64,000 nucleotides of DNA from Isoperla grammatica (taxonomy: Eukaryota > Arthropoda > Insecta > Plecoptera > Perlodidae). This document shows positions 1 through 64,000 of the stretch, in pieces. Positions within the stretch are counted from its first letter, which is position 1. Each line of letters starts with the position of its first letter. The stretch lies in NCBI GenBank assembly GCA_945910005.1, contig OX246749.1, positions 33,816,084-33,880,083 on the forward strand, in the 5' to 3' direction. The position numbers were made by a program, and so were the translations under genes. Below the pieces are notes generated by a model, which was not told the origin of the DNA, searched no databases, and saw only the letters and a program-made list of their open reading frames with translations.

Positions 1-668
1 GCAGGTATAGGTCTGTCTCATGTGCAGGTATAGGTCTGCCTCTGGTGCAGGTATAGGTCTGTCTCATGTGCAGGTATAGGTCTGCCTCATGTGCAGGTAT
101 AGGTCTGTCTCATGTGCAGGTATAGGTCTGCCTCATGTGCAGGTATAGGTCTGCCTCATGTGCAGGTATAGGTCTGCCTCATGTGCAGGTATAGGTCTGC
201 CTCATGTGCAGGTATAGGTCTGCCTCATGTGCAGGTATAGGTCTGCCTCATGTGCAGGTATAGGTCTGCCTCATGTGCAGGTATAGGTCTGCCTTATGTG
301 CAGGTATAGGTCTACCTCATGTGCAAGTATAGGTCTGCCTCATGTGCAGGTATAGGTCTGCCTCATGTGCAGGTATAGGTCTGCCTCATGTGCAGGTATA
401 GGTCTGCCTCATGTGCAGGTATAGGTCTGCCTCATGTGCAGGTATAGGTCTGCCTCATGTGCAGGTATAGGTCTGCCTCATGTACAGGTATAGGTCTGCC
501 TCATGTGCAGGTATAGGTCTGCCTTATGTGCAGGTATAGGTCTACCTCATGTGCAAGTATAGGTCTGCCTCATGTGCAGGTATAGGTCTGTCTCATGTGC
601 AGGTATAGGTCTGCCTCATGTGCAGGTATAGGTCTGTCTCATGTGCAGGTATAGGTCTGCCTCATGTG
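1..668. repeat. 23-bp tandem array (about 29 copies)
   Basis: The unit starts GCAGGTATAGGTCTGCCTCA and is 23 bp long, repeated about 29 times with few substitutions; the array starts at the window edge and may extend further left. A diagnostic trio of variant units (CCTTATG, then CTACCTC, then GCAAGTA) occurs near 291 and again near 521, exactly 230 bp or ten units later, so a ten-unit block was duplicated. No coding function is supported. Confidence 0.97.
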
Positions 669-1423
669 TAGATAGGCTTCTCAACATTATGTAATATATA
701 GATGGTACAATATATACCAACCAATGTATCAAATATATTGTATCTGTTTGAGAATAAAATGATCTGAAATCTGAATCTGACCACAACAAAAACACATTTC
801 TTGCGATTTTAATAATGGTGGTAGTCCTTGCTCTTACCAGGTCGAAACAGGTTAATATATCAATGTTGCTTTTTTTCTCCCATTGTAGCGACCCCCAAGT
901 GTTTTGCATAAATCCAATTAGAAAAATATAACTTTTTTTGTTTTTAATTTTATTACCTGAATCCCACTCTAAGGTGTGACCGGAATAACATTGAATACTA
1001 CATAACTGTCATATTTCGGTTATTATCATTATTAATGACAGCATCGGACCGAAGGTTTGCATCACACAAGGCTCAACCAATGAAAGTATCCATCTAACTC
1101 TCAAACAACTCAGCATCCCGCGGGCAAATACACCTGTTTTGACATCACACACGTTACCGTTTAGCTTTAGAAGGTCTTTGCATTTAATAATTCAATCGAA
1201 CAGTGAGCGGTAATCGAAGGTCTACGACTGCGCGTGGGGTCGAATTATTCGCGGCTATGTTGGTAGCAACAACAACAACAACGTCTTCAGGAAGGAACGA
1301 GTTTTGGGTTAAGGCTGATCCGACATGGGTTGGGCACTTTCGCAACCCGGAAATAATAATGAACGAATGTTATACTTGTGGGAATCGTTACAGTAATTGT
1401 TATTGGTTCGTTTTGTCAGGGAG
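669..1423. other. unassigned A/T-rich spacer
   Basis: I see no gene or recognisable element here. There is a short (ACA)n run near 1268-1282. Confidence 0.5.
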
Positions 1424-1484
1424 TATTTACGTGACGCCACAGCGGCAAATATGTGTTTACATATTTTTAGCTGTCAATAGATGA
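1424..1484. mobile_element. fragment of dispersed MITE family F
   Basis: This stretch resembles one terminus of the fold-back elements at 10311-10647 and 53019-53376: GGGAGTATTTACGTGACGCC followed by TTTTTAGCTGTCAATAG. Only the end is recognisable. Confidence 0.45.
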
Positions 1485-1754
1485 TTGATTGATTGATTCT
1501 TTGTTTTCAACAGACCGAGGTCCGAGTCCCACTAGTGTTCATGTCACTAGTGTTTGAAAGAATTGTTTGTTAATTAACCAAAATTACCGTTTCTCTGACT
1601 TATCTTTACAGTTATTTCTGAATTTATTTTGTAGTTTTGTATGTATATTTTATTTTGTATGTATATAGTTATTTTGTATAGTTTGTACTAATATTTGTAT
1701 TCTTTACAAATCATACGGTGAAAATAAATAAATAAATAAATTCAATATTTGGTG

Positions 1755-1880
1755 ATTGATGATCCATACATTCAATACATTATATATACATACGTTTCTT
1801 TTCGTCAAAAGACAATTATTGATGATCCATACATTCAATACATTATATATACATACGTTTCTTTTCGTCAAAAGACAATT
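1755..1880. repeat. 63-bp tandem duplication
   Basis: Two adjacent, essentially identical 63-bp copies start at 1755 and 1818 (ATTGATGATCCATACATTCA). It is a recent local duplication in A/T-rich DNA. Confidence 0.9.
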
Positions 1881-1989
1881 ATATATTTTTGTAAAAGCCG
1901 CTCTCTTAGCTTTAAGAAATCAGTTATTATCAAACTCTAGCCTGTTGTCTTGTAGTTTAGCGTGTCTATCAATGAACTATAATCGAGAT

Positions 1990-2075
1990 GGTGATAGGTG
2001 AGGACTACCCTAATACGGGATTCGAACTCACTTCCCTTCGTTACAGAAGACTTGGACAACCGCATGTCTGTTTGT
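1990..2075 (-). other. tRNA-like relic (possible SINE head)
   Basis: Read on the minus strand there is a B-box-like GAGTTCGAATCCC with GGTTGTCCAAG about 30 bases upstream. The T-stem and acceptor stem do not pair well, so I do not call a functional tRNA. Confidence 0.3.
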
Positions 2076-2170
2076 CACCAATTGGAGTCAAAATAACGCA
2101 TCTACCGAATTGTAATTTCTTCCGTACGTCGAAAACTATATATATTTTGATAAATATAATTAAAATATTA

Positions 2171-2303
2171 AGGGCCGGTCTTACAATTATTTGTAGCAAT
2201 TAAGCTATTTGGAGGATTTCAAGAGTTTTGATTGGTCGTTGCCATGGAGACAACAAGCTATTCGACGAATATGTATTTATTAGGATATTGTAAGACTGGA
2301 CCT
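2171..2303 (+). mobile_element. MITE family G, copy 1
   Basis: A short non-coding element of about 135 bp begins AGGGCCGGTCTTACAAT and ends ATTGTAAGACTGGACCT, so its ends are inverted repeats. Other copies are at 10828-10968, 25777-25912 and (minus) 52003-52136. The core includes a conserved GTTGCCATGGAGACAACAAG. Confidence 0.75.
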
Positions 2304-2447
2304 TAACTATCTCCTATCCTACAAATTACCTAAAACAAACTTATGAACAGTTAAACAAATGGCCTGTTATAATTAATATTAGTTTCATTATTTTATTCAT
2401 TTTTGTCACATATGAACGCAAGTACATTTTTTAAAGGCATCATGATC

Positions 2448-2514
2448 TCACTGCAAATCAGTTTAGTTACTGAGTGGGTAGACTCTAAATATGAATTTAT
2501 TTATTTATTATTTA
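2448..2514 (+). mobile_element. SINE-A 3' end
   Basis: This is the 3' terminal part only of the dispersed SINE-A: CTGCAAATCAG, ACTGAGTGGGTAGACTCTAA and a (TTTA)n tail. It is heavily 5' truncated compared with the full copy at 19866-20340. Confidence 0.75.
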
Positions 2515-2630
2515 TTCACAAAAAAACAAATTCACATTTCTTTTGCGATCCCTCAACAACCACCCCGCCTTGTTAAGTTTTTTTTATTTACACCACAAAC
2601 TACGCCGCCGCTGACGAAACACCCGTTACA

Positions 2631-3118
2631 TGATGACGTCACAGGGCCGACGCCCAATAAACTGCGATAACGGGGAATCCCCGCGTCTCTGCGCATGTGG
2701 GTGACGTCACAGGGCCGATGCCCAATAAACTGCGATAACGGGGAATCCCCGCGTCTCTGCGCATGTGGGTGACGTCACAGGGCCGACGCCCAATAAACTG
2801 CGATAACGGGGAATCCCCGCGTCTCTGCGCATGTGCGTGACGTCATAGGGCCGACGCCCAATAAACTGCGATAACGGGGAATCCCCGCGTCTCTGCGCAT
2901 GTGCATGACGTCACAGGGCCGACGCCCAATAAACTGCGATAACGGGGAATCCCCGCGTCTCTGCGCATGTGCGTGACGTCATAGGGCCGACGCCCAATAA
3001 ACTGCGATAACGGGGAATCCCCGCGTCTCTGCGCATGTGGGTGACGTCACAGGGCCGACGCCCAATAAACTGCGATAACGGGGAATCCCCGCGTCTCTGC
3101 GCATGTGCGTGACGTCAC
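2631..3118. repeat. 68-bp array with CRE and kappa-B-like palindromes
   Basis: Seven full 68-bp units lie here, plus an eighth partial start. Each begins with the palindrome TGACGTCA (2634, 2702, 2770, 2838, 2906, 2974, 3042, 3110), the consensus cAMP response element. Each full unit also carries GGGGAATCCCC, which fits the NF-kappa-B consensus GGGRNWYYCC. The block is much more G+C- and CpG-rich than its surroundings. It could be a transcription-factor binding array or simply a GC-rich satellite; no gene is seen to start here. Confidence 0.9.
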
Positions 3119-3322
3119 AGGATGTGTTCTCAATACTCTCAAGGCTGCGGCGCGGTCGATCGTCCCAGTTATCGATAGATCTATTATCAATCGATACACG
3201 ATTGATTGATATCGCATTAGTTATTCGGTTTCTTGTTGGTTTCATGTTTGTCGCACAAGGACGTCGGGATAAAAAACTAGCGGAGATGTCTTTTGTAATA
3301 ACACTCTCTTGATTGGTGAGAC

Positions 3323-3612
3323 GTTGAGTGAGTAATATAGGGTAGAGTCCCCACGCCATCGGCAGTTTGTCTACCGTCTTATGCAGATGCTGCCCAAAAC
3401 ACTTTGGTAGGGTAGTAGGTGTTCGCCAAGCGACGCGATGACGGAGCCTGATTGGTCGGCTACTTCAACGAAGATATACGAAGACAGCCGAAAACTCTGT
3501 CATCGCGTCGATTGGCGAAGTTCTACTACCCGACTAAAGTATGTTGGGCAGCATAAGGAGGTAGACAGACTACCGATTGCGTTGTGCCTCTACCCTATAT
3601 TACTCACTCAAC
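3323..3612. mobile_element. fold-back MITE (290 bp)
   Basis: The left arm starts GTTGAGTGAGTAATATAGGG and the right arm ends with its exact complement (CCCTATATTACTCACTCAAC). The inverted similarity continues inward over roughly 120 bases per arm. There is no coding capacity. Confidence 0.8.
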
Positions 3613-3614
3613 GG

Positions 3615-4395
3615 TTAAGAGCGTTCGGAAGTAGTTTTGATGATTTAAGTGAACTAATTACTCTTAAACAAATACGAGTAGGATTATTAAGAAAATTTAC
3701 CAACTTGCAGAGGGATGTCATATCTACGCATGGTATTAAGTACATTTGTGACAAGCCTGCTCAAAAATAATATACTCACGTTTGAATTATGCAAATAAAT
3801 TGCTTTCTTCGAAAATGTTCGGCGAAATAATACGGAGTATTTGTTTAAAAATAGGTAGATTGTTTTTGAATAGGTTGGTGACAAATGTACTTAATACCAT
3901 GCATAGATATGACATCCCTCTACAAGTAGGTAAATATTTATAACAATCCTACTCAGTGGCGTAACTAGCACTTGTTTTTTGGGGGGGCGAATACTTTTTA
4001 AACCAGAATAGATTATTGGTCGGGGTGACCATGTGTAAGAAGTATGAAAAAACAGCAGACTGATAAAGGCTGCTTCTGAGAGCCTGTTCATAGAGAATTA
4101 TTTCTGTAAGATAGGTTGATATTATTTAGACACGAGTTCCTTACAAATATATTATGATATCTATTAAACAGGGATAATTGCATAGCAAATAGTGACATTT
4201 CTCCCGGTCGCAACAGCGGGTGAAACCAATAATAAATTGCATTTTGCCCCCCCATGCCCCTTCTTGACCGAACTAGGGGGGGGCGGCGACCCCCCTCGCC
4301 CCCCCGTAGTTACGCCTATGATCCTACTATTAGTTTAAGAGTAATTAGTTGACGGCCAATATATCTGTAAAACTTCTACTGCCGAACGCTCTTAA
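3615..4395. mobile_element. TTAA-flanked fold-back MITE, interrupted by a hAT-like element
   Basis: The left end TTAAGAGCGTTCGG and right end CCGAACGCTCTTAA are complementary, and long stretches inside pair (for example 3641-3690 with 4321-4385, and 3700-3760 with 3870-3930). TTAA at both edges fits a TTAA target-site preference. The element was later split by the insertion at 3954-4320. Its GAGCG end resembles MITE family C. Confidence 0.8.
3954..4320. mobile_element. hAT-like MITE with 8-bp target duplication
   Basis: The 367-bp insert has imperfect inverted ends CAGTGGCGTAACTA and TAGTTACGCCTATG. It is flanked by the exact 8-bp repeat ATCCTACT (3946-3953 and 4321-4328). Eight-bp duplications and CAGTGGCG-type ends are typical of hAT-family non-autonomous elements. 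It is G/C-tract rich with no ORF. It sits inside the older fold-back element at 3615-4395. Confidence 0.85.
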
Positions 4396-4403
4396 ATGCG
4401 GAC

Positions 4404-4620
4404 GACCAATCAGAGGCGCCCGTGAGTCTCGGCCGGCCTAGAGTGTCACGTGTTCCCGCTTCTGTGAATGAACGTGTACGCATGAGTGACCCATATCAAT
4501 GTCTAGTACGCCGCGCGGCCGCTAGATGTCACAGGTAATTGTGTCGACCAATGAGAGGCGCCCGTGAGTCTCAGCCGGACAGTGAGTGTCCCAAGGTCGC
4601 GCACGCGCTGATCAGGAGTC
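4404..4620. repeat. duplicated G+C-rich block
   Basis: A segment beginning GACCAATCAGAGGCGCCCGT at 4404 recurs, slightly diverged, at 4546. It is CpG-rich with CCAAT-type motifs; I see no attached gene. Confidence 0.6.
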
Positions 4621-4710
4621 AATGCTCGTGAGAAGTGGAGCAATGACGTCATCGCATGAGAAGTGGGAGGGAAGACATGTCCAGTGTCCACCAACCCTGG
4701 GGAACACCAC

Positions 4711-4885
4711 GATTTTTGTCCGCTAAAATTGGTTTAAAATTGTCACCAAATAAACATAATATTATTACGTCGTCTCTTAGAGCAATTACTGCTCTTTCTT
4801 ATGAATGTTTCTTTGTTCTAATAAATCTGCCAATTTTTCAAATGTTTTTATTTATCTATTGTTGCAACACACCTTTCAAAATTTA
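4711..4885 (+). repeat. dispersed repeat, also at 50135-50280
   Basis: Shared blocks include AAAATTG, TTGCTCTTTCT and GAATGTTTCTTTGTT, in the same order at 50135-50280. No termini or coding capacity were recognised. Confidence 0.5.
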
Positions 4886-7480
4886 AAAAAAAAATTAAAA
4901 CGGAACAGAGACAATTTCGTAACAAAGAACACTATCTAGTGGATGATCAAATTATGTTTTATCTTTTTTTTGGGACAATTTAAAAATATTTTCAAGCAAT
5001 TTGAAAAAAAATAAATCGGGGTTCCTCAGGGTAGGTAAACAAACAGCCCAGAGTTGTATAAAACTATCTCTTTTGGCAACACTATGGCGGAATGCATTCA
5101 ACTATAGTCGCCGTACATCTTCGGTAATGCTTCCGTCACGGATGGGTGAGCGGCAGCCAACCAGCGGCCGTGGCTAATGCAAATATCTGCTCGGGTTGGC
5201 CGAGACCGTAAACACGTCATTGATTGATGACGAAAGCATTACCGAAGTTGTTGTAAGAGAACTATAGCAGAAGCTTCCACTCTGGATGCACATAACGGCT
5301 TGTTATGACACAGCAATGCAACGTCACCGTTTAACCGGCAAGGAAACAGTTAAAGAATGTCGCAAGTCATCGGATGCAATCCTACTGTGTAATGGAGACT
5401 TCAGAGATCACTGCAAGGTCACAGGTTCGAGACCTGACAGACGGAAACTTTCACTTATTGTTAATTAAACGATTCGGTGTTAAGAGGAAGCTACGTACCA
5501 AAATAAGAATCGAACAGTCAACTGTTTGCAGATCGAATGTAGTACTGCACTACACGAGTCCTTCATACCTTATCTGTAGAGCCAAGTAAAATTTGTATTA
5601 ATCAAACAAAACTGTAGTTATACCCCTACTTAGTGTCATCATGCTAATTATGCAAATTTTGAATCGCGAAATAACGCGATATGGAGCTTTAACCACGAAA
5701 TCCACGAAATATCTGTGTATTTCCGAAATAAAGAAAATGTGTTAAATATTGTAAATTATCCTGTTTATATCCTTAATAATTCCTGTTTGAAGTAGAGGGT
5801 AGGATTTAGAAAAGTAGACATTTAAGTTGGTACTACCGGACTAGGCTATTTCGTCACTAGTTTAACGTTGGGAACACTTTAGATATCATTAGAATAACCT
5901 CAATACATTCCAACAAAATATATATATTAATCATTTATTTCATTTTCAAGATTATTAAAAGATTGTCATTTTAATAATTGTCAGTTTTGAAAATGTAATG
6001 GATGTAAACACAGTTTACATATGCGCTTTTAAACTTTTAAACTATTTAAACGTTTAAGCCTGTGACGTGTTAGTGTTAGTTTAGTTTTGGTTTAGTTTAA
6101 TTGACGTGTTAGCGTAGTATTTAGTGTTTAGAAGGCTCTTCGCGGCACAAGATTTCTTAGGACTTAAAGTGTTTTAGCATAATGTTTGCTAGCGTCGACG
6201 CCGTTTCTTGCCAAAACTTTTAATTTTTGTTTTTGTGATGACAAGAATAGACAATTAATAATGAATAATAATAACAGTGACTATTACACGCTGCAGGCAT
6301 CGAACCCACGTCCTCACACAACACTCGCTGCTACAAATAAGGCTACCACACACCTAACGCCCCTCGTAGTGACTGACCGCACACAACCAGGCCATGTTGC
6401 AACATGCTCGCACAGTGTTGCAACATGTCGTTGCACCGAGATGCAGTGAAAGGAGAACAACTTATGTTGATATGCAATCAGTTGCGTTTGATTGAACACT
6501 GGAGATTATTGGTTGATAGATGTGTATAGGCTGTACTTACTGTCGTTACATCATCGATAATAACTCTGGCGTTTACAACAATTGTTTAAGGTACTTTCAA
6601 ACCACTTTTTGCGTTTTTAAATATATCAATACAAAGAAACCTTGTGAATGGGGTATTATGCAATGTTAAAAAATGAAAACGATTATAATTTTGGACTACG
6701 TATGTTCACACTATTATACGTTTTACATTCACATTCCGCGACACTATTATTATAGCGATACAGATGAAAGTGTGTCGGTTAATATTTTGTATGTAATAGA
6801 GTTTGGAAAATAATATAGTGAAAAACGTTTTTTGGTCCATACGAATTGTTTTGTGTACCGTTTTTAAACCAATCATTAGTATTGTCACAAGACAAATAAT
6901 GGATAACCAAACCTATTCACGATATAATTTTTTAAACTTTCTTACAATATAACCAGTTAGTATACAAAATATGAACCTTTACGGTTTCATCTTGCTCGTA
7001 ACTTGATGTAATTGATAACAATATGTAGAAATTAAATAGTATCAGAAAGAAGCTGTATTTTAACCAATCCACGAATGCCCCGTTTGAGCCGAAATAACCC
7101 AAGTGGCTACTTCTGGTCATTTACCCATGTCGAGACTTAACTCATTCTAGGATCGTCTGATTTGTATATGTGCTTATATGTGTAGTTTATAGTTTTTATA
7201 GTTTTCATTAAAAAAAAACTAGCCTCTACATAGAGTTGTCATAAAGTACAGAACATACTTTGACATCGATGTGCAGTCATAATTATCCATGGATTGACTC
7301 AATACGAAAAGAAAAGCATAGAAAATAAGTCATCTAGTTAGAAAAATGCAGATATTTTTAGTTTGACATTGTTTAAAAGCTCCACTCCCTAGTTATGTGA
7401 CCACCACCCAGCACAACAAATAAATAACGTGATATAAAATTAATAAATACGATATGATTGTCGGGTTGTCACGGGGGTAA
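4886..7480. other. mostly unassigned A/T-rich DNA
   Basis: I found no supported gene. There is a short inverted repeat around 5118-5250 (TTCGGTAATGCTT and AAGCATTACCGAA). A tRNA-like minus-strand motif sits at 6287-6356 (B-box-like GGTTCGATGCC), which could be a SINE head. Confidence 0.45.
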
Positions 7481-7570
7481 GGGGTGGTCGGTCACATAGC
7501 GAAAGAGGGGAGCGTCAAACCTACAATCTCAAGTATATCTGATCGATGTCTGCCAGTCACTAGGTCGCCA

Positions 7571-7637
7571 GTGCAACAGAGTGCAACAGAGTGCAACAGA
7601 GTGCAACAGAGTGCAACAGAGTGCAATAGAGTGCAAC
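7571..7637. repeat. 10-bp tandem repeat (GTGCAACAGA)n
   Basis: Five exact GTGCAACAGA units are followed by one variant and a partial unit. Confidence 0.95.
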
Positions 7638-8040
7638 TGCTAACTACTACCTATAATATAGCTGCAGCCTCACGTCCGTAGCGCGCAGAGACCGTCACGA
7701 CTAGTTGGGCAACAGGTCGCGGGTTCAACAACCACCTCTCGGATTGTAATTACATAGTTTAGTGTGAAGCGTGATGTCCGTATAATGATGAGTGTGAGGT
7801 GACCCGTATCATAACACGCCGCATGCAGTTAAATGTCAGCAGTGACTGCAAGTGTCGAGTGAGAGTTGGATTATTAGAAACAATTAAAGGTTGAATTATA
7901 TTTCGAGGGGGGGGGTCACAGAAATTGTCACGAGATAAATAAAGTAAAAAAAAAAAAAAAAAAACGGCTTCATTTACGATGAATTGATGGTGTTTTTTTT
8001 TATGAGCATTTAACGTTTTTAGGGAAGCTACTGAAAGAGA

Positions 8041-8380
8041 TTAGGTTCACGAATGATATATTAAGTATTTCCGGTGTATTTACTGTGGACAATAATAAAA
8101 ATTAAAAAAACCGTGCATTTCGAGGGGGGTTGCAGCCCCCCCCCCCCCAACCCTCTCCCCCCGTATACGCAAATGACTGGAAATATCATTCTGATAATTT
8201 CACCAGATGTATCTTAATGTTTAGGTTCACGAATGATATATTTAGTATTTCCGGTGTATTTACTGTGGACAATAATAAAAAATAAAAACGTGGATTTGAG
8301 GGGTAATAGCACCCCCCCCCCCCCCCCCCCCCCCCCCCACCGCTCCACCCGTATACGCCAATGACAGTAGATATCATTCT
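8041..8380. repeat. 180-bp tandem duplication with poly-C tracts
   Basis: TTAGGTTCACGAATGATATA begins at 8041 and again at 8221, and similarity runs across the whole unit to a CCCGTATACGC motif. The second copy contains an uninterrupted C tract of about 26 bases (8313-8338), the first a C tract of about 10. The tracts are G-quadruplex-capable on the minus strand. Confidence 0.85.
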
Positions 8381-8586
8381 GCTTTGTCAATATGGTTTAT
8401 ATTTATACCAACTAACTTCCATGCCAATTATCAATTAAATTATTCCAACTTTCGTTTTCATCAGAGGGCCTATGATCACAACTATTTCAAAAGAGCGCCG
8501 GTTGTCAGTCAGTTAGTCACGGCCTTCTAAACACATCAGTATCTACTTCCGGTATCTCCTGTGAAATGACGCTGGCTACTCAGAAT

Positions 8587-8908
8587 GGCTTCGAAATCGA
8601 AAATCTGAATCTCTGTGTATAGTAAGCTCTGAATCACTGTGGTTTAGTAAGCTCTACTTACTGAATGCTCTTAGTCGTGTCTTACATTGTAATCAGTATG
8701 TTTTTTATATATAATTAATTTTATTACTAATTATCGAATTAATAATCAAAATAACTACGCTAATGGTTATATTTCATTCAGTCTGTAGGGCTTACCAAAA
8801 CATGCGCTGTTAGTTTAGATTTTCGACCTTTTGTTGAAATCTTGAGATATAATTAAACAATGAAAATTGTCTGCAGTTTTTGACGTCGAGACTACCCTTC
8901 GCTCTTAA
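8587..8908 (-). mobile_element. MITE family C, truncated copy
   Basis: It shares GGCTTCGAAATCGAAAATCT and, at the right end, GACGTCGAGACTACCCTTCG followed by CTCTTAA with the full elements at 20815, 37452 and 39203. The left terminus is missing. Confidence 0.7.
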
Positions 8909-8997
8909 TACAGGACCTAAACCTGCGTTTAAATTCATTGAGCATGTCAATATGAGACCTTTAACAACTATATCCGCTGATCAAGTTTGCCATTGTA

Positions 8998-9152
8998 ATC
9001 TTTGATTGGTTATTGCTCACTCGTCGATGGTGTTCGGAGCCTACAGGGTTGGTTTAGTCGTTTTAAATTAAAGCCCCCCACTGAAAATCAGTCTTGTTAC
9101 TGAGTGGGTAGACTCTTTAAACACGAACTTTATTTATTTTTATTTATTTAAC
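8998..9152 (+). mobile_element. SINE-A, 5' truncated
   Basis: This holds the 3' half of the SINE body (CTCACTCGTCGATGGTGTTC, ACTGAGTGGGTAGACTCT) ending in a TTTA-type tail. Confidence 0.8.
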
Positions 9153-9205
9153 CACAAGAGCGGACGGGACAGAGTTGCTTTATGTTCAGTTAGGGTAAAA
9201 ATATC

Positions 9206-9412
9206 AAACGAAGGTTGGAGAACAGTTGCACTTCAACAAATCCCCGTCTGAAATGTTGCAACAGTGTATTTGCAACAAACAGTGCCGTTTTGGCACAAAC
9301 ATGCATCCTACACCCAGCCAGGGTCAAAACATACATTATGTTTACCTTTGATGGGTAGTACGTGTTTGCAATGTTTTAGATTGTGTCTGGTTGAAGTTCT
9401 ACTGTTCTCCAA
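9206..9412. mobile_element. fold-back element related to MITE F
   Basis: Inverted ends GGTTGGAGAACAGTTGCACT and AGTTCTACTGTTCTCCAAC flank a non-coding centre. The end motif recurs inside MITE F copies near 53270 and 53575. Confidence 0.5.
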
Positions 9413-9884
9413 CATTGATTCTCTATTATACTAGTCCCAACGAAAGTATTCGCATACCGATCTCAGGTCATTGTCTACTGCCCCTTTCAACCGCGCGAAT
9501 TGAAAGAAAATCAACAGATACCTGGCGTTCTTTCACACATTCGTAAAAGCACGGTCGAATGCACAGGCGGTTTGGCCACACCCACCGTTACAGGTAACCA
9601 ACGGAACGTCTTAAATTATCCCCAATGAACGTGTTTAAATTAGATTGTAGAAATTAGCGAAGTAGAAAATAAAGTTGTCACCTTGGACACTCGGCTGTGT
9701 CGTAAGCATCAGAATACTTTCGTCGGGACAACTATACTACTGAAAAGCAACATAAAGAAATAGCTCTTTTAATCGTTAAAAACGGTATAATAATCAATTT
9801 TGTAAACTTTATCCGCTGTGGATAAAACTCTTACAGTTCGTAGTGGGCATATTTGTCTAAAAATATTGAAAACTCAATGGCCAT

Positions 9885-10255
9885 CGTGACGTCACGAGCG
9901 TCTCCCGCGCGCGACCAATGAGGGAGTCCCCCCGCGACGACGCGGCCTGGTTCGCCAGATTCCTACGTCAGCGCTAGTGTCGCTCTCTCACTCTTAGAGC
10001 AACAGTTGTGACGTCATAAGGATACTACCCCGCGCGCGACCAATGAGGGAGTCCCCCCGCGACGACGCGGCCTAGTTCGCAAGACTCCTACGTCAGCGCT
10101 AGTGTCGCTCTCACTCTCTCTCCCGCCGAGCAGACGCAACAAGTTCAAGGTCACGGGCCGCCTCGTCGCACGCACACGACCTTCAAGTGCGTGATGCGTG
10201 CGCATCGCATCGCGTGACGTCACACGGTCCATAACGGATGCGCTTACGGTTCAGC
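9885..10255 (+). promoter_or_regulatory. CpG-rich duplicated block, possible promoter region
   Basis: A CpG-rich segment is duplicated with a 125-bp period (CGCGCGCGACCAATGAGGGA at 9906 and 10031). It carries CCAAT motifs and three exact TGACGTCA palindromes (9887, 10009, 10215). It lies 1.3 kb upstream of the first recognised receptor exon, in the right orientation to be its promoter. That role is inference; no transcript start or leader exon is visible. Confidence 0.35.
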
Positions 10256-10310
10256 TGTCCTTACAAGACAGATATGAAATGGGCTCCATATGTAAACATA
10301 GCCTACATAT

Positions 10311-10647
10311 AGGGTGTATTCACATATTGCGCATGGTGGCCATACTAGAGGCCACAATGTCATGTGATTGGTAGTTCATTGTTACTATGTTTCAGCTGGT
10401 GCTTGATTGAAGTTCAACTGTTCTCTAACTTAGGTTTGCTATTATTACTGAAAGCAAAATAAATACACACTTGTTTTCTCGATTACTCTTGTAATCGTTT
10501 ACAAAGGCACACATAATCATTTCCGTGAACTTTATCAGGGGATATACGTGTTCAAACTCTGATATTTTCCCGTAAACAATATTATTCGAAATAGTACTAT
10601 AGGTGGCCTCCAATATGGCCGATGTGACGTCACGTGAATACTCCCGA
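10311..10647 (-). mobile_element. MITE family F
   Basis: The ends are GGTGTATTCAC and GACGTCACGTGAATACTCCC, with the inner terminal repeat ATGGTGGCC / GGCCTCCAATATGGCC. A full copy in the opposite orientation is at 53019-53376. Non-coding, about 335 bp. Confidence 0.75.
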
Positions 10648-10827
10648 TTGTTACAGCCGTATCGATTTTTATTTTATTTTGTGTAAATTTTAATTAATCA
10701 CGCTTAAACCTTGCGACTATATGTACGTAATAATTTACTATATCGTTTAATTATCATACATAACCTTTAAAACTTTGTCAGTATTGCTTGACTTACTACA
10801 TAATCTGCATGCTCGTTTCTTTATGTA

Positions 10828-10968
10828 AGGGCCGGTCTTACAATCTCCTAATAAGAAATGTATTTGTAGTAATTAAGCTATTTGGAGGAGTTCAAGGGTT
10901 TTGATTGGTAGTTGCCATGCAGAAAACAAGCTATTCGACGAATAAGTAGTTATTGGGACATTGTAAGT
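10828..10968 (+). mobile_element. MITE family G, copy 2
   Basis: It begins AGGGCCGGTCTTACAATCTC and ends GGGACATTGTAAG, matching copies at 2171, 25777 and 52003. Confidence 0.8.
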
Positions 10969-11032
10969 AATTAATGTGAACCTGTTCTGTCCAACTAACT
11001 TGTTGAGGGCTGGACAGAATGTCATTTATCAA

Positions 11033-11404
11033 GTTTAACAGGGAAGGATACCTCTACGTCAAAAACCGCACAAAATTTTCATTTTTAAATTATATCACAA
11101 TAATGGGCTTCGAAATCGAAAATCTGAATCAACTGTGGTTTAGTAAACCCTACACATTGAATGCGCTAAGTCGTGACTTAAATTATAATCAGTATGTTTT
11201 TTTATAAATAATCAATTTAATTACTAATTATCGAATTATAATCAAAATACTACGCTTATGGTTATAATATTTTATTCAATCTGTAGGGCTTACCAAAGCA
11301 AAGTTCGCTGCTGCTTTAGATTTTCGATTTCTTGTTGCAATCTTGAGATATAAATAAAATGAACATTTTTTGCGGTTTGTGACGTAGAGACTACCCTTTG
11401 CCCA
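11033..11404. mobile_element. MITE family C copy
   Basis: The left end TTAACAGGGAAGGATACCTC and inverted right end GACGTAGAGACTACCCTTTG enclose the usual TCGAAATCGAAAATCTGAAT / TTTAGATTTTCGATTTC pair. It is about 370 bp and non-coding. Confidence 0.75.
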
Positions 11405-11580
11405 ATTTTACTCGTTATCGCTAGAGTCTAACAGTTTCCATTATGTTTAGTTTTGTTCTTCAATACTCATTGATGTTTTATAAGTTGGTAGTTTAGTTTT
11501 AACTGTGTATCATCAGGTCACACTAGTGGAAGTGTCTAGTATGACTATTAATAACGTGTGGTTCTCTCTGTTCCTTCCAG

Positions 11581-11672
11581 GCACCGGGTTCCTCCTCGTC
11601 TTCGGGATGTTTAGCATTGTGCTCGGCATCATCTCGCTCATATGGACACCCTCCGAGCTGCTCATGGACATT
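11581..11672 (+). CDS. receptor exon 1: N-terminal membrane segment
   Basis: A strong polypyrimidine tract (TTCTCTCTGTTCCTTCCAG) precedes the exon and GTGAGT follows. It starts with two bases completing a codon and ends in phase 0. The product is a hydrophobic stretch TGFLLVFGMFSIVLGIISLI then WTPSELLMDI, the uncleaved signal anchor expected in CD36 proteins. An in-frame ATG at 11541 lies within the presumed intron, so a longer first exon beginning MTINNVWF is the alternative; the acceptor quality makes an upstream start exon more likely to me. Confidence 0.85.
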
Positions 11673-14600
11673 GTGAGTACCCCCCACCCACCCTTACTGG
11701 ACACCCCTTCCCCCCCCCCCACCCCTATTAGTTAATTCCACGTGGAGAAAGAGTTTTCATCATCCCCTCCCTGGAGAAACATACTTCTGGTACACCCGAC
11801 AATACAACACAACAATGATAATAATATCCTGCAATTTCCTGCGCAGATACATTTACATTCGTTTACATTATACCCTACGTGCTTTTGTCTAATTGCATTT
11901 TGTCTAAATTATTTCATTGATTATAATCAACAATTCACTTTGGTGTGTTTGAATATGATTATATGGCATCAAATTAAAAGCAATTAGGCCTACATAGTAT
12001 ATCCTGTAAAAAAAACATGTATTAATAAATGAATTTATCACCTAATCAAGATTGTATGGTTCTCCTCAAATCAAGTGAGAAAGAGTTTAATGATTCCTAG
12101 AGAAGCAATGCTTTCTTTAAAAAAAAAATGTGATAATACATGGATGAAAACCCCGAAGATCATTACTTCGAAACGGGAAGTAAACGTTAAAATAAGTTTT
12201 GTTTTCATCATAATTGTTTGAGATGCAAATACATTTACGATGTCAGTAATGTAAAACACAGTCACGATTTGTGTGTCTCGTGTTTAGAAGGAGGAAAAAG
12301 TCTTCTCGCTTCACCGGAAACAGAAAACATCACCACACGAGTCGAAAGCACATGAAAAAAAGTCACGAAAAACCTAAACTACCGTTTCGTTCTATAAAAC
12401 TATCAGAGATAAGTTTGTTTACTAAGGTTTCGAAATTTCAATGTTAGTGTGGTTGTTTTTTCGTGTGACATTCGAAAGTAACATTGGGGCATGATGGCTA
12501 GATGTGACAAAGATCTACAGTACTTCAAAGAAGGATTGAAAATGTGTTATGTCTGGATATAGATGATTTAAGATACAACTGAAATTGTAAAATTTATTTT
12601 AAACCACTATCAATTTCCAATTCTTTTTGAAGAATATATTTCTGTAGATCTTGATTGAATCTAGCCCCTTATCATTCCACAATCTTAAAATTGAATGTCA
12701 TTTTTAAGATACAAATAAAAGACCTGACATTCTTACGAAATAAATAAATATATATATAAATAAGTAAATCAATCTGTGTTTGCAGTGTACCTACTCAATT
12801 ACAAGAAATGATTTTCAGGGGGTATATTTGTACCATTTATTACATTGTGCTTCGTTGCTATGACGGTTCCAAAGTCACCCTCCCCTCCCCTCCCCCCCCC
12901 CCCCCCCCACGGAACGGGGAATCGTAGACTAGTGTCGAGCGCTTATGGAAAATTGAGATTAAGAAATGTTTTGCTCACCACAATTGTGCCAATATGGTTG
13001 TTAACAACCACTATGGTCTTACTTTCACCAATTATAGTTATCGTAAGCAAGAAACACCATAAGTTATTTTACCACAAACCGCAGAGCCAAATATTTGTGT
13101 ACGTGTCGCTGCTTGCACCAATGATTGTGAAGACGTGGGTGTGGTTAGCACAAACAAGCACGGCCGATAAAGTAGTGCAAACAAGCACAGCCGATAAAGT
13201 AGCACAAACAAGCACGGCCGATAAAGTAGTGCAAACAAGCACAGCCGATAAAGTAGCACAAACAAGCACGGTCGATAAGGTAGTACAAGAAGCACAGTCG
13301 ATAAAGTAGTACAAACAAGCACAGTCTATAAAGAAGTTCTCCCCACAAAATGAATTCTTTTTTGGGAAAATAATGTATTTACAACTAAAATTGCAAATAA
13401 ACTCGCACGTATGCCGGTACAAATGTCGGCATTCAATTCGCTTGCAACAGATCTCAGCCGCTTGTGGTTATGGAGTTTTATAGGGATTTGATTTTTGTGC
13501 GGATGTCGAAACTTTTTTTCTTTTTTATGGCCCTTTTAATTCGCACTATTCTGGACATACTAACTATTTAGTCCAGAACTACAGTCTGCTGTCTAGGTAG
13601 CAAAATTCTTCAACTTAAGGGCAAAGGGGACCTAGCTTGCTAAATTAGTTTTTTTTTCAAATATTGAGAACACTTTAAGGTATTAAATAAGTGATTTCTA
13701 TGTGGAATTCGATTTTGTATCAACTACCAATGAATTTAAATAACTGTCATATTCTGTGGTTGTTACTGTTGTCAATTCAATAAGTAATTAATTTCAAATC
13801 ATTGAACGAATTACAGAAATAAATTTTATTTGCAAATGTAAAAATTCAGTGTTAAGCTGATAGGAAGAAAATCAATATTTTGAAGCTTCCTCAAGATATC
13901 AATACAATACCATAAAATCTACCTATAGACGTTCATTAAATAAATTTAAAAAAAAACTAATTCACATTTAGAGTCTACCCACTCAGTAACTAAACTGATT
14001 TTCAGTGCGGGACTTTAATTTAAAGCGACTAAACCAGCCCTGTAGGCTCCGAACACCATCGACGAGTGAGCGATAACCATTCAAAGATCGATATTTCAAA
14101 TACAAAACACGTGAATCAGTGATTGGACAGTGCGAACACCTGCGGACAAATGCCAGAATCAACAAGGCCGATTCAGAACAACTTTGAATTAATTGAGTGC
14201 TTCGTTGCTAGGACGGCTCCATTGCATTTCCTAACGTAACGTTCTAATGATATCATCTACATTATTTCTTTCTTTCCACAACAATCACCAAAAATTACGA
14301 ACATCATGCATTATTCAAAGCGTCAATATTTGTAAACGCCAAAACCTCTGATTATCTCGGATAACTGAATCACTACGTTTCAAAACCTACACAACTAAAC
14401 TCACATAATACGGTCTGCATTATTTAACGGTCAAGAAACTTCGCCAGTTTAATATATAATTAATTATTTTATTACCCGTTTCCTCCGTTGGCAACGCTCA
14501 ACGGATATACTTACTACTCGAACAAGATGGATGTTTCCTAACAGATTTAGAATTATTTATCAAATCAAAAACCCAACTAAAATATGAAATACATAATTCG

Positions 14601-17600
14601 AAACTTTATTTTCCTTTCTGAAATGTCATGTTGATCAACAGGAAATCAAAATAGATGTGAAGCATAATCTAATTTACAATTATTATAGTTGTTTTACTTT
14701 TACAAATTACATAGTCAAGGTAAAATAGATGTGTTTAATTGTTTGTAATTAATAATTATACGTTGAAATTTAAAATTCTTACAAACATATCGTTGTAACA
14801 CGTAACAGTGACTATTATCGGGGAATCACCGGTTCTATACCGGTAACCGGTAATCATGACTAAACGTTTACGAAATAACATTTCGTCTGACGAAGTACGA
14901 GTATTTCTCAGGGCCCATGAAACTGTATTTCGGGCAACCGATAACCTTCCTCCACCTGTATTTCAGAAACTCAACATGACCCCCGGACTACCCCCCTTCG
15001 ACTGGTGGCGCCTCCCGCCCGACGAAGTCCTCCTTAACGCCCCCGAAACAGTATTTCACCCGATGAAGCGTTTCTAGGAGCCCTCGAAACAGTCTTAACC
15101 TCCTGCCCTGTGTTTCAGCGAGTCAACATGACCCCCGGACTACCCCCCTTCGACTGGTGGCGTCTCCCGCCCGACAAAGTCCTCCTCAAGGCCCCCGAAA
15201 CAGTATTTCACCCGACGAAGTGTTTCTAAGAGCCCTCGAAACAGTCTTAACCCCCTACTCTGTGTTTCAGCGAGTCAACATGACCCCCGGGCTACCCCCC
15301 TTCGACCGTGGCGTCTCCCGCCCGACGAAGTCCTCCTCAAGACCCCCGAAACCATATTTCACCCGACGAAGTGTTTCTAACAGCCCTCGAAACAGTCTTA
15401 ACCCCTTGCCCTTTGTTTCAGCGAGTCAACATGACCCCCGGGCTACCCCCCTTCGACTGGTGGCGCCTCCCGCCCGACGAAGTCCTCCTTAACGCCCCCG
15501 AAACAGTATTTCACCCGACGAAGTGTTTCTAAGAGCCCTCGAAACAGTCTTAACCCCCTGCAATGTGTTTCAGCGAGTCAACATGACCCCCGGACTACCC
15601 CCCTTCGACTGGTGGCGTCTCCCGCCTGACGAAGTCCTCCTCAAGGCCCCCGAAACAGTATTTCACCCGACGAAGTGTTTCTAAGAGCCCTCGAAACAGT
15701 CTTACCCCCTGCAATGTGTTTCAGCGAGTCAACATGACCCCCGGACTACCCCCCTTCGACTGGTGGCGCCTCCCGCCCGACGAAGTCCTCCTCAACGCCC
15801 CCGAAACAGTATTTCACCCGACGAAGCGTTTCTAAGAGCCCTCGAAACAGTCTTAACCCCCTGCCCTGTGTTTCAGCGAGTCAACATGACCCCCGGGCTA
15901 CCCCCCTTCGACTGGTGGCGTCTCCCGCCCGATGAAGTCCTCCTGAAGGCCTACGTGTTCAACATCACCAACGGAGAAGCCTTCATGAACGGGACAGACG
16001 AGAAGCTAAATGTAGAAGAAGTCGGACCCTTCGTCTTCCTGTGAGTAGCTCATCGCAATCTATAGTGGACCCACGGTAGCTATTCCTAGCTACAGTTAAC
16101 CCAAGTTAAGGACGTGACCAAAAGCCAGCTCTAGCGATGCTTAGTCCAGGAGCCCGATTCTCTAAATCTGTGGTAAATTTCTCACCGGTTTCTGTCGTTA
16201 CGGAAGGCGAATGGATGGGGTCACAGCCTTCTCATAACGACCAAAACCGGTGATCACCTTATCGTTGACCATAGAGAATCAAGGCTCAGGTCCAGATGTG
16301 ACGCTATCAACAACCAACGAACGGAGGGTACACAAGACACATTATTGATGACGTCAAATCTGGACCCAGAACTGTAGACTGGCGTTCGGACACCACCTTA
16401 GTGTTCTCGTGATGACTTTACATATTTTCAAGGTGCAATCTTATCTATAGTCTCAAGCTAACAATTCGCATACTGACGTCACATTCTTATGTATAGTTGG
16501 TTCACGTTAACTTTCCCTTTGCTGACGCTACATTTTAATAAATCCTTATCAACAGATGCCTTACTATACTCACGCTGTTCTATAACCAGTAATCGTATTT
16601 GGCGCATATTTAGAGCGGAATAAAAGCAAATGTACCAATGATATCCGCAAAGAATCTGGTGAAATTATTCAAGTCAGCAAACGACCTGTTCTCAAAAAAA
16701 AAAAAAAAAAAAACACGTACAAATCCATTCTAATAAAATTACCAGCAGCGCTCCCACCCCAACCACCATTGTTCTACAATCATGGAGCCGTTTTCCTCAT
16801 GATATTTAGCTCTTGATAATGCATGATAATGCATCCTACAGCAGGTATATTATTATTTGAGCCAGAACACACTAGGTTTACGAAGCTTGAGGCCGCTAAC
16901 ACTCCCGTGTATTGTTCTTGCACAGAGAGAGGCTGGTTCACACCAACATCTCCTTCAACGAGAACGGTACTATGACGTATGTGGCTCACAGAACCGCCAT
17001 CTTTAGGCCAGAACTGACGCACATCAGTCTAAACGCTACAATAGTCACCCCGAACCTCGCCGTGCTGGTAAGTTATACAACGGTAATAGTATGAGGAACC
17101 TACATGACTGGTCAAAGTTACACCGTCCTTTCGGATGGGACGTAAAGCCGATGGTCCCCTTGGTACTTTTCGACAGGAGTAGGCTACGTGCCGGTACCAG
17201 GCTTCCCCTCATCCTTTCCTCATTATCATTCATCCAGTATCACTCATCAGGCTAAAGAGGACATTGTGCCCTACACTGGCCTTAATTACAATAAAGTAAA
17301 GTACAACAGTTGTATTAAATAAACATGCACATCTATCAATACACAATATCAAAGCAGTATATATTTTCAAGTTTGAATTCTGTCAACAGAATCTCTTTCA
17401 TTGTACCTTCTTTGCCAGAAAAATGGCAGCATTTGATTTGCAAAACTTCTCATAGGGCGGATCTAACTCATGGCAGTACCCTGTGTTGAAACACAAGAAA
17501 CCTTCTCCAGCGACTATATTCATTATTGTTCGAATTATAGGCACCGTGTGTTAGTACATACAGCGCTATATGTGGCCAAATTTAGCAACAAACTGCTGAA

Positions 17601-19083
17601 GATTTCATTCCGCGGTTGAAAATAGTGCTGGATATTATTGTGATATATTTTGTTTTTTGTTTGGTGTTTGTTTTGTTTTTTATTGTTGATGTGTATTTAT
17701 TTTGTTTTGTTGTTTTGTTTTGCTTTTATTGTCATGTTTTGTTTGTGTTTGTTGTGTGTTATTTGTTGTTTTTACGTCTAAAACGTGTCCTGATTAAAAT
17801 GGTGGCTTGCCTTTTTTAGGTTTACTGATCGGATTCATAATCTGCACGAAAATTTTAAAAGCCATATTTAATTAAACAATTTTCACAATTTGCCATTACC
17901 GACGTAGGAAGAACGACGCTGCTTCAGCAGATTGTTGCGCGACTTTGCCACTTTGAGCGCTTCATTCGTTTTCACTAGCGCCATCAGTGGCCAATCTCGG
18001 TGCCTATACATAAATTTCAATTAAAAAAGTTCGGATAAACGAGGGGCTACATAAATTCATTAGTTCGGATTAAGGAGGGACTACGTACTAACGAGGGACT
18101 AAGGTTGGAATTCATAGTCAGCCCCTACACCTAGGGGCACCCATTGTTGCTATGGATTTGTTTTGTTTATGGGAAATAACATGGAAACAACTGTTACCTT
18201 GGCAACAATGGGCGCCCCTAGGTGTAGGGGCCGACTATGAATTCCAACCTTAGTATACTTAAAAGAGTTCGGATTAACGAGGGACTACGTATTCTTGTCA
18301 GTATTGACGATGGAGACGGAAATCTCCGAAAATTTAAGGGAGTGTCCGAATTAATTTAGTAAGCTACTGCCTCGTTGTCACCCTGACAACCAGGCTTCCC
18401 ATTTGCTGTTGGTATCTGTCTCAATTTCTTACTCTTGTCTACTTCCTACTGTCTACTTGAACGAGTCTAAAGTTGATGTCTGTCCTAGGGAATGGCGTCC
18501 AAGCTGTACGACGGCTCCTTCTTCACCAAGCTAGGCTACAACATGCTGCTGCGTCGCACCAAGTCGCCACCCCTGGTCAACTTGTCTGTCTACGACTACA
18601 TGTGGAACTGGACGGACCCTCTTATCGATCTGGGCAAGAAACTGTTCCCCTTCATGGTGCCCGCCCTTAACATGGGGGTGCTACACAACGTGAGTACCGC
18701 ACATATCGATATCGAGCTCATATCGATACGATATCGAAAAGTTATAGTCAGAAACAATATCGATATTGATGTGATTTCGAAGCGATATCGACACGTTATA
18801 GATGGGCAATAATATATAATATCTATGTGATTGATCCACACATTGATTATAATAAGGCTGTATACCCAACAATCCGACGGAATCCCCGATTTCTATCAGT
18901 TGAAATTGCTTTAAACTTGTCACTACGCATAGAACAATGTTGTCTCCTACAGAATTGACGGCTCATTTTTATAAATATTCCTTTGTTCCATTAAATACTT
19001 CCGTTTTTTGAACGTTCTTACGTATATATTGTAAGTACACACCTTTCCAATAGAATACAAACATTTTAAAACCAGATATTTGT

Positions 19084-19120
<37 letters not shown>

Positions 19121-20291
19121 CACCAGAAAGCGGCGCACTAAGGGTCAAATGCATAGTTGTTTCTCTTGTGCTCCTCAACTCAGCCTTTCCTCAGAGTCGC
19201 CCAACGACCAATCACAGAGCAGCATTGCCATGCAGACTGCTCTGTGATTGGTGGTTAAGCGAGACTGAGGAAAGGCTGAGTTAAGGAGCACGTGAGGAAC
19301 GACTATGCATTTGCCCCTAAGTGGCATTCCGGTTTACTTTTTGACAAAATTTTAAAGCATTTTTAGCAACAGAAATCGGGGATTGCGTAGACTAGGTGGA
19401 CATTCATCTTTAAATATATTTTCCTCGTCAAACAGTCTTGGATACATTATTTTAAAATGTTAAACGTAAAAAAAAAAAAAAAAAAAATTGGCGCAAATCA
19501 CCAAGATGTTGACGCGCCGTTAAACATTCAACAATTCATTCATTCATTCAAAAAATGTAAGTAAAAATGAACTCTATGATTGTCTCTCTGCCCTCCTCAC
19601 AGATCTACGAGGATTTCAGCGACGAGGTGACGGTCCACATAGGCAAGGAAGTGGCGCCCAGCAAGTTCTTTACGATGACGCGATACCACGGCAGCGACAG
19701 GTTCAACTATTGGCCGCAAGAGTCGTGCGACTCGCTAGACGGAGCCACCGAGGGAGTCACCTACCCACAATCCATCACGCGCAACGACAGCCTAGCCTAC
19801 TTCCGTAAGACCATCTGCAGGACTACGCCGGTAGAATACGCGCGTAAGTACTACGATAGTAGTAGTGGCTCGTTGGTCCAGTGGGTTAGCATCCCTGATT
19901 CAAATGCAGAAGTTCCCGGGTTCAAATCCCGGGTCAGGCAGAAGTTTTTTAACTTCAATTAAGGATTCAGTTCCATTACTTCTTGGCTTAGGAATAACTA
20001 ATAAGTAAATGGTCACTTTGGAGCCGTCCTAGCAACGAAGCACTCAATAAATTCAAAGTTGTTCTGAATCGGCCTTGTTGATTCTGGCATCTGTCCGCAG
20101 GTGTTCGCACTGTCCAATCACTGATTCATATGTTTCGTATTTGAATCGATCTTTGATTGGTTATCGCTCACTCGTCGACGGTGTTCGGAGCCTACAGGGT
20201 TGGTTAAGTCGCTTTAAATTAAAGTTCCCTTCACTGAAAATCAGTTTCGTTACTGAGTGGGTAGACTCTAAATGTGAATTTATTTATTTAC

Positions 20292-20338
<47 letters not shown>

Positions 20339-22851
20339 TACGGTAGAGACAATAACAACGACAGCCTCGCCTACTTCCGTAAGACCATCTGCAGGACTAT
20401 GGCGGTAGAATACGCGTGTAAGTAACACGACATTACATTTCTGGATTAGGATCATTTTAAAATAATACGTGAAATTCTCGTCGTTTCGTAAAAATACGCA
20501 CCCTACCTATTAACGAATGCTATGAATTTTCCTTCAAGGAATTTTCTACGTAAAAATATTATTTATTTCTTGCGAAAATGTCAACTGCACATTTTTTTAA
20601 AACTCTCGTTGAGACCAAATCATTAGTTTTTCTCCGCTTGACCAAACAAATCATTGTTGAATTTTCTTGTTTGATGCCGGAAAATGTATAGCAAGTTGAC
20701 TGTTGTGTCTACAATTTTGAAATAACCGCTACAAGAACCATTGATATGTTAACTAGTAATTATTTCACATTTGTCGTACACCTTAAATATGAATCAAGTA
20801 ACGGTTATATCTAGTTAAGAGCGAAAGGTAGTCTCTACGTCAAAAACCACAGAAAAGTATCATTATTTAATTATATCTCAAGATTGCAACAAGAAATCGA
20901 AAATCTAATTCAACAGCGCACTGTGTTTTGGTAAGCCCTACAGACTGAATGAAATATAACCATTAGCGTAGTTATTTTGATTATTAATTCGACAATAAGT
21001 AATAAAATTAATTATATATAAAACACATAGGCCTACTGATTACAATGTAAGACACAAAGAGCATACAGTATGTAGGGCCACAGTGCGCTATTGATTGAGA
21101 TTTTCGATTTCGAAGCCCATTCTTGTGATATAATTAATAAATTAAAATTTTGGGTGCGGCTTTTGACGTAGAGGTATCCTTCCCTGTTAAATGTCGGTGT
21201 GTAGTGGTCACGTCAACGTGTGTGTGACATAAGCCTTGCGGGTTACACCTCGTTTACGTTACCCTCATCGTTACGATCGTAGGTTCTGGGCGCTTGACGT
21301 TCGTAACTCTACCCGCGTTCATACACAGTCATCACGGATCCACGGAATACTGAACACAATTACAAAAATACAAATGGCGGGACGATGGAGCTTGGTGTAT
21401 TATTGAGGTTATCTTTTACGTTGTTGTTTATTGGCGTAGAAACAGGTTTGTATGGATATTTCTTTAGATCAAGTTTAGACGGCAACTAGTATACTAACTG
21501 CCGTAAGTGTACTCTGGTAGACCTACCGACTGATTTACTAACTGTGCAGCGTTCACACTTGGAAAATGACCGTCGGTTGGTCGGTAATGTAGTCTTACGA
21601 TCGTAAGATGAGATATAACGTAAACGGGGGGTAAGAGCGTATTTTCCCGTCGGTCACTACTACAGTATATACGTTGTAAGTCCGCGTTATCCAACATGAG
21701 GAAGGAGCCGTCAATCCGGATTATGTAAACACCCTCATATAATTATGTTATTCAACACGCCGACCCGACCCGATACATAACCGGGGACCTGTCCACCGGG
21801 TTAAGGACCAACAACAACCGAACACTGGTTTAAACCGGTTTTATGCGTCTCAATTTATAATTTTGAAGAAAGTTTGAAGATTTCATGTTACACTTACGAC
21901 GAAGCAATTAAATAATTTAGTATAAATATTGTCGGAAAACATTTTCGGTCGTACAAAGATATTATTTGAAGGTAGCACAAAGGCACCCGAAGGCGAAATA
22001 ACAGCAATCATTGAATATTATTTAAAACAAATGGAAATTCATGTAGTATGTTGTCCACGATTAGAGTTTAATTTACAAATTTACTATTATTTTTATTATT
22101 TTTACTATTTATTTTTTATTATTTTTATTTAATTTGTATTTACAAATTTTAGTGTAGTAACTTCCAGAAAATATATCGGTGGTTCAAATATTGCTCAATT
22201 TCGCGTTTTTAGCTACTGTATTTTGTGTAAGGGTGGCGGGGGGCGCGGACTCTTTACGTTTTCAATTTTCAATTCAATTTCAATTCAATTTAAAGGGGGA
22301 TGGGGGGAAGTCACACTTTTAGTGACTAGGGTGGAGGGGGTCTAGTTCGGTCCATCATTTAGAGACACTCCCTCAACTTTACGGGTATCTTTACACAAAC
22401 CATTGATATTTGGGCTTAACGTCTTATATTTTTGCAACTCGGCTAATCAAGACAATGAGTGGGTAATAATGAAGATGAAATTGGGGACTCTTTGAAGGAA
22501 AGGGGCAAGTAGGAGGGCGCGTGAGGAAAGGAGAAAGGGGAGGAAAGGGGATTGGGGTGTGGACTGCACTTCGTCTGACTTCTCCTCGACCAGTCCGGCT
22601 TGGGTGGCCCTACCAGAAGCATACGCTTCCGCCGGCATAGCTCTCGGGATCAACAAAGTACACAAACCTGCCCACCGCGATAAGGTAGCAGTCCCTGGGT
22701 TGGATCTTTACACAAACGATCCCAGTCAAGATTGTGACATGAAAACACCTTCCTAACTTTCATTTCAAGGTGCTCCTATAATATTAGCCACACGCGCTTT
22801 GAGTGTCGTGTGTAATGTAGCTTGTAACACACCTAATGAGACAGATAATGA

Positions 22852-22917
<66 letters not shown>

Positions 22918-25900
22918 GCGGTCCGACAACTTTCGATTCCGTAGACATATATTTAACATTTTTCGGGTACCGTTAGATAACAACAACACGTTTTGTCACA
23001 ATTCCATTCGAATATTTCTTGCGTCGGGAATTTCGAATTATATATTCGTTGCTCAGAGGTTGAGAGAAAAGCACCCATTGCATTAAATCACGATGTTTCA
23101 TAATTACATCTTGAGAACGCTAGAAGATATCGAAAAAGTGATTCACACCTAAGATTGCTTTTTGTATTGTCAGCTAAACAACGAATTTAAAAGCTTTCAG
23201 ATATTGTAATTGTAACGATTGTTATATCTGTAATTCATGAACTATTCATAGGTTGCACGTACGTCACATCTTTGCGCGTGGCGGCCACATTTGTGATCAA
23301 ACTTTGACGTTGCCATGGAGAAACAATTGAAGGATGTTGTGGTAGAACAGAGAAATCCTTAGTTCTTTAAAATGCTGCCTGTTTTTTTAAATAAAATTGG
23401 TCTGCATGGTAATTTCTTATGTCTTTATTACCAATGTTTACTTTTATATTCTAAATTAGGCTTATTTATTAAATTTGAATTATATATGCCAATGATCTAG
23501 GATTGGTCCTCATCAATTGTGTCGCAACCATGGCCGCTGTGACGTCACGTGGGAACTATGAATTAGTTATTTAATTAATAAAGAACAGAAATAAAAATCG
23601 TAACCATTTCAATATTTTGAAAAGTTCATCCTTTAGCTGATTCAAAACCAAACCTCGGGAAAGAATCACCTTTTGTTACCCATTGCCATCAAACGCAGCT
23701 TTAATAGTAAGACTGACTACCCATTACATTGTACACGGGTGTTTCGCAGGGGCGGCTCGCCCATAAGGGCACACGGGCATGTGTCCCCCCCCCCCCCTCC
23801 CGCCAACCGCGGTATGTTTACATAAAATCGAAAAGTTTGTAATTGTAATGTGCACATTCAAATAAAGGCGCGGTGCGCTGATTTATCCAGGCAGACAGCG
23901 GTACCCGAAGTCTCCGACAGAGCTCGTTACGGTTACGTTTTAGCTACCGTTATCGCTGGCCGCTGCGTCTTTGGGTTTATCGCGTCTTGCATTTTGTGGC
24001 TGGTGACTCGGTGAGGCCATGCCGATAACACTCATACCGCGCATGCGCAGTTACGTTTTTCCGCTGATAAGTGAGTGGAGACGGCAGATTTTACATGACG
24101 AATGAGCATGTTTGTCCAGAGCCCCAGTACGGAGCGGAGCGGGTCAGTTGTGTGCAGACAGGTGGCTGTCTTTGTTCTATAGTGTATAGTGCGTGTGCGT
24201 GTTGTGATGTGTCACTGTGTGATGTGTCGCTTTTGACTTTGTAGTAATAGTCAAACAAACTGAACGAGGTGAGGCACATAAAACATAAACCTTTGAATTA
24301 TGAATAGAGACTGGTAGCAAAGACATTAGGCCGACCAATGCCTGACTTGTGTATAACTAAGGTGTGCCAAATTAAAAATAAACTTCTTAACGTCACTTCT
24401 TAGCACTAGTATACAGACATTACATTATCAGGTAAGTTTGCATGTGCTGTTATTTATTATCTTCTAAATGAAGACTATAACTAGTTTTTATAAATGTTGC
24501 CTGATTTGTGCCCTACCCATTTCAAACCCCACGAGCCGCCACTGATGTTTCGTAAGCATGATACTAGTTCTGTTGGGGTCAGTATTGACCACTCAAAAGA
24601 GACTAGATGCATTCTGGTGGCAAGAAAATGAACTGTTATCAGGAGGAGTTTAATCTTTCTATCGTACAATGTTAAATCACCTCCTTGCCCTGTTGTTTCA
24701 GACGATGTCTTTAGATGTGGTATGAACGCCTTCCGCTTCGAGCTGCCGGTCGATCTGTTCCACCGCCACCCCAACCCCGAGGAAGACTGCTACAAGGGTA
24801 GCGGGCCGAAACCACTGCCTTCTGGTGCCGTGGACGTGTCGCCCTGCTACTTCAGTGAGTATATAGAAGGCAGTGAGTCCTAGTAACACCCTAGCACAGT
24901 ATCTGTTGCACCCACCGCCACCCTAACCCCGAGGAGGACTGCTACAAGGGTAGTGGGCCGAAACCACTGCCTTCTGGTGCCGTGGACGTGTCGCCCTGCT
25001 ACTTCAGTGAGTATATAGAAGGCAGTGAGTCCTAGTAACACCCTAGCACAGTATCTGTTGCACCCACCGCCACCCTAACCCCGAGGAGGACTGCTACAAG
25101 GGTAGTGGGCCGAAACCACTGCCTTCTGGTGCCGTGGACGTGTCGCCCTGCTACTTCAGTGAGTATATATAGAAGGCAGTGACTCCTAGATACGGCCGTA
25201 CAGAAACCTTCTTTATCGACACCGTTAAGGGTTAGTTCGTGGGATTCTCGTTGTATGAGTCTAGCAATACACATTAGAAATGAGATTCATTTTTAGTTTT
25301 ATATAGAGGACTTAAAACTAATATAGATAGCGCTACTAAGCAACCTCCTTTCAGCGCCATTGATGAATAATAACAATAAAACAACAATGAAAACTGACAG
25401 CCAAACCATTCTTTTAAGAAGTTTATTTTTTTGCCACCAGAATGCGTCTAGTGTATTTTGAGTGCTCTATAGTTTCGGCTTTATAATCACAATAATAACT
25501 GGTTTTGTGTGGCTCCTTGGCTTCTGTGTTCATTCCTGATCCCAATGCAGAATATCCAGGGTTCGATTTCGGGTTCTTTCTTGATGATGGGGTTGTAATT
25601 TGACTTCTTACATATATTATATATGTAGGGCAATGACGTATATTATGTAAACGGTAACTTTGGAGCCGTCATAGCAACAAGGCACAAATGGCTTAATGTC
25701 CACCAATGAAAATCAGTTGATGTATCTGAATTGGTATAGACAATAATTTAATAACAGTTTATGGCTGTTTGGTTTTAGGGCCGATCTTACAATCTCATAA
25801 TAGGAAAGTTATTTGTAGCTATCCGGAGGATTTCAAGAGTTTTGATTGGTCGTTGCCATGGAGACAACAAGCTATTCGATGAATACGTAGTCATTGGGAC

Positions 25901-28900
25901 ATTGTAAGACCATAGACTTATAATAGTAACTTCGTTACTGGACTTGAATCAGCTAAAAAATCAATGTACCAATTAAATAGCCACGGAAGAAGGCGGTGGG
26001 CGGCCATTTTAGCCATTAATTTTCGGATTTTGACATTGTTCACATTGTTGTTGTGACTGTTGATGTGTAATTGCTTAGCGATGGGGGCTTAAATGTCCGA
26101 GAATGTCAAAAACCGGAAATGAGAATCGCAGACGCGTATTCCAACCATGTTGCACATCCAGGTAAAACTGGACCTTATAGTATTAAAATGTTGTTTCTAA
26201 TACTTGTTTCAGACTTCCCTATCGCTGCCACAATGCCGCACTTCTTGGGCGCCGAGGAGTCTCTACTCAACAGCATAGTTGGACCAAGGCCCACCAGAGA
26301 GGAGCACCAGTCGTACGTCATCGTCGAGCCGGTAAGAGAAGCACGACACGCTTACCGACACTGTTCGTAGTTGTACTGTTGTTAGTGTTATTAGTGAATA
26401 ACAGGTGGAAGCACCAGTCGTACGTGATCGTCGAGCCGGTAAGAGAAGCACGGCGCTTTACCGGCACTCTTTTAGTAGTATTGTTGTTAGTGTTATTAGT
26501 GAATAACAGGTGGCAGCACCAGTCGTACGTGATCGTCGAGCCGGTAAGAGAAGCACGACGCGCTTTACCGACACTGCTCGTAGTAGTACTGTTGTTAGTG
26601 TTATTTGTGAGTAACAGGTGGCAGCACCAGTCGTACGTGATCGTCGAGCTGGTAAGAGAACCACGACGCGCTTTACCGACACTCCTCGTAGTAGTACTGT
26701 TGTTAGTGTTATTAGTGAATAACAGGTGGCAGCACCAACCGTACGTTGTCGTCGAGCTGGTAAGAGAAGCACGACGCGCTTTACCGACACTGCTCCTAGT
26801 AGTACTGTTGTTAGTGTTATTAGTGAATAACAGGTGGTAGCACCAGTCGTAATTGATCGTCGAGCCGGTAAGAGAAGCACGACGCGCTTTACCGACACTC
26901 CTCGTAGTAGTACTGTTGTTAGTGTTATTAGTGAATAACAGGTGGCAGCACCAGTCGTACGTGATCGTCGAGCCGGTAAGAGAAGCACGACGCGCTTTAC
27001 CGACACTCCTCGTAGTAGTACTGTTGTTAGTGTTATTAGTGAATAACAGGTGGCAGCACCAGTCGTACGTGATCGTCGAGCCGGTAAGAGAAGCACGACG
27101 CGCTTTACCGACACTCCTCGTAGTAGTACTGTTGTTAGTGTTATTAGTGAATAACAGGTGGCAGCACCAACCGTACGTTGTCGTGAAACAGAAACGTGCG
27201 CAAATTGAGGTTATGTTTACATTTTTTTTTTTACCACGCTCGTTCTCTCGTTCTTGCCTAGTTTGGTTGAATTTGTGAAATGTCTAATCCCAAGAGGAAT
27301 TTTTGGACAGGTATGGAAGTATTATTTATGTGGCCTCCTTTGTTGTTCCAACTTTTCTTTAAAACGCAGTACGTTAAATCTTGATTTAAGTGGCGCTGTA
27401 TACCAGGAACTAATTAATTATTTGAGAACGTTTCCAGATCGGTGGCATATTGTAAACGATCGACGAGTTTGGTTCGACTCCAGTCAAAACTTTTTCAAAC
27501 CTGCATGTAAACGTAGTAAGGGCCTATTTTGTTGCTAACTCGTGGCTTGTCCATGATTTCAATTGATCTATCATTGTAGCCCTGCTGGCTTGCAAGAAGA
27601 TGTTGAAATAGTTCAATAGTAGGCCTTGCAAGAAGTCTGTAACGATGTTTGCAAGCAAAGATATTGAAATAGTACAAAAACAAGGTCCGACCTAAATCGC
27701 CTGGCGGGGGCTCGTCGAACTCCCACCGAACCTCCGCCAGGGAATCGACGGACCTTGGTACAATAGTAGACCTTGCAAGAAGTCTGTAACGATGTTTGAT
27801 GCAAGCTCTTTGCAAAAAGTTGATTCCAACCCCCTTCTCTTGCAGACAACGGGCGTCCCGATGGAGAGCCGTGCTCGCAGTCAATCCAACCTGGTGGTCC
27901 GCCCGTTGAAGGGCTTTGGAGACCTCTCCAAGTTCTCTGACCTCATTCTGCCCATGTTCTGGCTGGAATACGTGAGTTGGTCGAGCACTGAGCTCTTTGG
28001 TGCCGCCTTCGGTCGGTTTGTCTTTGCCAAGTGCTTTGCATTATTACTTTTCAACATTTTGTATGTTCTTTGATTTGTTATTTTCAATGCTTTTGCAAAA
28101 CATATTATGAAGGGCTTTGACACCTTATCTTTGGCGTACATTAGCAGGTGGAGCGATGGTTCACTGTTGTTATTTTACTGCCAATCCTTAAAAGTTCAAA
28201 TTACTCATCATTAGCATTTTTTGCAAACTTGCTTATACTGTTTCTCTTTCACATTTCCCTTCATTCTATTTGTATTTTTCAATATAAACTTTGTCCGTGT
28301 CAAAGCTGAGAACGCCGCAGGGCATTTTGTTCACTGCATTTATAATAAGTTGTTTGTACACCCCGAGTGCGACCGCAGATTCTTTGAATCTGTTGGGTCA
28401 GAACTGTCAAAAAGTAATCAAATGTAATCTTGTATTTGTTGTGTGGACGCCTATTATTTGCCTAAATGTTGGGTTTCCAAGAAATGTGCGCATGGTTGAA
28501 CTTCTGTTATGGCTTCCGGTAATGAATTCGAGGATTTCGTCTCATGTATGTGCTAGCCAGGTAGTGGGGGTGAGCATCATTTGTGAAATGCCAAAGATCG
28601 ACAGATTTTCTTGTTCTCAACTAAGCCACGGGCCCACTGTATCTTTGTGACATAAACTGAACGATTTCCGCCGTATCTAATGCCCCCGTGTATGTTCTAT
28701 GTTCTCAGCACCAGGTAGGCCTACCCTGGTACATATCCTACATGATGTACTTCTCTGTGGTTGTCGTACCGGCCGCTCAGACAGCTGTGAGTGTAGCGCT
28801 GCTGGCGCTCGGCTCCGCGCTCATTCTAGTGGCCGTCACGAGAACCTACGTGTGGCTTAAACACAGCAAGGCAATGCTGCTCGTCTACAGCTCGCTAGAC

Positions 28901-28924
28901 GTGATACCCACGTCAGACTGCTAG
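11581..28924 (+). CDS. class B scavenger receptor (CD36/SCARB/LIMP-2 family), nine exons
   Basis: A membrane glycoprotein of the CD36 family, whose members bind lipids, lipoproteins or lysosomal cargo at the cell surface or in lysosomes. The nine exons, 11581-11672, 15877-16040, 16926-17067, 18489-18689, 19603-19843, 24702-24854, 26213-26331, 27846-27971 and 28709-28924, join with consistent phases into 483 residues plus stop. That is close to the family's usual length of about 470 to 510. The order is typical: N-terminal hydrophobic segment, FDWWRLPP and VEEVGPFVF blocks, N-glycosylation sites, cysteines (ESCDSL, TICRTT, FRCG, SPCYF), an EEHQSYVIVEP block, NLVVRPLKGF, a C-terminal membrane segment and a short cytoplasmic tail. 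The residues before the first exon are not located. I cannot decide between SCARB1-, SCARB2- and CD36-like roles from sequence alone. Confidence 0.95.
11700..13140. other. intron 1 sequence without recognised elements
   Basis: It holds C-rich tracts at 11709-11720 and 12894-12908; otherwise it is A/T-rich. I see no exon with conserved coding content. Confidence 0.5.
13154..13335. repeat. 27-bp tandem repeat (about 6.5 copies)
   Basis: The unit starts ACAAGCACGGCCGATAAAGT. Because 27 is a multiple of three, ORFs stay open on both strands across the array. The last units are 24 bp. It lies in intron 1 of the receptor gene. Confidence 0.93.
13932..14222 (-). mobile_element. SINE-A, minus-strand copy without tRNA head
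   Basis: Read on the minus strand it contains the body from the AGCCGTCCTAGCAACGAAGC motif to ACTGAGTGGGTAGACTCTAA and a TTTA-like tail. It ends before the tRNA-related head. Confidence 0.85.
14880..15955 (+). repeat. 152-bp tandem array of the exon 2 acceptor and exon start
   Basis: Seven units with a 151-152 bp period each contain a pyrimidine tract, a TTTCAG acceptor (AG ending at 14966, 15118, 15270, 15421, 15573, 15724 and 15876) and the first 75 or so coding bases of exon 2. Only the seventh continues into the full exon with a donor. The first unit is the most diverged. Use of an upstream acceptor would read through FDWWRLPPDEVLL and then reach a stop shortly after HPTKCF-type residues. 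Confidence 0.95.
15877..16040 (+). CDS. receptor exon 2: start of ectodomain
   Basis: It lies between TTTCAG and GTGAGT and starts in phase 0. It encodes MTPGLPPFDWWRLPPDEVLL, then YVFNITNGEAF and NVEEVGPFVF, the membrane-proximal block shared by CD36-family proteins. Potential N-glycosylation sites are NMT, NIT and NGT. It is the last of seven tandem copies of its own 5' part. Confidence 0.95.
16146..16291. mobile_element. small fold-back MITE in intron 2
   Basis: Complementary ends AGCCCGATTCTCTA and TAGAGAATCAAGGCT, with further pairing around CACCGGTTT / AAACCGGTG, make a hairpin of about 145 bp. Confidence 0.6.
16292..16925. other. remainder of intron 2
   Basis: It holds a poly-A tract at 16696-16713; otherwise no recognisable element. 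Confidence 0.5.
16926..17067 (+). CDS. receptor exon 3
   Basis: The acceptor TTCTTGCACAG and donor GTAAGT bound it. One leading base completes the codon begun in exon 2, and the exon ends in phase 0. It encodes RLVHTNISFNENGTMTYVAH, then RTAIFRPELT, corresponding to the family block after the GPFVF motif. NIS, NGT and NAT are potential glycosylation sites. Confidence 0.94.
17068..18030. other. intron 3, no element recognised
   Basis: A T/G-rich low-complexity run (TTTTGTTTG type) spans about 17630-17800. I see nothing coding. Confidence 0.5.
18033..18300. mobile_element. fold-back element inside TTCGGATTAACGAGGG repeats
   Basis: A near-perfect inverted repeat at 18099-18253 has arms of about 52 bp beginning CTAAGGTTGGAATTCATAGT. 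It is flanked by short repeats TTCGGATTAACGAGGGACTA (near 18070 and 18270). A fragment of the same fold-back element is at 42577-42650. The flanking motif resembles the 49-bp array at 31305-31510 read in reverse. Confidence 0.7.
18489..18689 (+). CDS. receptor exon 4
   Basis: CCTAG and GTGAGT bound 67 codons in phase 0. The product includes LYDGSFFTKLGYNMLLRRT, SVYDYMWNWTDPLIDLGKK and LFPFMVPALNMGVLHN. This matches the family region holding the L-W-GY-DP-like motif and the hydrophobic apex. NLS and NWT are potential glycosylation sites. Confidence 0.95.
18690..18815. repeat. ATCGATATCGA-type simple repeat right after the donor
   Basis: Degenerate repeats of ATCGATATCGA begin 15 bases after the exon 4 donor. 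Similar sequence follows the stop codon at 28930-29215. Confidence 0.7.
19089..19118. repeat. poly-A tract (30)
   Basis: An uninterrupted A run; a second A run of about 19 is near 19468. Confidence 0.95.
19137..19321. mobile_element. fold-back MITE in intron 4
   Basis: The arms of about 85 bp are complementary: CTAAGGGTCAAATGCATAGT at the left and ACTATGCATTTGCCCCTAAG at the right, with CTCAGCCTTTCCTCAG / CTGAGGAAAGGCTGAG inside. The loop is near 19225. Confidence 0.85.
19603..19843 (+). CDS. receptor exon 5
   Basis: CCTCCTCACAG precedes and GTAAGT follows; it starts in phase 0 and leaves one base at the end. The product runs IYEDFSDEVTVHIGKEV, then RYHGSDRFNYWPQESCDSLD, GATEGVTYP and LAYFRKTICRTTPVEYA. 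Two cysteines fit the conserved disulphide set. A copy of the last 60 bases and donor recurs at 20356-20430 beyond a SINE. Confidence 0.95.
19866..20341 (+). mobile_element. SINE-A, full-length copy with tRNA head
   Basis: A tRNA-related head with A-box-like TGGTCCAGTGGGTTAGCA and B box GGGTTCAAATCCC (19918-19930) is followed by a body of about 330 bp and a (TTTA)n tail (20278-20340). These are the hallmarks of a Pol III tRNA-derived SINE. At least eleven truncated or full relatives lie in this window. It is inserted in intron 5 between two copies of the exon 5 end. Confidence 0.9.
20356..20430 (+). pseudogene. duplicated end of receptor exon 5 with donor
   Basis: AACGACAGCCTCGCCTACTT to TACGCGT, then GTAAGTA, copies 19783-19850 with a few changes (ACGCCG becomes ATGGCG). 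No acceptor is evident in front of it, so it looks like a non-functional exon-edge duplicate. Confidence 0.88.
20815..21190. mobile_element. MITE family C, full copy
   Basis: Bounded by TTAA on both sides: TTAAGAGCGAAAGGTAGTCT at the left and GAGGTATCCTTCCCTGTTAA at the right. Arms of about 130 bp pair, including TCGAAAATCTAATTC. Confidence 0.85.
21245..21632. mobile_element. MITE family D, copy 1
   Basis: Terminal inverted repeats of about 36 bp: ACACCTCGTTTACGTTACCC to TTACGATCGTA at the left and TACGATCGTAAGATGAG to AACGTAAACGGGG at the right. A second copy is at 48295-48812. Confidence 0.88.
22077..22133. repeat. T/A low-complexity run
   Basis: TATTATTTTTATT-type low complexity; not a gene. 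Confidence 0.85.
22853..22913. repeat. (CT)n microsatellite
   Basis: About 30 uninterrupted CT dinucleotides. Confidence 0.98.
23242..23566. mobile_element. MITE family E, copy 1
   Basis: Inverted ends CTATTCATAGGTTGCACGTA and ACGTGGGAACTATGAATTAG. The second copy, at 53862-54185, is highly similar throughout. About 325 bp, non-coding. Confidence 0.85.
23747..24544. mobile_element. hAT-like non-autonomous element (798 bp)
   Basis: Inverted ends CAGGGGCGGCTCG and CGAGCCGCCACTG are flanked by near-identical 8-bp repeats, GTGTTTCG (23739-23746) and ATGTTTCG (24545-24552). Size of duplication and CAG-type ends point to hAT. No transposase ORF is visible. It sits in receptor intron 5. Confidence 0.85.
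24702..24854 (+). CDS. receptor exon 6
   Basis: The acceptor TGTTGTTTCAG and donor GTGAGT bound it. Two leading bases complete the codon from exon 5, and one base is left over. It encodes DVFRCGMNAFRFELPVDLFH, then NPEEDCYKG and LPSGAVDVSPCYF, the cysteine-rich block that precedes the conserved PHF motif. The 3' part and donor recur twice downstream. Confidence 0.95.
24761..25175 (+). repeat. 152-bp tandem array of exon 6 end plus donor
   Basis: Three units start CACCGCCACCC at 24761, 24913 and 25065, each with the last 94 exon bases, a GTGAGTATATA donor (24855, 25007, 25159) and about 58 bases of intron. The second and third copies lack an acceptor. Confidence 0.96.
25508..25740 (+). mobile_element. 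SINE-A, 5' part
   Basis: A degenerate tRNA head (B-box-like GGGTTCGATTTCG) is followed by GTAACTTTGGAGCCGTCATA. The 3' half is lost. Confidence 0.65.
25777..25912 (+). mobile_element. MITE family G, copy 3
   Basis: AGGGCCGATCTTACAATCTC to GGGACATTGTAAGAC, matching the other three copies. Confidence 0.8.
26213..26331 (+). CDS. receptor exon 7
   Basis: TACTTGTTTCAG precedes and GTAAGAG follows. Two leading bases complete AAC with exon 6, and it ends in phase 0. The product is FPIAATMPHFLGAEESLLN, then VGPRPTREEHQSYVIVEP, matching the SLPHFLYA and EEH-T-IEP blocks of CD36 proteins. Its last 34 bases and donor are amplified downstream. Confidence 0.95.
26298..27190 (+). repeat. 108-bp tandem array of exon 7 end plus donor
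   Basis: Eight GTAAGAG donors (26332, 26439, 26544, 26652, 26760, 26868, 26976, 27084) each follow a copy of the exon 7 end (CACCAGTCGTACGTGATCGT). Each repeat is also preceded by AATAACAG, an acceptor-like AG directly before GTGG. Mini-exons of 34 bases could thus be defined. The period, mostly 108 bp or 36 codons, leaves frames open on both strands, including a 218-codon antisense frame. Confidence 0.96.
27614..27845. repeat. short duplicated segments in intron 7
   Basis: CTTGCAAGAAGTCTGTAACG occurs at 27627 and 27774. A small CCTGGCGGGGGCTCGTCGAA / ACCTCCGCCAGG hairpin motif at 27699-27742 has a relative at 54580-54635. Confidence 0.6.
27846..27971 (+). CDS. receptor exon 8
   Basis: The acceptor CTTCTCTTGCAG and donor GTGAGT bound 42 codons in phase 0. 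The product TTGVPMESRARSQSNLVVRP, then LKGFGDLSKFSDLILPMFWL corresponds to the family's TG-x-R-x-Q-N-L-V-P block and the PMFW motif before the second membrane segment. Confidence 0.96.
28709..28924 (+). CDS. receptor exon 9: C-terminal membrane segment and tail, stop
   Basis: ATGTTCTCAG precedes it; 71 codons end in TAG at 28922-28924. A long hydrophobic stretch (roughly VVVVPAAQTAVSVALLALGS then ALILVAV) is followed by a basic stop-transfer region and the tail KHSKAMLLVYSSLDVIPTSDC. YSSL fits a YxxPhi sorting motif, which hints at endocytic or lysosomal traffic, but this is inference from four residues. Confidence 0.95.
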   Translation, partial: HQVGLPWYISYMMYFSVVVVPAAQTAVSVALLALGSALILVAVTRTYVWLKHSKAMLLVYSSLDVIPTSDC

Positions 28925-28929
28925 TCGAG

Positions 28930-29215
28930 ACGTCGATACTTCGATTAATCGAAATCGAAGACATTTTTCGACTTAACGATTTTATATCGATGTTTTGACT
29001 TTTCGATATTATATTGATTTTTCGACATTTCGATATTATATCGATATTTTGACTTTTCGATATTATATCGATATTTCGATTTATCGATACGATATCGGTA
29101 TTTCGATCGATCGAAATGATATTTTGATGTGATATCAACATTTCTGTTTAAATATCGGGATGACATCGGTAATAATAGTTCAATATGACATCGAAATTTT
29201 TAATATGAGACAATA
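28930..29215. repeat. ATCGATATTTCGA-type repeats in the presumed 3' UTR
   Basis: Degenerate repeats of ATATCGATATTTCGA follow the stop codon directly. They resemble 18696-18800, after exon 4. Candidate AATAAA signals are at about 29730 and 30261. Confidence 0.7.
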
Positions 29216-30600
29216 CTTTGATTATTCTGATGATCGTAATTTTTTGCGATATATTGCGATGGCTACTATATTGAATACTTCATGGAGAAGTAGTTGATAA
29301 TGTTCGACGATATCTGTGGTCGGAATTGTATTTTATCAAGCACGGCCAAATGATTTCTATTGTGTACATTATGTGTAAATATTATACGAAATAAGTAGTG
29401 GGTATTTTTTTATACATATACTTTTTATGTGGCAAGTCATAAAGGATTGTTTTAAATTTTTATATTTTGTGTTTTTTCTTATGCTGTGATTGTACGAGTG
29501 GTTTATGGCCGCTCTACCGATAGGGGGTCGATTCAGTAGAGTGATAAGGGAGGCGGGGCACCACATTTCTGAATGTCTCTCTGCTTAGAAAGCAGATCAA
29601 TCAGTTTAAACACTGTTTATATTATTGATTTGGAATCATACTGTGATCAGTCAGTCCGAAATTTGAACGTAGGATACAACGAATTTATTTTTAAATGAGG
29701 GAAATGTTTTATTTATCAATAATGATTTCAATAAATCAAAAGAACTCTATAGAAGATGATGGTGGAAGTTATCCAAAATGACAAACGTTTATAATTTTGG
29801 GTAAAATATGAAAACGTGACATGTTTTTTTAGTGTCCCTGATTTTGATACATAATTGACTTTTAGCAAAGGGATGTCCACGAGATGGAAATATTGTAGTT
29901 ATCATTCATTGTAAATTTGTAGTTCTACGACAGATGAATAGAGATGTGTTTATATGTATCAGTCTCAGTCATGCTCGTTAACGAAGCAAGTGAAATGTGT
30001 CTCTCGCTATCGAGAAGGAATTTACTACTTCTGTACTCTGTGAAAAGTGTCAAATTTTATTTAAAAAACATTGCTCAATTTTAATATTTCATATCATCAA
30101 TTTTACTATACGGTTATTGTATTGACGTCACAGAGTTGCCAAAGTGAAATGGTTATTGATTTAAATAACATCAACGAATAAGTGGTAAGTATAGTTACCA
30201 GGCAATATTGCCTTACTAGGTATGTGTCAAGATTTAACTCTTCTATAGAAGAATGTTTAGAATAAAGTTTTTTTTATATAAAGTATGTTGTCTTACGTGT
30301 ATTGTAAATACGACTATGGAAAAGAAACCTATGAAAAGCTGTGATGCAAAAGAAAGTTACCATGTAAAAGGCAAATGTGTATACAGATTGAAAGCAATGT
30401 CAATTGTTCTACAACGATGGAACAACAGACATTTTATACAAATGTAATTGTTTAAGTAGTAGGGATCACTTAGGGAGACACAGACAACTGTCAAGTTAAG
30501 TACAGGATTTGTTGTTATGGAATTGTTTTATTATACATGTTATTTTCCATAACACGAACAAACTAATACTGTAGTAGAATCGACAGTGCATCTGACCCTT
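29216..30600. other. A/T-rich downstream region
   Basis: Likely 3' UTR and intergenic DNA; no gene recognised. Confidence 0.45.
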
Positions 30601-30604
30601 AATG

Positions 30605-30825
30605 TAGGGTGTACACCAGCTTTACCTGATGTACCCTCTTGACTATCTACGTAGATGTTATGGTGTTTCGATGGTTGGGAAGAAATGTCCTAAGGAATCC
30701 CAGCATCCGCCTAATGTGTGAGAAAAAACTAAGACAAACCATTAGTCAAGATTGGCGATGACCGGAAACGAACCGGCGACCCCATGAATGACACAATCGC
30801 GTGTTATCACTGACCCATCAGGAAG
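30605..30825 (-). mobile_element. SINE-B, minus strand
   Basis: On the minus strand a degenerate tRNA head (GGTTCGTTTCCGG, B-box-like) leads to a body ending in the complement of GTACACCAGCTTTACCTGAT, as in copies at 38438-38705 and 42714-43384. Confidence 0.75.
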
Positions 30826-31304
30826 GTATAATGATCGAAGGCCGCGTGTAAGGTTTCTATAAGTCAAAAGGCCAAAACTATTTACGTTGCAAGAAATAAG
30901 GTTAGGTCAAGTCAATTACTACCAATCAGAAAAATGCATCATCAATAAACTGCATTATCTTTGTCAATAAACTAAATCAGATGCTAAAAATGCATCTGTA
31001 TTGGGTTCAACATTCATAATGTTCATCAGATTCGGGAAATAGATGTTCCACTTAGTCATGAGTTTTCCTCGTTCTATATATTTGAAACTAAGGTAAATTT
31101 TTACGAAATCGGTTTAAAATTATAGTAGAATTGATCCGTTTATGGGCTGGTGCCTTGCTGTGGCTGTTTTTCACGGAAAATGAAACGTAATTCACCATTA
31201 ACTAAATCCAGACATATTTTCTTATTTTCAATGATACAGTGTGGTATTTAATCGTCTATTCAGGCGGTGTAATAAAAACGATGCAAGAATTCCTAGACTT
31301 AGAA

Positions 31305-31508
31305 TCCTCGTTTAACCGAATTATTTGCGTCGCAAGCACCCTCGTTTAACCGAATTCGGATAAACCGAATTATTTGCGTCGCAAGCACCCTCGTTTTACC
31401 GAATTCAGATAAACCGAATTATTTGCGTCGCAAGCACCCTCGTTTAACCGAATTCGGATAAACCGAATTATTTGCGTCGCAAGCACCCTCGTTTAACCGA
31501 ATTCGGAT
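31305..31508. repeat. 49-bp tandem repeat (about 4 copies)
   Basis: The unit contains TTATTTGCGTCGCAAGCACC and CTCGTTTAACCGAATTCGG. The CTCGTTTAACCGAATTCGG motif resembles ends of pogo/Tigger-like transposons, an inference from appearance only. Confidence 0.9.
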
Positions 31509-32370
31509 TACAAAAAAAATAATGATTTGTGTCGCTCGCGCTGCCAAATAGTTGACGGGTGGTAAAATGATGTTCGATATTTACACCAACACCAAAGTTA
31601 CCACATACATGTTAGAATATTCACAATGGACGTATCAACAGGTGACGCATACGCATGACTTGCCAATCTACTTGTTTGAGATACTGCCAAAGTCATCGAA
31701 TACGTTACCACATAATTTAATTATGCGTAACGAGATAATCGATGTGTTCGCTAGTAAATAATAAACAGCTCAATGTAAATAAATATATAATCGTAATTAC
31801 TAAAGTAATATCTAGATATTTAAGACTGTAAAATACATATTTTTAGTTAGAGGTTAGGAGTGTTATCGAATATTATTCCTGCTAAGTCGTCCAGCTTGCC
31901 TCAATGATCATATTATTATTTCATGGTGTAAATAATCAATTTTTCATATATTACATATTATACGAGTATATCCGCTATCACGTTCTTAGTGAATCATTAT
32001 AGTTTGGATCGATGATTTAAACTATAGTTGAAATAAGTAACTTACTGCAAGTTGTAGCTACGTAGCTATCTGATAATACCAAAATTGTAGAAAGTAAGTA
32101 CGGTTACAAATTTCTTCAACAAAATACATAAAACGAAGATTATGTTTCTTTCAAACACCAATATTTTACATCTTTTCGTTTTAACCCTTTACATTTACCG
32201 TACGAGTGACATGTTTGGACATGTTTAGGGGTCGCAACACGCGCAAGGGGTGCTGGCATCCCCCCCACAATATGTGTAGCCCACGTAGGCTAACATGTCA
32301 ACGATAAGTTACCATTTTATGCGCAACGACTCGCTTAGTAATAACGAACAAAAACGAAATTAGGTTTTAA
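31509..32370. other. unassigned A/T-rich spacer
   Basis: No supported gene. A 69-codon open frame at 31552-31761 lacks recognisable similarity or context. Confidence 0.45.
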
Positions 32371-32390
32371 ATTAATAATAATAATAAACA

Positions 32391-32448
<58 letters not shown>

Positions 32449-32455
32449 ATTATCG
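32371..32455. repeat. (ATT)n microsatellite
   Basis: Alternating TAA then ATT runs, with an imperfect inverted junction near 32390. Confidence 0.95.
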
Positions 32456-32726
32456 TTATTATAAAAATACATCAACCATCACAAACATATCAATCATTGT
32501 ACATAACACCATTGTAAGAAGTACTTAGTGCACAGATGTGTTCAAGCATTTGCATAAGGAAACCACTTATTTAAGTCGTTTGTTTTTTTATTACTCTATG
32601 TTATTTTTAAGGTGTATTAATGAAAATAGTTTCACAAAAATATATAAACATTTAAAATAAAAAAACATGTGGTAAATATAAAATGGTTAAATTTATTTGT
32701 TTCCTTGTCCAATCCCTTCCTTAATC

Positions 32727-33106
32727 TTAAGAGCGAAGGATACCTCTACGTCAAAAACCGAAGAAAATTTTCATTTTTTAATTAAATTTCAAAACTGCAA
32801 CACAAAATCGAAAATCTAAATCAACAACGCACTGTCTTTTGGTAAGCCCCACAGGCTGAATAAAATATTATAACCAATAGCGTAGTAATTTTGAAAATAA
32901 ATTCGTAATTAGTAATACAATTAATTAGTCATAAAAAACGAACTCATTATATTGTAATTTGTAAGACACAACTAAGAGCATACAGTATGTAGAGCTTACC
33001 AAAGCACAGTGCGCTGTTGATTCAGATTTTCGATTTCGAAGTCCATTCTCAAGATATAATTTAAAAATGCAAATTTTGTGCAGTTTATGACGTAGAGGTA
33101 TAGCCT
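32727..33106. mobile_element. MITE family C copy
   Basis: It starts TTAAGAGCGAAGGATACCTC and pairs with a right arm ending GACGTAGAGGTATAGCC; the last bases of the right end are lost. Confidence 0.8.
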
Positions 33107-33600
33107 ATTGTAACAATTCAAACACGATAGTACTGTCCACTATTTTCGACCTCACGGTTCAAGGAACGAGTACAGAGAGTGTAAGATGGGGGGGGGGGGG
33201 TCATCATACAAAACATGCCACTTTTTCTATCAAATCAATAATATACCTGTAAAGTAGTCTATAGTCGTTGTCAAGAGGGAACATGTTGAGAGTCCTACCT
33301 TATCTGCTGAAACGATCGACTGAAATAGGTGCGGTCGGCCATTTTGTTTCCTCTTCAACGTCTACCAGTTCCATATATCGCATACTTCTTGAGAAGCCCA
33401 CTGGTCCTGAAACAAATGAAATAAATACCTAAGATTGAGAGCAGTTGACTTTCGTGGCCCAGGTAAAATGTATACGGCTAGCAAGAGAACGGGGACGAAG
33501 AGACTTAAGTTGTATGTGCTCAGTGTTTCGGGGTAGTTATGGGACAGTAAACACTAGAGACTAAAACAGAACAGTTGAAGCTTACTGAAATGATGGTACC
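33107..33600. other. unassigned
   Basis: A poly-G tract of about 13 lies at 33188-33200; nothing else recognised. Confidence 0.45.
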
Positions 33601-34870
33601 ATAGCGTAAACGCATACGCATTTATACGTATAACATTGATTTGTCGAAAACGTGAACCTGTTCAACTGAATTGAACACAACATCAAAATTGGCATTAGAA
33701 ACTCTTTAGGTAAATGAAGAGAAAGCTTGGGAAAACTACACTTTTATCGGGAAAGTGGCGTTTATAAGTACTTCATTTATCACTTCGTATATACACACTT
33801 ACAAGTAAACTACTCATTTTCTAGAAAACGTAAATATAGTGAACTGAATTGAACACACCGTGTTCATTGGCATTATAAACTCTTTGTAAGAATATATAAT
33901 GAAAACATGGATAAAGTCCACTTCTTCCGATATAGTCACGTTTATAGGTTCCATCCTTGCCAAAAACCGTCGAAAGAACTACTCATTTACACATAAAGTA
34001 CGGACCAGTTAGAAAACGTGGGTATATTTCATTGAATTGAACTACATAACATTATACCCTCTATTAAAAATTGTAAAGAAAACTTCCAGAAACTCTACTT
34101 TATGCCAGATAGTTACGTTTATATGTACTTGACACATCACTTCGAAAACTACAAATTTGGTACACATAAACTACTGATTTGTTAAAAAAAACGTGGGTAA
34201 GTTTAATAGAATTGAACTTATTATCCTAAAGGCCATTAGACCCTCTATTATTAGACCCTCTTCGGAAACCTCTACTTATTTTGAGATAGTTACGTTTATA
34301 GGTCCAGTCTTTGCCTCAAAACATCGAAATACTACACATTGGCACATAAAGTGTTGATTTGTTAGAGAACGTGGGTAACGTTTCATTGAACTGAACTATA
34401 TATCCGAACAGGCATTACACCCAATATTGAAAAATATAAGGAAAACTTCGGAAAACTGTTTTTCTTTCCAGATAGTTACGTTTATAGGTCCAGTCTTTGC
34501 CTCAAAACATCAAAAAACTACACATTGGCACATAGAGTATTGATTTGTTAGAAAACGTGGGTAAGGTTTATTGAAGTGAACTATATATCCGAACAGCCGT
34601 TAGACCCACTATTGAAAAATATGAAGAAAACTTTGGGAAACACCACTTTGTGCGAGATAATTACGTGTATAAGTCCACAACACAAGACTTCGAGGATAAC
34701 GCATTTATAGCGACGTGTATTATTGATTCGATTAAAAAAGTTGTTTAGTTTCATTGAACTGAACTGTGCATCCTAATTGACATTATAGGCTCTCTTTTAG
34801 AAAATATGAAGAAACATTCGGTAAACTCCAAACTCCACTGTGTTTGAGGGAATTACGTTTATAGGTCCAT
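33600..34870. repeat. diverged tandem array, about 180-bp monomers
   Basis: About seven monomers are marked by GAAAACGTGGGTA-like motifs near 33646, 33822, 34013, 34184, 34364, 34552 and 34733, each followed by CATTGAACTGAACTA, then AGTTACGTTTATAGGTCC. Spacing is 171 to 191 bp. Divergence between monomers is high, so the array is old. Confidence 0.85.
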
Positions 34871-35282
34871 GGCACACTGCGTGACCTTGCATTTACTCGT
34901 ATATTTTTTATGAGTTATAAACTTGGGTACCCTACATACATGCAAGTACATCACACACACATTGAATGAATAACTTGTTGCAGCGACTGTACTCCAAGGG
35001 GTTTTGTTTGTTTTTGGTATAACGGGGATATGAACGAGGCAACCACGAGAAGAACAGGACGCTTCCTGTGTCCTGTGTCCTTCAGGATAACAACAATGCA
35101 CAGTGCTTTCAAGCAGGATACGTTAATGTCGTAAAAGAAGCAAAAACTATTGAGACCGGAAATTACATAAGGGGGAAAAACTACACATATGAAAATGTGA
35201 TTGACTAGATTAACAGAGCGTAGTAAAGGAAATAATGGTAATAGTCATTCGTAGAAATCTCTGCTGTGCGGTGAATATTAGT

Positions 35283-35905
35283 TTCACCAGTTTTCCTTGT
35301 TCAGATGACTAACTAGGGTCCCAATTCACAAACTCCGTACTAACTTAGGAATAAGTAAACGGTGACTTTGGAGCAACGAGGCACTCAATAAATTCCAAGT
35401 TGTTCTGAATCGGCCTTGTTGATTCTGACATTTGTCCGCAGGTGTTCCTACGCACTGTCCAATCACTGATTCGTATGTTTCGTATTTGAAATATCGATCT
35501 TTGATTGGTTAACTTATCGCTCACTCGTCGACGGTGTTCGGAGCCTACAGGGTTGGTTTAGTCGCTTTAAATTAAAGTCCCCTACTGCAAATCAGTTTCG
35601 TTACTGAGTGGGTAGACTCTAAATGTGAATGTATTTATTTATTTATTTATTTAGTAAGTTCGGTTTGGTAACCACAGTCTCAACACACATTGCATTCAAA
35701 ATGCACGGGGGGGGGGGCGCAGTCGCCATGTTTGATCGTAGATAATCTCCGATTAGCGGCTAATCGTAGTTTAAAAAGTTGGTGAAACCGACCCTGGGGT
35801 ATCAAGGTTCTTGGATAGTTGGTAACGAATGTCCGAATCCTTTTATAGTAGGACTCAATCCAAAGATTCGCCTTGTGACTGAGGAAATCCTTGTAGAAAA
35901 ATCAT
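35283..35905 (-). mobile_element. SINE-B copy split by MITE H, itself split by SINE-A
   Basis: Minus-strand SINE-B pieces at 35283-35323 and 35796-35905 (CAGATGACTAACTA; GAATGTCCGAATCC) are separated by a MITE at 35324-35795 with ends AGGGTCCCAATTCAC and GTGAAACCGACCCT. Within the MITE lies a + strand SINE-A at 35344-35654. The order of insertion is therefore SINE-B, MITE H, SINE-A. Confidence 0.75.
35344..35654 (+). mobile_element. SINE-A without tRNA head
   Basis: It starts CTTAGGAATAAGTAAACGG, contains the body and ends with a (TTTA)n tail. Confidence 0.88.
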
Positions 35906-35954
35906 TAGTCAACTTTGACAGTGCAGTATATAATTTGTTAATTTATAATTAATC

Positions 35955-36540
35955 ATTTCCATACCGCCGCCGCTCCAAGTTCTTTGCAACGCTATTCCAA
36001 CATCTTTGACTTTAAAGGACATAAAACAAAATGGAACACTTGATTTCCATACCGTCGCCGCTACAAGTTCTTTGCAACGCTATCCCAACATCTTTGACGA
36101 ACATCAAATAAAATGCAACACTTGAGTTTCAAACCGCCACCACTCCAAGTTCTTTGCAACGCTGTCTCAATATCTTTGACTTTGATGAACATCAAATAAA
36201 ATGGAACACTTGAGTTTCAAACCGCCGCCACTCCAAGTTCTTTGCAACGCTGTTCCAATATCTTTGACTTTGATGAACATCAAATAAAATGCAACACTTG
36301 AGTTTCAAACCGCCGCCACTCCAAGTTCTTTGCAACGCTGTCTCAATATCTTTGACTTTGATGAACATCAAATAAAATGGAACACTTGAGTTTCAAACCG
36401 CCACCACTCCAAGTTCTTTGCAACGCTATTCCAACATCTTTGACAGACATAAAACAAAATGGAACACATGATTTCCAGTCCGCCGCCGTTCTAAGTTCTT
36501 TGCAATGTTTTGCCAATATCTTTGATTGTCATCAAACAAA
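35955..36540. repeat. 88-bp tandem array (7 copies)
   Basis: AAGTTCTTTGCAAC occurs at 35977, 36065, 36147, 36235, 36323, 36411 and, with changes, 36493. Spacing is 88 bp, or 82 bp where six bases are missing. The unit also has CAATATCTTTGACTTTGATG. It is related to the array at 40760-41279. Confidence 0.93.
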
Positions 36541-37012
36541 ATGGAACACCGAATGAGTTTCATATACCGCCGCGTCGCCTCACACAGTTCGCCCCGCACC
36601 TGCCGCGTGTGCGCAGTCCGCCCCACGTCTCGCTGCGTGTATTGATCACACTCCGCGCAGTGAGGCCTATCTTCCACAGTCCACGCGCTGAGCTGCCGGT
36701 GACAGTATCAGTTGAACCACAGATAGTGAACAAACTAGTCGTCTACTTATTGCAACATACACTTAACCCTGAGTCACGTTTACTGCAATACTACTATTGT
36801 TATTATTATTACTAATACTTCATATACCAGAGTCTCTACCCCGTGTTGACTGTTACAGTTGTGTTTCGATCTAGCGAGTGTGACCGCTGATAGTTTGTGA
36901 ATTTTTAATATTTTGTGAGATTTTTTTTTGTTGAAAATTGTGCCGATTTTAGTTTTGGTTTAGCATCGGTTTTTATTTGGGTTTAGCTGTTGCAGAACAT
37001 CTTACTCCCAGG
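36541..37012 (+). promoter_or_regulatory. CpG-rich region and possible leader exon
   Basis: A CpG-rich stretch (36550-36720) is followed by T-rich non-coding sequence ending at a consensus donor, CCCAGG then GTAAGTCT at 37013. This would fit a promoter plus 5' untranslated exon of the choline kinase gene 4.3 kb downstream. Transcript evidence is lacking; an unrelated non-coding RNA or chance is possible. Confidence 0.3.
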
Positions 37013-37034
37013 GTAAGTCTCCTCCTTGTTACAG

Positions 37035-37135
37035 ATTTGATATTGTTGTTATTTTTATTATTATTATTTATTTATTTTATTTGTATTATTATTATAATTA
37101 TTATTTTTATTACTATTATTATTATAGCGTTAGAC
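37035..37135. repeat. (TTA)n-type low complexity
   Basis: Imperfect TTA/ATT repeats; more of the same is scattered to about 37350 and at 37835-37910. Confidence 0.9.
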
Positions 37136-37451
37136 TTCGCTTCTTTATGTAGATTTGATAGTTATTTATGTTGTTACTATTGATTGTGTTTCTGATCAAC
37201 CTTTGGGTTTATTAAATGATGTTTATGTTCGCTTTTACTATCTGTATCAGTTCTGCTCAATTAATTCATTAATAAATCATTATTACAATGTTATTATTAT
37301 TACCATAATTATGACTATCGTTAACACGATGATAACCCTAATTGTTATGCTGGAATATCACTATCGTATAATGCTGTAGTTTAACCTACTGGGATCGTTG
37401 CCGTTACATAAATAATATAATGATAATATATTTATAATATTAACATTTTTT

Positions 37452-37831
37452 TTAAGAGCGAAGGATACTTCTACGTCAAAAACCGCAGAAAATTTTCATT
37501 TTTTTAATTATATCTCAAGATAGAAACACAAAATCGAAAATGTGAGAAATCATAGCGCTGTGGTTTGGTAAGCTCTACGGACTGAATGATAAATTTATCT
37601 AACATCATAATCAGTATGACTGTAATACTAATTTAATTAGAAATTTAAGGAAATAATTATCAGTCATACTAACTATTTTTTAAATACATTTATCATTCAG
37701 TATGTAGGGCTTACCAAACCACAGCGCTATGATTACTCAGATTTTCAATTTTGTGTTTCAATCTTGAGATATAATTTGAAAATAAACATTTTCTGCGGAT
37801 TTTGACGTATAGAGGTATCCTTTGCTCTTAA
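37452..37831. mobile_element. MITE family C, full copy
   Basis: TTAAGAGCGAAGGATACTTC and GAGGTATCCTTTGCTCTTAA are the inverted ends. The arms pair almost to the centre (37640). Confidence 0.88.
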
Positions 37832-38283
37832 TATCAAAATTATAATCATCAAAATAATCATTAAAATAATAATAATAATAACAATAATTAGTATTATTTT
37901 TATTATTACGGTATTCACGGAAAAACAACAAACATACAGGTAAACAACTTCAATCGCAAGCCTCGCCATTAAACAATGCGTGTATACGTGTGTTAAATTC
38001 ACTCCTAACGATCTATGAGTCAACAAACCCAAGAACAAGCCAATATAATGCTGACACTTCTGCTTACTCCTTCAGCTACGCGATACGCGATACCAAACAG
38101 ATCAGAAAACATTTCTGAGAACTCAGAAAGAATGTTGTGTCAGTACCGCGACCTCAGATTCTTATCTATCACGCACGCGCTGGTTCTACGAAACCCAACA
38201 GATTCCTAGCGTTCATTAAACCGTTCGTAAAGGCGGTTTTCCGCTTAGTGGAGTGAACAAGCCTCATTAGTCACGCCTGATGT

Positions 38284-38428
38284 GTTAGGTAAAAAAAAAA
38301 AAAAATAAATAAATAAATTCACATTTAGAGTCTACCCACTCAGTAACTAAACTGATTTGCAGTGGGGACTTTAATTTAAAGTGACTAAACCAACCCTGTA
38401 GGCTTCGAACACCATCGACGAGCATCGA
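38284..38428 (-). mobile_element. SINE-A 3' half, minus strand
   Basis: A poly-A/(AAAT)n tail on the left is followed by TTAGAGTCTACCCACTCAGT and the body as far as ACCATCGACGAGC. Confidence 0.85.
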
Positions 38429-38437
38429 GGTAGCTTT

Positions 38438-38705
38438 TTACCCCGTAGGAATACCCGTTATAAGCTGCACACCAGCTTTACCTGATGTGCCCCTCTTCAG
38501 GTGACTAACTGGGTATATGAGGGTGTTGGGACAGTTGGGGAGGAATGTCCGAGGGCTGTTAGTAGGACTCAATCCCAGCATTCGCCTTTACGACTGAAGA
38601 AAACCTCTTAAAAAACACCTTAAGTTAGGATTATCGGTGACCGGAATCGAACTGGCGACCTCTAGAATTAGTCTCGCGTCTTACCGCTCAGTCACCTCTA
38701 TCGGT
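38438..38705 (-). mobile_element. SINE-B, full-length copy, minus strand
   Basis: On the minus strand: A-box-like GGTGACTGAGCGGTAAGACG, B-box-like GTTCGATTCCGG, then a body ending in a CAGGTAAAGCTGGTG motif. It is a second tRNA-derived SINE family, distinct from SINE-A. Confidence 0.85.
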
Positions 38706-38734
38706 TAACAGGTACAGGGTCGTAGAAGATTGTT

Positions 38735-38945
38735 GGTCATAAGACGATTTTCAGAATTGATCTATAGAGTGCCATGATTAATTCTATCCAAGGGTCCTTG
38801 ATAGATCAATGACAACAATAACAACTAGTTTCCAAATGTTATGTTACGGTGTATTTTTCACTGTTGTGTATTGTTCTCAATGAAGATCTAGAGGGCTGTG
38901 ATTAGCTTTATCTAAGGGTCCTAGATAGTTATGAAGTAGGTCTAT
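38735..38945. repeat. dispersed inverted element (AAGGGTCCTAGATAG family)
   Basis: Ends contain GATCTATAGAGTGCCATGA and CTAAGGGTCCTAGATAG. Relatives lie at 40010-40115 and 60070-60270, always with TTTTTCACTGTTGTG in the middle. Confidence 0.6.
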
Positions 38946-39202
38946 TGGACGCTGCTATTTGCACGAGACTAGCTGGGGCAACTTTATGAGCGCAAAGCAA
39001 TTAAATCATTTCTTGCAACCGAGTGGGTAGTCAACATAATAATTACACACACTCATTATTCATGAGTACCAACAAGTAATTTGAATTTAAATACTGTGTA
39101 AAGCCTGTATTGCCTTACAAGGTTTCATTTACTGCTCAGGTCCGGCTGCGCACTCAATCTTGAGACGCTAACTAGCTTACTGCAATTAAATAGGTATTTG
39201 TA

Positions 39203-39577
39203 TTAAGAGCAAAGGGTACCTCTACGCAAAAACCGCACACAATTTTAATTTTAAAATTATATCTCAAGAATGAACTTTGAAATAGAAAATCTGAATCAAC
39301 AGCGCACTAAGCCCTACATACTGAATGCTCTAAGTTGTGTATTACATTATAATCAGGATGGTTTTGATTTCTAACAAATTGTATTAATAATTATCGATTT
39401 AATAATCAAAATAACTACGCTAATGGTTACTTATAATATTTCATTCAGTTTGTAGGACTTACCAAAACACAGTGCGATGTTGATTGAGATTTTCGATTTC
39501 GAGTAGCATTCTTGTGATATAATTAAAAAATGAAAATGTTCTGCAGTTTTTGACGTAGAAGTATTCTTCGCTCTTAA
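39203..39577. mobile_element. MITE family C, full copy
   Basis: TTAAGAGCAAAGGGTACCTC and the inverted end GAAGTATTCTTCGCTCTTAA give exact TTAA flanks. Confidence 0.88.
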
Positions 39578-40570
39578 GCAACACAATTTCTATACAAATA
39601 TGGTGATAACATTAAACCGGGTACTAATGACGAAATGCAGCGAGCTGAAAGGATTTTTTTTGTTATTTGGTGTTCCATGACGTACTTGACAACTAGGTCA
39701 TATATGACTAAAAGAAGATCGGAGGAAAGTGCCAAGAAGGAGGGAGAAAAATTGATTTTTAAGGGGTAAACGGGTGAAAATGGGAGGACCTCTTTTCGTC
39801 GCGTCTTACGATTGACATAGTCACACTGGGTAAATTCTACCCCGAGCGCAGACGGGGTGATCTGAATGGAAAACTAAACCATTCACCAAAAATGGTATAC
39901 AAATTTGAAAATCTTAGGAAAATCATATATGAGTGTTTTCCATTAAGGTATTATGCATCTGCGATTGATCAGTGGAAAGTTTGTCTTAGTTAAGTTGTTA
40001 AGAAAACGTAATTCGGTAAATCTTCAATGACAACAATGCACAACAGTGAAAAATGCACCTTAACATAACTATCAAGGACCCTTAGATAGAGCGTATCACG
40101 ACCCTCTAAACCAATTTAGGTTGTAAAATAGTTGTTAAGCTAAACATAAAGAAGATAAATAGATACAAACCCTCTAGTAAGTACTTTAGTCGCTCGAGTT
40201 GAATAACCTATTTAAACAGACAGACAACTCTTTATACATCACAATAATAACATCTCCATCGAAATTCGTCAAAGTCATCTTTATCTTGTTTTTCTATTTT
40301 TTTTTCTTCTGTACATCATCTCATTTCGACATTTCTAATTATTTTTAATTAGGTTCTTCAAACCATCAGAGATGAAATTCAATTAATTATCAATACAAAG
40401 TGTGGCATTTATTCGTGTTACTCATTACAGATAGAGGGTACTTGAAGTTGTTCATTACGAGATAAAGGTTTCTTTTAATCATATACCAAGAATGTTACAC
40501 AATTAAAAACAAAATTAAGAAATGAGAGCGCAGTAATATGTGATGTCGTTATACCAACGCAACTCTAGTC
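39578..40570. other. unassigned spacer
   Basis: It contains only the repeat fragment at 40010-40115; no gene seen. Confidence 0.45.
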
Positions 40571-40735
40571 TTAAGCTTACAAAATAGCCGAGTCCACTAG
40601 TGCCAACTTAATTGTCTACTACTCTAGTTCATACCACCTAATGACAAAGATGATTACTGGGGATAACTTACCGCCTTGGATTGGCTACATGGACATTATA
40701 GGCTACATTTCTAACACAGCTGGCGTGACTGACCC
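40571..40735 (+). repeat. dispersed repeat, also at 51392-51520
   Basis: Shared motifs in order: GCCGAGTCCACTAGT (51392: GCCGAGTCCATTAGT), GGGATAACTTAC-like, TGGATTGGCTACATGG-like and GCGTGACTGA. Confidence 0.55.
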
Positions 40736-40759
40736 CCCCCCACCCCCCGCTACATTGTT

Positions 40760-41279
40760 CTTTTTCAACCTCTTTGATCAGACTCATAAGGACTTTCTAA
40801 TGTCTTTGACTGTGGAACTTACACCACACACAGGCAGTCCTTGCAAGACACAGAAAGAAACTTACCCAATAAGTTGATTCAAGCTCTTTGATGGAACTCA
40901 TATCGCCTTCCAATATCTTTGCACTAAAATGTTCTGTGTCAAGCTCTTTGACTAACTCATAGGTACTTTCTAATATCTTTGCTTCCAAGAACCAACCATT
41001 ACGATACGCACTTAAATGTTCTGTATCAAACTCTTTGACTATAACTCATACGTACTTTCTAACGTCTTTGCTTCCATGAACCAACCATTACGATACGCAC
41101 TTAAATGTTCTGTACCAAACTCTTTGACTATAACTCATACGTACTTTCTAACGTCTTTGCTTCCATGAACCAACCATTACGATACGCACTAAAATGTTCT
41201 GTACCAAACTCTTTGACTATAACTCATACGTACTTTCTAACGTCTTTGCTTCCATGAACCAACCAATAAGATACAAGTG
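40760..41279. repeat. 89-bp tandem array running into the choline kinase exon
   Basis: CTGTACCAAACTCTTTGACT and TACTTTCTAACGTCTTTGCT recur every 89 bp (41012, 41101, 41190 for the TTAAATGTTC motif). Looser copies occur on both sides. The motif continues, with open frame, into the coding exon at 41280-41450. It is related to the 88-bp array at 35955-36540. Confidence 0.9.
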
Positions 41280-41846
41280 ATGGCAAACTACCCACACAAA
41301 AAAAACTACAAAAAGGAATACTTCAAGCTCTTTGGCGGAACTCATATGGCATTTCCAATGTCCTTGCTTCCAGAAAACAAAAACGCGTACTTCAATGTCT
41401 TTGACGCAGCCCATATGAATAACACTTCCAATCTCTTTGCTTACAGTACCACCAAGAAAGAAGTACCAACCTACACACGAACATTGTCGGACGACGCAGG
41501 GCTGGCAAACTACCAAGAAAAAACGCCCAAACGGGAATACTTCAAAGTATTCGATGAAACGACAAAAAAGTTGGTGTTCAACGAACTCTTCAAGGAGAAC
41601 AATGTGTTGTTGCCGCCCGAGAACGGTCGCGTGAGCGAGGGGTTGGTCGCGGCGGGAGAGGGGGCTGACGGAGGGGAGGGCGGCAAGATGGTGCTGGTGG
41701 AGGGGGGGAAGGTGTGGAACTCGAACCCGCTGTTCGTCGTCGGGACGGGCGAGAGTTTCGACGCCGAGAACGAAGCCGAGGAGACGTCACAGACCGACGC
41801 CGTCGAGGCCGCGGAGGACGTTACCAACATGACGGAGGTGCCCGAG
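41280..41846 (+). CDS. CHK: choline kinase exon 1 (N-terminal extension)
   Basis: An open frame from ATG 41280 to the donor CCCGAG/GTGAGT at 41847, ending in phase 0 as exon 2 requires. The first part repeats the pattern [50 protein letters not shown], clearly derived from the adjacent 89-bp array. The second part is Gly/Glu/Ala-rich ([19 protein letters not shown]). A plausible acceptor (CTCTTTGCTTACAG ending 41446) means the true exon may begin at 41447. Membership in the kinase gene rests on phase, position and strand. Confidence 0.65.
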
Positions 41847-44800
41847 GTGAGTGTGAGGGGGGTAGGTGAGGGGGGTAGGGGAGGGGGGTAGGGGAGGGTG
41901 AGAGGGGAGGGCGAGGAGACGTCACAGACCGACGCCGTCGAGGCCGCGGAGGACGTTACCAACATGACGGAGGTGCCCGAGGTGAGTGTGAGGGGGGAGG
42001 AGGGGAGTAGGGGAGGGGGAAGGATGTTACCAACATGACGGAGGTGCCCGAGGTGAGTGTGAGGGGGGAGGGGGGGGAGGAGGGGGCAGGGAAGGGGGAG
42101 GAGGGGGGAAGGGGAGGGGGAGGATTGTACCACCATGACGGAGGTGCCCGAGGTGAGTGTGAGGGGGGGAGGGGGGTAGGGAGGGGAGGAGAAAGAGGGG
42201 AGGGGGGAGGATGTTATTAACATGACGGAGGTGCCGGAGGTGAATGTGAATGACAGGGGGGGGATGAGGGGAGGAGAAAGAGGGGAGGGAGGAGAGTTGT
42301 ACCAACATGACGTAGGTGCCCGAAGTGAATGTCATTACAGGTGGGGGGGGGGGTGAGGGGAGGAGTAAGAGGGGAGGGGGGAGAGTTGTACCAACATGAC
42401 GGTGGTGCCCGAGGTGAGTTTTCTTGTCCAATCAAGGAGGAGGGTTAGTTTGCTATAGTTGGTATCATTGTACTATATATGTTCAGCACGAACCTAGTGA
42501 GCGTAAGACAAACTCTCTACGCACTAGCACACTCTATCTTTCATTTAGCTAGTTATACCTCATAGACTCATCATAGTCTAAGGTTGTAATTCATAGTCGG
42601 CCCCTACACCCCATAGTCGGCCCCTACACCTAGGGGCACCCATTGTTTCCAATGTCATTATAAAGACATTAATCTATCCGTCTAAATGTCTGTCTACCTT
42701 CTCTATCTCTCTCTCTACCGATAGAGGCAGCTCAGCGGTAAGACGCGAGACTCTAATTCGGGAGGTCGCCGGTTCGATTCCGGCCACCGGCAGTCCTGAC
42801 TGAAGGTTTTTTCCGAGGTTTTTCCTAAGTCGTAATTAGGGATGGGATAGTGTACACGTGTAAACGTGTACACGCTCTAATGCGTGTACACGTTTAGTGT
42901 TTCTCTGGAAACAATAAACGCGCCGTGTGTATTACTATACTGTGTGCGACCGGCCACGGAGGGCTTGGCGCCGACGAGTGGTTTCATGCGATGTGCGACC
43001 GTCCTCACTCCTCAGTTGTCACTTGTCACAAGTGATCCGAGGTCAGAACCATGAAACACGCTGGATTACGTCTTGAAACTGTTTGCGGGAACAACCCTTT
43101 AAAACATAATTTTTCGGTTTAGACAGAACATGATTTTTTTCGAAGGCGGGACCCCACGGACGTGTACACGTGTACACGGCTTTGCCAGCAGGAGTGTACA
43201 CGTTTAGTGAAGTACACGCTTTTGCCCATCCCTAGTCGTAATGAATGCTGAGATTGAGTCCTACTATATCAGCCCTCGGACAATCCTTCCCAACTATCCT
43301 TCAAACACTCTAATAACTTAGTTCATCACCTGAAGAGGGGCACATCAGGTAAAGCTGGTGTGTATACTATAACGGGTATTCGAAAAATTATTACGAAAAA
43401 TTATTATTCTATCTATCTGTATCTGTGTTGGCAGCTGGACGAGATACGAGAGAAGGCTCACCGACTGTGTCGGGAATATCTCAGAGGATCCTGGAGGAAG
43501 ATACAGACCCACGAGATGACGGTGTGCAAGATAAGGTAGGCGACAACGCAAGACTTCATAGATAACTTTCATAGCTAACTTTACTATGTTGCTACATTTC
43601 CTCGTCAATGGCAACAATGCAACACTTCATAGATAACTTTCAGAGCTGACTTTACTATGTTGCCACATTTCCTCTTCAATGACGACAACGCAAGCCTTCA
43701 TAGATAACTTTCAGAGCAGACTTTACTATGTTGCTACATTTCCTCGTCAATGGCGACAATGCAACACTTCATAGATAACTTTCAGAGCTGACTTTACTAT
43801 GTTGCTACATTTCCTCGTCAATGGTGACAACGCAAGACTTCATAGATAACTTTCAGAGCAGACTTTACTATGTTGCTACATTTCCTCGTCAATGGCGACA
43901 ATGCAAAACTTCATAGATAACTTTTATAGCTGACTTTACTATGTTGCTACATTTCCTCGTCAATGGCGACAGTGCAAGACTTCATAGATAACTTTCAGAG
44001 CTGACTTTACTATGTTGCTGTATTACCTCGTCAATGGCGACAACGCAAGACTTCATAGATAACTTTCAGAGCTGTCTTTACTATGTTGCCATATTTCCTC
44101 GTCAATGGCGTCAATGCAAGACTTCATAGATAACTTTCAGAGCTGTCTTTACTATGTTGCCATATTACCTCGTCAATGGCGACAACGCAAGACTTCATAG
44201 ATAACTTTCAGAGCTGACTTTCCTATGTTGCCATATTTCCTCGTCAATGGCGACAATGCAAGACTTCATAGATAACTTTTAGAGCTGTCTTTACTATGTT
44301 GCTACATTTCCTCGTCAATGGCAACAATGCAACACTTCATAGATAACTTTTAGAGCTGACTTTACTATTTTGCTACATTTCAAGAGGAAGGACTACTAGC
44401 CAATATTAAAACCCGCGAAATTAATGTATTTTCGTCATATCTCAATAACGCCACACAATATCGAAACAGTGACACCTACGCATATTTTGGATTCGTGAGA
44501 GCTCAATACCAAATGAAAAAGATTTCGTAGATTGTAGTAATTATAGTTGTAATTTCTAATTAACTTGTAAATTAGTTAAATTAGAAATAATAATTATAAT
44601 GACTGCAAAGTAATAAATCTTTTTCATTTGGTATTGAGCTCTCACGAATCCAAAATATGCGTAGGTGTCACTGTTTCGATATTGTGTGGCGTTATTGAGA
44701 TATGACGAAAATACGTTAATTTCGCGGGTTTTAATATTGGCTAGTAGTCCTTCCTCTTAATGGCGACAATGCTCGTGTTCAAGTGAACGCAAAGTGTGTA

Positions 44801-46101
44801 TTCTAGCTTATCAGCAGCAGCAACCTGTTGTAACAGTATAACTAATCCTGATAAGCACACGGCTGCATCTCAGATTATATTGCATGTGTGGACGCGAGAT
44901 AACTAGTATCAGTCACAGATGAGGTTCTTGACTCGAGCATAGATAGAAGCTTCTAGAATAGATTCGAGCGCCATTAATGGTGTTTTTCGAGTAATTAGAC
45001 TTGTTAACGATTGATTGATTAAGGTATTTTATTAAAAGGCGGGATTAAGGCTAGCGAAACCTTATCTTCCATCCAACCCTTTTAAGGTGAGATAGTACAT
45101 GATAGACAGTACATAATACAGTATGTTTAACGACGTATTTAAGAGACCGCCGACATTAAAACCACGTGAAAAATATCGTTCATGGCTTTTTAATAAATTT
45201 TTTATTTATTTAAAAAATCATTCAGTTTTTTTAAATGCTTCTTTATTTTTTTTTTTTTAATCATTCAATGTTATTTTAAATGCTTTTATGCGGCAGTGGC
45301 ACAGAAGTTTGCAAACTCCACACTTAGCGCCGTATACCCTAACACTGCAGTAAGAATGAACCAATCAGCGATGTGTATTCAAAATCACGTGATACTGTGG
45401 ATATTTTCATACTCACATGTCTTGTATGTCATGTAAACAACTATGTAACAGTACTGAATGTAAAAATAACTAAATAAGCCGGACTAACTCTGATACGTGG
45501 ACGTAGGAAATTAAGTTCTAATGTGGTCCATTGAGACACAATAAAATTTGATATATAAAAAAAAAATGAACTAAAGTTATCGGCCAACGATGACCTACGA
45601 GCGATGGTTAAGGTCACATTTGGTGCAATTCAATTGGTCCAGTGCGTGATTACTGATCAGTGACGGTGAACTTACGAACATTGAGTAACAAACAAGTACT
45701 TGCCTGGACATATTATCATGATAATACTGTAAGAACATATTATGAAGTATGAACTAATAATATTAAATAAATACATATTAAGTTCCTCCACTGCAAATCA
45801 GTCTTATCACTAAGTGGGTCGAGTAAGACTATGAATTTATTTACTTTATTTTATTTGCTTTCGTTATCAATCCCGATGTGTATTTATTTTATTAATGCAT
45901 TTATAAATGTACTGTCTTGTCTATCTTCTTGAGGTATAGAACTTCTTTACAAAAAAAATTTACAAAGATAATATTCAACTTAACAGCTCACTCGTCGATG
46001 GTGTTCGAAGCCTACAGGGTTGGATTAGTAGCTTTAAATAAAAGGCCCCCACTGAAAATCAGTCTTCTTACTGAGTGGGTAGACTCTAAATGTGAATTTA
46101 C

Positions 46102-46133
<32 letters not shown>

Positions 46134-49100
46134 ACATCACAACGCAACGATAAAAAATGTTAACAATACTACCACAATATATATATATATATATATTGCG
46201 ACCGACAGCTTTTTAAAATAACGTTTCGATGTATAGTTTGTTAATTGTATTCGACATTACACAGATACCGTTGAAGCCTTCTATCCTTTTTTTATGAATG
46301 AAAGCAGGAAAGAAAAACATAACTAGTTGCTTTCATACCGCGAAAAATGGCCCCACAAACTTTCCACAAATTTCTAAAAAATAAACCTTCCAAAAATTAC
46401 CCAGAAACTTTCCACAAATTTTCAATAAACAGTTACGAAAAATTACCCAAGAAGTTTAGTCACAAATGTCCCAGAAATCTTAACACCACAAAATCTGAAA
46501 GTGATCTTACCACGAACCGACGCGTCTCCCCCCCCCCCCACCCGCGAGCCAACAAACGTTCCGTCGTAGTCTAGAACGAAGCAGAGCGCAGCAAGCAACA
46601 CGTGGGTTATTGCGCCCACGTCTGGCAACACTGTGCACAGATAACAAGTGTCCGCTATCAGTCGGCGCCAGACACCTGTTGATAACATCGGACCTGGCTC
46701 GGCGGTGACACGTGAGACTCGTGCGCGGACGGTCGCAGGTTCGATCCCAGCCACCGGCAATACTGACCGAAGGGGTTATCTGAGGATTGTCTTTAGTCTC
46801 AAGGGATATAACCCTACTAATAACCCTCGGAAATTATTAAAATCACACAAAATCAAAAGATTTTAGTAACATCTTAAGGTCCGGATTCACCAAAATTATT
46901 AATCGGCCGATTTACTAATCTCGGATTGGTTAGCATGGTGTCAACAAACATTACATTACAAAATGCATGGTGGCTTCTACCAGACGCCATTTTTGATCTG
47001 CGATTAACAGAAAATCGCCGGATTAACGTTTGGTGAAACTGGACTTAATATTAAAAAGGTGTTTTTTAACTTTTTTTAACCAACATTTTGTTTCATAAGA
47101 ACTAGAAACTGGATTAGAACAATTTCAAATATTTCAGTTATCAAGGGAAACCATTATTAATTGTGGAATTGGCTTCCAAAATATCAACCGTTAGAATACA
47201 ATTCAAAAATTTGAAACTTTTTGTATCCGGTGTTTGTTTTAACAGCAGCCATTTTTTCAATATTGTGCAGCGTTTTAAATATATATAGTATTACTAAATC
47301 ACTTTAATTTGGCGCGGAGTTTAACGATTTTTAAACATTCTTCTTTACTCGAGTCTCTAATTGCAAGTTTGACATTTCTTTCTTACGTGTAAGTTACACA
47401 TTGACAGTCTTCACTCTTCAACGATCTTATTCAATAACGTTCTCACTCAAACGTCTTGTATCTGATGTCCTATCTTTATGATAGGCTTCAATCTCTTATC
47501 TCGTGTGTAATAATGGTCTAGAAACCTCAATTTCGTGTTGACACGTGAATCTGGCGACAGCTTCTGCATTATCTGCAAGTTACCATGTTTTTAAAACGGT
47601 TACACAGCTTATTTACTTATACCTTACCATGCTTAAGTCGGGTCGTATAGTTAAGTCGTATGTCGTAGTCTAAACAGTGGGTGAGGTATTGGGACGAGGT
47701 TTAGTCGTAGTGGTTGACAGAAGAAAGATGAAAATCGCTCAATTTTTTAGGTTTCAAAATTACGAAAAAAATAGTTTTGTAACTTTCAGAACCTAATCTC
47801 CAGTAGCAGAGTCATAAGTAGGCCTAGTTATTAGAAAGGGCATTAAGCATTCGATGTATTATTTAACCAAATCTACGTAACGGTACGCTCGAAAGAAACC
47901 CTAAATAAATAAATTTCAAAGCTTAACTTGGGTACGTTGTGCATATTTTAGAAAACTGAAAAACCGTGCCCGCACAGCCTTAAATCAAATGGAACATTTT
48001 CGTGGGATCAGACAAGGTTGTTTATACAAACAAATTAATGAAAGATAGTCTAGGAAGAGGCGTCAAAACAAGAGAGTGTAACCTTTGACCGTCTCGGTGC
48101 GAACCAACATAAAAACAAGGTCACTACGCACGCGCACATCTCGGTTATTTGTACGCAGAATGTTTGATGCAAGGAGATAAAACTGAGCCAAAACGTTTTA
48201 CGGCTTTCGTACGCGTTCAACTTTGTTTATCCATTTATACTTCTCGAACGCCAAAGAACTTATACTCCAGACGGATGTAAAATTGACGTCCTCTACACCT
48301 CGTTTACGTTACCCTCATCGTTACGATCGTAGGTTCTGGGTGCTTGACGTTCGTAACTCTACCCGCGTTCATACACAGTCATCACGGATCCACGGAATAC
48401 TGATCACAATTACAAAAATTCATATATCACGTATTAGGCGAAACAATTGAATCGATGGACAAACAACAAGCTGTCAAAAAATAGTTTCTTCTGATTTTGG
48501 AAAACAAAACAAAAAACAAACAAATACACATACAAAACTTTAACTTAGTCGTTGTCAATCATTAAAAGTTTTAAATGGCAAGCAGTTTCTATTGCTACAC
48601 TTGTTTTTATTTCTATGGTTGCAATTTTATTATTTTGACAGCTGTCAAGTTTAGATGGCAACTAGTATACTAACTGCCGTAAGTGTAGGCTACTCTGGTA
48701 GACCTACCGACTGATTTACTAACTGTGCAGCATTTACACTTGCAAAATGACCGTTGGTTGGTCGGTAATGTAGTCTTACGATCGTAAGATGAGAGTAACG
48801 TAAACGGGGTGTTAGAGACTACAACAGTAGGTCTTACGCTAAAGGTCTCTCACACCAAGGAGTAAGATAGTGTCAAGGGAGTCAGGACCGCCCACAATTA
48901 GTTTCCAACTTAACAAGCACGAATCACTGAAACGTTTTCCCGATTATCAAGTACAATTTGGTTGCGTTAAGTTTTTTGACGGAAACATGCTTGCACGTTT
49001 TCTTGTACGTTACCGTCAAAAAACTTACCGCAACCAAATTGTACAAGATGATCGGGAAAAACGTTAGTGATTCGTGCTTGTTAAGTTGAGAACGAAAAAG

Positions 49101-52100
49101 TAACTATCTGACTTCTTTGGGTACCGCGACTGTACACACAATATTCACTGATATACTTGTTAGGGACATGAAATGGAACAGACGTGTCATATAATGAACG
49201 CTATCTTATTTTGTAAGCCTCATTTTTCGTTAGTTTTGAAATTTTACTATATATATTTTTACAAAAGATGAATGCATACCATTTTCAATATTATACCATT
49301 TCATTCATTTTCATTTTCATTTTCACCATTTCATTCATTTTCATTCATTTCATTCATTCAATTCACTACCATTTTCAATGTCCCTCTTACGAAAGTTTAG
49401 AAAATAACGTCACTTTTCTGGCACATTTTAGGTAATTCTTTCCCAAAACAAACTCGATCTTACGGAAATATGTTCCGTTGCAGTCAATTCTTTCTAACAT
49501 AACACGTTAGTTCAGACTACAACTCCGTACAACAATATTCTAAACGAAAAGACCGGCAAAAGAGATAAGACAACATAAAAATTAAAAATCTATTGATCTG
49601 TACAAAATAAAAACGACAGTTTCAATTAATAAAATAAATTCGTATTTATAGAGTCCACCCACTTAGTAACAAGACTGATTTTCAGCGGGGGAATTTAATT
49701 TAAACTTTAAAGCGACTAAACCAACCCTGTAGGCTACGAACACCATCGGCGAGTGAGCGATCACCAATCAAAGATCTATATTTAAAAAAATAAAACTCCA
49801 TTGTAAATTTGTAGAAACGTACAAAAACACTTCGACCTGAATAGTTGTGTAACATTGGAACACAACTATCCGTCCTCTGTAATAAGGCTGTAATAAGGCT
49901 ATTATACTCTATCTATATAGATACAGGGTCTGTGAGTGCGGTAGGTTCCTGCAGGTACCACCCGGTCACATGGGGGTATGACTCGAGGGGGCGGTGGAGA
50001 CATCGCGACCTTAGACAACAACAAGGCTGTGACATCGCTAATGAGGGGAGGGGGAGGAGGGGAGATGCACGATAGAAACATATAATATTCCGTGTGGCTT
50101 CTTTTACTCTGCGGGGGGGGGGAGGAGATTTATGTCAACTAAAATTGATTTAAAATGCTTTGAAATTGTCACGAAATATGCCATCCCTTATTGCTCTTTC
50201 TCACGAATGTTTCTTTGTTACGATAAATATTTTCGCGTTTTTCAAATGTTCTTATTTAATTATTAATGTGTATTCCAAGTTCCAACCAAATAAAATTTAT
50301 TGGACAAATAAACATAATCTCAGGATCTGGGATAGTTTTGTGTTAACACACAAATGATCACATTTACTGTATAAGTTTTTCAGACTAGTCTGTGAATTAA
50401 TAATTGGTGAGACATTAGTTCAGATTTTCAACTAAAAAAAATTTAATAGCTATTGTGTTAATCATCGCACAAGAATATAGATGGTAAAATATTTAGGGAA
50501 TGACACACACAAAAACCCAAAAAGGTTGTTATTACAACGATGTTTACTTTCATTCGGCTAATTTTCGTGTATATTGGAGAGATCTCGACTAGTAAACGTT
50601 CGAAAATTGACCCCCGGGATGAACTAATTGCCCAATAATCCGCCCCTTCTACTCTACTCTCACTAACGAACACATCTCATTGTCCCGTGTTCATGCTCAC
50701 AACATAACTAGTTATTACTCAGCTAGACGCGTAGACATGATTAGCATAAGGAAATCAATACACCACACCTGACGATCATCATAGGCTACGTTTTGCATAC
50801 CGCTTTTCCTCGTAGGTTACAGTATACACTAGGTACACGTCAACTTGGTACTTGGATAATATACTAAATAAATAAATACATTCACATTTAGAGTCTACCC
50901 ACTCAGTAACGAAACTGATTTTCAGTGGGCGACTTAAATTTAAAGCGACTAAACCAACCGTACGTTTTCAGGATCCGGGTACCCGGGTAATATGAGAGCT
51001 GGAACCGGTTCCGAATTTTATTACCCGATATCATCCCTAGTATGTACTAACCTTGATTTAGCTGCGTCACACACCGTTCATTACTATAGAGTATACACAA
51101 TCAGGCCGCCTCGTAGTAGGCTAATCTTAACAACGTGTCACACACTAACAACACGACGTTTGAAAGTGAGTACACAATACACATAGCGTTGATTGTATCG
51201 TCGTACTCACTCACCCGACCTTGCCTTGATATAGTCACTGCGATAACCTTTCTAAACATATCATTCAAACATAGGTGGACAGTTTCTGCTTTGACTGTAC
51301 TCGTACAGTCAGCAATGAGAGGACATTTAGGTATAGACACAGATCTGTGAGCTATAGTTGTCCCAATGTAGCTACTCTCAAGCTGACGTCACAGCCGAGT
51401 CCATTAGTACCAACATAATGTTGGTTCTACTTCTGTAGTATAGTTCGAAACAGACCATTAGGGATAATTTACACCCTTGAGTTGGATACATGGAAAGTCC
51501 TAACACAGTGGGCGTGACTGATGAAGCTTGTGGACTCCAGTCTTACATTAGCTATATTTTCATGGCGGACCGTACTGAGTACCAGACTGAGAACTGTCAT
51601 GGTCGCCTGCGTTTATATGAAGGTGTACCCAAACTTGATTTCGGTCTCGCGCCACATTGGTCGTACATAACCCTACTTTTTCCTTCTGCCATATAAAATT
51701 AATTTAAAGATGCATCCCGGCGAACAAAAGTTTCCAAGCTGTTGTAAATATTTTACTTGATTTTTGTTGATGACAACTACAACCATTTTCCATCTTATTC
51801 ACCTACAAACATCGTTCGTTCAAAGTTCCAGTTCTTCAGTCAGTACGTTCTACCCGTTTACATGATAGGACTAGTCGGTCTTTCGGTACGGTCTAGCTTT
51901 TTTCGCGGACCGGACCCAGTCGGTTCGGTCCCATTTTCTAGGTGTTTACATAGCCTGGACCGTACTCAGTACCGGATTCAGTCCGCCATGTAAACAGGGT
52001 TAATGTCCCAATAACTACTTATTCGTCGAATAGCTTGTTGTCTCCATGGCAACCACCAATCAAAACCCTTAAAATCCTCCAAATATCTTAATGGCTACAA

Positions 52101-55100
52101 ATAAATTTCTTATTAGGAGATTGTAAGACCGGCCCTAAGCGAAGACTGCCTTTAACGATGTATGAAAGCTAGCCACGAATCTGTTCATGTCCTTTGAAAC
52201 AGCGTGCATGGAAGAGGCGGTAAAAAAAGAAAGCCTTAACAAAACATAGTTTCATGCCGACTTCAGATTTCTTAAGGGTAAAGGGGACCTAGTTGGATAA
52301 AAACTGTTTTCAATGATATCTTGACACTGCTGCTGAAAAAAAGTGATTCTTATCCGATATTTTTGTTCTAAATCAGCGAAATTAAAAAACTTTCAAACAT
52401 TGTATCGTAATTGGCGTAACACTTTTGGTCAGCATGCGAATAAAGTGGGACATCTATGTATTGTCTTAGGAATAAGTAAACGGTGACTTTGGAGCCGTCC
52501 TAGCAACGAAGCACTCAATAAATTCAAAGTTGTTCTGAATCGGCCTTGTTGATTCTGACATTTGTCCGCAGGTGCTCGCACTGTCCAATCACTGATTCAT
52601 ATGTTTCGTATTTGAAATATCGATCTTTGATTGGTTATCGCTCACTCGTCGATGGTGTTCGGAGCCTACAGGGTTGGTTTAGTCGCTTTAAATTAAAGTC
52701 CCTCACTGGAAATCAGTCTTGTTACTGAGTGGGTAGACTCTAAATGTGAATTTATTTATACAAGCAGATCCGTAGACAGATCCATGATCTAACTACGTAT
52801 ATAACACGCGTATACGTTTGAGAGACCTACTTAGTGCAGACTTAAGTATGTTAATTGGTATGGTACGTAGGTACTCAACGGAATTATCATATTTAGTGAA
52901 ATCAAGGTTTGACATTGACGTGGCTGCCTAAATAGGTCGCCTACATTGCAGGATGTACTTTCAGTTATGCTCCACGTGATATATAACGACAATAATAGTT
53001 TCGTATGAATCTCTGCTATAGGGAGTATTCACGTGACGTCACATCGGCCATATTGGAGGCCACCTATAGTCCTATTTCAAGTTACATTTAGCTGTCAATA
53101 GAAGTCGAATAATATTGTTTACGGGGAAATATGACAAGTTTGAACACGTATATCCCCCCATAAAGTGTACGGAAATGCTTATTGTATGCTTTTGTAAACG
53201 ATTAAAAGAGTAATCGAGACAAAAGAGTTTGTTTATGTTGATTTTAAATAATAATAGGAAACCAAAGTTAGAGAACAGTTGAATTTGCATCAAACGCGCC
53301 AGCTGAAACATAGTAACAATGAACTACCAATCAGTCAATCACATTCCATTGTGGCCACCATGCGCAATACGTGAATCCATCCTATAGTACTATTTCAAGT
53401 TACTTTTAGCTGTCAATAGAAAACAAATATATTGTTACGGGGAAATACCAGAATTTAAACACGTATATCCCCCGGTAAATGATTATGTGTGCAGCCATTG
53501 TAAACAACTAAAAGAGTGGCCAAAATAAGAGAGTTTATTTAAGTTGCTTTCCAGTAATAATAGTAAATCAAAGTTGGAGAACAGTTGCACTTCAACCTAA
53601 CGCCAGCTGAAATATATTAATGGTCGGTTTACAGACTTATTCAAGGTTTAAGATTTAATATTTTATTTACCTAACTGTTTCACTTAGGATCGCTATATCA
53701 TTGGCCGGAGTTATAAAACGTCGCCTCTCATTAGCTGGGCTAAGAATTGTATGTATAAGAGCTAACGTTGCTATGGTTTCCTTATAACTCGGGAAAGTTG
53801 TAAACGCAATAATGCTTGTTGTTACGTCATCAAAGGAGAAGACAGCGCGGAGCACCGCTCTCTATTCATAGGTTGCACGTACGTCATATCTTTGCGCGTG
53901 GCGGCCACATTTGTGAACAAACTTTGACGTTGCCATGGAGAAACAATTGAAGGCCGATATGACAGAACACATAAATTCTTCGTTCTTTAAAATACAGTCT
54001 GTTTTTTAAATAAAATTGGTATGTGAGGTAATGTTTTATTTTTGTATTACGTTTGTTTACCTTTCAAATTCTAAATTAGGCTTATTTATTAAATTTGAAT
54101 AGTATTTGCCCATTCTCTACGATTGGTCCTCCTCAATTGTGTCGCAATCATGGCCGCTGTGACGTCACGTGGGAACTATGAATAGTATCGCGTTGTGACG
54201 TCATCAAAGAAGAAGACGCATAGATAGGAGTACCTATCTATATAGTTTTGCGTTGTGACGTCATCAAAGGAGAAGACAGCGCGGAGCACCTATTATAAAG
54301 TTTCGCGAACTTTCTAAGCTGTGCGCATTGATTTTAAACAGTTCGTCCTCGGCGCTTCTCTCGTGAAACTATCCCGTACATCGCGCGGGCAGGCACAGTA
54401 TGGGGACATAGGACGGTGTGCACGTGGTGCCCGCAACGAGGGCTATCGTGCATCTCTTACGTCATTACTTTATTCATCTCCCGTGGCCTCCTCCAATAAA
54501 TATTGTCCCCCTTACTACATTCTTAGGTCTTCTTCATACTTGCCGGCTCTCTTTGCAACCCCCCTAGCAAGCTACGTAAATCCCCTGGTGGGGGCTCGTC
54601 AAACTTTCTGAGGTTTACCGAACCTCCGCCAGTGGATTGGTCACGATCGCAGAGCTTAGAGACGCTTCCTAGCGGGAAAACTTGTCCCTAGAACAAAGGA
54701 GTACTGATCGCAGAGCTAAGAGACGCTTCCTAGCGGGAAAACTTGTCCCTAGAGCCAAGGAGTACTGATCGCAGAGCTTAGATACGCTTCCTAGCGGGAA
54801 AACGTGTCCCTAGAGCCAAGGAGTACTGATCGCAGAGCTTAGAGACGCTTCCTAGCGGAAAAACTTGTCCCTAGAGCCAAGGAGTACTGATCGCAGAGCT
54901 TAGATACGCTTCCTAGCGGGAAAACGTGTCCCTAGAGCCAAGGAGTACTGATCGCAGAGCTGAGATACGCTTCCTAGCGGGAAAACTTGTCCCTAGAGCC
55001 AAGGAGTACTGATCGCAGAGCTTAGATACGCTTCCTAGCGGAAAAACTTGTCCCTAGAGCCAAGGAGTACTGATCGCAGAGCTGAGATATGCTTCCTAGC

Positions 55101-57974
55101 GGGAAAACTTGTCCCTAGAGCCAAGGAGTACTGATCACAGAGCTTAGATACGCTTCCTAGCGGGAAAACGTGTCCCTAGAGCCAAGGAGTACTGATCGCA
55201 GAGCTTAGAGACGCTTCCTAGCGGGAAAACTTGTCCCTAGAGCCAAGGAGTACTGATCGCAGAGCTTAGATACGCTTCCTAGCGGGAAAACTTGTCCCTA
55301 GAGCCAAGGAGTACTAATCGCAGAGCTAGGATGCGCTTCCTAGCGGGAAAACTTGTCCCAAGAGCCAAGGAGTACTGATCGCAGAGCTAGGATGCGCTTC
55401 CTAGCGGGAAAACTTGTCCCTAGAGCCAAGGAGTACTGATCGCAGAGCTAGGATGCGCTTCCTAGCGGGAAAACTTGTCCCTAGAGCCAAGGAGTACTGA
55501 TCGCAGAGCTAGGATGCGCTTCCTAGCGGGAAAACTTGTCCCTAGAGCCAAGGAGTACTGATCGCAGAGCTAGGATGCGCTTCCTAGCGGGAAAACTTGT
55601 CCCAAGAGCCAAGGAGTACTGATCGCAGAGCTAGGATGCGCTTCCTAGCGGGAAAACTTGTCCCTAGAGCCAAGGAGTACTGATCGCAGAGCTAGGATGC
55701 GCTTCCTAGCGGGAAAACTTGTCCCTAGAGCCAAGGAGTACTGATCGCAGAGCTAGGATGCGCTTCCTAGCGGGAGAACTTGTCCCTAGAGCCAAGGAGT
55801 ACTGATCGCAGAGCTTACATACGCTTCCTAGCGGGAAAACTTGTCCCTAGAGCCAAGGAGTACTGATCGCAGAGCTGAGATACGCTTCCTAGCGGGAGAA
55901 CTTGTCCCTAGAGCCAAGGAGTACTGATCGCAGAGCTTACATACGCTTCCTAGCGGGAAAACTTGTCCCTAGAGCCAAGGAGTACTGATCGCAGAGCTGA
56001 GATACGCTTCCTAAAGGGAAAACTTGTCCCTAGAGCCAAGGAGTACTGATCGCAGAGCATAGAGACGCTTCCTAGCGGGAAAACTTGTCCCTAGAGCCAA
56101 GGAGTACTGATCGCAGAGCTTAGATACGCTTCCTAGCGGTAGAACTTGTCCCTAGAGCCAAGGAGTACTGATCGCAGAGCTTACATACGCTTCCTAGCGG
56201 GAAAACTTGTCCCTAGAGCCAAGGAGTACTGATCGCAGAGCTGAGATACGCTTCCTAAAGGGAAAACTTGTCCCTAGAGCCAAGGAGTACTGATCGCAGA
56301 GCATAGAGACGCTTCCTAGCGGGAAAACTTGTCCCTAGAGCCAAGGAGTACTGATCGCAGAGCTTAGACACGCTTCCAAGCGGGGAAACTTGTCCCTAGA
56401 GCAAACATTACTGATCGCATAGCTTAGATGCGCTTTCTAGCGGGAAAACTTGTCCCTAGAGCCAAGGAGTACTGATCGCAGAGCTTAGAGACGCTTCCTA
56501 GCGGGAGAACTTGTCCCTAGAGCCAAGAAGTACTGATCGCATAGCTTAGATGCGCTTCCTAGCGGGAAAACCTGTCCCTAGAGCCAAGGAGTACTGATCG
56601 CAGAGCTTAGAGACGCTTCCTAGCGGGAGAACTTGTCCCTAGAGCCAGGGAGTACTGATCGCAGAGCTTAGATGCGCTTCCTAGCGGGAAAACCTGTCCC
56701 TAGAGCCAAGGAGTACTGATCGCAGAGCTTAGATGCGCTTCCTAGCGGGAAAACCTGTCCCTAGAGCCAAGGAGTACTGACCGCAGAGCTTAGATACGCT
56801 TCCTAGCGGGAAAACCTGTCCCTAGAGCCAAGGAGTACTGATCGCAGAGCTTAGATGCGCTTCCTAGCGGGAAAACCTGTCCCTAGAGCCAAGGAGTACT
56901 GATCGCATAGCTTAGATGCGCTTCCTAGCGGGAAAACCTGTCCCTAGAGCCAAGGAGTACTGATCGCAGAGCTTAGATACGCTTCCTAGCGGGAAAACTT
57001 GTCCCTAGAGCCAAGGAGTACTGATCGCCGAGCTAAATGCGCTTCCTAGCGGGAAAACCTGTCCCTAGAGCCAAGGAGTACTGATCGCCGAGCTAAATGC
57101 GCTTCCTAGCGGGAAACCTTGTCCCTAGAGTCAAGGAGTACTGACGTAGCGCGCTCGTCTACAGCTTTGTGCGGATTGGACGACATTGCACTTGTTTGTA
57201 AACAAAGACCACCACAAGAACTCTTTGTAGCCGCCATGTTAGACAGTGACGTCATGATATTCGTCTTTGAGATACCGAATTGATGATTTAACAATACAAC
57301 AACAATAAACAATAGGGAACCCGCAACTGTCGTCACATCAGGGCTACAACAATGGAACAAATGAATTGAACTGATGGACAAACAATCGGCTGTCAAAATA
57401 ATAAAATTGCAACCATAGAAATAAAAACAAGTGTAGCAATAGTAACTGCTCGCCATTTAAAACTTTTAATGATGGACAACGACTAAGTGAAAGTTTTGTA
57501 TGTGTGTTTGTTTGTTTTTTGTTTTGTTTTCCAAAATCAGAAGATATTATTTTTTGACAGCTTGTTGTTTGTCCATCTATTCAATTCAATTGTTTCATTG
57601 TTGTCTTTTGGTGTTGCTAGTAGCATATTAACAGCTGAACTCCTCATGATAGTAAATTTTCTTGCCACCAAATGGCATCTTCTATTGATATCCTGTCCCG
57701 AAAAAAGTCACAACAATCTGTTGTTGCATTCTCATTGTTGCCAGTATCACTGTGAAGCGAAACGAAGCTTGGCTACCGTGAAAGACAACACAGGAAATAT
57801 AACTTACTTGAGTACAGTGAGTTATATAAGAACGACAACGCTGCCGTAATCTCAACCTACTTTACATCGTCTGTTGATAACAACAACAAATATTTGAACG
57901 AGTCAAACATCAGAAGTCATAACCAACCTGACAGCACCAAAATAATAAAAATAATAATAATAACATTATAATAC

Positions 57975-58041
<67 letters not shown>

Positions 58042-58926
58042 TACAAAAAATACATACTGAAAGACGTCACAGTGGACGATAAATGTAGAAAATGTAATAT
58101 GAACGGCGAAACAATTGAACATATCGTATCTGGGTGCAAAATGCTTTGTCAAACAGATTATCTTCATAGGCATAACCAAGTTGCAAACATTGTACATCAA
58201 AAATTAACCATGAAGTATAAACTTATAAACACAACCACCGCGTATTACAAATACAAGCCTGAAAAGGTATTAGATAGTAAAGACTACAAATTATATTACG
58301 ACCGGGCAGTTATAACAGACCAAACCATACATCACAATAGACCGGATATTATATTTTTTGACAAGAAGAAACAAGAAACGATTTTAATTGATGTTGCCGT
58401 CCCTTTATGCCACAATGTAGAGACAACTTGGCGGGAAAAGATAAACAGATATAAGGAATTATCTATTGAAATAAAAAGGTTGTGGAAGCAGAATAATGTA
58501 ACTGTTATACCGTTAATTATATCAGCAAATGGCATTGTTCCACGTAAACTCCATGACAGTATTAAACTAATTGGTCTCCAACCGAACATATACATCGAGA
58601 TGCAAAACGCAATTATTTTGAACACGTGTAGGATAGTGCGAAAAATTTTTAATCAAGAAGAATGAAGACTTCAAGAAGTTCTCCATCCCGATGGTGGTTT
58701 TCGTGGTTTCCACCGTATAAAGAGCGAATGCTGGGATGAGTACAAATCGGCCACGTCCGTACATAGCATCCACAGTTCGGTTTGGAAAAAAATAATGTGG
58801 ACAATGATATATTAAGTAGTTCTAAGTAGATTTTAATAAGGTAAACACATGGAAATACTTGACATTTGTGTCCGTACAACATGTTTATGCCGGTTTTGAC
58901 CGAGTTTGTATGTATTGCAACAATAA

Positions 58927-58957
<31 letters not shown>

Positions 58958-59007
58958 ATAATAATAATAACAATAATAATAATAATAGTAAAAATAATAA
59001 TAGTGAT

Positions 59008-59060
<53 letters not shown>

Positions 59061-59067
59061 TAATAAT

Positions 59068-59113
<46 letters not shown>

Positions 59114-62100
59114 GTAATTAGTAATAATAATAATAATAATAATAATAATTTTATGTACAGGAGTCGAACACTGTTACCAAACAAGTCACAACAAACTTAT
59201 TATTATTATATCAGCAGGAAAATAATAAACAAACATAAACAATTAAAACGAAAACATAGTAGAACAGGTAAAACATTATATAAGACCTAGTAATTGGACT
59301 GTACACTGTTCCTTGTCCCATAAATTTGTTTTTATATGTGACAAGGAACAGTGTACAGTCCAATTACTAGGTCTTATATAAGCATAAACAAAATGAGTAC
59401 CAGCAGCTGCCAAGCTTAGCACATCATAATATTTATTAAAATTATATTTTCACTTTCGAATTTGACTGAAATCTATGCTAGGAAAAAATTTGGATTTTCT
59501 AGAGGTGATTGTAAAAAAAAAAAAAAATTAAAAATTAAAAATTAAAAAAAAAAATTTATTAATATTGTTATTGTTGTTATCCACAGTGGCGGACTGAGCA
59601 ACCTGCTGTACTACTGCGCGCTGCCCCCCACCCTGCCCCCCTGCAAGGGCGAGCCAGCGAGACTGCTGCTACGGCTCTACGGTCAGGTTCACGGCCAGCG
59701 AGCCCTACAGGGTCTCATTGCAGAGTCTGTCATCTTCACCATGTTGTCCGAGAGCCAGCGGGGACCGCGACTATACGGGGTGTTCCCGGGGGGGAGACTG
59801 GAGGAGTACATACCGGTGAGTAGGAGTACATACCGGTGAGTAGTCGTATTTAATCCACTCGGACGTTTCTTTTTTTTTTTTTTTTTTTTAGAATCATAAC
59901 AAATTTTTCTTTTTTTCTTTTTTTGGGGGGGGGGGGGTGGGACACATTTACCAAATTTCCGATCTGTTATAAAACCTAAATTTGAACTCTATTTTAGAAA
60001 GATTTCTTTCTAATTTGTTTTACGTAGGTTTTAAATTGTTGACCTGAGACAATTTTTAAAATCACCCAGTTAGTCACGGTCCTCTAAATCTTTAATGACA
60101 ACAATCAACAATGCACAATAATATTATTAGAAACTAATTTTCAAATGTTGTGTCAAGATTCATTGACAACATCTATCAACCTTGATTTTATATATTTTTC
60201 ACTGTTGTGCACTGTTGTCATTGAAGATCTAGATGGCCGTGATTAGCTCTATCCAAGGGTCCTAGATAAATTCTGAAAAAGGTCTGACAGCTAAAATGAC
60301 GTACACACACAGTATGGTTGTGACATAACGTGACACTGTTCGCAGGCCCGGCCGCTGGTGACGAGTGAAATGAGCGACCCAGCGCTCACGCTGTTGATAG
60401 CAGAGAAGATGGCGCAGATACATCAGATGAGCGTCCCAATAAACAAGGAGCCCAGGTGGCTGTGGGACACTATGGACAGGTGTGTATATACAAGGCTGTG
60501 CAATCAAATGTCGTACATAGACAATAGGCCACTCCACTAGCAACACCAAAAGACAACAATGAAACAAATGCATTGAATCGATGGACAAACAACAAGCTGT
60601 CAAAAAATAATTTCTTCTGATTTTGGAAAACAAAACAAAAAACAAACAAATACACATACAAAACTTTCACTTAGTCCCTGTCCATCATTAAAAGTTTTAA
60701 ACGGCGAGCAGTTACTATTGCTACACTTGTTTTTATTTCTATGGTTGCAATTTTATTATTTTGACAGCTGATTGTTTGTCCATCAGTTCAATTCATTTGT
60801 TCCATTGTTGTAGTCCGGATGTGACGTCAGTTGCGGGTTCCCTATAGACAGGCAGACTGGTAGCCATATTCGATATTAACTGAAACTCGGCAGTCACGAC
60901 AATACGTACCGGTAGATACTTATTTGCTGATTCTCTTACTTCGACGCCCGGCTCAAACAATGGAATGGAACACAGTTTGAAGGATTGTGAGAAAAGATTT
61001 AGTCTCGACTATTAACACTTCCAAATATTGCAGAATCATAACGGTTTTTCTTTTGGAAACCAATAACTTATTAATTCTTTCATTATCTTACAAAACAACA
61101 ACTGTACGGATTAAAATATTTGAAACGTTTTTTTTTAAATCCGGTGTTTAGTAACTGCAATGTTGATTAGTGACCGCTTCTTCAGTATTTTGCAGCGTTC
61201 TCGAGACACTACTAGAACGCATTGATTTTGCACGGTTTTAATGATGAGGCAAAGCCATTCCCATTAATATTACATCTTAAACGTTAAACAGTTGTGCGAT
61301 CTGACCGTGGACCACACAACCTAACCGAACGACTCACTAAAACGTTCTGATCTTTCCCCAGTTGGATGTCGGGCATAGAAGAGTTCATGACGCAGACGAC
61401 CACACGGGAACAGTTCAAGTTGATGATCAAACAGATCACGACGTACGACCTACAACAGGAGCTAGACTGGCTCAAGTAAGTGAGACTATTTGCTACATCT
61501 GTGACCTGTGTATTGATTTAAATAAAATAAATTACATTAAATTCACATTTAGAGTCTACCCACTCAGTAACGAAACTGATTTGCAGTGGGGGACTTTAAT
61601 TTAAAGCGACTAAACCAAACCTGTAGGCTCCGAACACCATCGGCGAGTGAGCGATAACCAATCAAAGATCGATATTTCAAATACGAAACATATTATGAAT
61701 GGGCGGACAATTGTCAGAATCAACAAGGCCAATTCAGAACAACTTTGAATTTATTGAGTGCTTCGTTGCTAGGACGGCTCCAAAGTCACCGTTTACTTAT
61801 TCCTAAGACAAGAAGTAGGCCTAACGGAACTGAATCCTTATTAGAAGTTATAATAAACTGCTGCCTGAACCATTGGAAGCAGGGATGCTAACCACTGGAC
61901 CAATAAGCCACCCTACTCAGTTCTTATATGAGATGTCAAATGGCTAGTTAATGCTTAGATTAGATTAGATTTAAGTTTAACACTTCAAGGCTGCAAATGG
62001 GCCGTAACTGCCCGGTGGCAACCTGTCCAAACCCCCCCCCCCCCCCCTTAGGTAGAGGCAGAGTCGATAAAGAAGTTTTCTTAGGGTGAACTTCTCTATC

Positions 62101-62983
62101 GACTCTGGTAGCGAGATTGAGAGAGAACGCAACAGCTTACCTCGTAAACAACCGAGGGAAACTTTGAGATACTCAAACAAATCAAATACAAACTAAAAAA
62201 TAAATATATCGTAACAATCTCAGCCAAACGTTACTGATATATACCTGATAATGATAAATATTATGTAGGCCTAAATGATATGATAATACTGATTATATAC
62301 ACATTACATATTCCCTGATAAAGTGTGTACACAAATGATTACGTGTACCGTTGTGAACCTCAAAATGAGTGGACGAGACAAGAAGGTTTATTTCAGTCGG
62401 TTTTGTTGAACGCAAAACGCAATCTGAAACATTTCGACAAACTGCCAGTCGAAAGTAACCTAACCAAACATGCCGTTTTGGCCCACAATATCGCCGCCAT
62501 GCGCATAACGTGAATACCCAATTAATAGTAATATAATTAATAATTAATATTAACAATAATTTATTTATTATTAATATTAATAATTATTTATTTATAATTA
62601 ATAATTATTATTAATATTTAATAATTAATATTAATAATCAAGTTATTAATATTGTAAATATTAATTAATAATAATAATAACTCCAGGGCCTTGTGGGAGC
62701 GTCGTTACAGCGGGCATGTTGTTCCAGAAAGTTCCTGATGCGCGTCAGGTCCCCGGTGGTGTTCTGTCACAACGACATGCAGGAGGGCAACATCCTGCTA
62801 CGAAGCACCGGCCCGGCGCCGGCAGAGAGAGAGCTCGTCATCATAGACTACGAGTACTGCTCGTACAACTACCGGGCCTTCGACCTGGCTAACCACTTCT
62901 GCGAGTGGGTCTACGACTACTCCAATGAGAAGCACCCGTACTTCTGGGCCAAGCAGCACACCTACCCCACGCGGGAGCAACAG
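41280..62983 (+). CDS. CHK: choline kinase (CHKA/CHKB type), six exons visible, C-terminus off window
   Basis: Cytosolic kinase that phosphorylates choline with ATP, the first step of the CDP-choline route to phosphatidylcholine. Exons 41280-41846, 43435-43535, 59587-59815, 60346-60479, 61362-61475 and 62728-62983 join in consistent phase to 467 codons. Recognisable blocks: [19 protein letters not shown] (nucleotide-binding loop), [49 protein letters not shown], the catalytic loop [15 protein letters not shown], and [20 protein letters not shown] then EWVYDY. The [10 protein letters not shown] form favours choline kinase over ethanolamine kinase. The first exon, about 190 codons, is long, acidic and not conserved; its start is uncertain. 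Intron 2 is 16 kb and repeat-rich. Confidence 0.94.
41837..42425 (+). repeat. array of the exon 1 end plus donor in G-rich spacer
   Basis: ACATGACGGAGGTGCCCGAG followed by GTGAGT occurs at donors 41847, 41982, 42053 and 42153, then weaker GTGAAT forms at 42240 and 42325, and GTGAGT at 42414. Spacers are G-rich (GGGGAGGGG), with spacing of 71 to 135 bp. The second copy also carries about 70 bases of exon (GACGTCACAGACCGACGCCG). Confidence 0.95.
42577..42650. mobile_element. fragment of fold-back element seen at 18099-18253
   Basis: TAAGGTTGTAATTCATAGTC and CCCCTACACCTAGGGGCACC match one arm; a short stretch is duplicated. Confidence 0.65.
42714..43384 (+). mobile_element. SINE-B interrupted by a hAT-like element
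   Basis: tRNA head at 42716-42792 with A-box-like GGCAGCTCAGCGGTAAGACG and B box GGTTCGATTCC. The body continues to 42836, is interrupted to 43242, and resumes to the GGTAAAGCTGGTGTG end. It lies in choline kinase intron 1, just before exon 2. Confidence 0.88.
42837..43234. mobile_element. hAT-like MITE with exact 8-bp target duplication
   Basis: The 398-bp insert has perfect 10-bp inverted ends TAGGGATGGG / CCCATCCCTA and is flanked by GTCGTAAT on both sides (42829-42836, 43235-43242). The subterminal regions are rich in GTGTACACGT palindromes. It is non-coding. Confidence 0.93.
43435..43535 (+). CDS. CHK: choline kinase exon 2
   Basis: GTGTTGGCAG precedes and GTAGGC follows. Thirty-three codons plus two bases encode [20 protein letters not shown], then [13 protein letters not shown], matching the conserved segment before the GGLSN loop in choline kinases. 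The leftover AG joins T of exon 3 as AGT. Confidence 0.93.
43536..44380. repeat. 71-bp tandem array starting at the exon 2 donor
   Basis: About twelve units with CTTCATAGATAACTTTCAGA and TACTATGTTGCTACATTTCC begin immediately at the donor: the first intron bases GTAGGCGACAACGCAAG already match the unit's GGCGACAACGCAAG. Confidence 0.96.
44384..44756. mobile_element. near-perfect palindromic MITE (TTAA type)
   Basis: Arms of about 150 bp begin GAGGAAGGACTACTAGCC and end with the complement. TTAA flanks on the right (44757-44760), TCAA on the left. It is inserted into the end of the 71-bp array: array sequence AATGGCGACAATGC resumes after it. The centre, near 44565, is A/T-rich. Confidence 0.9.
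44761..45778. other. intron 2, unassigned
   Basis: T-rich stretches near 45190-45260; no recognised element. Confidence 0.45.
45779..45860 (+). mobile_element. SINE-A 3' end
   Basis: CACTGCAAATCAGTCTTATC and a TTTA-like tail; 5' truncated. Confidence 0.65.
45985..46137 (+). mobile_element. SINE-A 3' half
   Basis: AGCTCACTCGTCGATGGTGT to ACTGAGTGGGTAGACTCTAA and a (TTTA)n tail. Confidence 0.85.
46680..46830 (+). mobile_element. SINE-B 5' part
   Basis: tRNA head with GGCTCGGCGGTGACACGTGA and B box GGTTCGATCCC, then CCGGCAATACTGACCGAAGG; 3' truncated. Confidence 0.8.
46877..47046. mobile_element. MITE family H
   Basis: Inverted ends AGGTCCGGATTCACCAAA and TTTGGTGAAACTGGACTT. The related copy is 35324-35795, which is interrupted. 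Confidence 0.75.
47047..48294. other. intron 2, unassigned
   Basis: I recognise no gene or element. Confidence 0.45.
48295..48812. mobile_element. MITE family D, copy 2, with nested fold-back element
   Basis: Outer ends match the copy at 21245. The centre is interrupted at 48454-48644 by an element with ends GATGGACAAACAACAAGCTG and TTTTGACAGCTG, also found inside 57311-57620 and 60536-60845. Confidence 0.82.
48905..49089. mobile_element. long hairpin element
   Basis: Arms of about 78 bp: CAACTTAACAAGCACGAATC at the left with GATTCGTGCTTGTTAAGTTG at the right; GTTTTTTGACGG and CCGTCAAAAAAC flank a loop of about 30 bases. Only a few mismatches. Confidence 0.88.
49090..49610. other. intron 2, low-complexity
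   Basis: TTTTCATTCATT-type repeats at 49305-49375; otherwise nothing recognised. Confidence 0.5.
49615..49783 (-). mobile_element. SINE-A 3' half, minus strand
   Basis: GAGTCCACCCACTTAGTAAC to CACCATCGGCGAGTGAGCGA; tail side on the left. Confidence 0.82.
50135..50280 (+). repeat. dispersed repeat matching 4711-4885
   Basis: TTGCTCTTTCTCACGAATGT and following bases are shared with 4790-4860. Confidence 0.5.
50862..50965 (-). mobile_element. SINE-A 3' end, minus strand
   Basis: A (TAAA)n tail, GAGTCTACCCACTCAGTAAC, then the body to CTAAACCAACC. Confidence 0.82.
51392..51520 (+). repeat. dispersed repeat matching 40571-40735
   Basis: See the 40571 entry; same order of motifs, including GGGCGTGACTGATGAAG. 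Confidence 0.5.
51559..51992. mobile_element. inverted-repeat element
   Basis: Ends CATGGCGGACCGTACTGAGT and TCAGTCCGCCATG, with CCGTACTGAGTACC / GGACCGTACTCAGTACC nearby. Confidence 0.55.
52003..52136 (-). mobile_element. MITE family G, copy 4
   Basis: The minus-strand counterpart of 2171-2303; ends in GTAAGACCGGCCCT. Confidence 0.8.
52463..52757 (+). mobile_element. SINE-A without tRNA head
   Basis: CTTAGGAATAAGTAAACGG to a short TTTA tail; a clean body copy. Confidence 0.9.
53019..53376 (+). mobile_element. MITE family F, full copy
   Basis: GGAGTATTCACGTGACGTCA at the left and CATGCGCAATACGTGAATCC at the right. A second partial copy of its interior follows at 53377-53625 (CTATTTCAAGTTACTTTTAG). 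Confidence 0.8.
53862..54185. mobile_element. MITE family E, copy 2
   Basis: Nearly the same sequence as 23242-23566. It is bordered by repeated GTGACGTCATCAAAG motifs (53823, 54195, 54256). Confidence 0.85.
54643..57144. repeat. 61-bp tandem array (about 41 copies)
   Basis: The unit contains GATCGCAGAGCT, CGCTTCCTAGCGGGAAAAC and GTCCCTAGAGCCAAGGAGTA. Sub-families occur in blocks: AGGATGCG units run from 55325 to 55760, TTACATACG and GAGATACG units alternate around 55800 to 56250, and CCTGTCCC units appear after 56570. GCGGGAAA in nearly every unit fits the E2F consensus TTTSSCGC in reverse. It lies in choline kinase intron 2. Confidence 0.97.
57311..57620 (+). mobile_element. dispersed element I, copy 1
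   Basis: It contains ACTTTTAATGATGGACAACG and an inner inverted pair TGGACAAACAATCGG / GTTGTTTGTCCA. The minus-strand copy is 60536-60845. Confidence 0.75.
57949..58041. repeat. (TAA)n microsatellite, 5' side of the retrotransposon
   Basis: Mostly uninterrupted AAT repeats ending where the retrotransposon reading frame begins. Confidence 0.95.
58042..58665 (+). pseudogene. retrotransposon C-terminal CCHC and restriction-like endonuclease domain
   Basis: An open frame of about 207 codons with no start of its own, ending at TGA 58663-58665. Near the start a zinc-knuckle [20 protein letters not shown] has spacing C-x2-C-x8-H-x4-C. About 80 residues later [20 protein letters not shown] fits the PD...D core of the restriction-like endonuclease of R2/R4-type elements. 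The end [11 protein letters not shown] is also typical. The frame is intact, so the copy may be young, but without reverse transcriptase it is not autonomous. Confidence 0.85.
58042..58922 (+). mobile_element. 5'-truncated R4/Dong-like non-LTR retrotransposon
   Basis: Only the C-terminal part of the polyprotein (58042-58665) and a 3' UTR of about 255 bp remain, between two (TAA)n tracts. R4-clade elements such as Dong are known to insert into TAA repeats, so the location supports the family call. The reverse transcriptase region is missing, which fits ordinary 5' truncation during target-primed reverse transcription. Confidence 0.85.
58923..59156. repeat. (TAA)n microsatellite, 3' side
   Basis: About 230 bp of AAT repeats with occasional changes. 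Open frames through it are low-complexity poly-Ile and poly-Asn only. Confidence 0.97.
59277..59380. repeat. perfect 41-bp inverted repeat with 22-base loop
   Basis: The left arm 59277-59317 begins TATATAAGACCTAGTAATTG and the right arm 59340-59380 is its exact complement. No mismatch in 41 pairs, unlike the diverged MITE arms elsewhere. Confidence 0.97.
59587..59815 (+). CDS. CHK: choline kinase exon 3
   Basis: TTATCCACAG precedes and GTGAGT follows. It encodes [46 protein letters not shown] and [18 protein letters not shown]. This is the N-lobe with the nucleotide-binding loop and conserved RLYG. Ends in phase 0. Confidence 0.97.
59802..59841 (+). repeat. 20-bp duplication of the exon 3 donor
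   Basis: AGGAGTACATACCGGTGAGT is repeated in tandem, giving donors at 59816 and 59836. Use of the second adds 20 bases and would shift the frame. Confidence 0.95.
60070..60270. repeat. dispersed element, relative of 38735-38945
   Basis: Contains TTTTTCACTGTTGTGCACTG and CCAAGGGTCCTAGAT. Confidence 0.6.
60346..60479 (+). CDS. CHK: choline kinase exon 4
   Basis: CTGTTCGCAG precedes and GTGTGT follows. Encodes [20 protein letters not shown], then [20 protein letters not shown] and DTMD, matching the family segment with the KEP-WL motif. Leaves two bases (AG) joined to T of exon 5. Confidence 0.96.
60536..60845 (-). mobile_element. dispersed element I, copy 2
   Basis: Reverse orientation to 57311-57620, with high similarity over its whole length. 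Confidence 0.75.
60846..61361. other. remainder of intron 4
   Basis: No element recognised. Confidence 0.5.
61362..61475 (+). CDS. CHK: choline kinase exon 5
   Basis: ATCTTTCCCCAG precedes and GTAAGT follows. Encodes [20 protein letters not shown], then [15 protein letters not shown], the helical segment before the catalytic loop. Ends with two bases (AA). Confidence 0.93.
61515..61912 (-). mobile_element. SINE-A with tRNA head, minus strand
   Basis: From the left: (AAAT) tail, GAGTCTACCCACTCAGTAAC, the body, then a tRNA head whose A-box region (TTGGTCCAGTGGTTAGCATC on the minus strand) is intact but whose B box is deleted. Confidence 0.88.
61913..62307. other. intron 5, unassigned
   Basis: A C tract of about 17 at 62032-62047; no element recognised. 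Confidence 0.5.
62308..62518 (+). mobile_element. diverged MITE family F fragment
   Basis: The right end CGCCATGCGCATAACGTGAA and some interior resemble 53100-53376. Confidence 0.45.
62523..62680. repeat. (TTAATA)n-type low complexity before exon 6
   Basis: Almost pure A/T with many TTAATAATTATTAA palindromes, directly upstream of the exon 6 acceptor. Confidence 0.9.
62728..62983 (+). CDS. CHK: choline kinase exon 6: catalytic loop
   Basis: Acceptor GTTGTTCCAG (AG at 62726-62727) chosen because it alone restores the frame with exon 5; an AG at 62686 would lead to a stop. The donor is GTGGGT. Encodes [60 protein letters not shown] and [15 protein letters not shown] is the catalytic loop and IDYEY the metal-binding motif. 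Ends in phase 0; later exons are outside the window. Confidence 0.97.
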
Positions 62984-63860
62984 GTGGGTGTTTTTTTTTT
63001 TTATGGAAATACATTATTTTTTGGAAAACTAATTTTTAGAAAAAAAATGTTACAAAAATTTTGGGGAATTTTTTTTTTTCAAAAAATATTTTTTTCTCTT
63101 CTCTGATATTCATTTTAAGTATCGTGATAGTGGGGCGAGTTTGAATTTGGACCATCCACAATTCTTTGATGTGGATTGAGTGGCAACATCGTTCAGAAAT
63201 TACCGCGTTACACCGCAATACCAAAAACAAAATGTGACATATAGCCACATAACAGGTACAAATTTCCGTCCCGTCAGGAACATTATGTTAATTTTAACAT
63301 GATCTAGGCCCCTAGCTAATTGAGGTTTTTAGCACCTTCTTACTTGAATTGAATTAAAGGCAGATTCCTGTATTTAAAGTCTTCCAAATAACAACTTTCA
63401 ATGCGTATGTTCATTATCTTGCTTGAAGGTAACCTATTGCATTCCATCTAACTAAAAAGAGAGCGGAATAGAAGAAGTAAAATACAAATACTCGGTATCT
63501 GTAGACAAACTGGGCCAGTCGCTAAACTTAGGCCTATGTTTGCGCGTTACTTCCAATGACGCAGATTCTCATTCGCTCGTAGTTGTTTGCTTTTTGCTTC
63601 ACAAAAGGAAACTTTTCAGACTAGGCCAAATACGATTCACAAAACAAACAAACAAACAAACGACGTGTTGTAAACACGTACAAGGTCCATCCGTAGCCCA
63701 CGTGGTCCAGTGATCTTCAGACAGTCTAGTGGGAACGTCAAAATATTTGTCTACGGTAAATGTTATCATTTGTGATAAACATAAACCAACAGACAAACAA
63801 GGATGATGATATTTGGACTTTACGTCACATTTTGGCAACAACGCTAATCGAGACGATAGT
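62984..63860. other. start of intron 6, unassigned
   Basis: T-rich runs follow the donor; no further exon is recognised. Confidence 0.5.
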
Positions 63861-63861
63861 G

Positions 63862-63914
63862 AATGATGTATGATGTATGATGATGATGATTTGATGAAGA
63901 TGAAGATGATGATA

Positions 63915-63947
<33 letters not shown>

Positions 63948-64000
63948 TATGGTGATGATGACGACGTATGATGATGATGATAATGATGATGACGTATGGT
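63862..64000. repeat. (GAT)n microsatellite
   Basis: GATGAT repeats with GACGTATG interruptions; it reaches the window edge. Confidence 0.96.

Follow-up and report, generated by a model that had tools for sequence, protein, structure and literature searches.

The closest described counterparts of the arrays analyzed here are the "mirages" of amphioxus, minisatellite-like tandem duplications that lie across exon-intron boundaries. As far as the available portions of two reports go (PMC3087553, PMC3902484), mirages occur in the genes for Adh3, the globins BflGb6 and BflGb9, PGBD5 and troponin C, their units measure 10 to 160 bp, the copies in BflGb6 are 81-100% identical, and both normal splicing and length instability are reported. 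The hosts known from these portions are cephalochordates; the host lies outside the structural definition, which is a unit that spans an exon-intron boundary.

The present analysis concerns a window of 64,000 nt, the whole stretch of DNA under study, from the insect Isoperla grammatica (assembly GCA_945910005.1, contig OX246749.1, positions 33,816,084-33,880,083, forward strand), together with further loci fetched for comparison. At least 150 Chitin_bind_4 and at least 122 7tm_6 matches, among those listed, fit an insect genome. Units spanning the exon-intron boundary were found at 6 of 26 junctions in the window. As in mirages, insofar as the available portions describe them, a donor or acceptor boundary is spanned and splice signals are present in many copies. 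The kind is already known from lancelets; no insect case of junction-spanning arrays was found in the literature searched, and none is described in the available portions of PMC6304787 and PMC4039745. Compared with amphioxus, the insect has more affected junctions in one gene family (18/60 donors), a null model is available for it, its donors are affected more often than its acceptors, and the birth of one array on an existing intron could be polarized. The insect arrays are described from the sequence of one assembly; normal splicing and length instability are reported features of the amphioxus arrays.

Internal gene duplication, reportedly treated by Gao and Lynch in 2009, resembles the insect arrays in that the duplicated segment crosses from intron into exon and takes splice signals with it, but no new intron was found in the insect, where the introns predate their arrays. 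The tandem dual-specific splice sites of polyubiquitin, as described in the available part of PMC10809524, likewise repeat splice motifs in a tandem array; their units, however, encode protein and the number spliced varies, whereas the extra insect copies are intronic. Rows of near-identical sites beside one used site provide a natural test of splice choice and exon definition, and while the lancelet kind is described in several genes, the insect supplies many cases. The arrays also present a route for intron lengthening from exon edges, and they affect gene annotation, since decoy exon pieces may pass for real exons.

Duplicated splice junctions in the window

Two genes were modeled, both on the forward (+) strand. 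For a CD36/scavenger-receptor-B-like gene, exons 2 to 9 were located by Pfam PF01130 on three exons, profile matches and splice sites; for a choline/ethanolamine-kinase-like gene, whose top PDB matches are choline/ethanolamine kinases, exons 1 to 6 were located. As such, 14 of the 15 exons counted in an earlier note on this DNA were located, and the first receptor exon was not found. The exons that were translated are all open in one frame, and no tRNA genes were found in the 64 kb. Junction copies were counted with 30-mers (a 20-mer for the 20-bp repeat and a 28-mer for receptor exon 5), tolerating mismatches at no more than about 27% of positions and searching within 6 kb, at 26 junctions; the kinase exon 6 donor was left out. 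The duplicated junctions in the window are a confirmed observation: 20 of the 26 are single-copy, and at the other six the copy numbers given in the earlier note (receptor exon 2 acceptor 7, exon 5 donor 2, exon 6 donor 3 and exon 7 donor 8; kinase exon 1 donor 7 and exon 3 donor 2) were matched exactly.

In the receptor gene, a 152-bp array found by TRF (14955..15951) lies over the acceptor of exon 2 (15877..16040; PF01130, splice sites), and the junction copy at 15877 is the one that adjoins the intact exon. Exon 5 (19603..19843; splice sites, profile matches; donor 19843/19844) has a second copy of its end and donor at 20356..20430 in the junction-count alignment, identical to the first at 69 of 75 positions as counted on the printed alignment; an interval of 574 bp separates the two donor copies and contains a dispersed repeat and a run of ATTT. 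Further TRF arrays cover the donors of exon 6 (24702..24854; PF01130, splice sites), with a 152-bp period at 24760..25189, and of exon 7 (26213..26331; splice sites, profile matches), with a 108-bp period at 26303..27178, where the units, judged by eye, also contain an acceptor-like AACAG|GT.

The kinase exons were placed by their splice sites. A G-rich array with TRF periods of 71-135 bp (41777..42419) covers the donor of exon 1 (41447..41846). Exon 2 (43435..43535) has a single-copy donor by junction count, and the seventh array that the earlier note had seen there, a 71-bp TRF array of about 12 copies (43539..44381), indeed abuts it, beginning at intron base four. The donor of exon 3 (59587..59815) lies in a perfect 20-bp tandem duplication (59802..59843; TRF), the youngest-looking event in the window. 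At least 10 other sizeable arrays in the window lie away from the splice sites located. Altogether, arrays with period >= 15 and length >= 40 number 25 and occupy 15.8% of the window, so that about 4 of 26 junctions would fall in arrays by coverage alone and six are then unremarkable; under a GC-weighted null of array births, 4 junction-spanning arrays stand against 0.98 expected in the window alone (P 0.018; period >= 30).

Recurrence in CD36-family paralogs and the age of the introns

In the sampled gene family, the analysis shows the anatomy of the arrays, their recurrence among paralogs, birth on an existing intron, an approximately threefold GC-matched excess and more affected donors than acceptors. 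All sequence fetched outside the window belongs to this one family and is mostly clustered on contig C17; beyond C17 only 2 junction arrays occur where 0.48 are expected (P 0.08). Of the 99 junctions outside the window, 18 have extra copies no more than 6 kb away, specifically 13/47 donors and 5/52 acceptors (P 0.035); with the window included, the counts are 18/60 and 6/66 (Fisher P 0.003), so that both 5' and 3' exon boundaries are affected. The largest acceptor case, in L040, comprises 23 copies of one acceptor, and one donor in L042 has at least 85 extra copies, a lower bound because the sequence stretch ends inside the array. In held-out loci, 2 of 16 edges are straddled (L025 and L029; by eye from coordinates). 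Intronic arrays are defined relative to the exons located and may adjoin unlocated ones, such as first or last exons or those of other genes.

Copy number differs between paralogs, with a 129-bp unit repeated 3.0 times in L033 and a 130-bp unit 5.0 times in L036 (one assembly), and the unit found in the acceptor array of L034 is also present in L036 at 5091. L034 and L037 form a recent paralog pair with long aligned blocks of about 88-89% identity, in which an acceptor that is single in L034 has 13 extra copies in L037; a 27-nt filler occurs 13 times in L037 and is absent from every other fetched locus. The introns at these sites fall at profile positions found repeatedly among the 16 CD36 genes compared. 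The earlier note had suggested that these loci might show introns being created through duplication of AGGT-containing segments. The units do bear donors, those of exon 7 have the acceptor-like site as well, and comparable duplications yielded a new intron in potato according to the available part of PMC4974935. The introns here, however, are old by their recurring positions, the L037 array was added to a pre-existing intron, and no new intron between duplicated copies was found, which makes live intron creation most improbable.

The units also speak to the origin of the arrays. Among 61 array units compared across the fetched loci, only 9 pairs are related: six are arrays shared with a recent gene duplicate, two are one array split at region borders, and the ninth is a 90-bp unit common to two arrays away from located edges. 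The earlier statement that this is not one mobile repeat is thereby upheld within the fetched loci. Arrays are difficult to assemble and copy numbers may be off, but the copies that make up a junction array are not identical to each other (16 arrays, unit identity 0.76-0.98), different arrays have unrelated units apart from the 9 pairs, and homologous arrays are also present in a separate paralog, so that an assembly artefact or the spread of one mobile repeat is hardly credible.

Origin of the junction excess

The arrays are probably mirage-type minisatellites, in an insect, that arise by capture of an exon edge and then grow. Local tandem duplication would capture the end or the beginning of an exon together with its splice site, in units that mostly measure 20-174 bp and in one case include filler of some tens of bases, and further tandem duplication or unequal exchange would enlarge the array. 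The extra copies sit on the intron side and the exon body is intact, so that the junction nearest the intact exon could keep working, presumably by exon definition; the remaining copies would be spliced away and splicing would stay normal. Arrays are more frequent where GC content is high, and exons provide such DNA; the excess may stem from arrays being tolerated and surviving at exon edges, perhaps with some targeting.

The link to exon borders drawn in the earlier note, checked in the CD36-family loci, stands when array births are counted and falls by plain coverage. Arrays make up 20.7% of the 254 kb studied, and rotation of whole arrays predicts 22.8 straddled edges where 22 are observed (first-pass edges), with no excess; 27% of 685 random present-day intronic 30-mers are duplicated, and 45% of 263 with GC >= 45%, so that by this measure random intronic sequence matches junctions in how often it is duplicated. 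These numbers are compatible with coincidence in a minisatellite-rich genome, where some arrays must overlie splice sites and junctions have no special role. Rotation is nevertheless judged the less apt null, since it lets arrays swallow whole exons, unlike the arrays seen. In the birth null, every array is collapsed to one unit representing one birth, with GC weighting. First-pass edges reflect automatic splice-site choice, and final counts use corrected edges, on which the L037 donor and L038 acceptor are no longer straddled at 10 bp and the L041 donor, L044 acceptor and L038 donor are shifted; exon counts omit 15 duplicate matches that lie within arrays (L037, L041), and edge counts omit acceptors and donors scoring < 4. 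Outside the window, this null gives 13 junction-spanning arrays against 3.96 expected (P 2.5e-4), or 11 against 3.55 without the paralogous L035/L036 (P 0.001). By edge type, donors number 9 against 1.82 and acceptors 4 against 2.14, the latter alone showing no significant excess outside the window once GC-weighted. Since counts are 3 to 6 times the expectation, also GC-weighted and without the window, and since junction arrays have longer units (median 129.5 vs 71 bp) and more copies (5.0 vs 3.3) than others, coincidence appears quite unlikely.

GC-rich DNA accounts for part of the excess; after arrays are collapsed, units capture 6.6% of intronic bases where GC is >= 45% and 1.7% where it is lower. 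A mutational hotspot, in which the GC step, chromatin, transcription or splicing at exon-intron borders would start tandem duplication more often, fits both the excess that persists after GC weighting, strongest at donors, and the arrays of >= 95% identity outside the window (4 vs 0.82, P 0.01, without GC weighting). We nonetheless regard it as unlikely. It is the arrays with >= 4 copies that make up the excess, and those with fewer, which would most plausibly be recent births, show no enrichment outside the window (2 vs 1.54; 6 vs 2.12 with the window included, P 0.02). Better survival or expansion may thus explain the excess as well as targeting, and an equal excess could arise if arrays survive or grow better where purifying selection holds one copy.

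Decoy sites, which the earlier note had considered harmless or useful, yield a hint of use in their cores. Column tests omit arrays without a cleanly set-out unit (L040, kinase exon 1, the 98-bp array of L041 and periods < 30). In the 17 arrays left on corrected edges, core GT/AG columns vary among extra copies in 3 of 34 cases, where 9.8 would be expected if they behaved like GT or AG at other places in the units (P 0.001) and 9.3 if they behaved like dinucleotides in general (P 0.004); without the paralogous L035/L036 the figures are 2/30 against 9.0 and 8.4, and on first-pass edges 3/32 against 8.3 (P 0.02). Such conservation would be expected if repeated donors or acceptors were selected because they aid splicing or protect the intron, for example by holding U1 particles. 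Splice-site columns as a whole, however, are about as variable as the exonic part (0.258 vs 0.247; intronic part 0.324), and the core test is based on two columns per array. Intact cores may merely reflect descent from, or turn-taking as, the working copy, and L037 has gained an array that its sister L034 lacks, which speaks against a need, so that selection for decoys is very unlikely.

Beyond mirage-type capture and growth, a wider reading is conceivable, if somewhat doubtful, in which arrays are still being born or expanding at exon borders across the genome, foremost at donors, to a degree not accounted for by GC content and repeat density, and with decoy cores kept. If so, introns would keep lengthening from exon edges, many genes would carry rows of decoy splice sites, and the splicing machinery would have to ignore or exploit them.

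Other gene families

Genome-wide, 276 CAGGTAAGT pairs lie 90-120 bp apart, compared with 139 in a reversed control; single sites number 5,036 and 6,268, respectively, so that 5.5% vs 2.2% are paired. This excess, though in the expected direction, is not taken as proof, because one array on C5 accounts for 65 of the listed pairs. The 9 sugar-transporter matches each consist of one long exon and are therefore uninformative. No partial duplicate was seen by eye among the 96 P450 matches listed. The 139 kinase matches, judged likewise, include one donor-side partial duplicate: the end of a protein-kinase exon (profile 103-140) is repeated, by coordinates only, about 49 bp past its exon at C20:4009244.

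Junction arrays in the receptor and kinase-like genes

The plus strand of the window, which lies at G000:C17:33816084-33880083 in the 874-Mb assembly, carries two relevant genes, a CD36-family receptor (exons e2-e9) and a choline/ethanolamine-kinase-like gene (exons e1-e6). An earlier note had described tandem duplication of splice junctions in both, and a search of the surroundings of each junction with its own 30-mer (shortened to 20 or 28 bases for two junctions) reproduces its copy numbers exactly: seven for the receptor e2 acceptor and two, three and eight for the e5, e6 and e7 donors, with seven for the kinase e1 donor and two for the e3 donor. The array said to abut the kinase e2 donor is also there, as 71-bp units that begin at intron base 4, the donor itself being single. 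Duplication affects 6 of the 26 window junctions tested, and the other 20 are single, the youngest-looking case being a perfect 20-bp duplication at 59802-59843. The window is array-rich overall, with 25 arrays making up 15.8% of its length, and at least ten sizeable arrays lie away from every splice site located.

The largest array (61-bp unit, 41 copies, 94% matches) occupies 54645-57144, within the kinase-like gene's long second intron. An 89-bp array at 40921-41446, whose units contain CTTTGCTTCCA, directly precedes the acceptor of kinase exon 1 (CTTTGCTTACAG) and by eye may be an old acceptor "mirage", as such arrays are called in amphioxus; an 88-bp array at 35963-36525 resembles it. With up to two mismatches allowed, the window holds 11 copies of a dispersed short repeat whose core is GTCTACCCACTCAGTAAC (13973, 20249 on the minus strand, 35600 on the minus strand, 38330, 61554 and six more), and one copy sits between both exon 5 donor copies.

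Recurrence in CD36-family loci and two null models

Arrays that span a junction are not special to the window. A profile search gave 99 CD36-family matches in the assembly, which we grouped into 16 genes, and twenty 10-kb stretches were chosen from these matches before their repeats were inspected, one tandem exon having already been noticed in the match list. Arrays running from exon interior into intron are repeatedly present in these stretches. After correction of five edges, at least one extra copy of the junction 30-mer lies within 6 kb of 13/47 donors and 5/52 acceptors outside the window (18/60 and 6/66 with the window included), and in eight additional, previously unused loci 2 of 16 edges are straddled, as judged by eye from coordinates. 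In the fetched locus L040 (3554-6512), the acceptor junction of one exon occurs in 23 copies, 22 of which lie on its upstream side, and in L042 one donor has at least 85 extra copies. A 90-bp unit is common (94%) to arrays at L039 5387 and L043 4350, regions about 2 Mb apart on contig C17.

The link to exon borders proposed in the earlier note depends on what is placed at random, and the two nulls disagree. On the first-pass edges, sliding whole arrays at random predicts 22.8 straddled edges where 22 are observed, and of 685 intronic 30-mers drawn at random 27% also have duplicates, so that by coverage junctions are not special. However, arrays are long because they grew, and the segment first duplicated is therefore what should be placed at random. 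Once every array is reduced to a single unit, units account for 2.8% of intronic bases (6.6% at GC of 45% or more), and the 13 junction-spanning arrays outside the window compare with 2.72 expected (P 6e-6), or with 3.96 when placement follows the GC-dependent rate measured in introns (P 2.5e-4). When two stretches that share arrays through gene duplication are left out, the figures are 11 against 3.55 (P 0.001). On the GC-weighted birth null, donors account for 9 against 1.82 expected, and acceptors alone, at 4 against 2.14 outside the window, are not significant; donors exceed acceptors in direct comparison (P 0.003 including the window, 0.035 excluding it).

Outside the window the excess is carried by arrays of at least four copies (11 versus 1.23 expected), those with fewer copies showing none there (2 versus 1.54; with the window included the figures are 6 versus 2.12). 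Exon-edge arrays may therefore be better kept or better grown rather than born more often: one copy at the edge is under purifying selection, which may keep the others recognisable. All fetched sequence comes from one gene family and mostly from C17, outside which 2 junction arrays compare with 0.48 expected (P 0.08). Evidence beyond this family comes from the kinase-like gene, from one partial duplicate of a protein-kinase exon and from a genome-wide count of donor pairs (5.5% versus 2.2% for the reversed motif, a figure inflated by big arrays); inspection by eye of 96 P450 matches revealed no partial duplicate. Arrays of about 116-bp units at G000:C5:58112771-58120495 and about 99-bp units at C1:71907422-71909113 hold perfect CAGGTAAGT donor motifs at a spacing of one unit (at least 65 and at least 17 pairs) and are possibly additional junction arrays.

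Intron age and decoy splice sites

The paralogs L034 and L037 on C17, about 88-89% identical in long aligned blocks, bear on the origin of the arrays. For the exon that spans profile positions 335-376, the acceptor is single in L034, whereas L037 carries a 154-bp-unit array holding 13 additional copies of it. Filler joins the units, and 27 nt of this filler are present 13 times in L037 and in none of the other loci fetched. On this comparison of sequences, the array was most likely added in L037 onto a pre-existing intron; loss of a whole array from L034 would be the less simple account. Other arrays are common to both paralogs, with differing copy numbers. Intron positions near profile 83, 134, 203, 270, 335 and 376 recur among CD36 paralogs, so the introns flanked by arrays are old, and the idea of live intron creation is not borne out. 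The arrays lengthen introns; nothing observed says that they made them.

In the junction arrays inspected, the exon is intact past the array and the extra copies are intron-side. Splicing probably follows exon definition, by which the site closest to the intact exon would pair with the one at that exon's opposite end. Decoy acceptors, lying upstream of the used one, might compete more, which would fit the scarcity of acceptor arrays. The GT/AG cores of extra copies vary in 3 of 34 columns, where these dinucleotides at other unit positions predict 9.8 (P 0.001); column variation over whole splice sites (0.258) is close to exonic (0.247), the intronic value being 0.324. The constancy of the cores may reflect selection on the decoys or only descent of the copies from the working one.

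Mirages and other genes in the assembly

The original amphioxus Adh paper is reportedly that of Canestro in 2002. PGBD5 and troponin C are additional amphioxus mirage genes (PMC3902484). In the literature listings, several of them limited to part of the matches (for example the best 20 of 98, 15 of 110 or 10 of 87), titles and abstract openings gave no recognisable insect case, which does not prove absence. The insect arrays belong to the mirage kind, in a lineage new for mirages, and come with a null model and a donor bias.

Elsewhere, the assembly holds at least 150 Chitin_bind_4 cuticle domains, several of them in each of two single open frames about 900 codons long (G000:C16:4298237-4300390 and C16:5689767-5692049). 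The insect-specific odorant-receptor family, 7tm_6, has at least 122 matches. Together these two counts identify the assembly as that of an insect. Four sugar-transporter matches lie within 90 kb at G000:C8:44069913-44155040, each one long exon with its domain free of introns.
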